Shown here: one piece after another, positions 1 to 64,000 of the stretch
Numbering within the stretch: the first letter of the stretch is position 1
Layout of the letters: each line of letters begins with the position of its first letter
From: Fragilariopsis cylindrus CCMP1102
Taxonomy: Eukaryota; Bacillariophyta; Bacillariophyceae; Bacillariales; Bacillariaceae
Direction: 5' to 3'
NCBI GenBank assembly: GCA_900095095.1
Contig: FMBT01000430.1
Coordinates: 1 to 64,000, forward strand
Length of the DNA stretch: 64,000 nucleotides
The notes under the pieces: model-generated
The model's database searches: none
Seen by the model: only the letters and a program-made list of their open reading frames with translations
Told to the model about the DNA's origin: nothing
Program-made: the position numbers and the translations under genes

Positions 1-1219
1 TTCGATACTTTTGATTGTGGACCATTGATCAAATTTGTATTCTTGCTCTTGCTGCTCTGTTATTATTGGTATTGGTATTGTTATTGTGATTGTGATTGTT
101 ATTATTAGAGATTGTATACGTATTCATTACATGAATTATTCTTGTTCTTTTTCGTCTAGTATTACCTGTTCCGTCTGATGCGTCGTCGGATGCGTCGTCT
201 GATGCGTCGTCTGATGTGCCATCTACTGTGTCTGCTTCGTTTCTGTCGTTGTCGTTGTAGATATCATATATATTTTTTTTATCATTCAACAATGATGATG
301 ATGATGATGATGGGTGGTCTGATGATAATGACAATGACGACCAATACAACGACGACGACCATGACGATGGATCATCATAGCTACTGATATCACTACTAAC
401 TACTACTACCAGTACTCTGTGTTGTCAAGAGTACAAAATTTTTATACATACAAAATAATACTGATATAAAAATAATAGTTTTATCCTTTATTGTTGTTGT
501 TGTTCAAGTTGTTCATTTTCTCATTAATAATAACTTGAAAGAACTTGAAATAGCTAACTAACTCGAAATAAATAAATATTTTGCTGGAAGTACTGTATAT
601 GGAATGGAGGATTATAAGAGAGGCAGAGAGTAGAGAGAGAGCGACGTTTTATTTTTCTATTACAACGTGTACTAGTCTAGTCGGAGATGTGATATTCGTG
701 TATGGTTTTTTTGTATATATTACTACTGTAGATAGTAACGACGGTACTAGGTTATTACGACGTTACGATAAACTACAGTACGTCTCATGCGTACAGTACT
801 GTAAGCCAAAATCTCTGAGCTCCCCCCCCCCCCCCTTGGAACCGTTGAGTTTTTTTTAGGGCGATGCCGCAAAGCAAACGATCAATAAATAATTAAATAC
901 GTCTTTCTTCTTCGTTGTTGTAAAAAGTAAATAAATGTTTACCGCTAGCAGTAAGTTAGCTAAGCTAAGCTATATTTTACAATTACATACTGCTACTGCT
1001 ACTTTAATATATATATACTGTCGTCATCCCACCCACCCATCCCACTACCCACTGTCTTTGTTATAATACACCGTAGTCACCCACCCACCCAGTTAGTGCA
1101 GTGCAGTGCAGTGCAGTAACTACTTATTCAAGTCAAGTCAAGTCAAGTCATTCGAGTCTAGTCATTCAAAAGCGGAGAAAAAACCAAAATAGCAAAATAG
1201 CAAACCAAAAATAGTTAAG
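1..1219. repeat. Intergenic, simple-sequence rich
   Basis: No credible gene. Both strands hold only low-complexity frames. Visible tracts are a TGCGTCGTC-like repeat at about 178-216, (GAT)n at about 290-312, a run of C at about 825-835, (GTGCA)n at about 1097-1117 and (GTCAA)n at about 1131-1150. The last ~80 bp before 1220 probably include the 5' leader of the sulfotransferase-like gene. Confidence 0.6.
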
Positions 1220-3402
1220 ATGTCGTCATCGTCATCATCGTCGTTATTCTTGTCGTCGTCGTCAACTAGGACTATGACAACGCAAAATAAGAATAATAAT
1301 AAGAATATAATAATAAGAATAAGAATAATAATAAAAGATTGAAAACAACAAAACATACTATTTTGATACTATTATTATCTTGTGTCGTACTACTGACAAT
1401 ATCGAATATAAAACTAAGTACAAAAATTACTATACCAGTAGGAGCAGATGATATTACTATTATTACCGGTATTACTCATACTACTGAAGGATTCTTGAAT
1501 CACAATAATCACATTAATAACCGCGACGTCGTCAACGATGACGATGACGATGACGACGACGACGACGACGACCGCGACTTATCTACTAAAGAAGAATCAA
1601 AACAACAACAACAACCAAAACAACAACAATTAGTAGTTACTGATCGTATTTGGTCCTACCCATCCCAATCAGGAGCCTATTTTTCAAATTCAAATTCAAA
1701 TAAAGATCATATTAAAAATTGTAATATAAAAAGAAGAATTAAATTAAAAAATGGAAATGAAAATGAAAATGAAAATGGGACGACTAATATAGGTAATATA
1801 GGTAATACAAATACAGGTAATACTATTGGTGATAAACGAAAATCAAAGACTGGTATGTTATTTGTACGACCCTATAAAGTTGGTTCCTCCAGTGTGGTAG
1901 GGATACAATTACAAATTAATAAAAATATAGCGGAACGAATCACCAAAAGTTTAAGTCCACAACAACAAAGTCCACAACAAGAAGACGATACTACTACTAG
2001 TTTTGAGAATGATGAGGATTGCAATTGTATCTGTGATAGTTCCTTTCATCATAGTACAGGATTACAATTACGACCAATGAAATTATTGGATAATGATAAT
2101 AATCAGAGTAGTAATATTAAAAATCCAAATAAAAATTCAAATTCCAATTCCAATCCAAAAACAACAACATTTTTATGGACCATGTTACGTCATCCCACAA
2201 AACGTGCCATCTCTCATTATTTTTTTCGAAAAATATCCAGAGATATGTCGGAGTATTCCGATCAAAATTTTATTCATTTTTTAGAAGGATCTCAAAATTA
2301 TAATACTACTCGAAGTAGTAGAACAAAAAAAAAGAAGAAGAAGAAGAAAGATTTTTTACTACCAACAATTCCTCGAACACAAAATACGATCTCCACTTAT
2401 TTATTACGACATACTACAAATAAAACATCGTATCAAAAATTAAAAAAATCAATTCAAACAATATATAAAATATCCTTTCCATCGAATTATTTGTCTATGT
2501 CTATGATGTTAGATACTACAACTAATAATGGTACTAATTCTACTAACGTGACACTACAAGATTATCAACAAAATCAAGAACAATATTATCAAGAACCAAC
2601 ACCACAAGATCAACAAAATTTATTAAGTGATAGTGAATATCAATCTATTGCAAATTCAATTATATTACAAGAATATAATTTTATTGCTGTTATGGAACGA
2701 TTTGATGAATCAATGGTGGTATTACAAATGTTATTAAATGGACCACCTAGACCTGATAATGATACTAATAACACTGATACTAACACTGATGATAACACTA
2801 TTAACGCACAAAAAAATAGTGTAGTAGGACAAATTAAATTAGGTGATCTGTTATATTTATCCTCGAAACAAGCTGGATCCTATGATGATGGACAAAGTAA
2901 AAATAAAAATGGTGATAAAATATGTCATAAATTATTTAAATCATTTACCACTAACACAATGACAAATTATTTTAATTATGAACCACCACCACCTAGTAGT
3001 ATTATTGGAAATAATAATAGACATAGACATATAAATCCAAATTATATCTCCTATCAGGAACGTATTAAATGGGATTATGCATTATGGAAAGCAGCAAATA
3101 TATCATTAGATAATACCATTAATAATTTATTAGGGAAAGAAAAATTTCATAAACAACTGACAAAATATAAAGATGCATTACAAGAAGTACAAAAACATTG
3201 TTCGAGGAAAGCTATATATCCATGTTCGGATGCAAATAAACAACAAATCATCAAGAGTAATGGTAATGGTAATGGTAATAGTAATAGTACTGCGGATGGA
3301 CAATCACCATTATCAAGAAATGAAACAAATTGTTTATATGATGATGCTGGATGTGGTTATAAATGTATACATGATATTGCTAAAAAATTACAATTACTAT
3401 AA
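1220..3402 (+). CDS. Sulfotransferase-like type II membrane protein, 5' end unresolved
   Basis: Likely a Golgi-type sulfotransferase transferring sulfate from PAPS to a glycan or similar acceptor. The long frame (about 1303-3402) has an N-terminal hydrophobic anchor (ILILLLSCVVLLTI). A 5'-phosphosulfate-loop-like segment FVRPYKVGSSSVVGIQ follows near residue 175, and a 3'-phosphate-binding-like LRHPTKRAISHYF near residue 280. Those motifs place it in the PAPS-dependent superfamily; the acceptor cannot be inferred. Low-complexity Asn, Asp, Gln and Lys inserts lengthen it to about 690 residues. The start is odd. The frame carrying the anchor has no ATG between its stop at 1300 and the anchor. 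An ATG at 1220 opens a Ser-rich leader in another frame that ends at TGA 1340-1342. A one-step frame change in the AAT/AAG-rich overlap 1303-1339 would give a normal type II N-terminus, so an indel, assembly error or unseen splice is likely. Confidence 0.6.
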
Positions 3403-4280
3403 CATGACATGACAATGAAATGACATGAAATGACATAAAATGAAATGAAATGACATGACATGACATGACATGACATGAGATAATGACATAATGAATGAAT
3501 GAATGAATGAATTTTTATGATGCGATTTGATTTGATTTGATTTGATTTGATTTATAGAATATAATATAGTATAATATAATATAATATAATCCATCCTAAA
3601 ATAAACAAAACAAAATAAAGCATAGCAAAGCATAGCAAAGCAAAGCAAAGCACAGCGAAGCACAGCAAAGCACAGCGAAGCACAGCAAAGCACAGCAAAG
3701 CACAGCAAAGCACAGCAAAGCACAGCACAGCAAAGCACAGCAAAGCAAGAATCCAAATTAAAATTGACTTGACAGTGCTACTTATATGTACTACTACTAC
3801 TACTACTACTACTAGTAGTATAATAGAAATGTTAATGTTAATGGCACTACACACAATAATAATAATAACAACAATAATAATACAAATATATAAACTCTAT
3901 ACGTTGTACTTGTCTGCCTGCCTGCCTGCCTGCCTCTCTCCCTCCTCAAACTCAATAACTCATTTTATGAAAATTAATTGTTTGCAAATACACTAATTCA
4001 ATTCGATTTCAATTTCGATTTGAAACTATAATAGTTCTAATTCGATTCGATTCGAATGCAGAAGTAAGTACTGTAGTGCCTATACGATGATGCGAAGTAA
4101 GTATCGAAGTCGTACTGTATTAGGCAGCGCAGCGCAGCACATTTATCTACTTTTTCGCTTCACTCGTGCGTTTTCTTCTGTATAATCCTCGACTGACTCA
4201 CTCGTATTGATGATGATGATGAGGATGAGGATGAGGATGAGGATGAGGATGAGGATGAGGATGATGAAGATTCGGATTCG
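3403..4280. repeat. Cluster of short tandem repeats
   Basis: Directly after the sulfotransferase-like stop come (GACAT/GAAAT)n at about 3404-3480, (GAAT)n at about 3490-3512, (GATTT)n at about 3525-3553, (ATAAT)n at about 3556-3590, a ~135-bp (GCAAAGCACA)-type array at about 3617-3750, (ACT)n at about 3789-3815, (CTGC)n at about 3917-3935 and (GATGAG)n at about 4206-4264. Cys/Leu-rich reading frames on the minus strand here are translations of the repeat and not genes. Confidence 0.85.
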
Positions 4281-4668
4281 TCTTTGTTGTTTTCTTCATT
4301 CAATGATAGTTGACTTCTACTGTCAATGAATGGTTTTCAATCCGAATATTAACTCTTGATGCGAATCTTCATAAAACCTCCGGAGATTATCTCTTGGTTC
4401 CAGTTTCTTTCTTTCCTTTCTTTAATGATGATCCAATGGAAGATAAAGAATTGAAATGATTGATTTATTATTCGATACAATGATTCTTGTTGATTTTGAT
4501 TTTGAAGTTTTCTGAATCCATGGTAGTAATAATTGATGATGAAGGGGATGATCCAATTCCTAATTTTTCCAATACTTTATGATTACTCCTATTAGTCCTA
4601 TCTCGTATTATACTACAGTAACAATAAATACAAATCATACTTGTAGTACAGTTTTTGAAGAAGTACTG

Positions 4669-4699
<31 letters not shown>

Positions 4700-6045
4700 A
4701 ATGAATCGAATATTCTCGTCCTTCATCCTCAGTAATGCTTGTCTCCTGATTGACTGGACGACTGTACTGTATAATTTCATTTATATAGATAGGCAAGTTT
4801 TGCTCATAGTAAGCACAGTACAGTAATAGGCAAGCTACCTACACTACATAGCTCAAATGAAAGTCCTACCTGTCGTGACGCGTAACTGACGTTTATTGTA
4901 CTGGTACATACACCTGAGGGTAATCATTCTATTTGATGTTTGATGCCACCAAATAATGATACAGTAAAAATGAGATGGTAACCAATCAAGAAAAAATAAT
5001 ATAAAATTTTTGGCAGTAGCTAGTATAATAAATGTATTAGCCTATGACTAGAATGAATCAATCGAATCCTGTCTTTATATTGTCGTTGACAATATTGCTA
5101 CAATAGTACTGTGATAATCTTAATTTTCACTCCTTTTTGTCGCGACTAGAAGTTCTTTTTTTCTGCTACAATATATTCTACTGTCGTTGACAATAAATAT
5201 TGCTACAATAATAATATTGTGATAAAGTTTAATTTCGGTCCTTTTTTTATTATTATTTATTTAGATGTAAACTTACTTAAGTTAAGCATAATACTTTCGT
5301 CAATAAATTCAAACCCAGTGTGACGTTGGATTGGGTTGAGAGGTTGCGAGGTGCGGATGTGGTTGCTGCGAGTGTGGGTGTGTTTGTGTTTGTACATGCG
5401 AGTGTGGGTGTGGATGTCATATTACAGTACGTGGATATCATACAGCACGAGAAGCAGTAGAGAAGTTTTTCGCATTGTTTTTGCTTTTTTTTCAAAAAAA
5501 TAAAGATTTTTCTCTTCTCACGATTAGTGACTGAAATACAATCCATGACTGGGGTGGCGCGCTGGACCGGACCTACTCTGAAAAAGTGAGAGGCAGGTGT
5601 GCCGTGCATACAGTAAAGTGAAAAGCAAAGTGAAGAATTAGTATCGTTATTCGTAATTTTGCACATATTTTGTGCTATCACCTCTTAGGGCACTAATAGG
5701 AAAAAAATAATTGAGTTTGGAAAAATTAGTTCCACATGTCTATTTTGTGAGCGCAAACATGCCTCCCCATATATACCTTTTAAAATGACTCACTCATGAA
5801 TGACTAGTGATTCATAATTAACACGTAGTGTACGTGCTAAAATCAGAAATTAGTCATTTTAAAAAAAGATAGGCTTTTCCGATAATGTTCTCTTCATTAA
5901 AACAACGAAGATGAAACAAACAATCAAACGAATGATCGAACGAACGAACGAACGAACGAACGATCATTACAATACAATACACAACAAGTGAAGGGACAAC
6001 TAAATTGTAGAGAGAGAGAGAGAAAGAGAGAAGTATAGAACGATC
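4281..6045. other. Intergenic region with a local duplication
   Basis: No supported gene. A ~105-bp tandem duplication is visible: TGTCGTTGACAATA followed by ATTGCTACAATA recurs at about 5081-5145 and 5185-5250. (GTA)n lies near 4671-4698. The final 120 bp before the next gene carry (AACG)n at about 5940-5965 and a GA-rich tract at about 6010-6032, probably the leader of the gene starting at 6046. A 134-residue minus frame at 5277-5681 has no protein-like pattern. Confidence 0.55.
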
Positions 6046-7014
6046 ATGTCAACGCAATCGGATGAAATTGCACCAAATAGTCACCAATCATCATTTTTAT
6101 CAGGTAAATTACCACAACCATCCGAGTCATATGAAAAAAATGTTATTTGCTTGCGTGGAAAACTAGTTAAGGAAGGTGACCAGGAACAAGCATTTAATGA
6201 TCCACATCAATTATTAGGAAATGAAAATGTTGTACATAGCATTACTGGTATGTGGTCAGCTGGACTTGATTTTTTACTAAGTGATCCTGACAATACACGT
6301 GGATTATGTAACCGGTTTGAATATGAACATAAAAGTTCTAGTCCAAATGCATCCTTTCCTGTATCGGGTCGTTATAGTGGTTGGTTCGATTTGAACAATG
6401 AAGAAGGTGGTAAAACGAAATTTTCTGAAGATATTACATTACGATTTCGTAAAAATAATGCTGGATATCATAATGTTGAAGGGAAGGGTAGTAACGCATT
6501 TGGAAAATATACCATTACAGGTACATTAACAAAAGACAATGTCGTTACTATCTTTCGTCATTTTTTAGTAAAAAAGGTAAAATCATCAGCTAATAGTCCC
6601 AGTGGTAGTAATAGTAAATTGGTAACATCTGCTCCGCCACCCATATCACGACCACCTACGAATAATGATAATGCCAGAAAAAAGCAGAAGGTAAAGAACA
6701 CCAGCAATAACGATGATACCGACGATATATCATTATTTTTAGATTTAGGCGTGGCTGCTTCCGAAAGTACTACCCCCACTACTTCCAACGATGATGATGA
6801 TGGTATTGATGAAGATATCGCAAATCTTAAAATTAGTGGAACAGCCGAAGTTGCTGCTACTGAAGAAATGGATCCAATTGAAATTTGTGATGATAATGAT
6901 AATGATGACATCGAATCAGCAAAACTTGCTGCTGTAGCAAATACTACAACGAATTACATCCATGATTATCTTCTTAGTGGTCATATCATGATGGCATACG
7001 ATGATTGCAATCTG

Positions 7015-7046
<32 letters not shown>

Positions 7047-7059
7047 TGAAGTTGCATGA
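6046..7059 (+). CDS. Conserved beta-rich protein with acidic C-terminus
   Basis: A 337-residue intronless gene of unknown function starting at ATG 6046. Residues ~25-180 form one compact Gly/aromatic-rich domain with VSGRYSGWFDLN, EDITLRFRKNNAGYHNVEGK and FGKYTITGTLTKDNVVTIFR. This alternating pattern suggests a beta-sandwich, and I believe similar domains are widespread in stramenopiles, without a known role. Residues ~190-337 are disordered, with a basic RKKQKVK stretch (possible nuclear localisation signal) and acidic patches ending in a run of about 12 Asp. The basic patch plus long acidic tail suggests a nuclear, histone-chaperone-like setting, but that is speculation. No signal peptide or membrane segment is seen. 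Confidence 0.7.
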
Positions 7060-7200
7060 AGTGAAGTAAAAACGTCGAATCAGTAATGAAATAAGTACAA
7101 GGCGCGTTCCCGCTCGATGTGATCTTTTGAGGGACACTCGGGACTAAAAATTTTAATGCGCGATAGGCTCGCGACGGGGAAAATTCTTCAAAATTATTAA

Positions 7201-7790
7201 GAATTGAATGGAAAATTATCCAATGATCATAACAATGGAAATGTATTGAAACGAACCTCCATGGATATCGCTCTATTTAATATACGCTTATGAGACAAAA
7301 TATACATATTTGTACTGTTAAGAGAGGAAAAAAGTTTTGGTTGAATTTGGATATCTGGGGAAAATTCTATGAGGATTTATATGGGTGGTAGGCGAATTTC
7401 GAATCGCCAGGAAGAGGTGCATAAGAGAGGAAAATTAAAAATCAAAGAATGGATTGATAGATAAAGTACTAATACAGAAGTCTCTATTAGTATTATATTA
7501 GTTAATGCGACAATTTTAATTCTTATTGTTACATTAAGAGAGGACCCATTATCAACGGGTATGTAGGACCTGTTTTTTTCGAAAAATCCAATCATGTGTG
7601 TCTTTTTCTAAAAGAGAGTTTAAGTATTTAAAATTCCACCAAATAAACCAAAACTTTTTGTGTTTGTTAAGAGTACATATATCTATATTTCGTCTATATA
7701 GTTTGTATTGAACAGAGCAATATCCATGGAGGTTCGCTTGAGTACATTCCCATTTTCATGTTGATATAAAGGAATTTTCCTTCTATTCAC
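7201..7790. repeat. Long imperfect inverted repeat (arms ~150-170 bp)
   Basis: The arm at about 7201-7355 matches the reverse complement of about 7628-7785. The best block is GAACCTCCATGGATATCGCT at about 7252-7271 against its complement at about 7717-7736. The match continues through a shared TGTACTSTTAA segment and AAAAGTTTTGGTT. The ~270-bp loop repeats TTAAGAGAGGA. This may be a foldback/MITE-like element or an inverted duplication of a promoter next to the LRR-like gene. No clear target-site duplication was found. Confidence 0.65.
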
Positions 7791-7825
7791 TGCGTAGGTG
7801 CGTGGTATCTTAATCCCGCGACGCA

Positions 7826-8449
7826 ATGTGCACAAATTTGACAAACTTGATTATTCAACGAATTCTTACCACGAACTGGATGATTTCGCAAGATATTTTC
7901 CAAATGGATTCGATTTTGTCATTGGATATGTCCTTATCAATGCCAATGATCGTTCGACAAAAGCATCAACAGTGCATGGATATTCTACGAACGCCCCTTG
8001 TACTCTTCTTGTCGGAGATCTTGCCAAATTTACTTGAAATTAATCTTTCCAACATAAGCACTAATTATACCGAAACCTTCCTATCATTTTCACGCCACTG
8101 TCCACATTTAAAAAAAGTAACGTGGAATAATATTATTAATAATGTGTTTTTTGGATTGCATGGCAGGCTCTTGAAAAAAGCGAAAAATCTTAAAGAAATC
8201 ATCATGGACGATGCAAACTTTTATGACAATGAATACCACAGAGCTACATTCCTCTTCTGTCATTGCAGCAAGGCTCTTGAACGTGTTTCGATTCGGAATA
8301 TGAAATGTGATGATGAGGTGGTTTCACAAGACGCTTTGATTAAATTTGTTCGGAACGTTCCAACTTTACGTTGGTTCCGAAGTGATCTCACTATTGAAAA
8401 TATGAATATGTTGAATTTGGAACGACCAGAAATTGTATTACTGAATTAA
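7826..8449 (+). pseudogene. C-terminal part of an LRR-like diatom family protein, probably truncated
   Basis: The last ~150 residues show LRR-like spacing: LPNLLEINLSNI, CPHLKKVTWNNI, AKNLKEIIMDDANFYD, CSKALERVSIRNM, then PTLRWFRSDLTIENMNML and a closing ERPEIVLL. The LRWFRSDL/ERPE ending is one I associate with a large diatom-specific family in Fragilariopsis and Pseudo-nitzschia, usually with a longer N-terminal part; this is recalled, not searched. The first ~45 codons are not convincing. Another frame over 7798-8037 looks as protein-like there (LDDFARYFPNGFDFVIGYVL), so a frameshift near 7900-8000 is possible. Alternatively this is a short intact paralog. It lies against the right arm of the 7.2-7.8 kb inverted repeat. 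Confidence 0.45.
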
Positions 8450-9379
8450 ATTGAATTGAATTGAATTAAATTAGAAAAAAAACTAAGTGTGACAGTGAGT
8501 GCGCCCGACTACTGGTAGAGGAGAGGCTTTGCTCGAATTCGAACCTCCCATATCAATCCCCCCCATCCCAACCCCAACAAAATCAAATATCAAATACTAA
8601 ATAGGACAGTAGCAGTAATGCGACTACGAGTAATATAATGAAAATTACAGTAGTCTATATATAATAAAATATGTTTTGTTATTACTTAGTTATATTAATA
8701 GTTTATTTTGTCTTTGTTTTTGTTCATATTGTTCATCATCTGTCTACTCTTTTTGTAGCTTTCGTTTTTGTTAGATGTATGCACCAGTAATGAGGAAACA
8801 ACTAAGCTCTCACACTTCATACATATATCTTCAGTCTAGTGAACTAAGTTAGCTAGGCGCATATACAAGTTGAAAGATAGTATGGTAAAATTGTACACAG
8901 GGCTGTGTTATCAAATTAGATATTGATGCCACCATAGATCATTGTTGGGAGCTCTTGATTTGCTGCTAGACAGGAAAAGATAAGAGAACCTGCATTTATG
9001 CATCTATGAGGAATGGATCCACCCAACAAAATATGTTGTAGGCACTCCTTCAGTTCATGAACACATGCATGTACAATGACCAGCCTTTTAACGCACCATG
9101 TTACTAGTTAATTTGTTGCGGCCATTATGCTTGCTTAAAGAACTATTACGGAAGATAAAATCATGGAACCCATTTTATGTTGAATCTTTATATGTCTGCA
9201 GGACAACATTGGAGAAAAGGGGTTTTTTCCACGTGAAAGGTAAAAAACCAAAATTTTGGCCTATATTAGCTAAAATCCACTAAAAATTGTTCTGCACAAT
9301 ATGAACCAGAGGCCCTATTGATGGGTTGTTCCTGTCAAAATTGGTGTGGTATCATATTATTTTCCAACCAACAGTGACT
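8450..9379. other. Intergenic, no gene seen
   Basis: AT-rich DNA without a credible coding region. (GAATT)n follows the LRR-like fragment at about 8445-8470. From about 8920 the base composition becomes more even and merges into the repeat field that follows. A tRNA-like GTTCGAATTC string near 8535-8546 has no matching A box or cloverleaf. Confidence 0.5.
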
Positions 9380-10765
9380 ATTTTAACAGGATTCAAGCTA
9401 TGGCTCGGGGTGCCGAGCCACTTTGGGGAGTGTTTTTTTTTGTAGGGGCATATTTCCCTCAAAAATCGGACCTACACCCCCTATTGAGACACAGCACGTC
9501 TCCGAATAAGGGCGTGTGCTTTCTTATTCAGTGAAAATCCACGAAAGTTCTTTGTATTGGACGCACCTATAGCGTTTATACGAGGCAATAATAATAATTT
9601 GCATGTGTGGAAGGCACACAAACAACATGATTTTCTTTTGAAATTATGAACCATAAAATATCGTAGATGGAAGAGTTACATTGGACAACAACAGATGGGT
9701 GGAGGGCAATAGCTTCAAAATATTCTATTATACCATTGTGTTTGCCTCCCACAACTTTTTTGTTCCTTTGGCTGCAGAATAAAATTCATTTTGCTGTTGT
9801 TGCAAGAATATAACAAGATTTTTGATCAGAATGAACAACAAAATCATATCTCAGATGAGAGGGTTGCAGAGGACAATACCAGTTGGGTTGGGTGCATTAG
9901 AATCCACATAGTGTAATAAAACATTGTGTTTGCCTCCCACAACTTTCCTGTTCATGTGTTTGCAGAATGAAATTCATTTTGCTGTTGTGGAAGGCACACA
10001 AACAGCAAGATTTTCTATTGAAATAAACTGCAAAATATCTCAGATGAAAGGGTGGCAGAGGAGATCACTAGAAGATGAGTCAGGTGCACAAGTATTCACA
10101 TAGTGTATTAAAACATTGTGTTTGCCTCCTACAAATTTCTGTTCATGTGTTTAAGGAATGAAATTCATTTTGCTGTTGTAGAAGGCACACAAACAGCAAG
10201 ATTTTCTATTGAAATGAACTGCAAAATATCTCAGATGAAAGGGTTGCAGAGGAGATCACTAGATGGGTCAGGTGCAAAAACATCCACATAATGTATTAGA
10301 GCATTGTGTTTGCCTCCTATAACTTTTTTGTACCTGTGGTTGAGGAATGATATTCATTTTGCTGTTATGGAAGGTACACAAACAACATGATTTTTGTTCA
10401 GAAATGAACCATAAAATATCTCAGATGGAAGAGTTGCAGTGGACAACAACAGATGGGTTGGGTGCACTAGCATCCACATAATGTATTAGAACATTGTGTT
10501 TGCCTCCTACAACTTCTTTGTTCCTTTGGTTGCCATTTCACCGCTGTGGATGGCACACCATTTTGGGGGGTTATTTGATGTCTGCCGTGTGTGAGCCTAC
10601 ATTACAAGATACCAGTAGGCTTGGGAGACTAAGGAATATAACAGTCCTCCATCCAATAGGTCAATTGTACACTTTATAGTTTTTTTTCCTCAAAACAGGT
10701 GGAAATATTTGATGCTAAAGTTGTTTTTATATACTAGACTAACAAATAATTTAGTTTTTATATTA
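9380..10765. repeat. Degenerate satellite-bearing element, copy 1
   Basis: About five diverged units of a ~190-bp repeat run from about 9600 to 10560. Each contains an AAAATATCTCAGATG-like segment, a GGGTTGGGTGCA-like segment, TGTTTGCCTCCYACAACTT, and AATTCATTTTGCTGTTGT. The same satellite occurs at 57.28-58.62 kb and, inverted, at 61.79-62.29 kb. The block 10587-10760 (GAGCCTACATTACAAGATAC to TATACTAGACTAACAAATAA) matches the right terminal inverted repeat of the 3-kb element at 59.80-60.04 kb, so this is a decayed copy with its right end near 10760. The block 9405-9540 matches 63.72-63.85 kb. No intact coding region. Confidence 0.75.
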
Positions 10766-11210
10766 ATTACTAGATCCACGCGGAGCTTTATATCCAAAGT
10801 GGAACTAGTCGTGATTTGTCCATAATAATATTATACGTAGAATCATCGATTTTAATGTTTTCGATAAGCCCTTTAATCGTTTGAATGTAATTTTTTACAT
10901 GTATGTATTTTTACATATGCCTTTGAACAGACACGTATTTGTCCATAGATGATCGATCTCATTTTTTTTTTTAAAGAGAATCATCCCTCCGCCGAATACT
11001 CACATTCTCATAAAATTTCAGAATACTGTACTGTTTTACACACTCGAACAAACATCGTAGATTTTGTTGTTGTTGTTGTTGAAAGAGAAACATCCTCTTT
11101 TTCTCACAACTCGAACAACAAACAGTTCAGGTTAAAGAAGCAGAAGCAAAACAACTCAAACTTAACTTTTAACTCAACTCAACTGAATTAAACAAACAGC
11201 ACAATTGATA
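10766..11210. other. Intergenic / protease 5' region
   Basis: No gene. It holds the promoter and leader of the protease gene. The last 100 bp are A-rich with CAACTCAACT-like repeats just before ATG 11211. No TATA box that I would defend. Confidence 0.5.
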
Positions 11211-14200
11211 ATGAAATCATATTCTTCTACGGTAGTTGCACTCGCTACTGTCGTGCTAGTAGCAATGGCTACTATTACGACTGCTACTGCTACTGCTACT
11301 AGTGATACTAGTGATACTAGTAGTAATACTGCTTCATCGTCGTCTCTTCGTGGTTTAGCACAAATTGTTGGTGGTAATGAAAGTGAGGAAGGTGAATTCC
11401 CTTATTACGTCGGTATGGATATATGTGGCGGTGCATTAATTGCACCATCTGTTGTATTATTTGCAGCACATTGTGGAGATTTTAAAGGTCAGCAAGTCAA
11501 TGTTGGATCCTTCAAAAGAGCATCATCGAACTTTGGTGCACAACCAGCATTTTGTGATGAATGGATTGATGATCCAGCATATGGTACTGGTGGTAGTAAA
11601 ATTAATAACGATTTTGCATTATGTTTATTAGATCGGGATGTTATTATCGACCAGACGAAAGTTAAATTAATATTAAATACTAATCCATCAGTACCTGATG
11701 GTGATGATTTGACGGTTATGGGATTAGGGCAACTTTCAGATGGAGGAGATTGGCGTAAGTAGCGTACAATACAATCCATCGTCGTTTTGTTTCGTGTGTT
11801 GTATTGTGTTGTGTGTGTTATCGATTTCTTTACTGGTTTTCTAAAATTTAAATATCGTCTAACAATGACTTTCTTCTTCTTCTTTACTATAGCTGGATTC
11901 GTTCATGATGTAACAGTCCCCACAATTTCAAATGCTGTTTGCAACAGTCCTAACTCATACAATGGTGACATTACTGATGCAATGCTTTGTGCAGGTTTTT
12001 CAGATGGCGGTAAAGATTCCTGTCAAGGTGATTCTGGTGGTCCAATTGTTCGACCTATCACCTTGAGTGATGGTACAATAGAACATTCGCACGTTGGTGT
12101 GGTTTCTTGGGGATATGGTTGTGCAGAAGCTAATTATCCTGGAGTATATGCACGTACATCAAGTGGTTCAGCATGGATTATAGATCAAGTTTGTAACATA
12201 TGGAATGCATCGGCCGATTTTTGTGTTGATAATACAAATACTGCCACCACCGACGTTTTTGAAGACTGTGATCAACGATTAATGATTGAACTTGTTACTG
12301 ATATATATGCTTCCGAAACAAGTTCGATTTTACAAGAACAAAATGGTGATACTGTATTAGAACGAAATTACTTTGTTGAGTCACACAAGAACGAACATAA
12401 GGTATGCCTGAAGAGTAATGCATGTTACGATTACGTTGTAAATGACAGTTATGGTGATGGTCTGTGTTCTAGTAATGGGTGTGGTTCATTCAAATTAGAA
12501 TTAAATGGCGTATTAAAAATAAGTGGTAATCCAGCATTCGCATCGGAATCACCGACCTATGAAATCTGTACTGGTGATGGTGCTGGACCACCACCAGTAG
12601 CGGATCCTACTCCATCTCCTGTCGCAACAACATCTGCACCAGCCCCTATTTTGGGACCAATACCACCGACAGATACAAGAACATCAACCGAAACAGTGAT
12701 CGGAAATGCGACAGCGATAGCAATAGCAAGAGCGACATTAACTGCAACTGCAACATCGACCGCAACAGTACCCTCATCTACCGAACTCTTCTCAACAGCA
12801 TCATCCACAGCAAGATCAACAGTAGTAGCGCCTTTGGGCAATACACCAACAGCGACAGCAACAGCAACAGCAACAACGACAGTTACTGGCTTATTGTCTT
12901 CGTTGGGATCAGCCATGGCTTTTGCAACAGCAACAGCGACCGCCACAGCCTATGCACCACCGGGTGTATTGGCGTGCGCGACAGCAACTGCAACAGCAAC
13001 CGCAACAGCAAACGCAAACACATCCGGAACAGACAGCTTCAAGGACTACCAAATATCGTGCGAATACGGATACGCAACAGTAACAGCAACATCCACAGTA
13101 ATTATCAATACGGATGCATCTAGTGCTTCATCTTCTGCAATTCCAAGTGGAGGTCCAAGTTACATGCCCTCAGCAAGTCTAACGGCACCACCTACTCCTG
13201 CCGAGACTTTTGCCGAGACTTTTGCCGAGACTTTTGCGGAGACTTTTGCGGAGACTTTTGCCGAGACTTCTGCCGAGACTTCTGCCGAGTCTCCTGCCGA
13301 GACTTCTTTTGTTAATCCATATGTTCTAGTTTCTAATCCACTTGTGAAAGTTGCAACTGATTGTGAAGACGGACAGAAGAAATTTCAAGTGAAGATTGGT
13401 ATTGATTCAAATGGTGGTGAAACCTATTGGGAACTTATGAAGAAGGAAGAACGGGATGTTATTATTGCTGGTGCAAATCGCGTATATGAAGCTGATACAA
13501 CATATGTTGATCCATCTGATGATACCTATTTTTGTTTAGATGCAGGTGAATATGTCTTTAAAATACAAGATACATTCGGTGATGGTTTGTGTTGTCAATC
13601 GGGACCAGGATTTTATGCAGGATATGTAAATGGACGTAGGGTATTTGATGGTGATCAATTTGGATTTAAAGAGACAGAGACATTTTATGTTAAAGATTCA
13701 TACAATGTATTATCTGATGGACCAATTCCACTACCTAAATATCCAACACCTGCCGATACATTCGACGATATTGTTCCAACGAATAAACGGACAACTGGCG
13801 GTATTGCTAAAACGGATACGCCATCTACATCGCCATCGGATTCTCCTACTACACCATCTCCTTCCGTATCACCTACGGATGTACCGACTGCCTTTCCTAC
13901 TGATGCACCATCTGATGCACCTTCCGTATCACCTTCTGATGCACCAACAACTTTACCAACAGAATTTCCAACACAGGGATGTGTCGATTCAACAGAAATT
14001 GTATTCAAAAAGAAGAAGAAATGTAATTTTGTCAAGGGTAAAACATTAAAAAAGATCCGGAAGAAATGTAAGAAAAAATGGAAGGGTGTAAAAGTAGTTG
14101 ATGCTTGTCCATTACGGTGTGGAAAGAAAGCAGGATTAGGTCGATGTGAGTACTTATATCAGCCGTCCAAGAAAAACAACAAGAACAAGAACAAGAACAA

Positions 14201-14213
14201 GAATAAAAACTAA
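11211..14213 (+). CDS. Secreted trypsin-like serine protease with C-terminal diatom modules (1 intron)
   Basis: Exon 1 is 11211-11754, the intron 11755-11892 (GTAAGT...CTATAG, 138 bp), exon 2 11893-14213, giving 954 residues. The TTG AT codon two upstream of ATG 11211 is not the start. A signal peptide (VVALATVVLVAMATI) and propeptide lead to the activation site QIVGG at residue 51. The triad is complete: H87 (AAHC), D134 (NNDFALCLL) and S229 (SCQGDSGGP). D223, six before the serine, predicts cleavage after Arg/Lys. Two related beta modules follow (NDSYGDGLCSSNGCGSF near 400-450 and DTFGDGLCCQSGPGFYAGY near 780-800). They are separated by an Ala/Thr-rich region, where TA dipeptides come from ACA/GCA repeats, and AETF repeats. 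A PS/PT-rich linker and a Cys/Lys-rich tail (CPLRCGKKAG) ending in (NK)n close the protein. Acts outside the cell or at the wall. Confidence 0.85.
11755..11892 (+). other. Intron of the protease gene
   Basis: The donor GTAAGT follows TGGC. The acceptor TTTACTATAG is preceded by a TTC-rich tract. Joining restores ...SDGGDW-P-GFVHDVTVP..., the expected trypsin-fold continuity, in phase 1. Confidence 0.88.
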
Positions 14214-15529
14214 AGCAACAGCAACAGCACAACAAACTAATCAACTAATTTACAATCGATACATATAAATACATACGAATACATATAAATACATACGAAT
14301 ACATACGGATACATATAAATACATATAAATACATACGGATACATACGGATACATACGGATACATACGAATACATACAAATGCATATGAATACATACTATA
14401 CATACTATACATACATAAAACTAAGTAATAATTACATTCAACTAATTTACATATTATATAAATATATATTTCACATTAATTAAACACCGTTATAAAATCT
14501 CTTAGAGGGTAGTAGTAGATTATATTATGTATGTATCATGTATGTGCAAGAATTGGTGCACATAGCTAGTAAGTTCTATAGTTAGGTATAGAAGGTACAC
14601 AGTTTTTTTGGTGAAGTCTCAAAGCAGGCAGCAAAGATCGATTGATTAGATTCATTCATTCATTCATTCGATTCACCAATTTTCCATTCATTCATTCATT
14701 CATTCATTGCTTTTGAAGTTTCCATTTCATACAGTAACTTATCGAATGCTACGAAGGAGAGTAACGTTACCAATCTCATTTGTTGTACTAGACTGTAGGC
14801 AGGCTGTACTAACCATCGATCCGACTGGCTGGGTGGAACAACTGTAGCTCCTGAAGAGAAAAGCAAGAAAATACTGTAGCGGACGCTACGCCAGCAGTCG
14901 TAACTTACTGTAAACCATGATTTTTTACAGGATGAGTCGAGTCGAGTCACGAGTTACTGACATCATGGCTCCGTCGTCGTTGCTGCGCGCAAGTCAGTCA
15001 AACAAAAAACAACATTATTTTTCTTTCTTTTTACAATTTTTCAAATTTTCAAATATTTTTTATTTTTCATTATTCTCGTCTCCTCTCCGTAGTCGACAAA
15101 ATGTCGACACATCCATCATAGTAAGCAATCATCGATACCACCGCGACTCGACTCTAGACTCGACTCATGGGTGACATATAGTACGCACTTGTACGACAGT
15201 AAATACATGCAAGACGATTTGATTCGATTTGATTTGATTTGATTTGATTTGATTCGATTCGAATTCTATACAATAAAAAGGGGTGTGAAAATAAAATAGT
15301 TTTTTTTCTTTTTTGGGTTTGCTAGTATACCGCTGTCGTTCGTCCACAACAACACCTTCTGCCACTACTGTGTAAGCTGCTGTTACGCAACGCACTAGCA
15401 CTAGCACTAGCACTGCATTAATATAAAGGCAGTAGTGTTGGCGACGCTCGAACAACACGGGAGGGACGACAGCAAATAATAATACGAGAATCTTGTACCG
15501 TATATATACGCGTTGATGACGATAAAACA
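14214..15529. repeat. Intergenic with ~10-bp ATACATAYRA array and other repeats
   Basis: A ~150-bp array of ATACATAYRA-like units spans about 14258-14410, directly after the protease stop. (CATT)n lies at about 14654-14706 and (GATTT)n at about 15218-15262. No gene is supported. The final ~100 bp before 15530 are the leader of the next gene. Confidence 0.75.
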
Positions 15530-17491
15530 ATGATTAGAAGACTAATAATAAAGAACCGGTGTTCGCTGTTCTTACCGCCAACCACAACCACAACCACATC
15601 CATAATAACGACTAGTGTGATAAGTAGTAGTAGTAGTAGAAGACAAAAAACACAAACACAAATGTCAAAACGATTACTAAGTTCAACAACGTCAACGACG
15701 ACATCGACACCGGCAACAATAACGTCCTCCTCCTGGAAAGAAATTGCATTATCTTATTATAATTCTTACTCCTCGTCTGGTGATGGTACTAATAATAGAG
15801 AATCATCTACATCAAATAATAAGAATCAAGAGATGGTATCGTCAGCATCAGCATCGACATCGACGACATCAGAAACACTTCAACAACAAGATAATAATAA
15901 TGATAATGAGATGAAGAAAAGAAAACAACTGCTGGCTGTCATGATCGAAACTTCTGTTCGGAAACGTTTAGAAAAACAATTTCCAAAAGAATTTGATAAC
16001 AATAATCAAAATCTTACATCATTAGGATCATTTCAAACTCTGCTAGCATTAAATGGATATCAAAGAATTGTGATACCTACTGATGGAAATAATGCAAGTA
16101 GTAGATTATATTTAGCCGAAGGTGTTGTTGTGACACCACGACCACTACCACCATCATCTACTGCGTCGTCGTATTATTCAGAATTTACAAAACGATTCAG
16201 TTATAATAATAGCACTATGCTACCAAAAGAAAGATTATATGTCCAACCCCAACCGCAAAAGGACGATGCCGCACAACAATTATCAAATTTTGTACAAGAA
16301 GATATCACATTATATCGAATAATTGAAAATTCAGCAGCTCAATTTTTAGACAGACGATATATATCTATGAAAGGTTTTTTAGATAGAAGATTGATTCGTC
16401 CATTGACAGATGTAAAATATAGAACAAGAATTGCAATCAAGACGGTACAAAGTATTCAACAAAAAATTCAATATATGGTATCTCCGTCTGAAAAATCATT
16501 AATTGAACTTATTATCGAAAAAATTAGTAATAATAAAAATAATAAAAAACTTGCAGCAAAGACAACGTTGCCGTCAACATCGTCATCGTCATCGTCATCG
16601 TTATCGTTGTTGGATGATAATACAACGAAATTCAAGACTATTCCTGACGACGATGTTGTCGTGGATCCTGTTATGCTTGTGTCGTCGTCATCTGCTACAC
16701 CTCCACTGTCATCATTATCGTCATCGTTATCAAACGAGGAAGAGAAAGAAGATAAGGATCCATTAGAAACTCTAATGGTGATTTCATCACGTCCAAGTAA
16801 TGACATAAATAATAATAATAATAAGGATGAAATTATTATATCCGCCACAATCTATCACTATATGACACCATCGACACGACTATTAGCATTAGGGACAAAA
16901 TATTATTTATTAAAACATAGTTCAGCATCGACATTAGTCTCCTGTTCCATCGTGATATTTGGTGCCATCCCATTATCGTATCGATCCTATATCTTTTCAA
17001 TCCAATATTCAGATCTATTAAGTAGTACAAGTTCAATAATGGCAATGTCTGTAGTGGGTACTATATCCTATGGTATACTAAGTTCACGATGGAAAGCACA
17101 AACCTCTCAATCTTATATTATATCCAATGCCTTATGTGAACGTATTTATTCACGAAATGAATCCTCTTATTATCTATTACAACAAAATGCCATACAATAT
17201 ATCACTAAATCTATATTAAATCTATATGAAAACAACATTATTTGTTATGATAGCAGCAGCAACAACAGCAATAATAACAACAATCACAATCACAATCACA
17301 ATCACAACAAAGATGTACTAGTAAATCCTATAGAATGGGCAATCGATTTTGGTCTATTGATGAAACAGGAACACGAACACGAACAGGAACAACAGTATTA
17401 TTACAAGGCTATACCATTAGAGGATGCTTTGAAATGTATGAATATGAATAAGAATATGAATACGAATAAGAATATGAATACTGATAGCTAA
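15530..17491 (+). CDS. Unknown membrane protein with organelle-type N-terminus
   Basis: A 653-residue intronless frame from ATG 15530; an in-frame ATG at 15662 is an alternative start. The first ~65 residues are rich in Arg, Ser and Thr and lack acids (MIRRLIIKNRCSLF), as in mitochondrial presequences. A conserved-looking block near residues 265-325 has DRRYISMKGFLDRRLIRPL and RTRIAIKTVQSIQQKIQ. A Ser/Asp-rich disordered insert follows. Near residues 455-520 two membrane segments are likely (TLVSCSIVIFGAIPLSY and SSIMAMSVVGTISYGIL). The C-terminus has Asn/His and Met/Asn repeats. The layout (presequence, soluble domain, hairpin of two membrane helices) recalls mitochondrial inner-membrane proteins. 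I do not recognise the family and assign no function. Confidence 0.6.
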   Translation: MIRRLIIKNRCSLFLPPTTTTTTSIITTSVISSSSSRRQKTQTQMSKRLLSSTTSTTTSTPATITSSSWKEIALSYYNSYSSSGDGTNNRESSTSNNKNQEMVSSASASTSTTSETLQQQDNNNDNEMKKRKQLLAVMIETSVRKRLEKQFPKEFDNNNQNLTSLGSFQTLLALNGYQRIVIPTDGNNASSRLYLAEGVVVTPRPLPPSSTASSYYSEFTKRFSYNNSTMLPKERLYVQPQPQKDDAAQQLSNFVQEDITLYRIIENSAAQFLDRRYISMKGFLDRRLIRPLTDVKYRTRIAIKTVQSIQQKIQYMVSPSEKSLIELIIEKISNNKNNKKLAAKTTLPSTSSSSSSSLSLLDDNTTKFKTIPDDDVVVDPVMLVSSSSATPPLSSLSSSLSNEEEKEDKDPLETLMVISSRPSNDINNNNNKDEIIISATIYHYMTPSTRLLALGTKYYLLKHSSASTLVSCSIVIFGAIPLSYRSYIFSIQYSDLLSSTSSIMAMSVVGTISYGILSSRWKAQTSQSYIISNALCERIYSRNESSYYLLQQNAIQYITKSILNLYENNIICYDSSSNNSNNNNNHNHNHNHNKDVLVNPIEWAIDFGLLMKQEHEHEQEQQYYYKAIPLEDALKCMNMNKNMNTNKNMNTDS

Positions 17492-17805
17492 AGTAGTAAT
17501 GACAACGAAGGACTGTTTCTTTTTTTAAATGTTCTACTGACTCAAACGAAGAGAAATTATTATTACGTTACAGTACTGCAGTTATTTATTTATTTATTAG
17601 TAGTAGTAGTACAGTACGTATGGTACTTCTTCACTTGCGACGAACGAACGAATGAACAGGACCATAGGAATAGAATGGGACCATCATAGAAAGTACTGTA
17701 CCAAGGTATTTAACTAGTAAAAATCAAAAAGTATTTCTGCATGTAGAACCACAAATACTTCCTCCGTGTAACGCTTAGCGCTGTCGATTGAAAATTTAGC
17801 GCTTG
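17492..17805. other. Intergenic flank of the giant element
   Basis: No gene. Short repeats (TTTA, TAG) and GTACTGTA-like strings. This host DNA ends at the left target-site duplication of the 20.5-kb element. Confidence 0.6.
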
Positions 17806-17815
17806 ATTAAAACCT
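17806..17815. repeat. Left target-site duplication
   Basis: ATTAAAACCT, identical to 38315-38324. If the terminal repeat is taken to start TGAG instead of GAG, the duplication is 8 bp; either length fits MULE insertion (8-11 bp). Confidence 0.85.
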
Positions 17816-17978
17816 GAGAATGTTCAGTTTGATGCACCTTCACCCTCTGGGTGTTCAATCCTATGCACACAGTCATTGCTGTTATTAAAATAGTCATCTT
17901 GATCGCGTAACCGGTCATTTATCAGTCATTTTATGTCAAAACCGTTAAAACCTGTTCAATCCTATGAACACACGTGCT
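17816..17978 (+). repeat. Left terminal inverted repeat
   Basis: The first 61 bp match the right repeat with about 7 mismatches. Similarity continues with gaps to CACACGTGCT at 17969-17978. It contains the hairpin CACCCTCTGGGTG and a second, partial copy of the GTTCAATCCTATG motif near 17954, which makes it longer than the right repeat. Confidence 0.85.
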
Positions 17979-18145
17979 CAAATAGGTGGTATCTTCATAT
18001 CTGTATATAAAGCATTAATTTAAATAGGCGATTGGCTCCAACCTTGTTTTTTTGGAGGATCGTCCTTTTGGATTGTCCTTTGCCAATCCCTTAAATTTCT
18101 CACAAATACAAATGTATTATTATTCTTATCCCAACTTCTAATCCG

Positions 18146-18955
18146 ATGAGTATTCCGATCAACGACATTCTTCGTGTTGCGCCTGGTAACGACCATATAC
18201 AATTCAGATGCGACATTCATCGTTTATCCCGTTCGAGGAAGCATCCAATGTACATACTAGACACACCCTCTCGTCTACAAGAAACACCGACTTTGCACAT
18301 CATTGGCGCTTCCGGTAACGGCTACGAACTTCATGTTACTCCCACCTCCATTTCTTGTACGTGCCCTGATCAGCATCAAGCTTGCAAGCACATTCTCTTC
18401 ATTTTACATCAAACAATGGCCGTTTTTCGCCAAGGCAAAGATCTGATCATCCACCCACCCACACTTATAGAGAAGATAAACCACGGAAAAACGCTACAAA
18501 CAAAGTACTTATCGCCGTTGGCCAACAGCTTATGCGTGTGTATACAGAATACAAACTGCCAACCATGCGGTCTACCATTGTCAGAAAACGTAACTATTTG
18601 CTCGAGATGTCCAAATGCGCACCACACCAAATGCGCTGGTAGCATTCCACCGTCTTGCCTATGTTCCCACAAAACTTACAAAGGTTTGAAATCTACTATT
18701 ACGAATGGCTATCGCAACTATTCCTCCATTTTCCAACATTTTTCGTATCCTCTCAGAGACCCAAACCGGAAAGTGATCAGACGTCCTCCTCATCCTCGCA
18801 ATCGCTTAGTACAACCACGATTAGTACGACCACCTCGCATCGATTTCCAACCCGATTCTCATCGATCCTCTACTTTGGTTCCAGAATCTCCCATATCTGC
18901 TAACCAACGTAAAACCGTTTGCAACCAACGCAACCAACAAGTTCACCAGTTATAG
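18146..18955 (+). CDS. SWIM zinc-finger plus RING-like protein of the element
   Basis: 269 residues from ATG 18146; a TATATAAAG box at about 18003-18011 lies ~140 bp upstream. A SWIM finger C-x-C-x6-C-x-H is formed by C71, C73, C80 and H82. A RING/PHD-like cross-brace follows: C138-C141-C152-C155-H160-C163-C171-C173. The C-terminus is Arg/Pro-rich and basic. SWIM fingers normally sit at the C-terminus of MULE transposases, where they help bind DNA. Here the transposase at the other end lacks one, so this may be the detached DNA-binding subunit. The RING-like part could bind an E2 or SUMO machinery, fitting the Ulp1 domain of the transposase, but its activity is unproven. Confidence 0.75.
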   Translation: MSIPINDILRVAPGNDHIQFRCDIHRLSRSRKHPMYILDTPSRLQETPTLHIIGASGNGYELHVTPTSISCTCPDQHQACKHILFILHQTMAVFRQGKDLIIHPPTLIEKINHGKTLQTKYLSPLANSLCVCIQNTNCQPCGLPLSENVTICSRCPNAHHTKCAGSIPPSCLCSHKTYKGLKSTITNGYRNYSSIFQHFSYPLRDPNRKVIRRPPHPRNRLVQPRLVRPPRIDFQPDSHRSSTLVPESPISANQRKTVCNQRNQQVHQL

Positions 18956-19766
18956 ACACTTAGATAGTACAGTTATTACAAACTAGTCTAAAATATCCGA
19001 AGTCCAAAATATTCCACAAATGGCTACCTTTTATTTAGTTTCCTACAAATGGAATCGAAGAATCTTCAACATACAGATTCTTCAACATACAGATCACTAA
19101 TCAGGCCATAGGTATTGATTGTACATACAACACAACATAGATGCAAATCATAGAATTAAAATACAATAATTTATTTTATATGCAACCGACTTATATTATA
19201 TTCGAACATTGATACAGAGTAATCTTTTATTTAAATACCAATATATATTACAATCTAATTGTCACGTATTGTCCAATGACATCACCACAAACAAATTTGA
19301 CTCACCATGATCGAGAAAAAGTTGTTCTATACTGTCTTGCTTGAATCGAACTTGCCAAATGTGTAATAGCAACTATGGACAATTTGGACAATCGTATCCA
19401 CACTTATCAGTATTTGGTGTCAGCAAATCTAGAAAAAATCTACTATTGAAGAAAGCCAAACTTACCAGTATTTGGTGTCAGCAAATCTAGAAAAAATCTA
19501 CTATTGAAGAAAACGCTTTTTTTAAAATTTTTTTTTAATAATTATATATTTATGTATTTGCGTTTCATTACACAGTAATGCTTCTATATAAGACGGTGGA
19601 TTGATTATTTTGTTCATATAATTTCAAATACACGCCAGCATTTCTTTAGTTTGTATAGTGCAATAAGCACACGATCTGCTTCCATAGTGCTTTGATATAC
19701 GACAGTGGATACAAAAACCACACGACCTGTCCTGCTTCCATCTTTTCTTAGAGTAATCATAACTCA
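18956..19766. other. Intra-element non-coding region with duplications
   Basis: No gene. A 58-bp tandem duplication begins CAGTATTTGGTGTCAGCAAA at 19408 and again at 19466. The segment 19578-19720 is the 3' flank of the winged-helix gene and carries the repeat shared with 30.3-30.53 kb (separate entry). Confidence 0.65.
19578..19720 (-). repeat. 3'-flank repeat shared with unknown gene B
   Basis: On the minus strand, downstream of the winged-helix stop, GAAATGCTGGCGTGTATTTG leads to CCGTCTTATATAGAAGCA. The same unit occurs three times downstream of the gene ending at 30192. A poorer second unit lies at about 19684-19710. Its location after two stop codons suggests a shared 3'-UTR or termination element. 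Confidence 0.6.
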
Positions 19767-20429
19767 TTAACGAGCAGCGCGACGATTGGCAATGACAACA
19801 CGACCAGCTTCTGACGCAGCTTCAAAGGCCACCACATCACGATCACGTCGAGTACCAGATACAGGCAAAATATGCGCAAGCCTAGGACCCAATTGGTATT
19901 GGAGCTCCCCTTCGAATCGGAACTTATGTAGGTAGTTACGACTTACCAATCTTTTGACCGCATCACAAACAGTATTTCCTCCGTAAACTTGACCACAGAG
20001 CTCGTAAATCTCCCTGTAGCTAAGTGCTCCAAATCGAGCTACGTATTGCAAAATAAAACCTGCGTATTTACCAATATGACGTAGGCCGCCGCCCGTGGTT
20101 CGACATTTCCATTTGTCGATACCAGCATAAATGATAATTTGTCTGACCAAGTCATGATGAACAGCGTCGACACGAGATGCTGCTTCGGCGATGATAGTTA
20201 ACAAACCCTCGTCTCTCTCATACTTCTCAAGTGCATTGTTATATTGAAGAAATAGTTCTACAGAGGCGTCCACGTCCACTCTTCCATCCTCGTCGACGTC
20301 AACCAAGCTCTTGAATTCCTCATTCAGGTTAATTTTCCGAGTAGAGAGATCCAAACTTGCTAACCGGTTGTTTTCGTTCAAAGGAGAAGCAACAGGGCCT
20401 AGAACAGGAGTAAGCTCGGGATTCTGCAT
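19767..20429 (-). CDS. Winged-helix-like DNA-binding protein of the element
   Basis: 220 residues; the start is ATG 20429 (the codon before it is TTG). Residues ~115-185 read as a winged helix: a helix GKYAGFILQYVARFG, then LSYREIYELCGQVYGG, a recognition-like helix TVCDAVKRLVSRNYL and a beta wing HKFRFEGELQYQLG. The N-terminal half is acidic and helical (ELFLQYNNALEKYERD). Such proteins often act as regulators or subunits of recombination complexes. Nothing assigns a specific role. It diverges from the RPA-like gene across a ~700-bp shared promoter region. Confidence 0.6.
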   Translation of the reverse strand: MQNPELTPVLGPVASPLNENNRLASLDLSTRKINLNEEFKSLVDVDEDGRVDVDASVELFLQYNNALEKYERDEGLLTIIAEAASRVDAVHHDLVRQIIIYAGIDKWKCRTTGGGLRHIGKYAGFILQYVARFGALSYREIYELCGQVYGGNTVCDAVKRLVSRNYLHKFRFEGELQYQLGPRLAHILPVSGTRRDRDVVAFEAASEAGRVVIANRRAAR

Positions 20430-21134
20430 CAAAAAGGAAGTGAAGTGTTACAATACGTGGGGAATTTGGAAGTATTGTTTCGATTGAGGTTTGTACTGAA
20501 AACAATTTTATGAGCTAAATTGAACAACATTAAGCGTGGGTAATTGTCATCACACAAAATTAAACTGACAATTGAAAGCTGCACAATAAATTAGTTAGGC
20601 ATGGATAATCGTCATCACTCAAAATAACCATTTTTTTATACAGTGGGACACGCTAATCAATCATCATGGTTGGAGAAGTTGTTTGTCACTAACACAGCAA
20701 CAAATACAGTCCGAAACGGTTTTACTTTTCAGTAACGTAATTGGTTGTCGCAACACTATAATCCTAAACAGTTCAAATTTCAGTAACGTGGGAACACAAA
20801 ATAAATCTTCAAGTTCCGCGACAACAATTGGATTAAGATCAGTCGTGCACTTTGTGAATGGGAATGGGCATACAACTGGAACAGTTTCTACGCGCTATTT
20901 GTTATTGTGTCTTTATTTGTGAGATGAGTCGTGCACTTCTTGAATGTTCATGAAACTGGAACAGCTTCCTACGTGCTATTTGCTGTTGTGCTATTTGTGA
21001 TTTATGTGCTTATCTTATAACTGTTACTGTACTTAATAGAGAACTACATTTTGTCAATATTTCTATTCTCGTCACAAAATAACAACAAGTAATTTCTGTA
21101 TTCTAACCACATTACTAAAGCAGACAACTGAAAG
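20430..21134. promoter_or_regulatory. Divergent intergenic region, winged-helix / RPA-like genes
   Basis: Both flanking genes point outward, so both promoters lie here. A degenerate ~85-bp duplication is visible at about 20840-20915 and 20928-20995 (AGTCGTGCACTT, ACTGGAACAG, CGTGCTATTTG). A short frame at 20683-20922 is not protein-like. Confidence 0.45.
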
Positions 21135-22598
21135 ATGACACTAACCAACAACGGAGTATCTGTTCTCGTATACTCAAACACAATCGACGAACACAGTCAG
21201 ATTTCTTTTTCACCACCGATTGCGACATTCGAAGACAGCCAACTTTTGTTAACATCCAATGCTGTATCCAAATTAATGAAACCAACCTGTGATTATACTA
21301 TCAATATTCGACCAACTTGCCAGGTATTGAACATCAAAAAATTCAGCATGGAAACCGGTCCTGATCGTTACAAACTAATCCTGAGCGATGGATCTCATTT
21401 TGTACATGCAGTGCTTGCGTGTAAAGCAAACTGGATTGCAAGCAAACTTGACCCGAATGACATTGTTGAAATTGTACAATACAATTCTGTTACTACCAGC
21501 ACAGATAATATTATTTTCATCCAAGATTTGGTAATCAAACAATCTAACCTCGCGATTGTAGGCAACCCTTCTCTACTTGTACCTACCGAAGAAATCAAAT
21601 TAGATGCATACGATGATTTGAGCGTTGAACAAACCTCACCCACCCCTACTGCTACCTACATTCATCAAGAGCACACAATCATTGATGACTGGATCATTCT
21701 GACAAACGGGTCACTCCACGGAATTGTAAGAGAAGACAACATTCCGGATGGTCAAGGTTCTTCGACTATAACCACGTCTACTGTCGCATCTTTTTGTTTT
21801 CCGAGCTCTTTGACAATCAATTATGAATCAGATTTTGATTCCATCAACGTCCTAAATTGTGTAGTCACCATCACTGGATCCTGTTATCAACTGGGTTTCA
21901 AAAATGTCAGCTGTTATTGGGAAGAACATTTTAAGCATCATAAGAACAATCTAGCAGAATTGTCTTATTCACCAGAAAAGTTCCGAACCAAAATCGTTAC
22001 TGTTCATGATTATGCGTCACACGTATTCATGGGTACATTCGTTGATGAGGAATGGCATAACGGCAAACATGAAATGCTGGTGGAATTGGATATCGACTTA
22101 GAATGCGGTTCTGGAGTTGTTCGAGGTGATTGCGTTGTAGGATTGGACAGTCTCGCATACACTCAATCGCGCAGTTTGTATCGATTTCTCTATCCAGAGA
22201 CTGTTTCGCAAAGAGAAGGACCCCATGTAACTGGAGATCGAGTGGCTTTGATTATGTTTGGACAGCTCACGGAAAAGGGAATCACAGAGGATCGGGAAGA
22301 ATATTATCGCATCTCATTCGACGATTATTTCTCGTATCCAATTGAGGCGCAATTCCCCACAGAGGTTGTATCTTTTATGGTAGACTTATTTTCTAAGTTG
22401 CAACATGTTACTGGAGTTAGAAGGTCTGAATCAATTGGGCATTTGGCTGAATGTTTCCCTCCAATTGCAATTGGGCATATGGCGGAGCCTGCACTGCTAA
22501 AACGGCCATTGGTTCAAAACACGACCACCACCACCATCGACCAATCTCAGCAGGAGTGTATTCCTAAAAATAAAAAGGTAAAAGGTACGATTGTATGA
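21135..22598 (+). CDS. RPA70 N-terminal-like OB-fold protein
   Basis: 487 residues from ATG 21135. Residues ~38-150 align by eye along the length of the RPA1 N-terminal OB fold (DBD-F): LTSNAVSKLM, then RPTCQVLNIKKF, DRYKLILSDGSHFVHAVLA, NDIVEIVQYN, IFIQDLVI and AIVGNPSLL. In RPA this domain recruits checkpoint and repair partners. The remaining ~330 residues do not resemble the DNA-binding OB folds A-C and are unassigned. Plant Helitrons carry RPA-like genes, but I know of none in MULEs. It could recruit or mimic host RPA functions at single-stranded intermediates. It converges with the zinc-finger/oxygenase-like gene with a 107-bp gap. Confidence 0.75.
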   Translation: MTLTNNGVSVLVYSNTIDEHSQISFSPPIATFEDSQLLLTSNAVSKLMKPTCDYTINIRPTCQVLNIKKFSMETGPDRYKLILSDGSHFVHAVLACKANWIASKLDPNDIVEIVQYNSVTTSTDNIIFIQDLVIKQSNLAIVGNPSLLVPTEEIKLDAYDDLSVEQTSPTPTATYIHQEHTIIDDWIILTNGSLHGIVREDNIPDGQGSSTITTSTVASFCFPSSLTINYESDFDSINVLNCVVTITGSCYQLGFKNVSCYWEEHFKHHKNNLAELSYSPEKFRTKIVTVHDYASHVFMGTFVDEEWHNGKHEMLVELDIDLECGSGVVRGDCVVGLDSLAYTQSRSLYRFLYPETVSQREGPHVTGDRVALIMFGQLTEKGITEDREEYYRISFDDYFSYPIEAQFPTEVVSFMVDLFSKLQHVTGVRRSESIGHLAECFPPIAIGHMAEPALLKRPLVQNTTTTTIDQSQQECIPKNKKVKGTIV

Positions 22599-22705
22599 TT
22601 GTAGAGTAATAATATTTATCAGATGACCTTAGTGAAACAGTGAATGGTTCTAATTCTAGATATAGTGATGTATTTTATATATATGGATTTGATTTTGCTA
22701 TTATT

Positions 22706-24628
22706 TCAATCATCTTTTGCACCTTTTTCTTCATATAGATCATAGTTTGCTATCTCTTCAATCATTTTTTGCACGTTTTTGTTATTGGATTTATTGCTGG
22801 CACCAAATTTTGTAATCATTCTTTGAATATTTGGTAAGTGTGGATACGATTGTCCAAATTTTCTATATTCTCTACTACACAATTCGTATACATGATATAG
22901 CAATTGTACCATTTCCTTTTTTAATTTCTCGTTGTTGCAGTTATTAATCCACACTTCTTGGATGACTTCGATCATTACAGAAAACATTGTTTGCTGTACA
23001 TCCGGATCGTACATTTCTTTATCACCAACCGGTTTTCCACTCCAGAATAAGATACATCGTACTCGTTCTCCGACGACACCTGACCCGCTATGAACTACAC
23101 TTCCTTGGATTCTCGTATATGTTGCTGTAGGAGCGTGTTGAATGTACGCTCGTTCAAATTTTATGTTATCATTAGTTTGGGTTTCGTTGGGTTTAACCCT
23201 CATCTGGAATAGTTGACCAAATCCATCTTTCACAATCATCTTCCCAACTGACGTATCCGGTTGTATTTTTTTAATTTCTTTCATCAATTCATTGATTTTG
23301 TTTGTTTTATCTGTTACAATTTTTTCCGACTTCAGCATTGTGCAAAGAGAAGCCATGGAATTAACCTCTCCCACGTCCTTCTTTACCCTGTAGGCAATTG
23401 TTGTATCTACATCATTTGAAATGGTTAGAGCAAATTGGGAAAGTGGATGTACAAGATCAATGTGCTCTTGCTGATTTTTTTCACTTCTAGTCAGTATTAA
23501 CGAAAAAGAATCATAACTCATATAGTCATCTTTGGTTGTGTCAGCTTGCGCCGTTGACTTGGCAAATTTAACAATATCCACCATCCAGGATTCGTGGATT
23601 TTGTATTTTTTCTCGATCAGCTTCCAGCATTCATTGCCTCTTGTTTTAATCACCACACCATCGGCGTTAGTAACTTCTTCATTTGTTACACCTATTTCTT
23701 GCCTTTCACACTGAATGGAACGAGCTCCCCATTGATCTCGCTCTGCATCGCTATATACCTTTAATTTGGAATGTAAATCAGAGTCTGTCTTGGAATCAAT
23801 TGTCGTTCCAGCAGCTGTCGATTTCGAATCAACTAACTCCAGTATTTCCTCCCAATTTTTGTTCAAAATTATATCTATCCTCCTACAATAATTAATAATC
23901 TTGTATCTAATGCGTTCTTGTGAAGTATTTTGGCATTGTCCGGTCAACATTTCTTTGCTTGGAATGTTGTAGCAAAACTTCAAGTTGTCGACGCACCTAC
24001 TAAATCCGCACGAGTAACTATCTATTTTTACATTACATTCTTTTCCGTTCACCAGTCGTAGTGGTACGATTCTATCTAAGTCCACACAAATAGAACTAAC
24101 CGTCGGCAGTATGTTTTCTGTATATGTACATTCCTTAAAGTGTGCTTGTAAATTTCGGATCGATTCACTCGTTATTCCGCAAACGCAGGCGAACCCGTAC
24201 CGACATTCTTCAATCACCAAATACCGTTCGTCTTTGTACCAACCCAATCTTGGTATTTTTTTTGACGGGTTGCTGCCCAACTTTATATACTTCCTTTGTT
24301 TCTTGTTATTATCTGTGTGTGGATCATTTATTAAATGGTCTTCTATGTTGCGACCATCTTGAGTAGCCATCCCACATTTGTAACATACGTAGTACATGGT
24401 AGGTGTGCAATACGGTACTATCATGGTTTTCCCTTTTGATACCGGCTTGTATGCAACACGTGTAAAAAACCCAGCACTACCACTATTTCTACTAAACAAT
24501 TGAATTATTTTACGTTGATCGGTAATGGGCTCCACAAAATATTTTAATTTTGTTTTTTTTTTAGTTTGTTCTTCGTGATTGTTCTTTTCTTCCAGCTTCA
24601 CTTCCTCCTTATCCGCAGATTCTTCCAT
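22706..24628 (-). CDS. Zinc-finger protein with 2OG-Fe(II) oxygenase-like C-terminal half
   Basis: 640 residues from ATG 24628. The N-terminus is charged. A C2H2-like finger (C82, C85, H98, H104) and a second Cys/His cluster (C148, C150, H163, C167) suggest nucleic-acid binding. In the C-terminal half, QEHIDLVHPLSQFALTI gives an H389-x-D391 pair. GSVVHSGSGVVGERVRCILF gives a distal H513 with R524 eleven residues on. H-x-D...H...(10-11)...R is the metal and 2-oxoglutarate signature of the double-stranded beta-helix oxygenases (AlkB, JBP/TET, prolyl hydroxylases). The 122-residue gap is long but tolerated in TET-type domains. If right, it may oxidise DNA, RNA or a protein. The oxygenase call is inference from motif and spacing; the zinc clusters are directly visible. 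Confidence 0.55.
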   Translation of the reverse strand: MEESADKEEVKLEEKNNHEEQTKKKTKLKYFVEPITDQRKIIQLFSRNSGSAGFFTRVAYKPVSKGKTMIVPYCTPTMYYVCYKCGMATQDGRNIEDHLINDPHTDNNKKQRKYIKLGSNPSKKIPRLGWYKDERYLVIEECRYGFACVCGITSESIRNLQAHFKECTYTENILPTVSSICVDLDRIVPLRLVNGKECNVKIDSYSCGFSRCVDNLKFCYNIPSKEMLTGQCQNTSQERIRYKIINYCRRIDIILNKNWEEILELVDSKSTAAGTTIDSKTDSDLHSKLKVYSDAERDQWGARSIQCERQEIGVTNEEVTNADGVVIKTRGNECWKLIEKKYKIHESWMVDIVKFAKSTAQADTTKDDYMSYDSFSLILTRSEKNQQEHIDLVHPLSQFALTISNDVDTTIAYRVKKDVGEVNSMASLCTMLKSEKIVTDKTNKINELMKEIKKIQPDTSVGKMIVKDGFGQLFQMRVKPNETQTNDNIKFERAYIQHAPTATYTRIQGSVVHSGSGVVGERVRCILFWSGKPVGDKEMYDPDVQQTMFSVMIEVIQEVWINNCNNEKLKKEMVQLLYHVYELCSREYRKFGQSYPHLPNIQRMITKFGASNKSNNKNVQKMIEEIANYDLYEEKGAKDD

Positions 24629-25607
24629 TTTAATGTTAGGATGGTCAATAAAGAACCAACGTCAATAAGTAGTTATACTTTCCTACCCTACCTACTTGTA
24701 CTTATACCCTCTACACAACGATCGGCTTGTTGGTTCTTTCCTTGTCCAATCTTTTGTGGAAACGATGTGTTTGTCCATTGGCAAATGGTAAAATTAATTG
24801 CTTTGTTGTGTGCCGATTGGCGATGATTGTCAATTGTCAAAAACTCGCGCATAACCACTCAATAGTGAACTTGGCAAAATTACCATATCTGGACTTGACC
24901 AGTTTAACGCGAGAAAAAATGTCCAAAATCACGCGCAAAATTACCTGATTCCAGATAAGGCGTTTTAAGCAGAGTGCAAGGCAATTGTCAAAAAATCTCG
25001 CGCATAACCACTCAATGGTGAACTTGGCAAAATTACCATATCTGGATTTGACCAGTTTAACGCGAGAAAAAAAGTCCAAAATCACGCGCAAAATTACTTG
25101 ATTCCAGATAAGGCGTTTTAAGCAGAGTGCAAGGCAATTGTCAAAAAATCTCGCGCATAACCACTCAATAGTGAACTTGGCAAAATTACCATATCTGGAT
25201 TTGACCAGTTTAACGCGAGAAAAAATCCCGATACGTTACGCGTAACGTATCCTTCCAAATTCCCGCGCAAAATTACTCGATTCCTGATATCGTGATGTCA
25301 ACAACGGACACACATTTTACATTTGACCACAACTGACAATTTTCAGCATAGCATCATCTACTCCTATCGATGCAAATCGAAACGGAATCATCACGTTAGC
25401 TAAAAAGCGTTTCTCATTAGTCGTTTCTATTATTCGTAACCAACATACAGAACCATGCTACACAAAACCAGCATACATCGACAACGATGCATGTACAAAG
25501 CTTTCAATATTTCACTTTTCCACACAAACGTTCTGTCCATAACGTACACATAAATTCAACAATTCGACAAATCAATCCTCGAGTTTAAATACACACTAAC
25601 GATTACA
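24629..25607. promoter_or_regulatory. Divergent region with iteron-like array
   Basis: Lies between divergent genes (zinc-finger protein and unknown A) and must hold both promoters. 24831-25295 is occupied by the iteron-like repeats listed separately. 25300-25607 shows no further structure. Confidence 0.5.
24831..25295 (+). repeat. Iteron-like array, three ~152-bp units, left arm
   Basis: Units start with CAATTGTCAAAAA at 24831, 24982 and 25135. Each holds CTCGCGCATAACCACTCAAT, GTGAACTTGGCAAAATTACC, ATATCTGG-WTTGACCAG and TTAACGCGAGAAAAA. The core is thus bounded by the inverted heptamers CTCGCGC...CGCGAGA. The third unit differs after the core and contains the perfect 20-bp palindrome ATACGTTACGCGTAACGTAT at about 25229-25248. 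The array recurs in inverted orientation at 30.68-30.99 kb. Confidence 0.8.
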
Positions 25608-26618
25608 ATGAAAAGTCTATTCGGCTTCATGTCTCCTAAAAAGGCACCATCTCCTCCGATTGACCCACCTCCTCCGGTTGATCCATCGTACTATAATATG
25701 TTGGGTGCTTTACCAGTAGCGCAACAATTCATGGTCCTTGGACATATCAAGCGATTGTATTCCGGGCTTGCCGCGGCTGGTACAACAACCTACGCCGCTG
25801 CTAGTGGAACAATGACTCCGGTAGCAACCGCACAAACGAGCATCGTCGGGGTCACACCTGAATCGGATCGTAACGTAAGACGTCGACTCGACTTTGCTCC
25901 ACCCAACGAGGCGGCACTCGACGCAATGTTATCGAAAAAGGACGAGTATGGAATCCACCACATTGTCGGCAATGCGCTTATCAACCACTATCTAAAAAAG
26001 TATTCTTCACCCACGATCGAGGTCGTCGTGAAGGAATTGAGTACCGGACCGCACCCGTATTACAAATTCAACGCAATGCAGCTGCTATACACAGTATTCC
26101 AGATGACGAAGGCTACGGACGCTGTCATCAGTAGTGTCAACACACAATTCGCTAACCATATTCCGATTAACAGCGGTACCAACATGCCAGCAGACGACGT
26201 TATACGTTTCCTCAATAACAACGGCGTTAAAACGTGGGAGGTTCCAAAGATGACTTACGAAGCCCTATTGTCAGTTAACCACACGAAACCGATCATCATC
26301 GAGTATTGCGCGACAAGACACAAATTCGAGGATGAGGATGGCCCCCATTATTGGCCCATTTTCTGCATTTTATTCAGAAAGGAACGACTCCTTCTCCCTT
26401 TCAACGATACCAGTGCCGGTCTTATTCTTGGTTCCCAATTCTTGGAGCAAGATTGGGACCGAAAAGGTTTCGAAAACTATGTAAAGACTTGCCTGCACAA
26501 CAAGATTTGTCCTGTTGTTGACAATAAAGCTAGAAAGACTCAATCAAGCGTTATCCGCGAATTGAAATACCTCAAGGCGTGGACTATCGCTGCCAAAACT
26601 GGGACTAGGGTTGGTTAA
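25608..26618 (+). CDS. Unknown element protein A (paralog of protein B)
   Basis: 336 residues from ATG 25608, intronless, with noticeably more C/G-ended codons than host genes. A Pro-rich N-terminus precedes LPVAQQFMVLGHIKRLYSG and a disordered linker. The C-terminal ~190 residues form a conserved domain: IHHIVGNALINHYLKK, FLNNNGVKTWEVPKMTYEAL, PHYWPIFCILFRKERLLLPFN and FENYVKTCLHNKICPV. The same blocks in the same order occur in protein B (29092-30192), so the two are diverged paralogs. The HYW...LLLPFND part vaguely recalls the His/Asp region of papain-like or Ulp1-like folds, but no catalytic Cys is evident. Function unknown. Both genes lie between inverted iteron arrays. Confidence 0.7.
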   Translation: MKSLFGFMSPKKAPSPPIDPPPPVDPSYYNMLGALPVAQQFMVLGHIKRLYSGLAAAGTTTYAAASGTMTPVATAQTSIVGVTPESDRNVRRRLDFAPPNEAALDAMLSKKDEYGIHHIVGNALINHYLKKYSSPTIEVVVKELSTGPHPYYKFNAMQLLYTVFQMTKATDAVISSVNTQFANHIPINSGTNMPADDVIRFLNNNGVKTWEVPKMTYEALLSVNHTKPIIIEYCATRHKFEDEDGPHYWPIFCILFRKERLLLPFNDTSAGLILGSQFLEQDWDRKGFENYVKTCLHNKICPVVDNKARKTQSSVIRELKYLKAWTIAAKTGTRVG

Positions 26619-26642
26619 ACATACAATCCATCAATACAATTG

Positions 26643-26803
26643 TGAGCACTGATCCTTCGACAGACTCACTATACAATACGTTACATACAATCCGTGAGCA
26701 CCGATCCTTCGACAGACTCACTATACAATACATTACATACGATCCGTGAGCACTGATCCTCCGACAGACTCACTATACAATAACAATACATACATTCCGT
26801 GAG
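26643..26803 (+). repeat. Tandem ~52-bp repeats with stem-loops after gene A
   Basis: Units start at about 26643, 26694 and 26746, with a partial fourth at 26799: GTGAGCACTGATCCTYCGAC followed by AGACTCACTATACAATA. GTGAG and CTCAC can pair in each unit, giving a row of hairpins 25 bp after the stop. Possible 3'-end or insulating element. Confidence 0.65.
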
Positions 26804-27561
26804 CGTACATACAAATACGTCCCACTATACTACAACTGACATCATCTATATCCGATCATGCCAACTAAATAACTGGCATCATCTATACCCGACTATGCCG
26901 ACTAACATACAAACAATGTATAATACTAACTATATAAGAATTTCAAAAAAAAACAAAAAAAAAACTTTTCTTTTCTTTTCTTTTTATCCGGCTGGCCTGC
27001 CACTATATTTACATGGCGGCTACGAACTCACCGATTACTGGTACAAACACCATCAACCGGCTCATTATAGTCGCAGCCCATTAGTGGCGGTGTTAGGAGC
27101 ATCGCGCTTCCTGCAACGATCGCAATTTCGGGATCCCCAAACCCGAATACCGAAATGCAATCTCTACAGTAATCACTCACTATCTCTCTAGCAGCTTAGT
27201 TAACCTGTACTAAACAAAGTATTCATAGGACCATAGGTAGATCACATAGCTAGAAATAGTGCCTCCAGCACATGCCATGCATTCTGTAGGAGCAGACCAG
27301 CCGAGACGGCGCACGTGAATTGGGCGAAGTAGATTCTCCAGTGCAAGACTCCAGGCAACAGGCAACGGAAGGACAATCACAGTCCGTCCGTTTACCCCGA
27401 ACCACGCTTGAAGATTCGCGCCGTTACCAACGAAGCATACGAGTAGGATACGTAGATAAGATTCGTAGATGACAACTGCGCAATATAGTAAAAAACGCAA
27501 GCAGCAAACTACTGTTGCTGCGACAGCAAACACGCGCACTTCTAGTAGATTACGAGACGCA

Positions 27562-27895
27562 AATACTAGTAGATTACAAGGTAAGGCGAATCCTACGACG
27601 AGAAGGTTTCTATAGGGGCGATAACGAAACTAAACAATGGAACGAGTGAGTTTACGTTCCGTCGTCTGATTTCCCTATCCTTCCTCTCTTGGCGATTCTG
27701 CTTTGCCGGATCGTCATCTACGAATCTTATCTACGTATCACGAGTGAGTTTACGTTCCGTCGTCTGATTTCCCTATCCTTCCTCTCTTGGCGATTCTGCT
27801 TTGCCGGATCGTCATCTACGAATCTTATCTAGTAGATTACAAGGTAAGGCGAATCCTACGACGAGAAAGATTCTATAGGGGCGATAACGAAACTG
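27562..27895. repeat. Nested duplication A-B-B-A
   Basis: Block B (~95 bp, starting CGAGTGAGTTTACGTTCCGT) occurs in tandem at 27643 and 27741, nearly identical. It is flanked by direct copies of block A (AGTAGATTACAAGGTAAGGC to GGGGCGATAACGAAACT) at about 27566-27632 and 27831-27893. The near identity points to recent rearrangement. Confidence 0.75.
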
Positions 27896-28034
27896 GATTT
27901 CATGTGCAAGGGACGCACGACAATGGACGAAGCAGGAAGAGGACTAGCAATATGATTTGTTTTAAATAAAAATAGGATGACAAAATAAATTTTCTCTATA
28001 TAAAGTTTAACATAAATTTTTTACAATTGACACA

Positions 28035-28385
28035 TTATTTCTGAATGTAATCGTCAATTTTCATAACACGAGTTAGGTCATTAATCGAATCAATAAATTT
28101 CCTCTGGGATGCATGGGCATCGTGTAACTTCCTTTCCCACACAAATTTGGGATGTTTGCTTCTCCTCTTCTTCTTTTTTGCGTTTCGGTCTAGAAAATCC
28201 TTCCAATCTTTTTTGCTTTGATTCTGGATCGAATCGAGCGGTTTCTTCTTTCTGTATTCTACCATGTCATCCTTTGATTGTTTGATGATGGTTTTGAATG
28301 ATGCTGGATCCATGCTTGTACGTTTAACTTTGTCTCGAACTACGGAAGAAGGTTTAGCAATGGCGCTATTTGTGGAATGGTACAT
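28035..28385 (-). CDS. Small basic protein of the element
   Basis: 116 residues from ATG 28385. Strongly basic and helical: KQSKDDMVEYRKKKPLDS, NAKKKKRRSKHPKFVWERKL, SQRKFIDSINDLTRVMKIDD. The KKKKRRSKH cluster is a plausible nuclear localisation or nucleic-acid-binding signal. No family recognised. It is the only minus-strand gene between the paralogs A and B. A chance frame is possible, though codon texture and charge pattern look genuine. Confidence 0.45.
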   Translation of the reverse strand: MYHSTNSAIAKPSSVVRDKVKRTSMDPASFKTIIKQSKDDMVEYRKKKPLDSIQNQSKKDWKDFLDRNAKKKKRRSKHPKFVWERKLHDAHASQRKFIDSINDLTRVMKIDDYIQK

Positions 28386-29091
28386 ATTACAGAATTTTAT
28401 TTGAGTTGAGATATAATTAATTAATAATTGTGAGCAAACGTGAATGTACCTACTATTTTTTGTTTCTACTGATTTTTGACATTTTATTTACCTGGACAGT
28501 GATAACTGCCGTTGTTTTCATTCCAGTTTCATGAACTATATTAAAACTAGGAGCCACGTGTATCAGTGATCTTGTTTTTGTTTCACACAACGATTTTATT
28601 TCAGTTGCACCCTTAAATATAACAGAAACGCGCGGTGGTTCGTTAATGGTCACTAATAGGGGCTCGCGCTCTCTAACCACATCCCGACCCAAAATAACGA
28701 CTACTCCATACACAACAGAAAGCAACACAACAAGCGTGAGCGACACATCACCAACTGCAACTGCTGTACTGCAAAGGGCTGAAGAATTTCACCACACTTG
28801 AAAATTTTGAGTGTTGGTAGCTGTTGCCGTTGTCTTGGGAATGGTCGCAGCGTGTACTTGTATGTGCTACAACATTGAGACAGTGGGACTGATACCAAAA
28901 CTTTCAACGGGAATGTAATATGTAAAATTTGGCTATTTCGCAAGTTATTTTATTTTTGTAATGTGTAAATATAGCTTTTTCGCAGGTTATTTTATTTTTT
29001 GGTTCGAACAAAACGGAAACGTTGATCTCATAATTTTTTTATCTGGAGTCTCGTAATCATAAACAATATATATCGACGCCAAACAACAACC
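28386..29091. other. Intra-element region, possible remnant
   Basis: On the minus strand a frame at 28453-28746 has a hydrophobic segment followed by REREPLLVTINEPPRVSVIF, which looks protein-like. It starts with GTG and has no clear splice partner. I treat it as a possible exon or remnant. The last ~60 bp are the leader of gene B. Confidence 0.35.
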
Positions 29092-30192
29092 ATGGATCTG
29101 TACAAAGTTTTCAAAGAATTACCAACTGCTACCCAACTGGAGTATATTCTAGACATGCACGATGCATTAACACAGCCGTGTAAGGATAGCTGGTTACAAG
29201 TAACCCTTGAACAACCATCGTGTAGTAATAAAGTTGCCCGTACGATGCTCAACAGTGCACCAGAAAAATGTTACGTTGAGTTGGCAACTACATTCATGGG
29301 CCACCTATCTAGAGAAGAACAACGTGAAACGTTTAACAAGATTAATAATTTTGACGGCGCTACCACAAGTATCACCGGCGCTACCAAAAGTACCCCCATC
29401 CCACCAACACCAACACCACCATTGGCGAAATCTAACGAAACAGGTGGGATGAGCAACGAATTCTGTTACAGTCGTGATAAGGTAACTATCGAAGATGGTG
29501 GTGCTGGTACTGACGTTGAATCTGAGTTTGATGATTATTCAGATCTCAAAAAAGACCCCTCATTTGCTAATTTCGGAACTATACCACTATATGACAAAAA
29601 AGAAACTGAAGCGGAACTCACGGGAGTAAAGATTAGTACGCAGGTTAGTAAATCGGACCAACATTATATCGGGTTCAACATGGTTTATGTTCTCGTGTCA
29701 ATCCTACAATATTTGAATATTATGTCGGGCTGGGTTTTTTCAGATACAGTCGAAACTGATGTGGCGAAAATCACCAATCGTACAATGACCGCAAATTTGA
29801 AAAAATACAACGTAAAATATCACCGAATCAAAAATAAATCGTTCGAACAAATCTTATTGGGCAATTCCTACCTGGGAGAACTCATCCTCTTTGTATTCAA
29901 GGTCACAAGAAATGGGGCAGAAAATGAAGAAAAGTCAATCCCGGAAAATTGGTATCATTTCTGCCTCTTTTTTCAATCAACCAGGGTTTTATTAACGTTC
30001 AACCAAGAACAAACAAACTACAAACTTGGTAATATCTGCAATATAAAAGCAGCTGAAAACAAGTTCCAAGATTATATGAATAATTTGTTGAACAAAAAAA
30101 TCGTCCCAGTAATGATTCCAGGAAAGAAGCGCCCCCGCTATTCCCAATTAAGAAAAATGGTTTTCTGTGAGGCATTAGTTATTAAAAAATAG
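29092..30192 (+). CDS. Unknown element protein B (paralog of protein A)
   Basis: 366 residues from ATG 29092 in a CCATGG context. The N-terminus (LPTATQLEYILDMHDALTQ) mirrors LPVAQQFMVLGHIKRLYSG of protein A. A Pro/Thr linker and acidic patch (DVESEFDDYSDLKKD) follow. The C-terminal domain has YIGFNMVYVLVSILQYLN, LKKYNVKYHRIKNKSFEQIL, ENWYHFCLFFQSTRVLLTFN and FQDYMNNLLNKKIVPV, block for block as in A. Overall identity looks low, so the duplication is old and both copies stayed open, which argues for distinct selected roles. Function unknown. The 3' flank carries the repeat shared with the winged-helix gene. Confidence 0.7.
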   Translation: MDLYKVFKELPTATQLEYILDMHDALTQPCKDSWLQVTLEQPSCSNKVARTMLNSAPEKCYVELATTFMGHLSREEQRETFNKINNFDGATTSITGATKSTPIPPTPTPPLAKSNETGGMSNEFCYSRDKVTIEDGGAGTDVESEFDDYSDLKKDPSFANFGTIPLYDKKETEAELTGVKISTQVSKSDQHYIGFNMVYVLVSILQYLNIMSGWVFSDTVETDVAKITNRTMTANLKKYNVKYHRIKNKSFEQILLGNSYLGELILFVFKVTRNGAENEEKSIPENWYHFCLFFQSTRVLLTFNQEQTNYKLGNICNIKAAENKFQDYMNNLLNKKIVPVMIPGKKRPRYSQLRKMVFCEALVIKK

Positions 30193-30303
30193 TCAGTTGC
30201 TGTTGAAACAAAATAGAAAACAATTCAATTCGGAGGGATCGAATTTGCTTGCTTTATTCTGTACAACGTCCCGAAATAATTTATCCATATAACTACAAAT
30301 CCA

Positions 30304-30527
30304 ACAAGTGCTGACGAATATTTGAAAAAAAAATATATATAGCGAATCGGCCGTCGTTTATATATAGAAGCACTATACTAATTCAAGAAGTGCTGGCAAA
30401 TATATTTGAGATTATATATATACAATGTAATCAATCGACACTATAAAAATTCAAAAAGTGCTGGCAAATATTTGAAAGTATATAATATATACAATATAAT
30501 CCATCCGTCGTCTTATATAGAAGCACA
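30304..30527 (+). repeat. 3'-flank repeat units after gene B (x3)
   Basis: Three ~70-80-bp units with AAGTGCTGGCAAATATTTGA and a following CCGTCGTYTTATATAGAAGCAC-like end, starting at about 30304, 30385 and 30453. They match the 3' flank of the winged-helix gene (19578-19650, minus). The position after stop codons suggests RNA-level function. Confidence 0.65.
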
Positions 30528-30674
30528 ACTAACTAACGAAACACAAATATACATATAATATATATAATAAAAAATAATTACTGAAAAGTAGTACTTTCTT
30601 CTAATCAACTTTCAGCACCAGTATAATGCAACTGTCTGTATTTTCAAATATTGAAAGTAGCAGATAATTTCAGA

Positions 30675-30990
30675 TACAGAATTTTGGCCAAGTTCACTAT
30701 TGCCTAGAACTTTCTGGTCAATTCCAGATATGGTAATTTTGCCAAGTTCACTATTGAGTAGTAGTTATGCGCGAGATATTGACAATTTTGACAATTGACT
30801 GAAACTTGGCTAAAATGCCGTACAATTGTATCAGGAATCGAGTAATTTTGCGCGTGAATTTGGAAGGATACGTTACGCGTAACGTATTGGGATTTTTTCC
30901 CACGTTAAACTGGTCAAATCCAGATATGGTGGTTTTGCCAAAGTTCACTATCGAGTAGTTATGCGCGAGTTTTTGACAATCCTAATACTA
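30675..30990 (-). repeat. Iteron-like array, right (inverted) arm
   Basis: The reverse complement gives two units with CTCGCGCATAACTACTC, TAGTGAACTT-GGCAAAA, ATATCTGG and TTGACCAG, plus a partial third. One unit carries the same palindrome ATACGTTACGCGTAACGTAT at about 30869-30888 and the same downstream GCGCAAAATTACTCGATTCC. It mirrors 24.83-25.30 kb, so the two arms enclose about 6.1 kb holding genes A and B and the small basic gene. Confidence 0.78.
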
Positions 30991-31103
30991 AAACTTGGCT
31001 TGGCTAAATTCGTATATATTCTAAAAAATTGGGTAAGACATTGTAAATTGTAAAATAAATAATTCAAACGACCTCAAATAACACAATGGGATTAGCTAAT
31101 AAA

Positions 31104-31929
31104 TTATTTCATAAAACGACGCATTGTTTGCCAATGTTTGCGATGCTTTGCTTTTCTAGCTCGCATAGCTTCATTAATTCTACGCATAGCTTGACGTTCT
31201 TGACGTTGCTCTTGAAGTTTCCTTTGATCATCTTCTTCCTGCTCCATATCCTCTTTTTTTTAAAGCACGGACAACACCAGACTGACCCTGACCATAGTCT
31301 GTTGCCTGAGTATGCCTTTGCATGAACACCAGGATAGCGCCGATAGAACAAAATTCCAAATAAGGCAATGACACACTTTACAACTATTATCCCCATGAAA
31401 TTTGTCATTATCAGCAAGACGATTCGCCGATTGAAAATCTGTATATCCACCACCACGATCATATGCCCGTTCTGCTGTCGATGAAGACTCCGGAAACAAT
31501 CTCCGTGGGGCACTAATATTCTCATTCTCCTTTGATTCCACCAACTGACTCTGAGTGGTAGAATCACCCATTGCCCAACTTATTTTGAGTTCTTCCCTGA
31601 TTTGTAGCACATGTCTTTTCAATACGCTGTCTGTTGCGATCTGCTAAATAAACACCATCAACAGAACCATGATGCAGAGTATATTCGTTGAAATCACGGT
31701 ATACCTCTAATTTGGAAGTAGAAATGGATTTACTTCCATGTTCAGTGATGGCAATTTTTGCATTTTTAGTAATGGGAGTCGATATGCCTAAATCAATGCC
31801 CTCTTCTGAAATGGATAGGATCCGGAAAGGGACGACTTTTCTGAGCCCCAACCTGCGAACATAAGTTGTATTGTGTCGTCTGCGTGTAAGTCGACCATTT
31901 TTTTGGTTTTTTTGCATCATGACTATCAT
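31104..31929 (-). pseudogene. Broken frame downstream of the transposase
   Basis: Starts with ATG 31929, overlapping the transposase stop as ATGA, and reads 121 residues (RRRHNTTYVRRLGLRKVVPF, VDGVYLADRNRQ). Protein-like sequence then continues in other frames: SQLVESKENENISAPRRLFP near 31,530, and at the end a charged coil EDMEQEEDDQRKLQEQRQER stopping at TAA 31104. The coil lies just past an 8-T run at 31254-31261 where one indel would change frame. Either this is a decayed gene or C-terminal extension, or it uses introns I could not place. A basic, coiled-coil product would fit DNA or transposase binding. Confidence 0.4.
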
Positions 31930-34900
31930 CGGGATTCTTCTGGGGGACTAAAAGAATATGTTGAGGAATTGGAGGACTCAGAACCTAAACTGTGAGGCAA
32001 CTGTTTCCTTTTAGGGGAAGCCACCTTTTTTTCTTCTTTTTCGTTCGTTACAATCGGTGGTTGCTTTGGATGGGAATTTTTATACTCTACCTGTTCCAGG
32101 TGGAAAGCTGCAACATATTCTCTGTGCCTCGGTTGACCTCTTTTGATACGGATTGTTAATGGACGTTTTGATGACTTGAGAAACTTGGTTGCGTCCTTTA
32201 CATTTGGGTTTCCTGCTGAACCTGAAGCATGGAAACCTGTACCTTCTGCTGAAATCAAAACATCACCTGGAAAACATTCATCCTTATGATCATTTGAAAC
32301 AGCCGCAATAATAATTTCGCAAGTAGTTGGAACAGCTATTATATACAATCCTAAATTTTGTGCCTTAAAAACAACATCATGTGTAATTTCTTCATCATTG
32401 GAACTACGACAGCTACTACTACTGTTTTTTTTGGTTTTGTTAGCAGTTGATTCGTCGTTAATGTTTGATTTGTTATCTGAATTGTCTGACTCCGGTTTGT
32501 TAGCAGTTGATTCGTCGTTAATGTTTGATTTGTTATCTGAATTGTCTGACTCCGGTTCTTCCGGGTTAACACGGGAACTTAAATCATACCTAGATGTGAT
32601 AGTAAAAGCGACCTCATCGTTAGAGAAATCTGATAGAGTTGTACGCCGCGGAATTGAACGATTGGCAGGTGAACGATGCCCGGGTGGTAAAGTTGTGGTT
32701 GTGCGGATTTCCTTTTCAAGTATGGAATCCTTAATTTCCACTCGGCGTTGCGGATTCTCCAAAAATGAAGTGGTGTAATCCAATTGGCGTCCTTCAGACT
32801 TGAAAAGTGCAATCAGGCAAACAGAAACTCCACAATCGTGATAGTTCGATTGCTGCGGACATAATCCATCACGAATGGTCCATGTGTTGATATCAAAAGG
32901 TAATCGAAGAGATTTTGTGAGGTCCTCCATCATGTATAGCAAAGCCAATCCAAATTTCTTCAACATTCGTTGGTCTCGTTGGTCGTCGTCGCCCATCATA
33001 CTGTCGAATATATCGATTCGGCATTTTGTCGGATGGATACAGCACAATATCCAATGGGATTGGTCGACGTTGATTGGAATGTATATAACTTCGGCATTTA
33101 AAAAGTTTTTGTTTTTAATCTCTTTATGAACCTGTTGGTAGTTGTAACTGTCGTTACGAAATCCCAATAGTTTGACTATAAAGTATGTGGGCTGGAATAT
33201 AACAAGATTCTTATCTCTTACAAGATTCTTATCTTTTTCCTTCCTCCGTAGGACAAATAAATAAGAAGATATAACAATGTCGTTCAGCCATACACCCGGT
33301 TTCAAGGTCTTTAAGTCACTATCAGTGACTACCAATAGCCTCTCAAATTGCAATTCCCTCCGTTCCATGCGACCAATCGCAGATGGGGATCCCGATTGTC
33401 GTTTTAATTTCGCCGTTACTTCTGTATCATCAACATCATCTTCGTCTTCATCTTCGTCTTCATCTTTGTCTTCATCTTCATCTCCATCTTCATCTTCATC
33501 TTCATCTTCAACTTGTGAAAAGAGGCACAAAATACCCTTACTTTGTTCCACATCATCCTCGCACAAGTCTATTACTTCTGCTACACCAGCAGCTGCAGCA
33601 GCACGTTCAGGATGGAACTTTGCGAGTGTACGACGCTCAATATACTCGATAAATTTTGTTGTCCCATGCTTTTTTGCCAAACGGAAAACAGTTTCCGAAA
33701 TTTTTCCTTTATTGAGGAGCAAATAGGCGTTCAAAGCTTCCCTCGACTTATCAGCAAGTTTGAAGTTAGATAGCATAACCCACTCCGTCTCAGAAAGGGA
33801 TGTTTGTGAACCAAAAGGCACTGTTAGTGCATTATATGGACCGCAACCAATCGTCTTGTTCTCTAGCAGCAATGCATCCAAGATATTGGCTCGATTGAAA
33901 TCTGTATCGTCATAGGTATCAACGAAGTCATCTTCGGTGTTGACTTTAGCATTGTTTATAAGCCATTCTGCCATAGCAAATTGTTTATTGATGGGTACCT
34001 TACAGGCGATGGTTTCGTCGGAAATATCTTTCACTTGTCGGGCGAATTTTTTCTTAAGAAACTTCATGGACATGTTTTCATCAGGCTTGCCTTGTACATA
34101 TTTTATAACTTTTTTTTTTTGTTCCGCTTCGTCAGATTTCGGATCCTCTTCGGGACGGTAGGATAGGAACATACGACTGTTGAGGTCTTTAGACGATACG
34201 GCAGACAACTCCGTGGGTTTTTTGTCAAGCCTAAGCCGACTATCTGGATTCTCATCCTGTACCGAGTAGACCAAATACTTTCCAGTTACAATCATCTTCG
34301 GTTTTACTACACCCTCCCCTTGTGAATACATTGCAGAACATTGGTTATAAGTATGGCCAGGTAGATTACAATTGCCGCACAAACGCTGTCCGGCTTTTCC
34401 TAAATTAGATTCCAGAATTGATTGAGATAACTCTGGATCGTGCACAAATTCACGACTTGCGACTTTCGCAGCCTTGCCAAACTCTCCAATCGGTGCGCTT
34501 ACCTTCACGCTTTCTGTATGACAATTAGCAAATTTTTGTTTTTTTGGTTGTTTGTTGTTTTCGTGTCCATGAGCCTTTGTTTTTTTTTTGGAAGCACCAG
34601 TCTCGCCCGTTGACGTATAACGATACCCCCTCTCTATTATTGCCCTGTATTGAGGAGGTCCTTTGCAATATGGTTCGACTACAGGGTATTTATTCACAAG
34701 ATCTTGTGTAGGAATACGAACCTTTAGAACGCACGAAGCACTCAATATCAATTCCAGGTTTCGTTTGGATAAAAAACATCTTGGATAAAATTCATCCGGT
34801 AATTCACCTTTTATTACCTCCCGTTTGTGGTGTTGTGGGAACCTATCATCAAACTCTGCTGCATTCTGAGCAAGGCGGAGGATACAGTGACATGGAAATT

Positions 34901-37862
34901 TCACCATTGCGGAATTCAATACACAAAAATTGCACAAGTGAGTATAGGCAGGATCAAATTTTTGATTCTTGTAATTTTGATTCTTGTAATCCTCTATGTT
35001 TGGATATTGCCAGTTCAATTCAACGTCATATTGGCGACCATCTATGCTCTTGAAATTACCCACTATAGCAGCTTCACGCATGGTATTGTTGGTCATTTCT
35101 GCATCCGAAGCAAACGAATGAGTACTGCTGCCGTCGTCGTCGGACGCCACGTCGGATCCCCTAGCATATTCATCATCCGATGCAAAACTTTCATCTTCCT
35201 GATCAATTTGAATGTTTTCTGCACTTTGCGACCTCACACTTTCACCATCGGAATCAAGTCTAGGTCTACTGAGTGGATTGAGCGCTGGCGGTTGTGTTGG
35301 TGAAAATGAAAAACCAACATTAGTGTCGAGATCATCGCCAGCTACGGTTTCTTCCTCAGTATTGGTGGTCGTTTGGGATGTTGGAAATGTACCAAGGCCA
35401 CCAGCTGGATAAATATCAGCAGGTATCCCAGCCTGACTAGACTGGGACTGGGACTGTGTTTGTTGCGGTATATATCCACTACTATCTACGCATGAACCAT
35501 GTGAACTCACATCATCGTTACTAGAAAGTAATTCCAAGGCACATCCCTGATTAGATGATTCGTGCGAACCATCAACAGATGTATTATTGTTCGCAACTCC
35601 AGCTCCACTGAAGTTTAGATAGGCCGGATCAAAAACAAAACCACGATCAATAGCTACTGCCCTCAACCTTGCACCAGTTGTCGTATAGCTCGCTGTACGC
35701 CCCATACGCACTAAATCGAGCTTAAGTTGATCAATCTGATGGTTGTATTGTTTAAGGATGATAGGAATCCCTATGGGTGGGGGTTCGTATCTGAATCCAC
35801 AAAAAAGAAAACTGGCCCCCTGCGATTCCGCAGTATTTGTTCTTGCTAAATGAAACCGTGGACATGGTCCTTGTTTCCTGTGAATGAAATTGTGGAACTT
35901 GTGGAGAAAATCATCAGTATTCTTCTGCGCCGATGCTCGGCATTCAAGTAGAAATTTGCCGGCATGTTCCATTTCCATATGCTCATTCGAACGGAAATTC
36001 AGATTGATGAATAAAGACGAGAACAAGGATGGTAGTATATAATTCCGGAGGTAATGTATATAATGACCATGGTCGAATTTTGGTGCATTGGCAAATACGG
36101 TCCAAAGACCTGGATGCAATCGGAGAATATATAGCACCAAAGTAATGTATAAATGACGATTTTTACCAGGACAACTAGTGATCTTGAGGTGCAGATAGTC
36201 AAAAATAAGCTTGAAAAAAGTCAATTGGTCCTCGCAGAAACTGGCGGCATTCATCATGGAACGAAATAATTTCTTTTCTTCTTCAAAAGCGAACAAAACC
36301 GTAAACCCATCTTGTATATTCCGAAATATGTGCTGCAAGCACAGCATAACGTAGAAATTCACCAGGAATTCCAAATTCAATGAATTCATGGCAGACAGGA
36401 ATGGACCTTGGTCGGTAAAAATTGCATCTTCAAGATGCATACCATGGCGCCAGCACATCTGTACCAGCCAGCAAATATGACCAGCAGATTCGCTCGGTAT
36501 ATAGGCAATTGCCTCGATCACCGTTCGTCCAAACCCAGTTCTGGAAGCAAATAAGAATATTCTTCCGCTGTACATTTTGCTCTTGGAGTGGAAGCAATCC
36601 ACAATGTAGGGGGGTTGAGTGAGAACTCCGTGGTATTTGGCAATCGGAAAACCATGGAACCATCTGCAAAATCGATGCTCGCTATCCACCTGCAGTGCTA
36701 CAGAAACAGTTTCCACGTTGCACTGGTATAGGGTTTGAAGAAAGCGCGGAAGATATTTGTACTCCTCTGAAATTAGGTGGCATAGGTAATTTGTGACGGA
36801 AGCCAAAATATTGGAGTAAGAAGTTTTTTTAAATGCGACAATTTGATTTAAGTCAGCAAGTTTATCTTTTATGTCTTGAAAAGTGTAGTCCTTCGTTAAA
36901 GGATGCATAGCTTTCCTGATCCAACGTTGATATGTGGGCATAGTAGCTAAGAGCGCCGGTTCTATAGGCGTAGAACGACGATCGCACGTACAAGTGGTAC
37001 CAAACGTGTGGAACAACTTCGTCACTTCTTTGTTAATGATTATAACTTGTTTACCATATGTTAGGTCGAGAGTAAAGTCCCTTAAGTTGCCTCTTATCTT
37101 TCTATCGACTGATTTCATCTTAAGCCGGTACTCCCCGCACATACATTGATAGACTCGTTGGTGATGTTCAAGTTTATAAGATTTCATTAACGGAATTTGA
37201 TGAATGTGAAACGCAATACAATGACAAAACAATGATGTCTGCAATGCATTGATTTTAAGAGTACAGAGGTCTCTTAATGAGGCACCAGATGGAAAAAGAA
37301 TAGGCTTGTATACGGTTTTTTTTGGGTTCCCGTCATCATCAATTTCCATATCATATATTTCCGAAGAATCACCTAATACCAAAGTGTTGTCTTCAGAATT
37401 GGCAAACCCCGGGTCCGCACGAGAAGTGGGGAGGACAAAGTTGCCGATGTGGTCGTCGTTGGTGTAATCCTCAGCGCGTGGTTGGTTGTTGTCCTCAGCC
37501 ATTGTAGACTCAGTATTTGTATCCGTTGCAATCTCTGCTAGCAACTCTGCTCTTAACTCTGCTAGTACGAACTCGCCCTCAGCCATAGTAGACTCAGTAG
37601 TATCTGTTACAACCTCTGCTGCGTCGTCATTGTTCGGTAATGGTGCTTTTTCTTGCCGCCAATACTCATCACCTCCCTCTTGCTGCCTCGTAATGTACTG
37701 AGTAGAAACTGGATTCTGCATATGTTCCAACTGGGACATCTCATTAGGTGGAATGGAAGATTGAGTAGAAGAAGAATTCACTCTCCTTTGCGTTGATTTT
37801 GTGGAGGACCAATTGTTGTCCGCCGAAGCAGCAACCTGGTGGAGTTGGTGGTTTGGTTCCAT
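31926..37862 (-). CDS. MULE-type transposase fused to Ulp1 protease and PDZ-like domain
   Basis: 1978 residues, one exon, from ATG 37862. Residues ~1-190 are disordered. A MULE-like DDE core follows: D422 (YIVDCFH), D484 (FTDQG), the C-x2-H motif CLQHIFRN near 510, and E679 (RTNTAESQG). The 195-residue D-E gap is longer than usual. Next come a Ser/Asp-rich linker, a CCHC knuckle CGNCNLPGHTYNQC near 1162-1175, and an E/D-rich run. A C48 Ulp1-type protease holds WLND, H1603 (QSHW), D1620 (IFDSM) and C1677 with its preceding Gln (PQQSNYHDCGV), all catalytic positions intact. A 20-residue DNSDNKSN-type duplication and a PDZ-like domain (~1830-1905, LGLYIIAVP, GDVLISAEGTG, RPLTIRIKRG) end the protein. 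Expected role: cutting and joining element ends, and removing or processing SUMO/NEDD8-type modifiers. No SWIM finger is present. Confidence 0.82.
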   Translation of the reverse strand: MEPNHQLHQVAASADNNWSSTKSTQRRVNSSSTQSSIPPNEMSQLEHMQNPVSTQYITRQQEGGDEYWRQEKAPLPNNDDAAEVVTDTTESTMAEGEFVLAELRAELLAEIATDTNTESTMAEDNNQPRAEDYTNDDHIGNFVLPTSRADPGFANSEDNTLVLGDSSEIYDMEIDDDGNPKKTVYKPILFPSGASLRDLCTLKINALQTSLFCHCIAFHIHQIPLMKSYKLEHHQRVYQCMCGEYRLKMKSVDRKIRGNLRDFTLDLTYGKQVIIINKEVTKLFHTFGTTCTCDRRSTPIEPALLATMPTYQRWIRKAMHPLTKDYTFQDIKDKLADLNQIVAFKKTSYSNILASVTNYLCHLISEEYKYLPRFLQTLYQCNVETVSVALQVDSEHRFCRWFHGFPIAKYHGVLTQPPYIVDCFHSKSKMYSGRIFLFASRTGFGRTVIEAIAYIPSESAGHICWLVQMCWRHGMHLEDAIFTDQGPFLSAMNSLNLEFLVNFYVMLCLQHIFRNIQDGFTVLFAFEEEKKLFRSMMNAASFCEDQLTFFKLIFDYLHLKITSCPGKNRHLYITLVLYILRLHPGLWTVFANAPKFDHGHYIHYLRNYILPSLFSSLFINLNFRSNEHMEMEHAGKFLLECRASAQKNTDDFLHKFHNFIHRKQGPCPRFHLARTNTAESQGASFLFCGFRYEPPPIGIPIILKQYNHQIDQLKLDLVRMGRTASYTTTGARLRAVAIDRGFVFDPAYLNFSGAGVANNNTSVDGSHESSNQGCALELLSSNDDVSSHGSCVDSSGYIPQQTQSQSQSSQAGIPADIYPAGGLGTFPTSQTTTNTEEETVAGDDLDTNVGFSFSPTQPPALNPLSRPRLDSDGESVRSQSAENIQIDQEDESFASDDEYARGSDVASDDDGSSTHSFASDAEMTNNTMREAAIVGNFKSIDGRQYDVELNWQYPNIEDYKNQNYKNQKFDPAYTHLCNFCVLNSAMVKFPCHCILRLAQNAAEFDDRFPQHHKREVIKGELPDEFYPRCFLSKRNLELILSASCVLKVRIPTQDLVNKYPVVEPYCKGPPQYRAIIERGYRYTSTGETGASKKKTKAHGHENNKQPKKQKFANCHTESVKVSAPIGEFGKAAKVASREFVHDPELSQSILESNLGKAGQRLCGNCNLPGHTYNQCSAMYSQGEGVVKPKMIVTGKYLVYSVQDENPDSRLRLDKKPTELSAVSSKDLNSRMFLSYRPEEDPKSDEAEQKKKVIKYVQGKPDENMSMKFLKKKFARQVKDISDETIACKVPINKQFAMAEWLINNAKVNTEDDFVDTYDDTDFNRANILDALLLENKTIGCGPYNALTVPFGSQTSLSETEWVMLSNFKLADKSREALNAYLLLNKGKISETVFRLAKKHGTTKFIEYIERRTLAKFHPERAAAAAGVAEVIDLCEDDVEQSKGILCLFSQVEDEDEDEDGDEDEDKDEDEDEDEDDVDDTEVTAKLKRQSGSPSAIGRMERRELQFERLLVVTDSDLKTLKPGVWLNDIVISSYLFVLRRKEKDKNLVRDKNLVIFQPTYFIVKLLGFRNDSYNYQQVHKEIKNKNFLNAEVIYIPINVDQSHWILCCIHPTKCRIDIFDSMMGDDDQRDQRMLKKFGLALLYMMEDLTKSLRLPFDINTWTIRDGLCPQQSNYHDCGVSVCLIALFKSEGRQLDYTTSFLENPQRRVEIKDSILEKEIRTTTTLPPGHRSPANRSIPRRTTLSDFSNDEVAFTITSRYDLSSRVNPEEPESDNSDNKSNINDESTANKPESDNSDNKSNINDESTANKTKKNSSSSCRSSNDEEITHDVVFKAQNLGLYIIAVPTTCEIIIAAVSNDHKDECFPGDVLISAEGTGFHASGSAGNPNVKDATKFLKSSKRPLTIRIKRGQPRHREYVAAFHLEQVEYKNSHPKQPPIVTNEKEEKKVASPKRKQLPHSLGSESSNSSTYSFSPPEESR

Positions 37863-38202
37863 GTTGTGTACCGTCCCTATTCAATGAAGAAACGTCAGAT
37901 ATGCAAACGTAGGAGGTTTTAAAGAGTGTCTCCCTCAGCTTATTTTTGCTTAGTATATTTATGTGCTTGTAAGTGCAATGAAGAAGATATCAAAATTTAG
38001 ATCAGTGAGATGAATCGAACGTGTAGAATGAGTTTGAGTGACAATTGGGGATTGACGATTGTAGCGAGCATTGGAATAAAGGATCGGATCGCTGTTAGCA
38101 TTGGATCTGCGCGCCAAGCAGATTGTGAAAATAACGGTTGAATACGGAATAGATAGAGAATATGAGGCAAGATAAAGCAAGAAGACTATTACATAGGAAG
38201 AT
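37863..38202 (-). promoter_or_regulatory. Transposase promoter/leader region
   Basis: Lies between transposase ATG and right terminal repeat; no gene. As in other MULEs the terminal repeat probably contributes promoter activity. I see no TATA box I would defend. Confidence 0.4.
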
Positions 38203-38314
38203 AGCACGTGTGGGGGCATGTGGAAAATGACCAAGATGACTATTTTGATAAGGATGACTGTGTGCATAAGATTGAACACCCAGAGGGTGATAGGGCATCA
38301 GACTGGACATCCTC
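38203..38314 (-). repeat. Right terminal inverted repeat
   Basis: Read inward from 38314 it gives GAGGATGTCCAGTCTGATGC, the CACCCTCTGGGTG hairpin, TTCAATCTTATGCACACAGT, AAAATAGTCATCTTG and finally CACACGTGCT, all in the same order as at the left end but in 112 instead of 163 bp. Confidence 0.85.
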
Positions 38315-38324
38315 ATTAAAACCT
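38315..38324. repeat. Right target-site duplication
   Basis: ATTAAAACCT, identical to 17806-17815. It lies 417 bp before the ubiquilin ATG. Confidence 0.85.
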
Positions 38325-38741
38325 TCAACGACAAAATTTGCAAGGAGGATGAGGGAAACTTGTAACTTTAACCCTCTATTTTGTGAGTAGATCTTAAGAT
38401 TTTAGCGTGCTTTTACACGCGTTTATTTCATTCACGACCAAAAAAGCTTCTTATGTTCCACGATACGCAGTACAACTTGCATCAAGTCTCGTAAAACGTA
38501 CAGAATCAAAACAAAAAATCCACCACATCACCGAATAACAGCAACATCACCGAATAACAACAGCCAACACAAAACATATAACAGCACACACACAACAAAC
38601 ACACACAGCAACGGACTAACCGGTATTTGAAAGATAGAAAGAAAGAAAAAAGCGACGGTTCAATCAGCCATTTAAAACAAAAGGGAAGGCAAGATACGAA
38701 ACGAAACAAAGAAGCAAAACAAAGAAGCAAAAAGCACAAAA
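38325..38741 (+). promoter_or_regulatory. Ubiquilin promoter and leader
   Basis: No gene. The last ~150 bp are A-rich with repeated ACAAAGAAGC and GAAAGAAAGAAA, probably 5' leader. The giant element is inserted directly upstream. Confidence 0.45.
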
Positions 38742-40868
38742 ATGGCATCATCATCATCATCATCGTGGTTATTAACAATACGTATATCAAATGGTGATCG
38801 ATTTACAATTAATGTACCAAATGGATCATTAAATAAGATAAAAGATACAAAATTAATTATCCAAAATACAAAAGTAGAATTGGAATCCTCAAGACAGCGT
38901 CTTGTATATAAAGGACGTATATTAGATGATGATGAAAGAACATTGGCAGATTATGGCATCGTGAATCAATCCACATTATTTTTAGTTCTCAGTAGTAGTG
39001 CCGCTAAACCTACTGTTGCAGCTACAACAGCAACAGCATCGACGGCGGTACCTACCTCCAATAACAATTCATCATCATCATCATCATCATCATCATTCGG
39101 TGCTGCGAATCCATGGGGAGGTGCTGTTGCTGGTAGTGGTGGTGGTGGTAATAATAATAATAACAATGCTTTCAATCCCTTCGGTGGTATGCCTAACGGT
39201 GGTATGCCTGGTATGAATATGCCACAACCAGGTCAACAACCATCGCCTGAACAAATGTCATCCATGATGAATTCACCAATGATGCAATCATTACTGGATA
39301 ATCCAACCATGATGAGACAGGCCATGCAAATGTCAATAGAATCAAATCCACAATTACAAGAAATGATTAATAGTAATCCACAATTACGTGAAGCCTATTC
39401 AGATCCAGCCATGTTAGATCAAATGATACAAATGATGCGTAATCCTGATTTAATGCAACAAACACAAAGAAATCAAGAATTAGCAATGAGTCAATTAGAA
39501 AATATGCCAGGAGGGTTTAATGCATTATCAAGTATGTATCATAATATACAAGAACCATTAATGGAGGCACAAACACAAAGTGGAGGAACAGAAAATAGTA
39601 CTAATACAAGTAGTACGCCACGATCCACCAATGAAGGTGCGATTGGATCAGCTATGTCAAATCCATGGGGTTCCCCTGCCGCACCCGTGCCATCACCGTC
39701 AGCATCGAATAATAATGCAAATGCAGGAGGTGGTGGTGCGGGTGGTGGAATGCCACCACCAAATTTAATGAATATGATGAACCAAATGGGTGCAGGTGGT
39801 GGTGCAGGAGGTACAGGAGCAGGTGGTGCGGGTGGTAGTGGTATGCCACCAAATTTAATGACTATGATGAATCAAATGGGAGCAGGAGGTGCAGGTGGTG
39901 GTATGCCTGGTGCAGGTGGTGGTATGCCTGGAGGTATGCCAAATCCAGATCAAATGATGGAATTATTAGATAATCCAATGATGACACAAATGATGAGTCA
40001 AATGGTGGATCAGAATCCAGATCAATTACGTCAAATGTTAGAAAATCAAAATCCAATGTTACGTCAAATGTTTCAAAATATGCCATCCGAACAAGCAAAT
40101 CAAATGATTCGATCCATGATGAATCCACAAGCAATGCGGTCCATGATACAAATGCAACAACGTAGTGGTATGGGTGGCATGAATAATGCATCATCACCAC
40201 CATCAACATCATCATCGGCCGGTGGTGGTGGTGGTGGATCCGTACCTACCGGTGGTGGAATTGATTTCTCTAATTTATTGTCTGGTGGTAGTGGAACAGG
40301 TATGGGTATGAGTGGAGGATCGCAAGGACAACAACAACCACCAGATTTTTCTAATATTATGCAACAGATGCAAGGTATGATGGGTACTAATGGTGGTGGT
40401 GGACAAAACCAACAACAACAACCAGATTTTTCGAATCTTATGCAACAGATGCAACAAGGTATGATGGGTAATGGCAATAGTGGTGGTGGTAGTAGTATTG
40501 CCAATCCATGGTTAGGTGCACAACAACAACAACAACAACAACAAAATGTACAGCATCCTGCTGATCGTTATAGGAATCAATTACAATCATTACGTGATAT
40601 GGGTTTTGATAATGAACAACAATGTTTACAATTATTACAACAAAATAATGGTAATCTAAATCGTGCTGTTGATATATTATTAATGGGTGGTGGAAATGGT
40701 AGTGGTAACAGTGGATCGTATACTAGTCCTGTTGCTGTCGCTTCTTCTCCTCCTCTTCCTCCTCCTGCACCATCCGCGTCGTCATCATCACAGCAGCAAC
40801 AGCAACAAGAAGAAGATAATAAGACACCACCAGAACCGAAGGATGCACAAGATAAGAAAGATGATTAA
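38742..40868 (+). CDS. Ubiquilin (Dsk2/UBQLN family)
   Basis: 708 residues, intronless. Shuttle factor carrying ubiquitylated or misfolded clients to the proteasome, cytosolic and nuclear. The N-terminal ubiquitin-like domain (~8-85) has LTIRISNGDRFTINVP, QRLVYKGRILDDDERTL and STLFLVL. Two STI1-type regions follow (near 155-270, SPMMQSLLDNPTMMRQAM, and 400-465, PMMTQMMSQMVDQNPDQL). The C-terminal UBA (~605-650) is RNQLQSLRDMGFDNEQQCLQ ending NRAVDILLMGGG. Gly/Met-rich and Ser/Asn-rich spacers make it longer than the usual ~550-600. All three expected domain types are present in order, so the gene should be functional. Confidence 0.93.
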   Translation: MASSSSSSWLLTIRISNGDRFTINVPNGSLNKIKDTKLIIQNTKVELESSRQRLVYKGRILDDDERTLADYGIVNQSTLFLVLSSSAAKPTVAATTATASTAVPTSNNNSSSSSSSSSFGAANPWGGAVAGSGGGGNNNNNNAFNPFGGMPNGGMPGMNMPQPGQQPSPEQMSSMMNSPMMQSLLDNPTMMRQAMQMSIESNPQLQEMINSNPQLREAYSDPAMLDQMIQMMRNPDLMQQTQRNQELAMSQLENMPGGFNALSSMYHNIQEPLMEAQTQSGGTENSTNTSSTPRSTNEGAIGSAMSNPWGSPAAPVPSPSASNNNANAGGGGAGGGMPPPNLMNMMNQMGAGGGAGGTGAGGAGGSGMPPNLMTMMNQMGAGGAGGGMPGAGGGMPGGMPNPDQMMELLDNPMMTQMMSQMVDQNPDQLRQMLENQNPMLRQMFQNMPSEQANQMIRSMMNPQAMRSMIQMQQRSGMGGMNNASSPPSTSSSAGGGGGGSVPTGGGIDFSNLLSGGSGTGMGMSGGSQGQQQPPDFSNIMQQMQGMMGTNGGGGQNQQQQPDFSNLMQQMQQGMMGNGNSGGGSSIANPWLGAQQQQQQQQNVQHPADRYRNQLQSLRDMGFDNEQQCLQLLQQNNGNLNRAVDILLMGGGNGSGNSGSYTSPVAVASSPPLPPPAPSASSSSQQQQQQEEDNKTPPEPKDAQDKKDD

Positions 40869-41925
40869 TAAAAAAATCAATGTAACGTGATGTAAACGTA
40901 CAGTGCAGTGCAGTGCAGTACAGTACGTTTGGTTTTGAATCTGAATGAAAAGCAAAAGCAAGGTAGATGAAATATGAACCGCACAAAACCGCACCGCACC
41001 GACACTTATATTATGTTGTGGAAAAAAGAAAAGAAAATGTCAGGAAAAGAAAGGAAAAAAGGGATATCCAATAAAGAAAAATAAATTTAAAAAAAAAAAC
41101 GAGATATCACACCATCGTAATAACATAAATGGCTGCATAGTATCAATAAATAAATAATAAAGAACAGTTTTTCAATAGTAAATAAAATACATAGTGATTC
41201 TTTTTGTAGAGATAGACTTAAAAAAAAAAAAAGAGATGGAATTGCTTGTGCAAATAGGAAGACATGACTACATGTACAGACACGACACTGCACTTGACTT
41301 AAGTAGTGACTGTTAATACTGCAGTAGTGGTTTTAGATTCTTATATATACAGCAAAAGAGGATGGCAAAGTATGGCTCATTCAGTAGGTGATGGTGAGGA
41401 TACCCCTGTACATCATGTGAAAACAATTTTCTGATCCGTGGTTTTGTTCAGGATGAACTTCTTATAATATATCATAATATATTATGATTTGTTGAAAACG
41501 GGCAATATATCAAAACATATTTCTCAACGCCTCTTTTCTGAAGTTGCGGTATTTTAGCTAATTTTGTTGAATTTACATGCGCGTAACATCCTATTAATTA
41601 TCATGCGCTCTTTTACTTACATATGCCTTATTTCGATCGTGAGCAAAGGCAGTAGTGTGACATATAGTACATACAGCACACAGGATGAAGAGCAGATACA
41701 GAGATGTCATATCAGGTTAAGTACGGTATTTACATTGTTAAAACAAACAACGAATATCCAAGATCAACATCAACAACCACATTCTCATAACATACTACCG
41801 TTAGTAGACAATAATAAACATAGGAAGGACGAGATAGACAGGCAACAACGGCAACGAAAGGGGAAAGGAGACGCAACAGGAAAGTAAGGAGTCAGTCATA
41901 CCGATATATTATATTAGGCTATACA
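40869..41925. other. Intergenic
   Basis: (GTGCA)n at about 40900-40917, poly-A tracts near 41090 and 41222. A small frame from ATG 41603 to 41887 (94 residues, hydrophobic start MRSFTYICLISIVS, then Gln/His/Lys-rich) could be a small secreted protein or simply the leader of the next gene; weakly supported. Confidence 0.4.
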
Positions 41926-44900
41926 ATGATTGCTGTAGTAGAAGAAGATAATGATAATGTTATCGGAAATCATAAGGAAGAGAGGGAGAAGGCGGAAGCG
42001 GAAGCGGAGGATGATGGTCAAAAGCACAGCAGCAGAAAACTAGCAAGAATAAGGAGAAGATCATACGATCCAAGTAGTAGTATTAATAGAGACACAAAGG
42101 AGAAGGACGACAATAATAAAGATAGCACTATCAAGAAAAATAGTACTAGCAGTAGTAGTAGAAGAAGTCATCGTCCAATAAAATCAAAATCAAGTAGTGA
42201 TGTACAGGGGATGATGAATGGAGGAAAGAAAGTTAAAGCATCATCAAAAAGCACAAAGCAACTACGTGTAAGTAGTAGTAGTAAATCTCCAACTACAAGC
42301 AGATCAAAAAGTAGCAAGCAACTACGTGTCAGTAGTAGTAGTAGTAGTAGTAAATCTCCAACTACTACAAGCAGACGGAATAAAAAAATTAAATTCAAAG
42401 TTCCAACACCACCACCACCATCATTATCAAGTGGTCTAGATCCGCCATCAATTTCATCAAATACTACCTTTGGTACAGAAGGTATCTCCCAAAAAACACC
42501 CGCAGCTCAATTTGTTGTTTCATCTGAAGCTGCAGTAAACGCATCTAGAGTCAGTGGTGATGGTGATGGTGTAGCTGTAGGCCTAGTAGCTATTACTGAA
42601 AGTGATGTTGTTGGTGGCGAAGTCAATGATGTATGGCTTGATCTAAAAAATAATTCATCATTACCTCCTATTAGGACTAGTAATAGTAATAGTAAAAAAT
42701 CTCCGACTAAATCTAGTGATAAACGACGAAAAAAGAAATCATCGAAAAATAAACAACCACAATCACAGAAAGATATGAGTGATAGTGGTATGTACGGTGC
42801 AGGAATGGGAATGGAACGAACAATTTCATTACCAGCATTTCATTATGTAAAAACACCGGAACCAAAGGAAAAGAAGAAAAAAGTCAATGTTACTACCAGT
42901 ACTATTCCAAGTAAATCTTCGCTTTTTCTTTTGAATGATGATGATGCTACTGCTGATGTTGAGTTTGATGAGTTTGCTGCTAAGTCTGCTGAGTTTGAGT
43001 CTGCTAATGTACATACAAAAACACAAACACCAACAAAGCCAATGTCTATGATGAATATGACAGCAACCTCAAAAACAGCAACAGTATCAACAGCATCAAG
43101 AACAGTACCAATCTCCAATAATACAAAATCAAATAAGCCTAAGTCTATGATGGATATGACAGCAACCTCAAAAACAGCAACAGCAACAGCATCAAGAACA
43201 GTGCCGATTTCCAATAATACCAAGTCGAAATCGAATAAATCGAGATCGAAATCGAAATCGAAATCGAGATCGAATAAATCAGCATCAGCATCATCAAGAA
43301 GATTACTATCAGCATCAACAAGAAAAAGTAAGAGCTATACTAGTAGAGGACAGCAAAATGCAGCAGCAAAATCCGCAAGAACGTTAGGTGGTGGTAGAAG
43401 TAGTAGTAAAATGATGATGAGTGGTGGGAATGATAGTGGTAGTGGTAGTGATAATGGTAATGATCGTCATCAAAGAGAAGATTCACAAAAACTAAAACTA
43501 CGAAAATCAAGATCATCTACTGCAGTTTTAACAACATCATCAACAACAACAACACCATATTCAGAAGCATTAAAAGCAGCTGCAGCTAAAGCGGCTGCAG
43601 CTAAAGAAGAAGTTGAAGAAGAAGGGAAAATACCACAACCACCTAACGAACAGGAGGAAGATGAAGAAGATATTCATTCCAAATCAAAATTAAAAGGAGG
43701 AGGAGGACGGTCACTATTTGGTGCTTTAAAAATAAAAGGTAAAGGTAAAACGCCACCACAATTATCACTATCATCAAAAACTAATAATAATAATAATAAC
43801 ACTAGTAGCGAGGATAAAGGTAATAAGGAAGACGATATAGATAATGATGAAGATAATAATTCAAAATCGACATCAAAATCACGACGATCCTTATTCGGAA
43901 CACTAAAAAGAGGCATTAGTATGGCGGGTAGTAGTAACAAAATGCACAACGGTGTCGTCGTCGAGAGTAGTGAAAGCAGCGCTGCTAATTCTACTATTAA
44001 TTCTAACGCTAGCAGTAGTAATAATCCAAAGAAACAAGGACGATCATTATTAGGATGGGCAAAGAAAAAAATGAAAAAAGGAACAGGTAGTAGAAGTTCA
44101 TTGATGAAAAAAAAGAATAGAAATAATAGTATGGATGGCGGCGGCGGTAGTAGTAGTGAATGCAATGATTATGAGGATAGTATAAGTTCTTATAATATTA
44201 TAGATGAAGGTGAAGGAATGTCATTACTACAGGAAAATAATGATGATGATAGACGACGTTCTGCTACTGCTACTGCTACTGCTACTGCTACTGCTACTGC
44301 TAATTTTACTGATAGTATGATGTTGATGACTGTATCGGAACGAAGTATAGAGTATGAAATTGAAAATAATGAAGAAAAAAAGAATGAAAATGAAAATGAT
44401 GACATCATTGATAGAACGGACTTTGGTAGAGTTGATGCTAAAGTAAGCAACAACAAGGAAAACAACAACAACGTCAGCAAAGAACATAGTACTGAAAATC
44501 AACGACATAACCACAAACAACATGAACAAAAACAAGAATATTCTACTGCATTCGATGATAATAAAGAAGAAAGCACAGAATTTGATGATGATGAGAATGA
44601 CGAGAATCAGAGTTTTGGTGAAGATTATGATATTGGACTGAATGATTCACAAGAAATTCCACCAATCGGTGAAATATTTAGTAAAAATGGTGGTGGTGGT
44701 GATGATGATAATGATGATAACGATGAAGAAACATTATCAGATATTGGTGATACTGCACCAGATATAGAAATGATGATGAGCCTTGGTTTGGACATAGACT
44801 CTGAATTTATTGATGGGATAGAAATTATATATATACCAAAAATAAATGATATCGTCTACAGTGATCGTGGTCATCCAGGAACGATTGATTTAATTACTGT

Positions 44901-45279
44901 TTTGTGCACTGTCGTCATTGATGGAGAAAGTAATTATTCACCTAAAGTATATAAGATTGTGAAAAAACAATTACGTGGACGTAAATTTCTAGTACGAACA
45001 ACACAAAATCCGGAACGTACCTCATGGAGGGAGGCAACAAAAGCAGAAAATATATATTTATTAGGTGATTGTTTTGATGAGGAAAAGAAACGACATGAAT
45101 CAGGTGGTGGTAACAACTTGTATTGCGATGATGATGATGATGAAAATGATTCAGAAATTCATAGTAGTTTAGCACATGATGATTCGTTATCTGATTCATC
45201 ATCCCGTGGACCAGCAAACAGAATAGTAAGTAATAAAGCAATTGTGTTGAATATTACAGAAGCAAAGGAGTTGCGTTAA
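41926..45279 (+). CDS. Large Ser/Lys-rich disordered protein with conserved C-terminal domain
   Basis: 1117 residues, intronless, ATG 41926. Mostly low complexity: Ser/Lys-rich repeats (two copies of KQLRVSSSS...KSPTT), two near-identical SKTATxxTASRTVPISNNTK segments, and SKSKSKSRSNKS. Three related short motifs, GRSLFGALKIKGKGK, RRSLFGTLKRGISM and GRSLLGWAKKKMKKG, lie at spaced intervals near residues 600, 655 and 705. A compact C-terminal domain (~965-1050) has FIDGIEIIYIPKINDIVYSD, GTIDLITVLCTVVIDGES, KIVKKQLRGRKFLVRTTQNP and ENIYLLGDCF. This may bind a partner while the tail is a scaffold. No family recognised; no signal peptide. The high basic and Ser content fits a phosphoregulated nuclear or cytoskeletal protein, which is inference. 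Confidence 0.6.
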   Translation: MIAVVEEDNDNVIGNHKEEREKAEAEAEDDGQKHSSRKLARIRRRSYDPSSSINRDTKEKDDNNKDSTIKKNSTSSSSRRSHRPIKSKSSSDVQGMMNGGKKVKASSKSTKQLRVSSSSKSPTTSRSKSSKQLRVSSSSSSSKSPTTTSRRNKKIKFKVPTPPPPSLSSGLDPPSISSNTTFGTEGISQKTPAAQFVVSSEAAVNASRVSGDGDGVAVGLVAITESDVVGGEVNDVWLDLKNNSSLPPIRTSNSNSKKSPTKSSDKRRKKKSSKNKQPQSQKDMSDSGMYGAGMGMERTISLPAFHYVKTPEPKEKKKKVNVTTSTIPSKSSLFLLNDDDATADVEFDEFAAKSAEFESANVHTKTQTPTKPMSMMNMTATSKTATVSTASRTVPISNNTKSNKPKSMMDMTATSKTATATASRTVPISNNTKSKSNKSRSKSKSKSRSNKSASASSRRLLSASTRKSKSYTSRGQQNAAAKSARTLGGGRSSSKMMMSGGNDSGSGSDNGNDRHQREDSQKLKLRKSRSSTAVLTTSSTTTTPYSEALKAAAAKAAAAKEEVEEEGKIPQPPNEQEEDEEDIHSKSKLKGGGGRSLFGALKIKGKGKTPPQLSLSSKTNNNNNNTSSEDKGNKEDDIDNDEDNNSKSTSKSRRSLFGTLKRGISMAGSSNKMHNGVVVESSESSAANSTINSNASSSNNPKKQGRSLLGWAKKKMKKGTGSRSSLMKKKNRNNSMDGGGGSSSECNDYEDSISSYNIIDEGEGMSLLQENNDDDRRRSATATATATATATANFTDSMMLMTVSERSIEYEIENNEEKKNENENDDIIDRTDFGRVDAKVSNNKENNNNVSKEHSTENQRHNHKQHEQKQEYSTAFDDNKEESTEFDDDENDENQSFGEDYDIGLNDSQEIPPIGEIFSKNGGGGDDDNDDNDEETLSDIGDTAPDIEMMMSLGLDIDSEFIDGIEIIYIPKINDIVYSDRGHPGTIDLITVLCTVVIDGESNYSPKVYKIVKKQLRGRKFLVRTTQNPERTSWREATKAENIYLLGDCFDEEKKRHESGGGNNLYCDDDDDENDSEIHSSLAHDDSLSDSSSRGPANRIVSNKAIVLNITEAKELR

Positions 45280-45613
45280 CGTTTCCATTAAAAAAAATGT
45301 CATTTGTCCGTCTGTGGTAGATTGGGACTAAATCATGCCGCTACAAAGTCTACCTACTGTAGGTAGAATTTTGTAGTCCGTGGATTGGGACTAAATCATG
45401 CCGCTACGTACTGTAGAATTTTGTTTGTGCCTGTACTGTACACACATTCCACGTGGATGACGTTGGAATCTCGCATGTCAGTGTCGTGCGTTTGATTGAA
45501 ACTTGGTGCTTCGCCACAAAAAAAAATCATCGCTTACTTATGCATTTTTGTATTTGCCTCCCATCACACCTTTTGCTTTTTAGACGCCCTCCTATTCTGA
45601 TCGTAGTCCGAGT
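45280..45613. repeat. Intergenic with duplicated GGGACTAAATCATGCCGCTA unit
   Basis: A ~60-bp unit occurs twice (about 45318-45376 and 45380-45424). Both copies have GATTGGGACTAAATCATGCC and TAGAATTTTGT. The first includes the hairpin TCTACCTACTGTAGGTAGA. ACTAAATCATGCC is also the terminal motif of the 3-kb element at 57 kb. Confidence 0.65.
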
Positions 45614-48600
45614 ATGTCATCAAGAACAAGAAAAGACGATAACAATAATAATGTTGCTGCTGCTGCTGCTGCTACTAATGACGTACAACAAATATCACGA
45701 CGGCACCAACGTCGACCACCACCATCATCTTTAACGACGACGACCACGGCGACAATGGCGTCATCATCATACGAAGCAAAGAATGTCAACGATAATGATG
45801 TGACTCCTCTTTCACGAAAATTAACTCCTCGACATGATAATCTACAAAGATCACGAGATAGAGCTTTTAACAACAATGGGGGTAGTGGGGGTGGGGGTGG
45901 TGGTGGTGGTAATGAGAATGATAACGATTCTTTACTACTGCAACAAGCCATAACGGAATGTGTATCAGCACAAAAATTTGCAAAACCATTTGGTGATATC
46001 CAGGCGATGCATCGTGGGATTGCTGCAGAAGAAAAACTTTTAACTCTAATTCGTATGGTCGAAAATGGTACTATACCATCATCTGCGACTAATGCAGCAA
46101 CAGGAACAGGACCGTTGAAGGATGAATTGGACAAATTAAAAGAACTAGTGGAACGTATAAAACTGATAAGTATTGCACCATTGTTTGAACATTTTGAAAG
46201 AATCGAAGATAACATCATGGATTATTTTGAACATGTGAAGAAGAACAACAACAACAAAAACGGATCAGTTGAACAGGAGGGTGATGTGTATGTACTGCAA
46301 ATGGACGAAGAAGAGTACGACGACAAGGACGAAATTGAAGAAGAGTATGAGCAGCATAGTCATGACGAGTATCACGATGACGACGATAATGAGGATAGGG
46401 ACTTTCACGTCGATACGGAAGAGATGTTAAATGATGAAATAGAAGGCATGGTTGAGAATGAAAATGAATATGACGATGACGATGAACCAGAAACGGGTGT
46501 GGAAGATGGTCATTTCTTAGAATTAAATGAATCGAACGGTGAAATGAGTAGTGTTGGTGAGTCGGATAAATACGACAGTGAGACAGACGAGAGTGACGAC
46601 GATAATGACGACGACGACGACGACGAAGAGGGTACTCAAACACAGCGTAGTCTTAAAAGTATTTTTAGTAGCGAAGATGATTGGACGAATAAGACAAAAG
46701 AAAAAATTCGCAAAAAAACCATCTGGGAGAAACGTAATCCTAAATTGGAACAGTTCATGGATCGGCTGATTCATTTCTTTGAGCTGAGACGAAAAATCGA
46801 AGAACGTGCCGACACTATGGATCCAACCAAGAAATGTCAAAAGATAAAAGTGAAGGCACATTCGGGTGCTATATTAAAAAAGAATGGTAGATATAAAAAA
46901 GAATACCAACAACATAATTCAAACGATCAGCTTGTACGGAGTCTGGATGATTTGTACGATGCTGCACAACCTGCAAAAATTGAATTTGAAACGTTCCTAC
47001 TTCAAATGACTGGTGAAATTAATGGACTGGACGAGCGAGATCTTATTCTACCCTCATTGAAACCTCGTGATAGAGCCTTTGAAAAAGCCAAGGCGGAATA
47101 TAGTTGTCGTCGTCCTGGTCCACCGGAATCATGGTTGTACGACGTCGTTCGGGCTGGAATCGTATGCAAAACAACAAAGCAACTAAGTGAGGTGAATAAA
47201 TGGCTTAAGAGAATGGACATATAGTACAAGCGAAGAATCGATTCTTGAATCCAGTCTTCAATGGGTACCGCGATATACTCTACCATGTTTCCATTCCATA
47301 TCGGGATGGAATGTCACATGTATGCGAGATACAAGTTCATCACAAGGATATTTACGTTTTGAATGAACAATACGGTATAATCAAACACTACGAATTCTTT
47401 CGTTCGTGTTTTGCCAATCCTTGGAGGTCCCAAGAAGATACACTCGCCGATCTGTCCATGATGAACAAGTTCGGTAATATCGGTGGTCCACTAATGAAGA
47501 AATTACTCAGGTCAGAAGATCCAGAACAACTTCGTCTCTTTGCTGGACTCTGCCGTGACAAGCTAGACGAGTTTGATCGTTCTCTTGAATTGTATCGTCG
47601 TGTATTGAACCTTCAAGCAAATACACACGGGTTCGAACACGAAGAAATGGCAGCGACGTATTTCTGTATTGGATTAGTATTGGGTGCTCTGGGCGATATC
47701 GATGAGTCTTTACTGAATCTACTAAAAGCATTAGCTATTCAGGAATCGTTCCTAGGTTTGGAACATGTAGAAGTTGCTGACTCGTACGTTGAGATCGGTC
47801 ACATGCTCACGAAAAGAGGTGACTATTCAGGTGCTTATACACAGTACCAGCGTGCTTTGGTGATTAGAGAAGAACAACATGGGAAGGGCCATTTTCTTGT
47901 CATCAAGTCGTTACAAGATATCGGGTTGGTACTGCAGAAAAAGGGAGATTTTGAAGAGTCCGAAATAGAGTATCGTAAGGCATTAAGTATCCAAGAAGAT
48001 GTACTTAGTGATTGCCATCAAGACCTAGCCACGACGCATGCATTGATCGGTAAGACCTTGTGCCTATACGGAGATTTTGGAAAGTCCATGGCAGAAAATA
48101 AAATAGCACTGTCCATTCGAGAGAAAGGACTTGGAAAGAATCACCCGACTGCGGCTGAATCCCATACAGCGATAGGCGTGCTATTGTTTAAACGGGGCGA
48201 CTACAAACAGTCCCAATGGCATCACAAAAAATCACTACGGATACGCGAATCTATGCTGGGCAAGGACGACGAGGAGTGTGCCATTTCTCATGGTTATTTA
48301 GGCGAAGTTCTTAGCCGTCGCGGGGATTACAAAGGAGCAGTGAAAGAACTCAAGCGTGCGCAAGAAATTCGAGAGGCTAATGTCGGGATGACTAATTCTG
48401 TCACAGCAGGATCGTACCTTGATCTAGGACATATATATTGCCGCAACGGCAAGTATGTTGAGGCATTGGCACAGTATCGCAAGGCAAAAGTGATCCGTGA
48501 AAGTATCCTCGGACCGAACCATCCGGATACCGCGTTGACGTACATGTGCGTAGGAGATGCTCTCAATCTCGATGGAGATCCCGAGGCGGCCCTCACGAAT

Positions 48601-49260
48601 CATCGGAAGGCTCTAGTCGTATTTGAATCGGTACTTGGCGAGAATCATCCTCGTACTGCTGCCGGATACCAATCGATTGCGGACGCGTTACTGGCAAATG
48701 GTAATACCGACTTGGCACTTGCGGAACACCGGAAAGCATTAAAGATTCGCATAGGTTTTCTAACCAAAGACCATCCCGATACGGCCGAGTCTTGTTCGCG
48801 AATCGGAGAATTGTTGTTGCACAAGAAAGATCTAACAGGAGCACTATCGCTATACCGTCAAGCTTTGACTATTACGATTGTTCGTTGTGGAAACGACCAT
48901 CCAGAATCAGCTATAGCACGCGTAGACGTCGCCCGTGTTTTGACAGCACTCGGTGATAATGATGCAAACGATGGTGTATTAGACGAAGCAGAAACGAAAC
49001 TACAAGAGGCGTTGAAGGTGCTTCGTGGGATGGATGGTCTTAGACTTGACGTTACTACCTCTGGTGCTGTTGGTGGCGAAGTACCTACGGGGAGAGCATG
49101 TGTTACACTGGGTACATTGCTCGAAATGAGAGACGGTGATACCAATAAAGTGGAAATTCACGATTTATACGCCGAAGGGGTAGAACGTCTCACAAAGGCA
49201 TTAGGCGGAGTCCATCCTGAAACACAGGCAGCTCAAACGAAGCTCCTTGCCCATTGCTAA
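45614..49260 (+). pseudogene. RelA/SpoT-like domain plus kinesin-light-chain TPR protein, frameshifted
   Basis: Two frames read as one ~1215-residue protein. 45614-47224 (536 codons) starts at ATG with a disordered, acidic N-terminus and ends ...RPGPPESWLYDVVRAGIVCK...VNKWLKRMDI-stop. The continuation VQAKNRFLNPVFNGYRDILY lies in the frame that ends at 49260, which otherwise has no ATG start. An extra AT in GACATATAG (about 47216-47224) explains the break; removing it restores DIVQAKNRF. NGYRDI...EIQVHHKDIYVL...HYEFF resembles the RelA/SpoT synthetase fold, probably without (p)ppGpp activity. About ten 42-residue TPRs follow with LGxxHPxTAxSY and ALxIRE motifs (e.g. GKNHPTAAESHTAIGVLLF). The intact TPR part suggests a very recent mutation, a sequence error or genuine recoding. 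Likely a protein-interaction scaffold. Confidence 0.7.
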
Positions 49261-50549
49261 AGTAGCGTCGTCGAAGACGTCGGAGACGAATAGACGCGAT
49301 AGAGTAAAGGCTGAATTGCGGTATTGCACACATCATGTAGCAAAAGACATGGACCAATTGCTATGTTACATAACGCTTACTCTCGACAAACTAGAGATTA
49401 ATTCGTATAAAATTATAGAAATACGGCTATACTATAAAAAGATTTTTACGAGCACTGCAATTGTACATCATACTCGTTAGACGTTTTATTTTGTAGTAGT
49501 TGTAGAGGCTACTCAGTAGCACTAAGAGTGCTACTAGTAACATTCGTATACATGTGGGACAAGGCAGGCTCTGCTAGTAGTTGGTTGGTTGTTAGTAGGT
49601 TCGTAAGTATTGCAAATAATGCATTCATTCATTCATTCTTCAAGGCTGCACACTCATCCAACGAAATAACGGGACACGAGTCTGCATTTGAGTATATGTC
49701 AGAGCATGTTGGGGCAGATGATTCGAGTCATCATCCCTAACATCAGTGTATTCTATATCAATCTTATTGATGTACTGTAGCCCATGCCACTATAAAACAT
49801 ATAACCTATCAGTTCTAGTAAAAAAATTGGAAATGATTAATCTAGACCAGTTTTTTTGAGTAGAATCTGAAAATGATAGCCGAACCGTTTGGGATGATCT
49901 CCCTGGGAATATATTATGATCATTTTTGATTGAAAATTACATGAATTATCGTAGTAGTTTTTAGCAAGTTTTATGGACTAAATCATGACTTAAATTCGTG
50001 GGACTCACTCAATTTAAGAAATTATTTTCAACTTCATTGTTGGCTCCTCTTCACAAGCTAAGCTGATGGTTGGATGTGATGACTGATAATAATGGAGGAT
50101 TTTTTCATTTTCCTTTATCTTTTTATCTTCGAGATAATTGGCTGTGTGTGAGAATAACTATGGATAGCTACAGCAGCTGTTAACAGGTTACAGTCTAATG
50201 TTTGTTTGCTCCTCTTCTTATCGCCACAATACGGTACTTGTGCCACTCTCCAGTACGTACGTATGTGCGCGTAGGTAGGATAGCGTGTCTGGCACACTTA
50301 CAGTAGCAGACTTCTTTTCATACAGTATCCCCTAAAGAAATCAGCACGTGGCGCATAAAACTAGACAAGAGCGAAGCCAATGATGCTGAAGGAAGTTCTC
50401 GTTTTCTTCTCGTTTTGTCGTTTCGACGTCGTCGACAAAAAAGACACTTACTTCACATATATATATTGATTATCATAAACGACACAAATAAATAATAATC
50501 AACATTACACCAATACTATTAATAATAACAACACAAACAAACTGAAACA
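49261..50549. other. Intergenic
   Basis: No gene. Short tracts only: GTAGCACTAAGAGTGCTAC hairpin near 49516-49534, (CATT)n near 49623-49636, and GGACTAAATCATGA near 49976. The last ~80 bp before 50550 are an AT-rich leader (AATAATAATCAACATTACAC). Confidence 0.5.
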
Positions 50550-51617
50550 ATGATGAAATTCAACAATGCATCCCTTATTATTGCTACCGCTGCTCTTGCA
50601 TGCAGTACCACTTCTGGATTAGAATTAACCACGAAGAATTTTGAGGAAATGACTGCGGGTAAAACCGTCTTTATTAAATTTTTTGCACCCTGGTGTGGTC
50701 ATTGTAAAGCAATGGGTCCAGATTGGGAAAAATTAATGACAGAATATAAAGATCATGATGTGGCATTAGTGGCGGAAGTCGATTGTACCTCGGATACTGG
50801 TGATGAATTATGTGAAAAATTTAATGTGGAGGTACGTTGAAAACGAGTCAGTCAAGTCGACGTCGTCGTGACTTTATTTGTTATGCCGTGTCTACCTTCC
50901 CTCTTTCTCCAGCACAATTGTCTATTGCGTCTCTGTTGTATCTCGTGTAAAATGAATGGGCTTGTGTTGATGTTGTCGTTTTGTGATGGCAAATCGGATT
51001 TGGGAGGGTCTTTATTTATTTATTTATTTGTGACTCTACTAGATTTTCTAAAATGTCCCGTTACCGTCCGTGCTCCTTTACTTTAACTCACCTTTTATGT
51101 GTATTTCTTCTTTGTCCCTATTCTATTATAACAACGAACGATACAGGGTTTTCCAACTGTGATGTGGGGTGATGCCTCTGGTGCTGAAAATTATGAAGGT
51201 GGACGTGATTATGAATCCATGTCCATCTTTGCCAAAGAATATGTAACAAAACCGGTCTGTAATATTAATCATGTGGACGTTTGTAGTCCCGAAGAAAAAA
51301 AAGATATTGAATCGGTATTATCTATGAGTGATACCAAATTAACGGAAACTATGCAATATATTAGTGATAGTGTATCAGTAGAAGAAAAAAGCTTTGAAAA
51401 GGCAGTTGGAGCTATTCAAAAACAATATGAAGAATTAACTACGGAACATAATAAAAAATTAGAATCAATTAAAGTTGATAATAAATATAAATATTTAAGT
51501 CAAGTATTAAAAAGTCGTGGTATTGCGGATCCAACTGCTGAAGATGATGATGACGATGATGACGACGACGATGATGATGACGATGACGATGACGATGATG
51601 CAGGTGGTGAATTGTAA
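50550..51617 (+). CDS. Protein disulfide isomerase, single thioredoxin domain (1 intron)
   Basis: Exon 1 50550-50831, intron 50832-51146 (GTACGT...ATACAG, 315 bp, phase 0), exon 2 51147-51617, giving 250 residues. A signal peptide (LIIATAALACSTTSG) is followed by one thioredoxin fold: VFIKFFAPWCGHCKAMGP (active site C49-x-x-C52), VDCTSD, and GFPTVMWGD with the cis-proline after the splice. A helical domain (~160-225, SVEEKSFEKAVGAIQKQYEE) follows and the protein ends with ~20 Asp and AGGEL. Catalyses disulfide formation in the secretory pathway. No KDEL-type ER retention signal is visible; the acidic tail may bind calcium. Much shorter than two-domain PDIs and resembles single-domain PDIs of algae. 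Confidence 0.88.
50832..51146 (+). other. Intron of the PDI gene
   Basis: Donor GAG|GTACGT, acceptor GATACAG|GGTTTT. Splicing joins ...KFNVE to GFPTVMWGD in frame; unspliced reading stops after two codons. Confidence 0.88.
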
Positions 51618-52703
51618 ATTTAAAAATGATACATGCATACGCATCGTTGTTTTAAAAGTCAATGTCAACTGATGGATGATATGATATAGCACGACCACTA
51701 GGAAGAAGAAGAAGAAGCGAATAATGGCGGGTTGGTTTGTTATCATCGTGTCCGTCCGATTGGTATTTATGGTTCATACCATGCATACTCTGATTCGATA
51801 TGATATGATATGATATGATATATACTTATCGTGTGTAGTTAGTTTATCAAAAGATAAATATAAGTGGTTAAAATTTTAAGTAAAAAAGTTTTCCTGTAAT
51901 CCTGCCTGTTATCAATTTTTCATACTGTTTCTTGTTTGTTATATACCTTATTCTCTCGTGCGTAGGTAGGTAGGTATCTCGTTTACTCTACTAGTATTCT
52001 TCTATTTTTTGACACTACTACCTAGCGTGATATCTTTTTTAGCGTTTCTTACAGTGCGTACCGCCCAGTAGCATGCATGCATGCATGCATGCATGCAGGC
52101 AGGCATGCCATGCCATGCTACTCGTTGTTTTTTCGAAAGGTTATGGCTGATGTGACTACAGTAGAAGTACGTACAGCAATGCTAATACAAGTATTAGGAT
52201 TTTTAGTAACCGATCCGTCATCTGAGATGCATGGAATGCTATTACTCTTTCTACTACTGTAGCTGCTTAGACATGCTTATCATCTCCTATGTGAGCGATG
52301 ATCGTGAAATAATAATGTAGCTAGCACCGCCTACCGTAGACGAAGAATACAATTGACGGCAAGGCAAATGTTGATTGTACATTAAAACAATCAACATCAA
52401 GACGTAACTAAACTGTATGCGTAGGACAGTAGACTAGTACAGTACTAGACGATAGTAGATTTGTATTGGTTCAAGAATAACATATATCTTCATTAGTATT
52501 TAATTCATTATGTACGTGTGACAATTTTTATTTATTTATCATGTAGAATGTAAATCATGATGGAACGGACGGACACGCAACAAACCCACAACGAACGAAA
52601 TGTGGAAAGGATGCGTGTCCGTCCGTGTCCGACATGAATAAGTAGTAGTGTAATATATATAGCTGTAGCTTTTCATATCATATCACATTTATATACTATT
52701 TAT
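51618..52703. repeat. Intergenic between convergent genes
   Basis: Holds the 3' ends of the PDI (+) and translocator (-) genes. (GATAT)n at about 51799-51825 and (TGCA)n at about 52072-52097, then GGCAGGCATGCCATGCC. No gene. Confidence 0.65.
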
Positions 52704-54415
52704 TTACTTCTTGGCAACAATACTATCAATGACAGAATATAATAATACTCCACCAATACCGATACTGCAACCTAACATCTTAATAGGATCAAGTGATTCA
52801 CCTAGTACAAGTGCAACACCAACAATAACAATAACACGCTTGGCAGTATTAGCAACAGATTGTGTCACGGCACCTGTCTTCTTCAATGTTAATGTAGCAC
52901 ATTCATTGTATCCGTAAAACCATAGTCCAGAGGCGACTAAATTCTTCCAGATAGCAGGTGTTGTTTTGGCCATTTCACAAAATTCACCAAATCTGGAACC
53001 CTCACGGATAGCAACCACCGGGATACTTAATAAGAAGGCAAGAACTGTGGTAATAGCAAATTGATTACCAACCGACCCCATCCGATCTTTTAATCCTGCC
53101 GTTTCCATTAATTTTTTGTTTTCATTACCCTTCACGGCAGCAAAACAATTGGCAATACAGGCAGCAATTAAGGCCGACCATGCAAAATCAAGTTCCTTGA
53201 CGGAGGCTAAGATCACACCACCAATCACAATAGGCAAACATAACCATTTTGCTTTGGAAATTGGTTTTCCGTACACGAATTGAGATAGTACAGCAGAGAA
53301 TGCTGGTTCCGATGCTTTTACAATTTGTGCGAAGGACACTGCACCCATACCCATTGCGAATACCGACGCCGAATGGGCACCCATAAAGCAAAATGCGACA
53401 GGGATCATTTTCAGTAAATCCTTGGCAGTAATGGTTGGTTTAGTACGTGCATCCGGTGCTAACCATAAAAAGATACCATAAATGGCACCCACACCCAGTT
53501 GTAAACTGGAAAGTGTCATGGGGAAACCAACTTTACCACCAGCAGCATTCAATGCGAGTTTGTTGGTAATATTGTAATAGTAGTTCCCTAAGTACCATAA
53601 TGCAAAGTATGCAATCAGACCTAAATCTAATGGTGCCTTCTTGGCAGGTTCCGCAGCAGATGATGCACCACCACGAACAGCAATAGCATCCGAAACATCG
53701 TTCAAGACCTATAGATATTGGTATACATCATAATATTGTTATTATTATTATTATTTGTGGTTGATCAATAAATCGTTGTAATTGGTATTGTCGATAACGG
53801 CAAAAGAATAGAAGCAAATTTGTTATGTGAGAAAATGCGAAGAGAGATGATTTTTTTTTCAGAAAACGAACCCAAAAAATATAGACAGAAATAGTCTCGA
53901 TTCCGTAATCAACACACTTTTTGATAAACTTAACGCGTGCTAAAATTACATCAATGGAATTCAAATCTTTAAAATCATCGGATCGGACTTCAATAAAAAA
54001 ATTGTCGCCGCAAAACAGTCATCGGTGGAAAAGAGGAGGAAGATCTTCGTCTTTTTTTGAAGATGTCTACCGTAGCTAAATGGTTCGATGGGGGTGTATG
54101 TATGACAGCAAAGCACTAAAATACACCACAACAACTATGCTTTTTCATAACGTCGTCTATACGATCGATATACAATCGGCGCGATGTCTAAGTTATATTG
54201 ATGATTGTACATTGTACAGTACAGATACTTACAACAGATGATGAGATACGATTTCCTTGGATGTCAACAGGTTGGACCATAGCAGGATTCTTTTGGAAGG
54301 CACCGACTGCGCGTGTCGTAGTACGAGCTAAGTTCTTAGCACCACCATTGAGGCCGAATGCCGATGATGATGCGGCAACAACAGAAAGGACTGCAAGGGA
54401 TGTACTAATCTTCAT
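52704..54415 (-). CDS. Plastid triose-phosphate/phosphate translocator (TPT/NST family, 1 intron)
   Basis: Exon 1 54415-54233 (61 codons), intron 54232-53709 (GTAAGT...CTATAG, 524 bp), exon 2 53708-52704, giving 395 residues. Exchanges phosphorylated C3-C6 sugars for phosphate across a plastid membrane. Exon 1 is a bipartite presequence: a signal peptide MKISTSLAVLSVVAASSSAF whose cleavage context SSA/FGLN has the conserved Phe at +1 needed for diatom plastid import, then a basic transit part (NLARTTTRAVGAFQKN). The transporter body has about eight or nine membrane segments with family signatures ALWYLGNYYYNITNKLAL, SFAQIVKASEPAFSAVLS, NENKKLM and TQSVANTAKRVIVIVGVALV. The conserved Lys/Arg of the final signature (K-R) are present. 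Substrate within the family cannot be read by eye. The intron falls between targeting and mature parts. Confidence 0.9.
53709..54232 (-). other. Intron of the translocator gene
   Basis: On the minus strand GTAAGT follows TCATCTGTT, and CCAATATCTATAG precedes GTCTTGAACGATG. Phase 0. Separates presequence and mature coding parts. Confidence 0.85.
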
Positions 54416-55758
54416 GGTTGGGATAGTTTTTTTTTTTTTAGAATTTGAATAGAATAAATAACAGTGTAACTTCAAGCGATGATGCCAAAGAGGGAAAAGC
54501 AAAGCAAAAGATTTGAATGATTTGATAATTTTGGCGGTACTGTATTTGTTTTGCAACCGTCGTAATTATGTTACGATACCCGTTTTAATATTTGCATTTG
54601 CACAATGCCGCCTTAAATAAATAGATGGCCGGCTTGGATTTCAAAATCATTTAGCGACAGCACAAAATCAATGGACTGCGATGCATGGCTTGAAGCTGCA
54701 TTTTTTACAAGTAGCATATACTAGTATCGTTGACACGGCGAGGAGGCATGCTTTCTCAAAGGGGATGAGTATTATTGGGGGATGTATATTCGGGGCGGAA
54801 TTGTCTTTATGTACTGTATGTCAAACCATACACTGTCCTACGCATCTCGCTCGTCATTAGTACCTTATAAGCATATGAAGACGATCTTTTTTACTCACCT
54901 TGAAGGATTTCAACCAATCAAAATCCTCGAAAAATAAATAAATGAGAAGGCTCACTCAAAGATAGCGAACCCAGAACAAGAATGAATCAATCATCTACTG
55001 TACTGTGCGGTATCTTCCAGCAGTCAATCACATCAATGACGAGCTTCAATGCACAAACAAACAGCAACACAAGCAGCAATCAATCAATCACACGATATCC
55101 TTTGTGTCGCCCACAGAAATAAATCCGTTGCTAATGCTAACTACTAACTAGACTTCATTTGTAATTCATCGACAACAGAAGGTTCGACCGGTAGAACAAA
55201 AAGAAAAGATAAGCACAAAAAAAACTATAAAATTCAAAGATGGCGTTGACTTTATTGAATCACTTTTATTGGCAAATTCCGGTACGTACCTACAACTAAA
55301 ACTACAACACTGCAATTGTATTGTATTGAATTGAAAAGCGTGATGATATCGTATTGTGTCGTTGCGTTTGAATGACACGAACCCATATACTGTAGAGGAC
55401 CGTACATTCTACCAAGGGAAAAATTGATTGGTGAATTCAAACGATTGTCCGGGGATTGGGATAATTTTTTTGTTTTTTGGCGGGTGACATCAGATCGTTC
55501 TGTGAAGCTTCGAGGGAGAAAAGGGGGGGGGGGGGATTCAAGTCAATTACATGTATCGACGATTTGTAACAAAAACAATCACAGTCGACATGCACAGTGT
55601 TTTCATTTTGAATGGACAAAGGGCGGAATAAGGATGGCAAGAACGCCGAAGGAAAGATCGACGTTCGTCAAGCATCAACAGCAAGAAATATCAACAGGAA
55701 GCTTTTCCCAACATCTATTCCCTGCATTTATTAGATATTTTTGGGCACGATCGATCGA
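54416..55758. other. Intergenic between divergent genes
   Basis: No gene supported. A T/A-rich leader of the translocator lies directly at 54416-54450. A G run (about 12) occurs near 55525-55536. A 128-codon frame at 55424-55810 overlaps the next exon in another phase and looks random. Confidence 0.45.
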
Positions 55759-56228
55759 ATGGACCCTGATGAGTGTCCCGTGTGTGCACATCCATATCGT
55801 AAAACTGTAGACTGTTCTCATTCCAATCCTCTCACCTTTTTGTTTTTGGTGCTGCTCTCTATTCGTTTTGTTTCTGCACAACAACTGTCTATTGGTTTCT
55901 TTTCTTAAAATCTTTTATATAAATTTATTTATTTATTTGCACATAGGAAACGAAGATTCCATTAATGGTTGCAGATTTTGTAATGGTTATTGCTATGTGG
56001 TATGTTGAAAAGGGTGTTACTGCTGAAAAGAAATTACGTGAACTTGAAGAAAAACATGCTGAACAGAATCATGAATTGATGAAAGGTGAAAAATTAGGAC
56101 AAAAGGCGAAAAAACAGCATGATGCAGCTGAACGAAAACACAAAAATAAACATAGTAAAGGATTCACCGGTAGTGGTGGTGGGGGTGGAAAGATTAATAA
56201 TAATTACAATATTGGTAAAAAAGATTAA
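55759..56228 (+). CDS. Small coiled-coil protein, tentative two-exon model
   Basis: Exon 2 (55947-56228) is well supported. After the acceptor GCACATAG it reads ETKIPLMVADFVMVIAMWYV (possible membrane helix), a charged coil EKKLRELEEKHAEQNHELMK, GEKLGQKAKKQHDAAERKHK and a Gly/Asn-rich tail, 93 residues. Exon 1 is less certain. The best candidate is 55759-55806 (MDPDECPVCAHPYRKT), with a weak GTAGAC donor, in phase 0. An alternative donor 9 nt earlier gives a different, quickly ending product with a C-x2-C-x12-C-x2-C pattern. No family recognised. A membrane or zinc-binding adaptor is possible. Confidence 0.4.
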
Positions 56229-57018
56229 TAAAATCTTTTTCATGCCGATATCGAATGAATCGAAGTCAAACAAACAATTCGGTCTGGAATGTACCATATT
56301 ACCGGCTTGTATGTTAGGTTGAGCGGTGTGTTGAATAATTGAGTGTTGATTCAATTCGGATTGAATGTTGATGGCATGTGCATAACAAAGTAACAACGGA
56401 TAATGGGAGATGAAAGTAAGTAAAACAACATGACGTGCCGTACAGCTACAGCTACAGCTACAGCTCAATAACCCCCAAAAAAAACACCAGCATGTTGTGT
56501 AGGTGGTGTGTGGCCAATTGAGGACTAGTAGTAGTGTATGAATAGTCTCACCTCCGGTTGCATGTTTTGAAGAACAGTAGATAGAAAAGTAATATGATAC
56601 ACAATAATATATACATGAATAAAATTATTACCACGCCAAAGGAGATATTATGTATCGTATACTGTATTACGTGCTCGTATGTAGAGATAACTGTATCTTT
56701 ATCTAAATACTGCGTTGTAGGTAAAGTTAGTTCAAATCTTTCTCGTAAGGAAGGAATGAGGATTCATCTACCATAAGTGAATACAAAAATGGGTGTCGAT
56801 CAAGTAATAATCAAGAGCCAAGTCTGCCTACCACAAAACACAAATACTGGAAGCTAGTAGGGGAGAATTTCAGCACCGTGTCTTGCGATGTTTAGTAGTA
56901 GTAGTGGTAGTAGCTATTCATGAGAGTCTTACTTACCTAAAAAATTCACCACATCAAATGCACCATGGAATACACCACTAGTACCACTGCTTTAATCTCC
57001 ACGTGAGCTTAGTCGTTA
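56229..57018. other. Intergenic
   Basis: (ACAGCT)n near 56444-56466; otherwise no structure and no gene. Ends at the left terminal repeat of the 3-kb element. Confidence 0.5.
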
Positions 57019-60000
57019 ATAGAAAAACTAAATCATGCCCAAAATTTTACTAGTATTTTGTTAGTCTTGTATGTTATCACAACTTTAGCATCAAATATAT
57101 ACACCTAAAGGATCATTTTTTGGAAACATAAACTATAAAGTTTACAATTGACCTATTGGTTGGAGAATTGTTATATTCCTTAGTCTTGTAAGCCTACTGG
57201 TATCTCATAACGTAGGCTCATACACAGCACACATTTTAGGGATTTAAATTTTATGTGTACACACAACAAAATATCTCATTCGAAAGTATTGTAAACAACA
57301 ACACCTTCTGGGTCGGGTGCACTAGCATTCTTATAGTATACTAGAACATTGTAGTTGCCTCCTACCATTTTTTTGTTCTTGTGGTTGTTGAATAAATTAC
57401 AATCAGCTGTTGTGGAAGGCACACAAACATCAAGATTTTTAACAAAAATGAATAACAATGTATCTTATTTGAAAGTGTTGCACACAACAACACCTTCTGG
57501 GTCGGGTGCACTAGCATTCTTATAGTATACTAGAACATTGTAGTTGCCTCCTACCATTTTTTTGTTCCTGTGGTTGTTAATAAATTACAATCAGCTGTTG
57601 TGGAAGGCACACAAACATCAAGATTTTTGACCAAAATGAACAACAATATATCTTATTTGAAAGTGTTGCACACAACAACACCTTCTGGGTCGGGTGCACT
57701 AGCATTCTTATAGTATACTAGAACATTGTAGTTGCCTCCTACCATTTTTTTGTTCTTGTGGTTGTTGAATAAATTACAATCAGCTGTTGTGGAAGGCACA
57801 CAAACAACAAGATCTTTGACCAAAATGAACAACAATATATCTTATTTGAAAGTGTTGCACATAACAACACCTTCTGGGTCGGGTGCACTAGCATTCTTAT
57901 AGTATACTAGAACATTGTAGTTGCCTCCTACCTAAATTACAATCAGCTGTTGTGGAAGGCACACAAACAACAAGATTTTTGACCAAAATGAACAACAATG
58001 TATCTTATTTGAAAGTGTTGCACACAACAACACCTTCTGGGTCGGGTGCACTAGCATTCTTATAGTATACTAGAACATTGTAGTTGCCTCCTACCATTTT
58101 TTTGTTCTTGTGGTTGTTGAATAAATTACAATCAGCTGTTGTGGAAGGCACACAAACAACAAGATTTTTGACCAAAATGAACAACAATGTATCTTATTTG
58201 AAAGTGTTGCACATAACAACACCTTCTGGGTCGGGTGCACTAGCATTCTTATAGTATACTAGAACATTGTAGTTGCCTCCTACCATTTTTTTGTTCTTGT
58301 GGTTGTTGAATAAATTACAATCAGCTGTTGTGGAAGGCACATAAACAACAAGATTTTTGACCAAAATGAACAACAATGTATCTTATTTGAAAGTGTTGCA
58401 CACAACAACACCTTCTGGGTCGGGTGCACTAGCATTCTTATAGTATACTAGAACATTGTAGTTGCCTCCTACCATTTTTTTGTTCTTGTGGTTGTTGAAT
58501 AAATTACAATCAGCTGTTGTGGAAGGCACACAAACATCAAGATTTTTGACCAAAATGAACAACAATATATCTTATTTGAAAGTGTTGCACACAACAACAC
58601 CTTCTGGGTCAGGTGCGCAAACATAGTACTGTGCTTGCCTCCTACCATCCCTGGTGGTTGGAATACTAAACAACTTTGAATAATAATAAGATGAATAACT
58701 TCTACTTAGGTTCTAGAACCAGCTAGCATGGTGCACCAAGATACCACCCAATCATCCATCCTATACCCATAGGAGATGAACCATGGGTCATGATCTCTCA
58801 TACATACCTTATTCTTGCCTCCAGAACACAAACATAGCATTTCGGCCAACATGTCATATTTCAATGCCCAAAAGTACCATTCAGAAATAGGATGCCACAA
58901 CATCAAGGAAAGGAATTGAACCATGGTTTCAACACCCAGATACCTTCCATATATGCATATGGTCAAAATAAAATACACCAACAATGCTTGGAGCATCTGC
59001 CATATTGGTGGTGTAGTGGGGCAGGGAACAATAGAATAGACATAAAATGGCCCAAAATGCACATGTTGCAAAAATATTTGAGATGCTACCGATACCGCGC
59101 CCATACCAGGTAAGCTGAGTCCCAAATTAAACAGCTAGGCATCTACCTTTTTCATAAAGGTTTTGGATTATATCCTTCTTTTAGGTAACCATACATCATA
59201 CATTTGGGGTGCCACGGGTCAAAACCCACCGCTATTAAAGCCCAAAATTTCTCTAAGTGCCAAGTGCGTGTGTAATCAAGGCCGTGATGCACCATCAATA
59301 CAGACCTAATAACCTTGAAAGATTCTATGGAGCTCAACATGATACCTATGGGTACAAGGTCCAACTATTGCTTAGGGCTGTAGGGAGGTTAGGAAGGTGT
59401 CAGGGTGTGCTAAGCCCCAAAAAGGGTCATTTAGGCCCAAAAACAGGTTCCCCCTTTAGCGCCCACATCAGCATGGTCCTGCCCATAGCTAGCCAAGTTT
59501 ATATTTCCTTTGGTGTATATGGTCATCCCCATGTGCTTACTTTGGGACAATTCATCTTTTTGAGTGTGTACTAGGTCACATACCCCCCCAAATGGGCCAT
59601 TTTCCCATGTCCTAAGCTGCATCACACCCTTTACCACCAGTGTGGAAAGCACATACCTCGCGCCCCAAAGTCTGGTCCAGGTATCCACCCTATGCATATC
59701 AAGCTTAGATTATACCATCTGATTGGGACTTTATACATGCTAGGATGGGTTAGAATGCCAGAAAGTGGAGTGGTACAGGTAGCAAGTACCACAGGATGTG
59801 TGCTGTGTGCGAGCCTACGTTATGAGATACCAGTAGGCTTACAAGACTAAGGAATATGATATTTCTCCATCCAATAGGTCAATTGTAAACTTAATGGTTT
59901 AATTTTCCAAAAAAATGACTTTTTAGGTGTATATATTTGATGGTAAAGCTGTTATGATATACTAGACTAACAAATAATACTAGTAAAATTTGGGCATGAT

Positions 60001-60039
60001 TTAGTTTTTATTAAAATTTGGGCATGATTTAGTTTCTAT
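57019..60039. mobile_element. 3.0-kb TIR element carrying a 189-bp satellite
   Basis: Terminal inverted repeats of ~215-240 bp: 57019-57234 and 59798-60039. Both start ATAGAAA(AA)CTAAATCATG, pass AGTATT(A)TTTGTTAGTC, CATCAAATATATACACCTAAA and AATTGACCTATTGG, and end AAGCCTACTGGTATCTCATA-ACGTAGGCTC. The right one has an internal 28-bp duplication of its tip. Inside are the satellite and about 1.2 kb of unique DNA without a convincing gene. A target-site duplication could not be settled. Non-autonomous; no transposase inside. Related decayed copies lie at 9.4-10.76 kb and 60.7-64 kb. Confidence 0.75.
57281..58620 (+). repeat. 189-bp tandem satellite, ~7 copies
   Basis: Unit starts (AAAGTGTTGCACACAACAAC) at about 57282, 57472, 57661, 57849, 58012, 58201, 58390 and 58579. 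Spacing is 188-190 bp except for the fourth unit, which lacks ~26 bp containing TTTTTTGTTCTTGTGGTTG. Copies differ by only a few bases. Identical 60-codon minus frames in each unit are products of the repeat, not genes. Confidence 0.92.
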
Positions 60040-60963
60040 GTTGAAAGTTAGTGAGTGGAGGCTTAACAAAATATCACATATGCACTCGCGGCGGTCAACT
60101 ATAGCTCACCAAAAAAACGGACAAAAATCCGTTACAGCACGAGTTACTTAGTAAAATCTAACTATAGAGATAACTTTTGCAAAAATATGCCCAGGGCGAT
60201 AATCTTGCATACGATCCATATCTCTGTTAAATGGAGAATCTGCTACATAATAGCGCTATCACTCTGGACATAAAAGCCCAAAAGTTATAGTCAGTCAAAG
60301 ATTGCTCACATTTTGATGGGCTATTTTAAACCGTTTTCGCGGTTGGCGCGCAGACGGGTCATCGCATCAAGTGGTACTAGTGACACACCTCATCACCTAC
60401 CTAAAACAAATGCACACATTTATCCCTAGTCAGGATGAGCTTTTTTCCTGTTGCACAGTGCACAAGAATCTTTCCACTGCATAAGAACATACATATAAAA
60501 ATCTGAACTCATTATTTCTGCATGGAGTTAACTTGTTGTGGCTGCGTACCAAATTTTACATTTAGGAATTGAAGGGCCAGTATTAGATATCAAGGGTATA
60601 TAGACCAGCAGTACATTACTCACTGCTAGCTATTCTAGCCTGTGCTGCCCAACTTTCTCCTAGCTGTAAAATTTTCTGTGTTTTCCATCACCCCAATGCA
60701 ACAGCCCCCCCCCCCCCCCCTGTTTGGGTCCATCTTGTAAGCCTACTGGTATCTCACAATGTAGGCTCACACACAGCACACTCCAAATAACCCCCCAAAA
60801 TGGTGCAAATGGCCCATTTGCAGTGTTTTGTGGACATACAGTACACTCAAAAAGGTGAATCATCCCAAATATATATATAACTTGTTATTTAAAAGCTGCA
60901 GCTTTGCTCCTCAACTTCTTAGAAAGAAGAAAAGTCAACAGTCTACCCGCCTATTATTCTATA
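60040..60963. repeat. Repeat-derived intergenic DNA
   Basis: No gene. A long C run (about 60706-60720). 60733-60815 matches the terminal-repeat end of the satellite element (AAGCCTACTGGTATCTCACA, then AACCCCCCAAAATGGTG, as also at 10.55-10.62 kb inverted), so another truncated copy starts here. Confidence 0.6.
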
Positions 60964-61443
60964 TTAATTGTGTTTACTTTGGTATATGTCCCCAAATCGA
61001 CCATCAATCTCCTGTATCTCCACGTCCATGACTATCTTTGTTCTGCTAGTTGATCTTTTCTTACCCAGTTGTGTGTACAGCTTCGATATCATATGATTCA
61101 TCTTGTACTTTGTTTTCTTTGCTTGCACTACTCTGCTTGATGATCTTTTCTTTTTCATTCTTTTGAACACATTAGTGAGTGGATTATTATGCATTTTCTT
61201 TAGTGTTGCTTTCTTTCCTTTGTTTGTTTTCCGTGACACTGTAGTCTTTGCTGGTTTGTTTGCAGTGAAGTGTCTCCATATTGGTTTACTGTTGTCTTGA
61301 GCAAGTTCTTTTACTCTTTTCATAATGTGATCAATGACTTCCCTCCACCTGTTTATCCACTTTTTCAGTTGTTGGTTTGTATCTGCCAGTCTTGTTTTTA
61401 GTGGTTCGTTGAATATCTTCAATTCATCTTCTGGCAGTACCAT
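60964..61443 (-). CDS. Unknown basic protein in repeat field
   Basis: 159 residues from ATG 61443. N-terminus helical (LKTRLADTNQQLKKWINRWR, VIDHIMKRVKELAQD), then strongly basic with KTNKGKKATLKKMH, KRMKKKRSSSRVVQAKKTKY and a similar GKKRSTSRTK. The pattern resembles a nucleic-acid-binding or chromatin-like protein. No family recognised. It lies inside repeat-derived DNA, so it may be a transposon-encoded protein or a remnant. Confidence 0.4.
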   Translation of the reverse strand: MVLPEDELKIFNEPLKTRLADTNQQLKKWINRWREVIDHIMKRVKELAQDNSKPIWRHFTANKPAKTTVSRKTNKGKKATLKKMHNNPLTNVFKRMKKKRSSSRVVQAKKTKYKMNHMISKLYTQLGKKRSTSRTKIVMDVEIQEIDGRFGDIYQSKHN

Positions 61444-64000
61444 TTCTTTCAGTGTATATATATATCATCCCAAATATGTGGATGGGTGCACCATATATAC
61501 CAAAGGGAACTTACTCTTGGTGCTTTGTGTTGATGATTTAGCTTGCGCACAAAAGTGGAAAACCCTGTTTTGGGGCCTAAATGGCCCATTTTGTGATTAA
61601 TGCGCCCTATACCTTCATAAACACAATAAAAACCTAAATATTATGTGGACCTTGTAGATATAGGTATTAATAGGTATAATGGTAAGCTCAATATAATTTT
61701 TGTTGTACTAAGTCCACATTGATGGTGCATCAAGGCCTTGATTGCACACACTTTTGCTTCCGCTGTTGTTGGGTATGTTGTGTGCCTGCCTGACATAACA
61801 GCAAAATGCATTTTATTCTGCAACCACAGGGAATCAAAGTTGTAAGAGGCACAAACAATGTTTTAGTACACTATTTGGATGCTTGTGCACCCAACTCATC
61901 TGGTGTCGTTGTCTGAAATCATTTTAAACCAGATATTTTGTTGTTCATTTCTCATCAGAAATCATATTGTTTGTGTGTATTATCACTGTGTGCCTGCCTG
62001 CCATAACAGCAAAATGCATTTTATTCTGCAACCAAAGGGAAACAAAAGTTGTAGGAGGCACAAACAATGTTTTAGTACACTATTTGGATGCTTGTGCACC
62101 CAACTCATCTGGTGCCGTTGTCTTCAATCATTTTAAATCAGATATTTTGTGCTTCATTTCTAATTGAAAATCAAAAATCATATTGTTTGTGTGTGCCTGC
62201 CTACCATAACAGCAAAATGCATTTTATTCCACAACCAAAGGAAAGGAAAAGTTGTAGGAGACACACACAATATTATAGTACAGCTTGTTGTTTCAAATGA
62301 TGATGATGATGATATGTGAACATTGCACATCAAAATTCTGATAGTAATGCACAGTTTGTGCATTGAACCTGCAGGTTGCTTGCCTGTTAGTAGATATCAT
62401 TGTGAATTATACATGGTAGGTAGTCCGGAACCACCTGGCATAATAGTCAGCTACTATATATAAACAGTAGTAGGTAGCTACTCCAACAGAAAGAGTTTGT
62501 ACAATGTATGATCTGTTTGTTTTGTGCTAGCATTTATTTTATACATAATACCATCAACCACTATGCACACAAGGACAGAATATAGTAAGATAAGGTAGTC
62601 CCCATCCGTATTTATGAACAAGTATAATTCTTTTGTATCTACTTCTTTTTGGACCAGACCATTGTTATGTTTTGTAAAGGCAGGAAGGTTTAACTGTAAA
62701 AATTACAGTAGAAAACTGTACCTACAAAACAAACTTGCACTCACAAGGTTTGACGTGTAATGCTAACATTCAAAACCAAGCCGGACCACTAACTAGTGAT
62801 ACCATTTGAAAAGAAAATTTAGACCGCTTCTTCTCTACTTTTGACTGTGGAAAGCATTGAGATACAATGTTTCTCACTGAATACGGCTCGTGCGAAGAAT
62901 ACCACTCGTGCAACTAAAAATTACAGAGCTTCATTCAAGCCTTTCGGTAGGCTAGCCGGCGCGAAAATTCAAAAGAATGATGACTGTTTGAGGGGTGCAA
63001 TGCATCAAAGTGGTACTAGTGTATGACTTTCTTTTTGCAGAAGGCAAGCAGATTCTTTTCCCTTTCAGTAACAGTTGTTGGACTGATAGTTTTTATAGTC
63101 TTTTTAGTTCAATCTAGAATACCTACTGTAGTATTATTGCTTTGTTCCTTTCACACTATCAACTGGTACTTAAGTGTATATATTTCTTTATGATGGTCCA
63201 CCCATTATTACCGTTGCCACCTTCTTGTGGTTTTCTGTATCTATCACCCACCATTTGCATGATGCACTGCCTGATGATGTGGTTGAGATTGAATCATCCA
63301 CAGGTCCAACAGTAGTTATTGCTGTTGAATTTACGTGATTGTCCTTCTGCCTTCCTTATCATTATCTGTTTTCCTACCTCCTGTACCTCCTGCACCTCCT
63401 GTTCATCATTTTCATCATGCATTTGCTGGTTCAAGTGGGTGGAGATCCTGCTGATGCTGTTGCTAGCACTGGTACTTGTGCCATGGGTGATTCAATGACA
63501 ATTCAATGACGTTGCTTTGTTTGATAGAGTCTGCTGAGTTATCAATTCAGTGATTCAATTTTGTATCCACTGTTAGTGAGGATTTCAACACTCTACCAGT
63601 TGGTTGTATTAGGCTTTATTGTGTAGTAGCTCCATAAAGTGCCATCTAGTGACTAGCTACTGGTGTAATCTAGTGTCTAGCGATTTGATTAACAGCTTTC
63701 AAGCTACTGCGCCATTAATGGCACAACTTTTTGGGGTCTATTTTTTGGGGGGGGGGGGCATATCATCCCCAAATCGGACTTAGCGCCCCATTTTGAGACA
63801 CGGTACCTCTCCGTTCATCAGCGCGTGTACCAACACCTACATTTGAGTAGGCAATAACATCCAGAACAATATGAGGATAAACTTGACACAGTTTCTTATG
63901 AGTTTAGCTAATACAAGAACTGTCCACAAATTGAAGGGAAGGAGCTTGGAAAAGCTAATTCTATTGACATTAGACTATACAGATAACTGGATTTATGTGG
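61444..64000. repeat. Decayed repeat field, inverted satellite
   Basis: 61795-62290 carries about 2.5 units (~205 bp) of the satellite in inverted orientation (CATAACAGCAAAATGCATTT, GTAGGAGGCACAAACAATGT, GATGCTTGTGCACCCAACTC). 61.48-61.59 kb matches the reverse complement of 59.44-59.53 kb. 63720-63850 matches 9405-9540 (GGGGCATATC..CAAATCGGAC, GAGACACGGTACCTCTCCG). 63.2-63.5 kb is rich in TCCTGCACCTCC-like repeats. No gene is supported to the window end. Confidence 0.6.

Follow-up and report, generated by a model that had tools for sequence, protein, structure and literature searches.

Introduction

Mutator-like elements (MULEs) are known as small elements, and the IS256-family elements, to which ISCth4 belongs, are short, single-gene and bacterial. 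ISCth4 is the best solved fold match to the transposase core of the diatom elements reported here, which by contrast are large and carry several genes. Polinton/Maverick elements encode DNA polymerase B and a retroviral-type integrase and are flanked by a 6-bp duplication, and Starships are characterized by a tyrosine recombinase captain gene.

According to the excerpted accounts, MULEs have in common with the diatom elements inverted repeats, target duplications of 8-11 bp, a DDE core and SWIM or CCHC zinc fingers (PMC6446971, PMC9168764). The diatom MULE group 37 is given one ORF, with a duplication that is absent or not indicated in the part of that source used here (PMC6446971), and the barley MULE Hvu_Abermu, as excerpted, spans 8,176 bp with three ORFs (PMC9168764), whereas the giant elements described below measure 20.5-49.5 kb and share at least four genes. 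The Kaonashi/KIU plant MULEs are also Mutator-type elements with a Ulp1 protease domain; those of Arabidopsis are described in the portion of PMC13317346 consulted as non-TIR MULEs with Ulp1 as a separate gene, unlike the element studied here, which has inverted repeats and a transposase with a Ulp1 domain fused on at its C-terminal side. Pack-MULEs likewise hold other sequence between Mutator ends, but they are moved in trans and contain gene fragments, and none of those first reported exceeded 7 kb in the account abstracted from PMC6431247; the present elements exceed that size and bring a transposase gene of their own. Giant transposons of Ectocarpus belong to KDZ, EnSpm and Sola-1 and include nested insertions (excerpts of PMC12477816), and CACTA elements of Chondrus measure 16-20 kb with 4-5 ORFs (cited in PMC6431247, likewise in excerpt). 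Like the diatom elements, these algal giants reach 10 to over 30 kb and carry extra genes, but their transposases are of superfamilies other than MULE, and no giant MULE is described in the relevant parts of these two papers (PMC6431247, PMC12477816). The initial annotation had presumed a MULE of such size and gene content to be undescribed, and we likewise found no published giant multi-gene MULE among the papers listed in searches of open-access full texts, a coverage that leaves out most subscription papers and bioRxiv.

Here, we analyzed a 64,000-nt stretch of Fragilariopsis cylindrus CCMP1102 DNA (contig FMBT01000430.1, positions 1 to 64,000; hereafter the window) together with the whole assembly (67.9 Mb, 818 contigs). 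The silicon-transporter family is matched 27 times in this assembly, each time over the cut-off, as fits a diatom, although a few other protists have such transporters too. The window very likely contains a giant Mutator-like DNA transposon with several genes, of a kind for which the genome holds four or more insertions, complete and 20.5-49.5 kb long.

Results

Ends of the window element

The window element is a real 20.5-kb unit with clean ends. The terminal inverted repeats and shared flanking 10-mer on which the initial annotation had based its boundaries were both recovered, with the ends exactly as it had placed them (17816 and 38314). The left terminal inverted repeat (17816..17876, + strand) pairs with the reverse complement of the right one (38254..38314, - strand) over 61 bp with 7 mismatches, beyond which a gapped similarity goes on. 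The 10-mer ATTAAAACCT abuts both repeats in direct orientation, forming the left (17806..17815, +) and right (38315..38324, +) copies of a target-site duplication, and has no other occurrence on either strand of the window. Since the bases outside the 10-mer are unlike at the two ends, the duplication is exactly 10 bp and the element 20,499 bp long. The inverted alignment of the element's two 500-bp ends scored 115, a value equaled or exceeded by 5 of 1929 random 500-bp pairs from the same window, which has other long inverted repeats, the next best scoring 66. A chance match of two given 10-mers is expected at about 1.7e-6 with the base composition of the window.

Copies of the left end were detected elsewhere in the genome on contigs C587 (95% over 200 bp) and C63 (91% over about 128 bp), and blastn revealed no second end for either in the stretches read. 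A 77-bp piece resembling the inner portion of the right end (96% identity) also lies 33 kb downstream on the same contig (L040 7515-7591; C86:71515-71591).

Genes of the window element

The gene nearest the left end (18146..18955, +; 269 aa) encodes a SWIM/RING-type protein, with Pfam matches just or well below the cut-offs (SWIM, E=0.0013, 18.7 bits against 19.6; RING_16, E=0.012, 15.7 bits against 27.4). Its homologues are 96% identical on C587, where the other element genes are absent, and 30-32% identical on C83, C306 and C529; between the window and C587 copies dN/dS is 0.71, a value that derives from 17 changes and carries little information. The RPA70N-like gene (21135..22598, +; 487 aa from the ATG at 21135) has a Rep-A_N match above the Pfam cut-off (E=2.4e-9) and a fold match of its model to human RPA70N (E=1.9e-6), for which only the RPA70N part was used, the model being poor overall (mean pLDDT 47.1). 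RPA-like homologues were found on C83 and C306 (91%) and on C529 (32%), with weak matches at C83:244872 and C85:3164, and the databases hold 11 further records beside the window's own cluster. That cluster (P0011) occurs on 4 contigs, the longest of 3.2 Mb and thus above the length of every contig inspected in the present assembly, so that a second, more complete assembly probably has the same family. The adjoining C2H2-type zinc-finger gene (22706..24628, -; 640 aa) has a weak profile match (E=0.0025, 18.8 bits against a cut-off of 30), and homologues lie near the RPA-like gene on C529 (54-65%, with two internal stops), C83 (45%) and C306 (39-53%, fragmented).

The RPA-like and SWIM/RING labels of the initial annotation were thus retained, the former above and the latter below the profile cut-offs, while its winged-helix and oxygenase-like labels found no profile support. 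The frame of 220 aa at 19767..20429 (-), to which the winged-helix label had been given, has no match in Pfam, NCBIfam or PDB sequences, and an oxygenase-like gene was matched neither by Pfam at E 0.1 in the nine frames nor by NCBIfam in seven proteins.

The transposase-Ulp1 gene

At the other end, a frame of 1984 aa (31926..37862, -; 1978 from the first ATG) starts about 0.43 kb from the right end of the element. It combines an N-terminal zinc DNA-binding region, a DDE-like core (D428/D490/C514..H517/E685), a CCHC knuckle (1168-1181) and a Ulp1 domain (1530-1703), with residues numbered as in P0001, which starts six residues ahead of the ATG. All four knuckle residues are kept in eight of nine aligned proteins, P0010 being without the histidine. 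Peptidase_C48 matches residues 1530-1703 at E=8.8e-22, and H1609, D1626, Q1677 and C1683 are present; the assignment of catalytic residues here and in the core is presumptive.

When relatives of the transposase were sought among 5.8 billion proteins, one search returned nine, and a second one, made with a profile and confined to proteins of about 300-950 residues, returned two. PF02902 occurs in the same chain as the transposase in seven of the nine database records and is absent in P0002 and P0004; P0002 is identical to the window transposase over the part searched, but is only 1257 aa long. The Ulp1 domains of P0007-P0009 are 56-74% identical to the diatom's DnaJ-Ulp1 gene (L056 on C670, L057 on C158), which in turn is 40% identical to the Ulp1 domain of the window element. 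Exchange of Ulp1 with host genes is one possible reason for this likeness. The C-terminal part of the transposase (window 32139-32423) is also 45% identical over 93 residues to an ankyrin-repeat host protein on C91 (L058), with 79-82% DNA identity in two pieces, and looks PDZ-like by eye only; judged by these alignments, it is possibly a captured host fragment.

Three further giant elements in the same genome

The transposase core (about residues 295-741 or 345-741) matches C83, C306, C154 and C529 at 31-38% identity. Complete elements were delimited on three of these contigs, and all were found through the window proteins, with their interiors read in part. The C83 element (295232-324845) is 29,614 bp long, with inverted repeats of 63 bp (3 mismatches) and the duplication GATGTTAAAC; the C306 element (85790-135290) is 49,501 bp long, with inverted repeats of 63 bp (3 mismatches) and the duplication TATCTCGCAT; and the C529 element (52019-81379) is 29,361 bp long, with inverted repeats of 72 bp (2 mismatches) and the duplication CAGAAAATAC. 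C154 was left out of the count because its 40-bp flank is the same as that of C306, indicating a duplicate contig of the C306 insertion. Together with the left-end copies on C587 and C63, these elements are the outcome of the search for further copies that the initial annotation had called for.

A perfect 10-bp target duplication, of a different sequence at each site, flanks all four complete insertions. The four also share one gene order, namely SWIM/RING, RPA-like, C2H2 and transposase, the former pair of genes being encoded on the opposite strand to the latter pair. In contrast to this common gene set, the inverted repeats fall into three families (window; C83/C306; C529) with no appreciable similarity between them. 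Between the C83 and C306 elements, identity is 99.7% across 4,769 bp counted precisely from the transposase-side repeat; their opposite ends are almost the same as well, over 450 columns, while their flanks are different. Such near-identical ends at different sites argue that the C83/C306 family moved recently.

The elements differ in the state of the transposase-Ulp1 region. On C83, a stop codon separates the transposase frame from the Ulp1 frame (Ulp1 E=4.3e-8); on C306, the similarity to C83 stops short of the Ulp1 domain, which was unseen in the stretch read; and on C529, a Ulp1 remnant just below the cut-off lies in a different frame from the transposase. Among the four diatom elements, transposase and Ulp1 in one open frame are thus known only in the window copy. 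The C529 transposase has N at the second conserved aspartate, so this enzyme is probably dead. Furthermore, the window and C83 elements are 91% identical in their RPA-like proteins and 33-36% identical in their transposases. On these identities, gene exchange between elements may lie behind the high RPA-like value, although strong constraint could produce it instead.

The genome also holds an ordinary MULE (C69:41293, C299:317734; L060, L061), a single frame of 933 aa in which PF10551 passes the cut-off and a SWIM-like motif can be made out by eye.

The interior block of the window element

The region of about 25.1-31.0 kb probably stems from a nested insertion or else is shared cargo. Its edges are inverted repeats of 152-153 bp (left, 25137..25289, +; right, 30829..30980, -, an inverted copy of the left), with tandem units running outward to 24833 on the left and inward from 30687 on the right. 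It contains two genes on the + strand, G5 (25608..26618; 336 aa) and its distant relative G6 (29092..30192; 366 aa; 26% identity over 191 aa). G5 lies inside a 2.2-kb repeat (window 25264/25289-27468, at its widest to 27717) that occurs at 94-97% DNA identity in at least 10 further places, a count for which 40 of 55 candidates were scored.

The repeated edges and the multicopy nature of the G5 unit make it fairly likely that the window element is a composite, in which a nested insertion of about 6 kb (24833/25137-30980) with G5 and G6 entered an ancestral Mutator-like unit of about 14-15 kb. Against this, no target duplication was seen at the edges of the block, and the other G5 copies do not share its ends, their similarity beginning at 25264/25289, the inner edge of the nested repeat; the block may therefore be shared cargo and not a nested transposon. 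A composite origin is a detail compatible with a giant Mutator-like transposon. With respect to the initial claim of a single 20.5-kb unit, the ends and the duplication hold, whereas a common ancestry of the whole length is not supported. On C342, C265, C84 and C773, a 132-bp partial copy occurs at a distance of about 8 kb from the G5 repeat, a hint that there may be a second family of large repeats.

Classification and alternative explanations

The transposase is probably Mutator/IS256-like, a placement drawn from weak profile matches, one weak fold match and the 10-bp duplications. The MULE profile PF10551 matched five of six core sequences (best E=0.0012), with none of the matches listed reaching the 27.6-bit Pfam cut-off; it was the only transposase-core family matched, and on the window core it spans the D-D region. 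In Foldseek and VIA-align alike, ISCth4 was the top match to the core at a sequence identity of about 9-11%, for a model of low confidence (mean pLDDT 59.5) that gave no Foldseek match at E 0.001 or better. No eukaryotic Mutator structure was among the VIA-align matches listed, which we did not count as evidence against the placement, and a PDB sequence search with the core profile returned nothing relevant. MULE traits present in the elements are the terminal inverted repeats, which in MULEs are often long, the CCHC knuckle of the transposase and duplications of 10 bp, within the 8-11 bp given for MULEs in the excerpted source (PMC6446971). Thus, the MULE-like transposase that the initial annotation had located near one end is indeed there, with a Mutator label that is probable and profile matches that are below the cut-off. 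A giant transposon of the same overall design whose transposase comes from a different or new DDE superfamily would fit the lack of any member at the MULE gathering score, the higher rank of the unrelated MASE8 profile (E=0.0074) over MULE (E=0.026) on the window core, the few homologues among 5.8 billion proteins, and the alignment of the core profile to the genome's own ordinary MULE, which was not significant (hhalign probability 0.3 of 100). This reading is nevertheless unlikely in view of PF10551 as the only transposase-core family matched, the agreement of two programs on ISCth4 and the length of the duplications. Membership of KDZ (Kyakuja-Dileera-Zisupton) in particular was argued against by the 10-bp duplication, against 7 or 8 bp in the part of PMC12730594 consulted, together with the fact that no KDZ profile was listed for the six core members at E up to 10 (HMMER filters on).

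Two explanations that dispense with a giant transposon fare considerably worse than a Mutator-like element. The boundaries could reflect a chance bracket, in which two small non-autonomous repeat copies flanked ordinary host genes and moved them once, a reading in whose favor the lone left-end copies on C587 and C63 speak; this is highly improbable, as the same genes recur in the same order in four insertions inside three unrelated inverted-repeat sequences, a recurrence not expected of such an accident. The large size and the several genes would also suit a Polinton/Maverick-like element or an integrated DNA virus, and the top match in predicted viral structures was to an uncharacterised bracovirus protein (E=1.3e-3, probability 0.96, with no match at E 0.001 or better); bracovirus DNA, however, sometimes contains transposons of its own. 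We give this origin very little credence, since no capsid, polymerase B, packaging or integrase profile was matched in any of the nine window-element frames, two scans of viral contigs each failed to bring up a relative of the transposase, and the duplications are of 10 bp. On the same grounds (no such profile in the nine frames at E 0.1, and a 10-bp duplication), membership of the Polinton/Maverick group was rejected, and so was membership of the Starships, with no tyrosine recombinase captain profile in these frames at E 0.1.

Proposed mechanism and implications

The results suggest an unusually large, multi-gene kind of Mutator-type transposon, with good support for its size, for the toolkit in common and for recent movement. 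For its movement, we envisage that the N-terminal zinc domain of the transposase would bind the inverted repeats, that the DDE core would cut, and that the whole unit would be inserted with a 10-bp stagger, with the fused transposase acting by cut-and-paste or gap-repair transposition. The accessory proteins may make it easier for such a large element to move and to be maintained. In this scheme, the RPA70N-like protein could attract repair and replication factors to single-stranded DNA or the gap left by excision, the Ulp1 domain might strip SUMO from host silencing or repair factors, and the SWIM/RING and C2H2 proteins may bind or regulate element DNA.

Transposition efficiency falls with cargo above about 6 kb, and artificial systems have moved 100-200 kb, according to excerpts of PMC6431247. 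The clean ends of four units of 20-50 kb, of which two are almost the same at either end, indicate that a natural Mutator-type system is capable of moving much larger loads. The RPA70N mimic, the SUMO protease and the zinc-finger proteins are candidate helpers for the movement of large elements, through which the size limit of DNA transposition becomes testable, and such elements offer a possible route for carrying host genes in diatoms. We tentatively raise the idea, which we regard as plausible yet short of probable, that they form a distinct class of eukaryotic giant elements, in which a SUMO protease is joined to a divergent Mutator transposase, the toolkit (RPA70N mimic, SWIM/RING, C2H2) is fixed, genes are swapped between elements and with the host, and variable cargo reaches about 50 kb, as a Mutator counterpart in marine diatoms of the fungal Starships.

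Insertion site and surrounding sequence

The host site of the window element is a short dispersed repeat. Ten copies of this repeat, comprising nine of 35 junction-starting matches and one on C738, were aligned to the joined flanks. Eight of them (L042-L045, L047-L050) gave good alignments to the left and right of the insertion point, each with a single diverged 10-mer where the window has two, while L046 extends only 5 bases beyond the junction and L051 spans one flank only. The empty sites envisaged by the initial annotation were thus encountered as related copies of the host repeat, but not at the junction on C63. The duplicate block on that contig, which is 83-85% identical to parts of the window flanks and in which the element is absent at the corresponding place, was dropped as an empty site because the right flank alone aligns (from about 38422) and the left side is rearranged. 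At C63:200600-221400, the rearranged similarity of 83-85% covers window 38422-47604 and 50259-56909, as in an older segmental duplicate or a homeologous region. The window also contains tandem repeats of about 189 bp, all of one family, which form two clusters, with an inverted related sequence in a third (9590-10570, 57200-58610 and 61770-62300).
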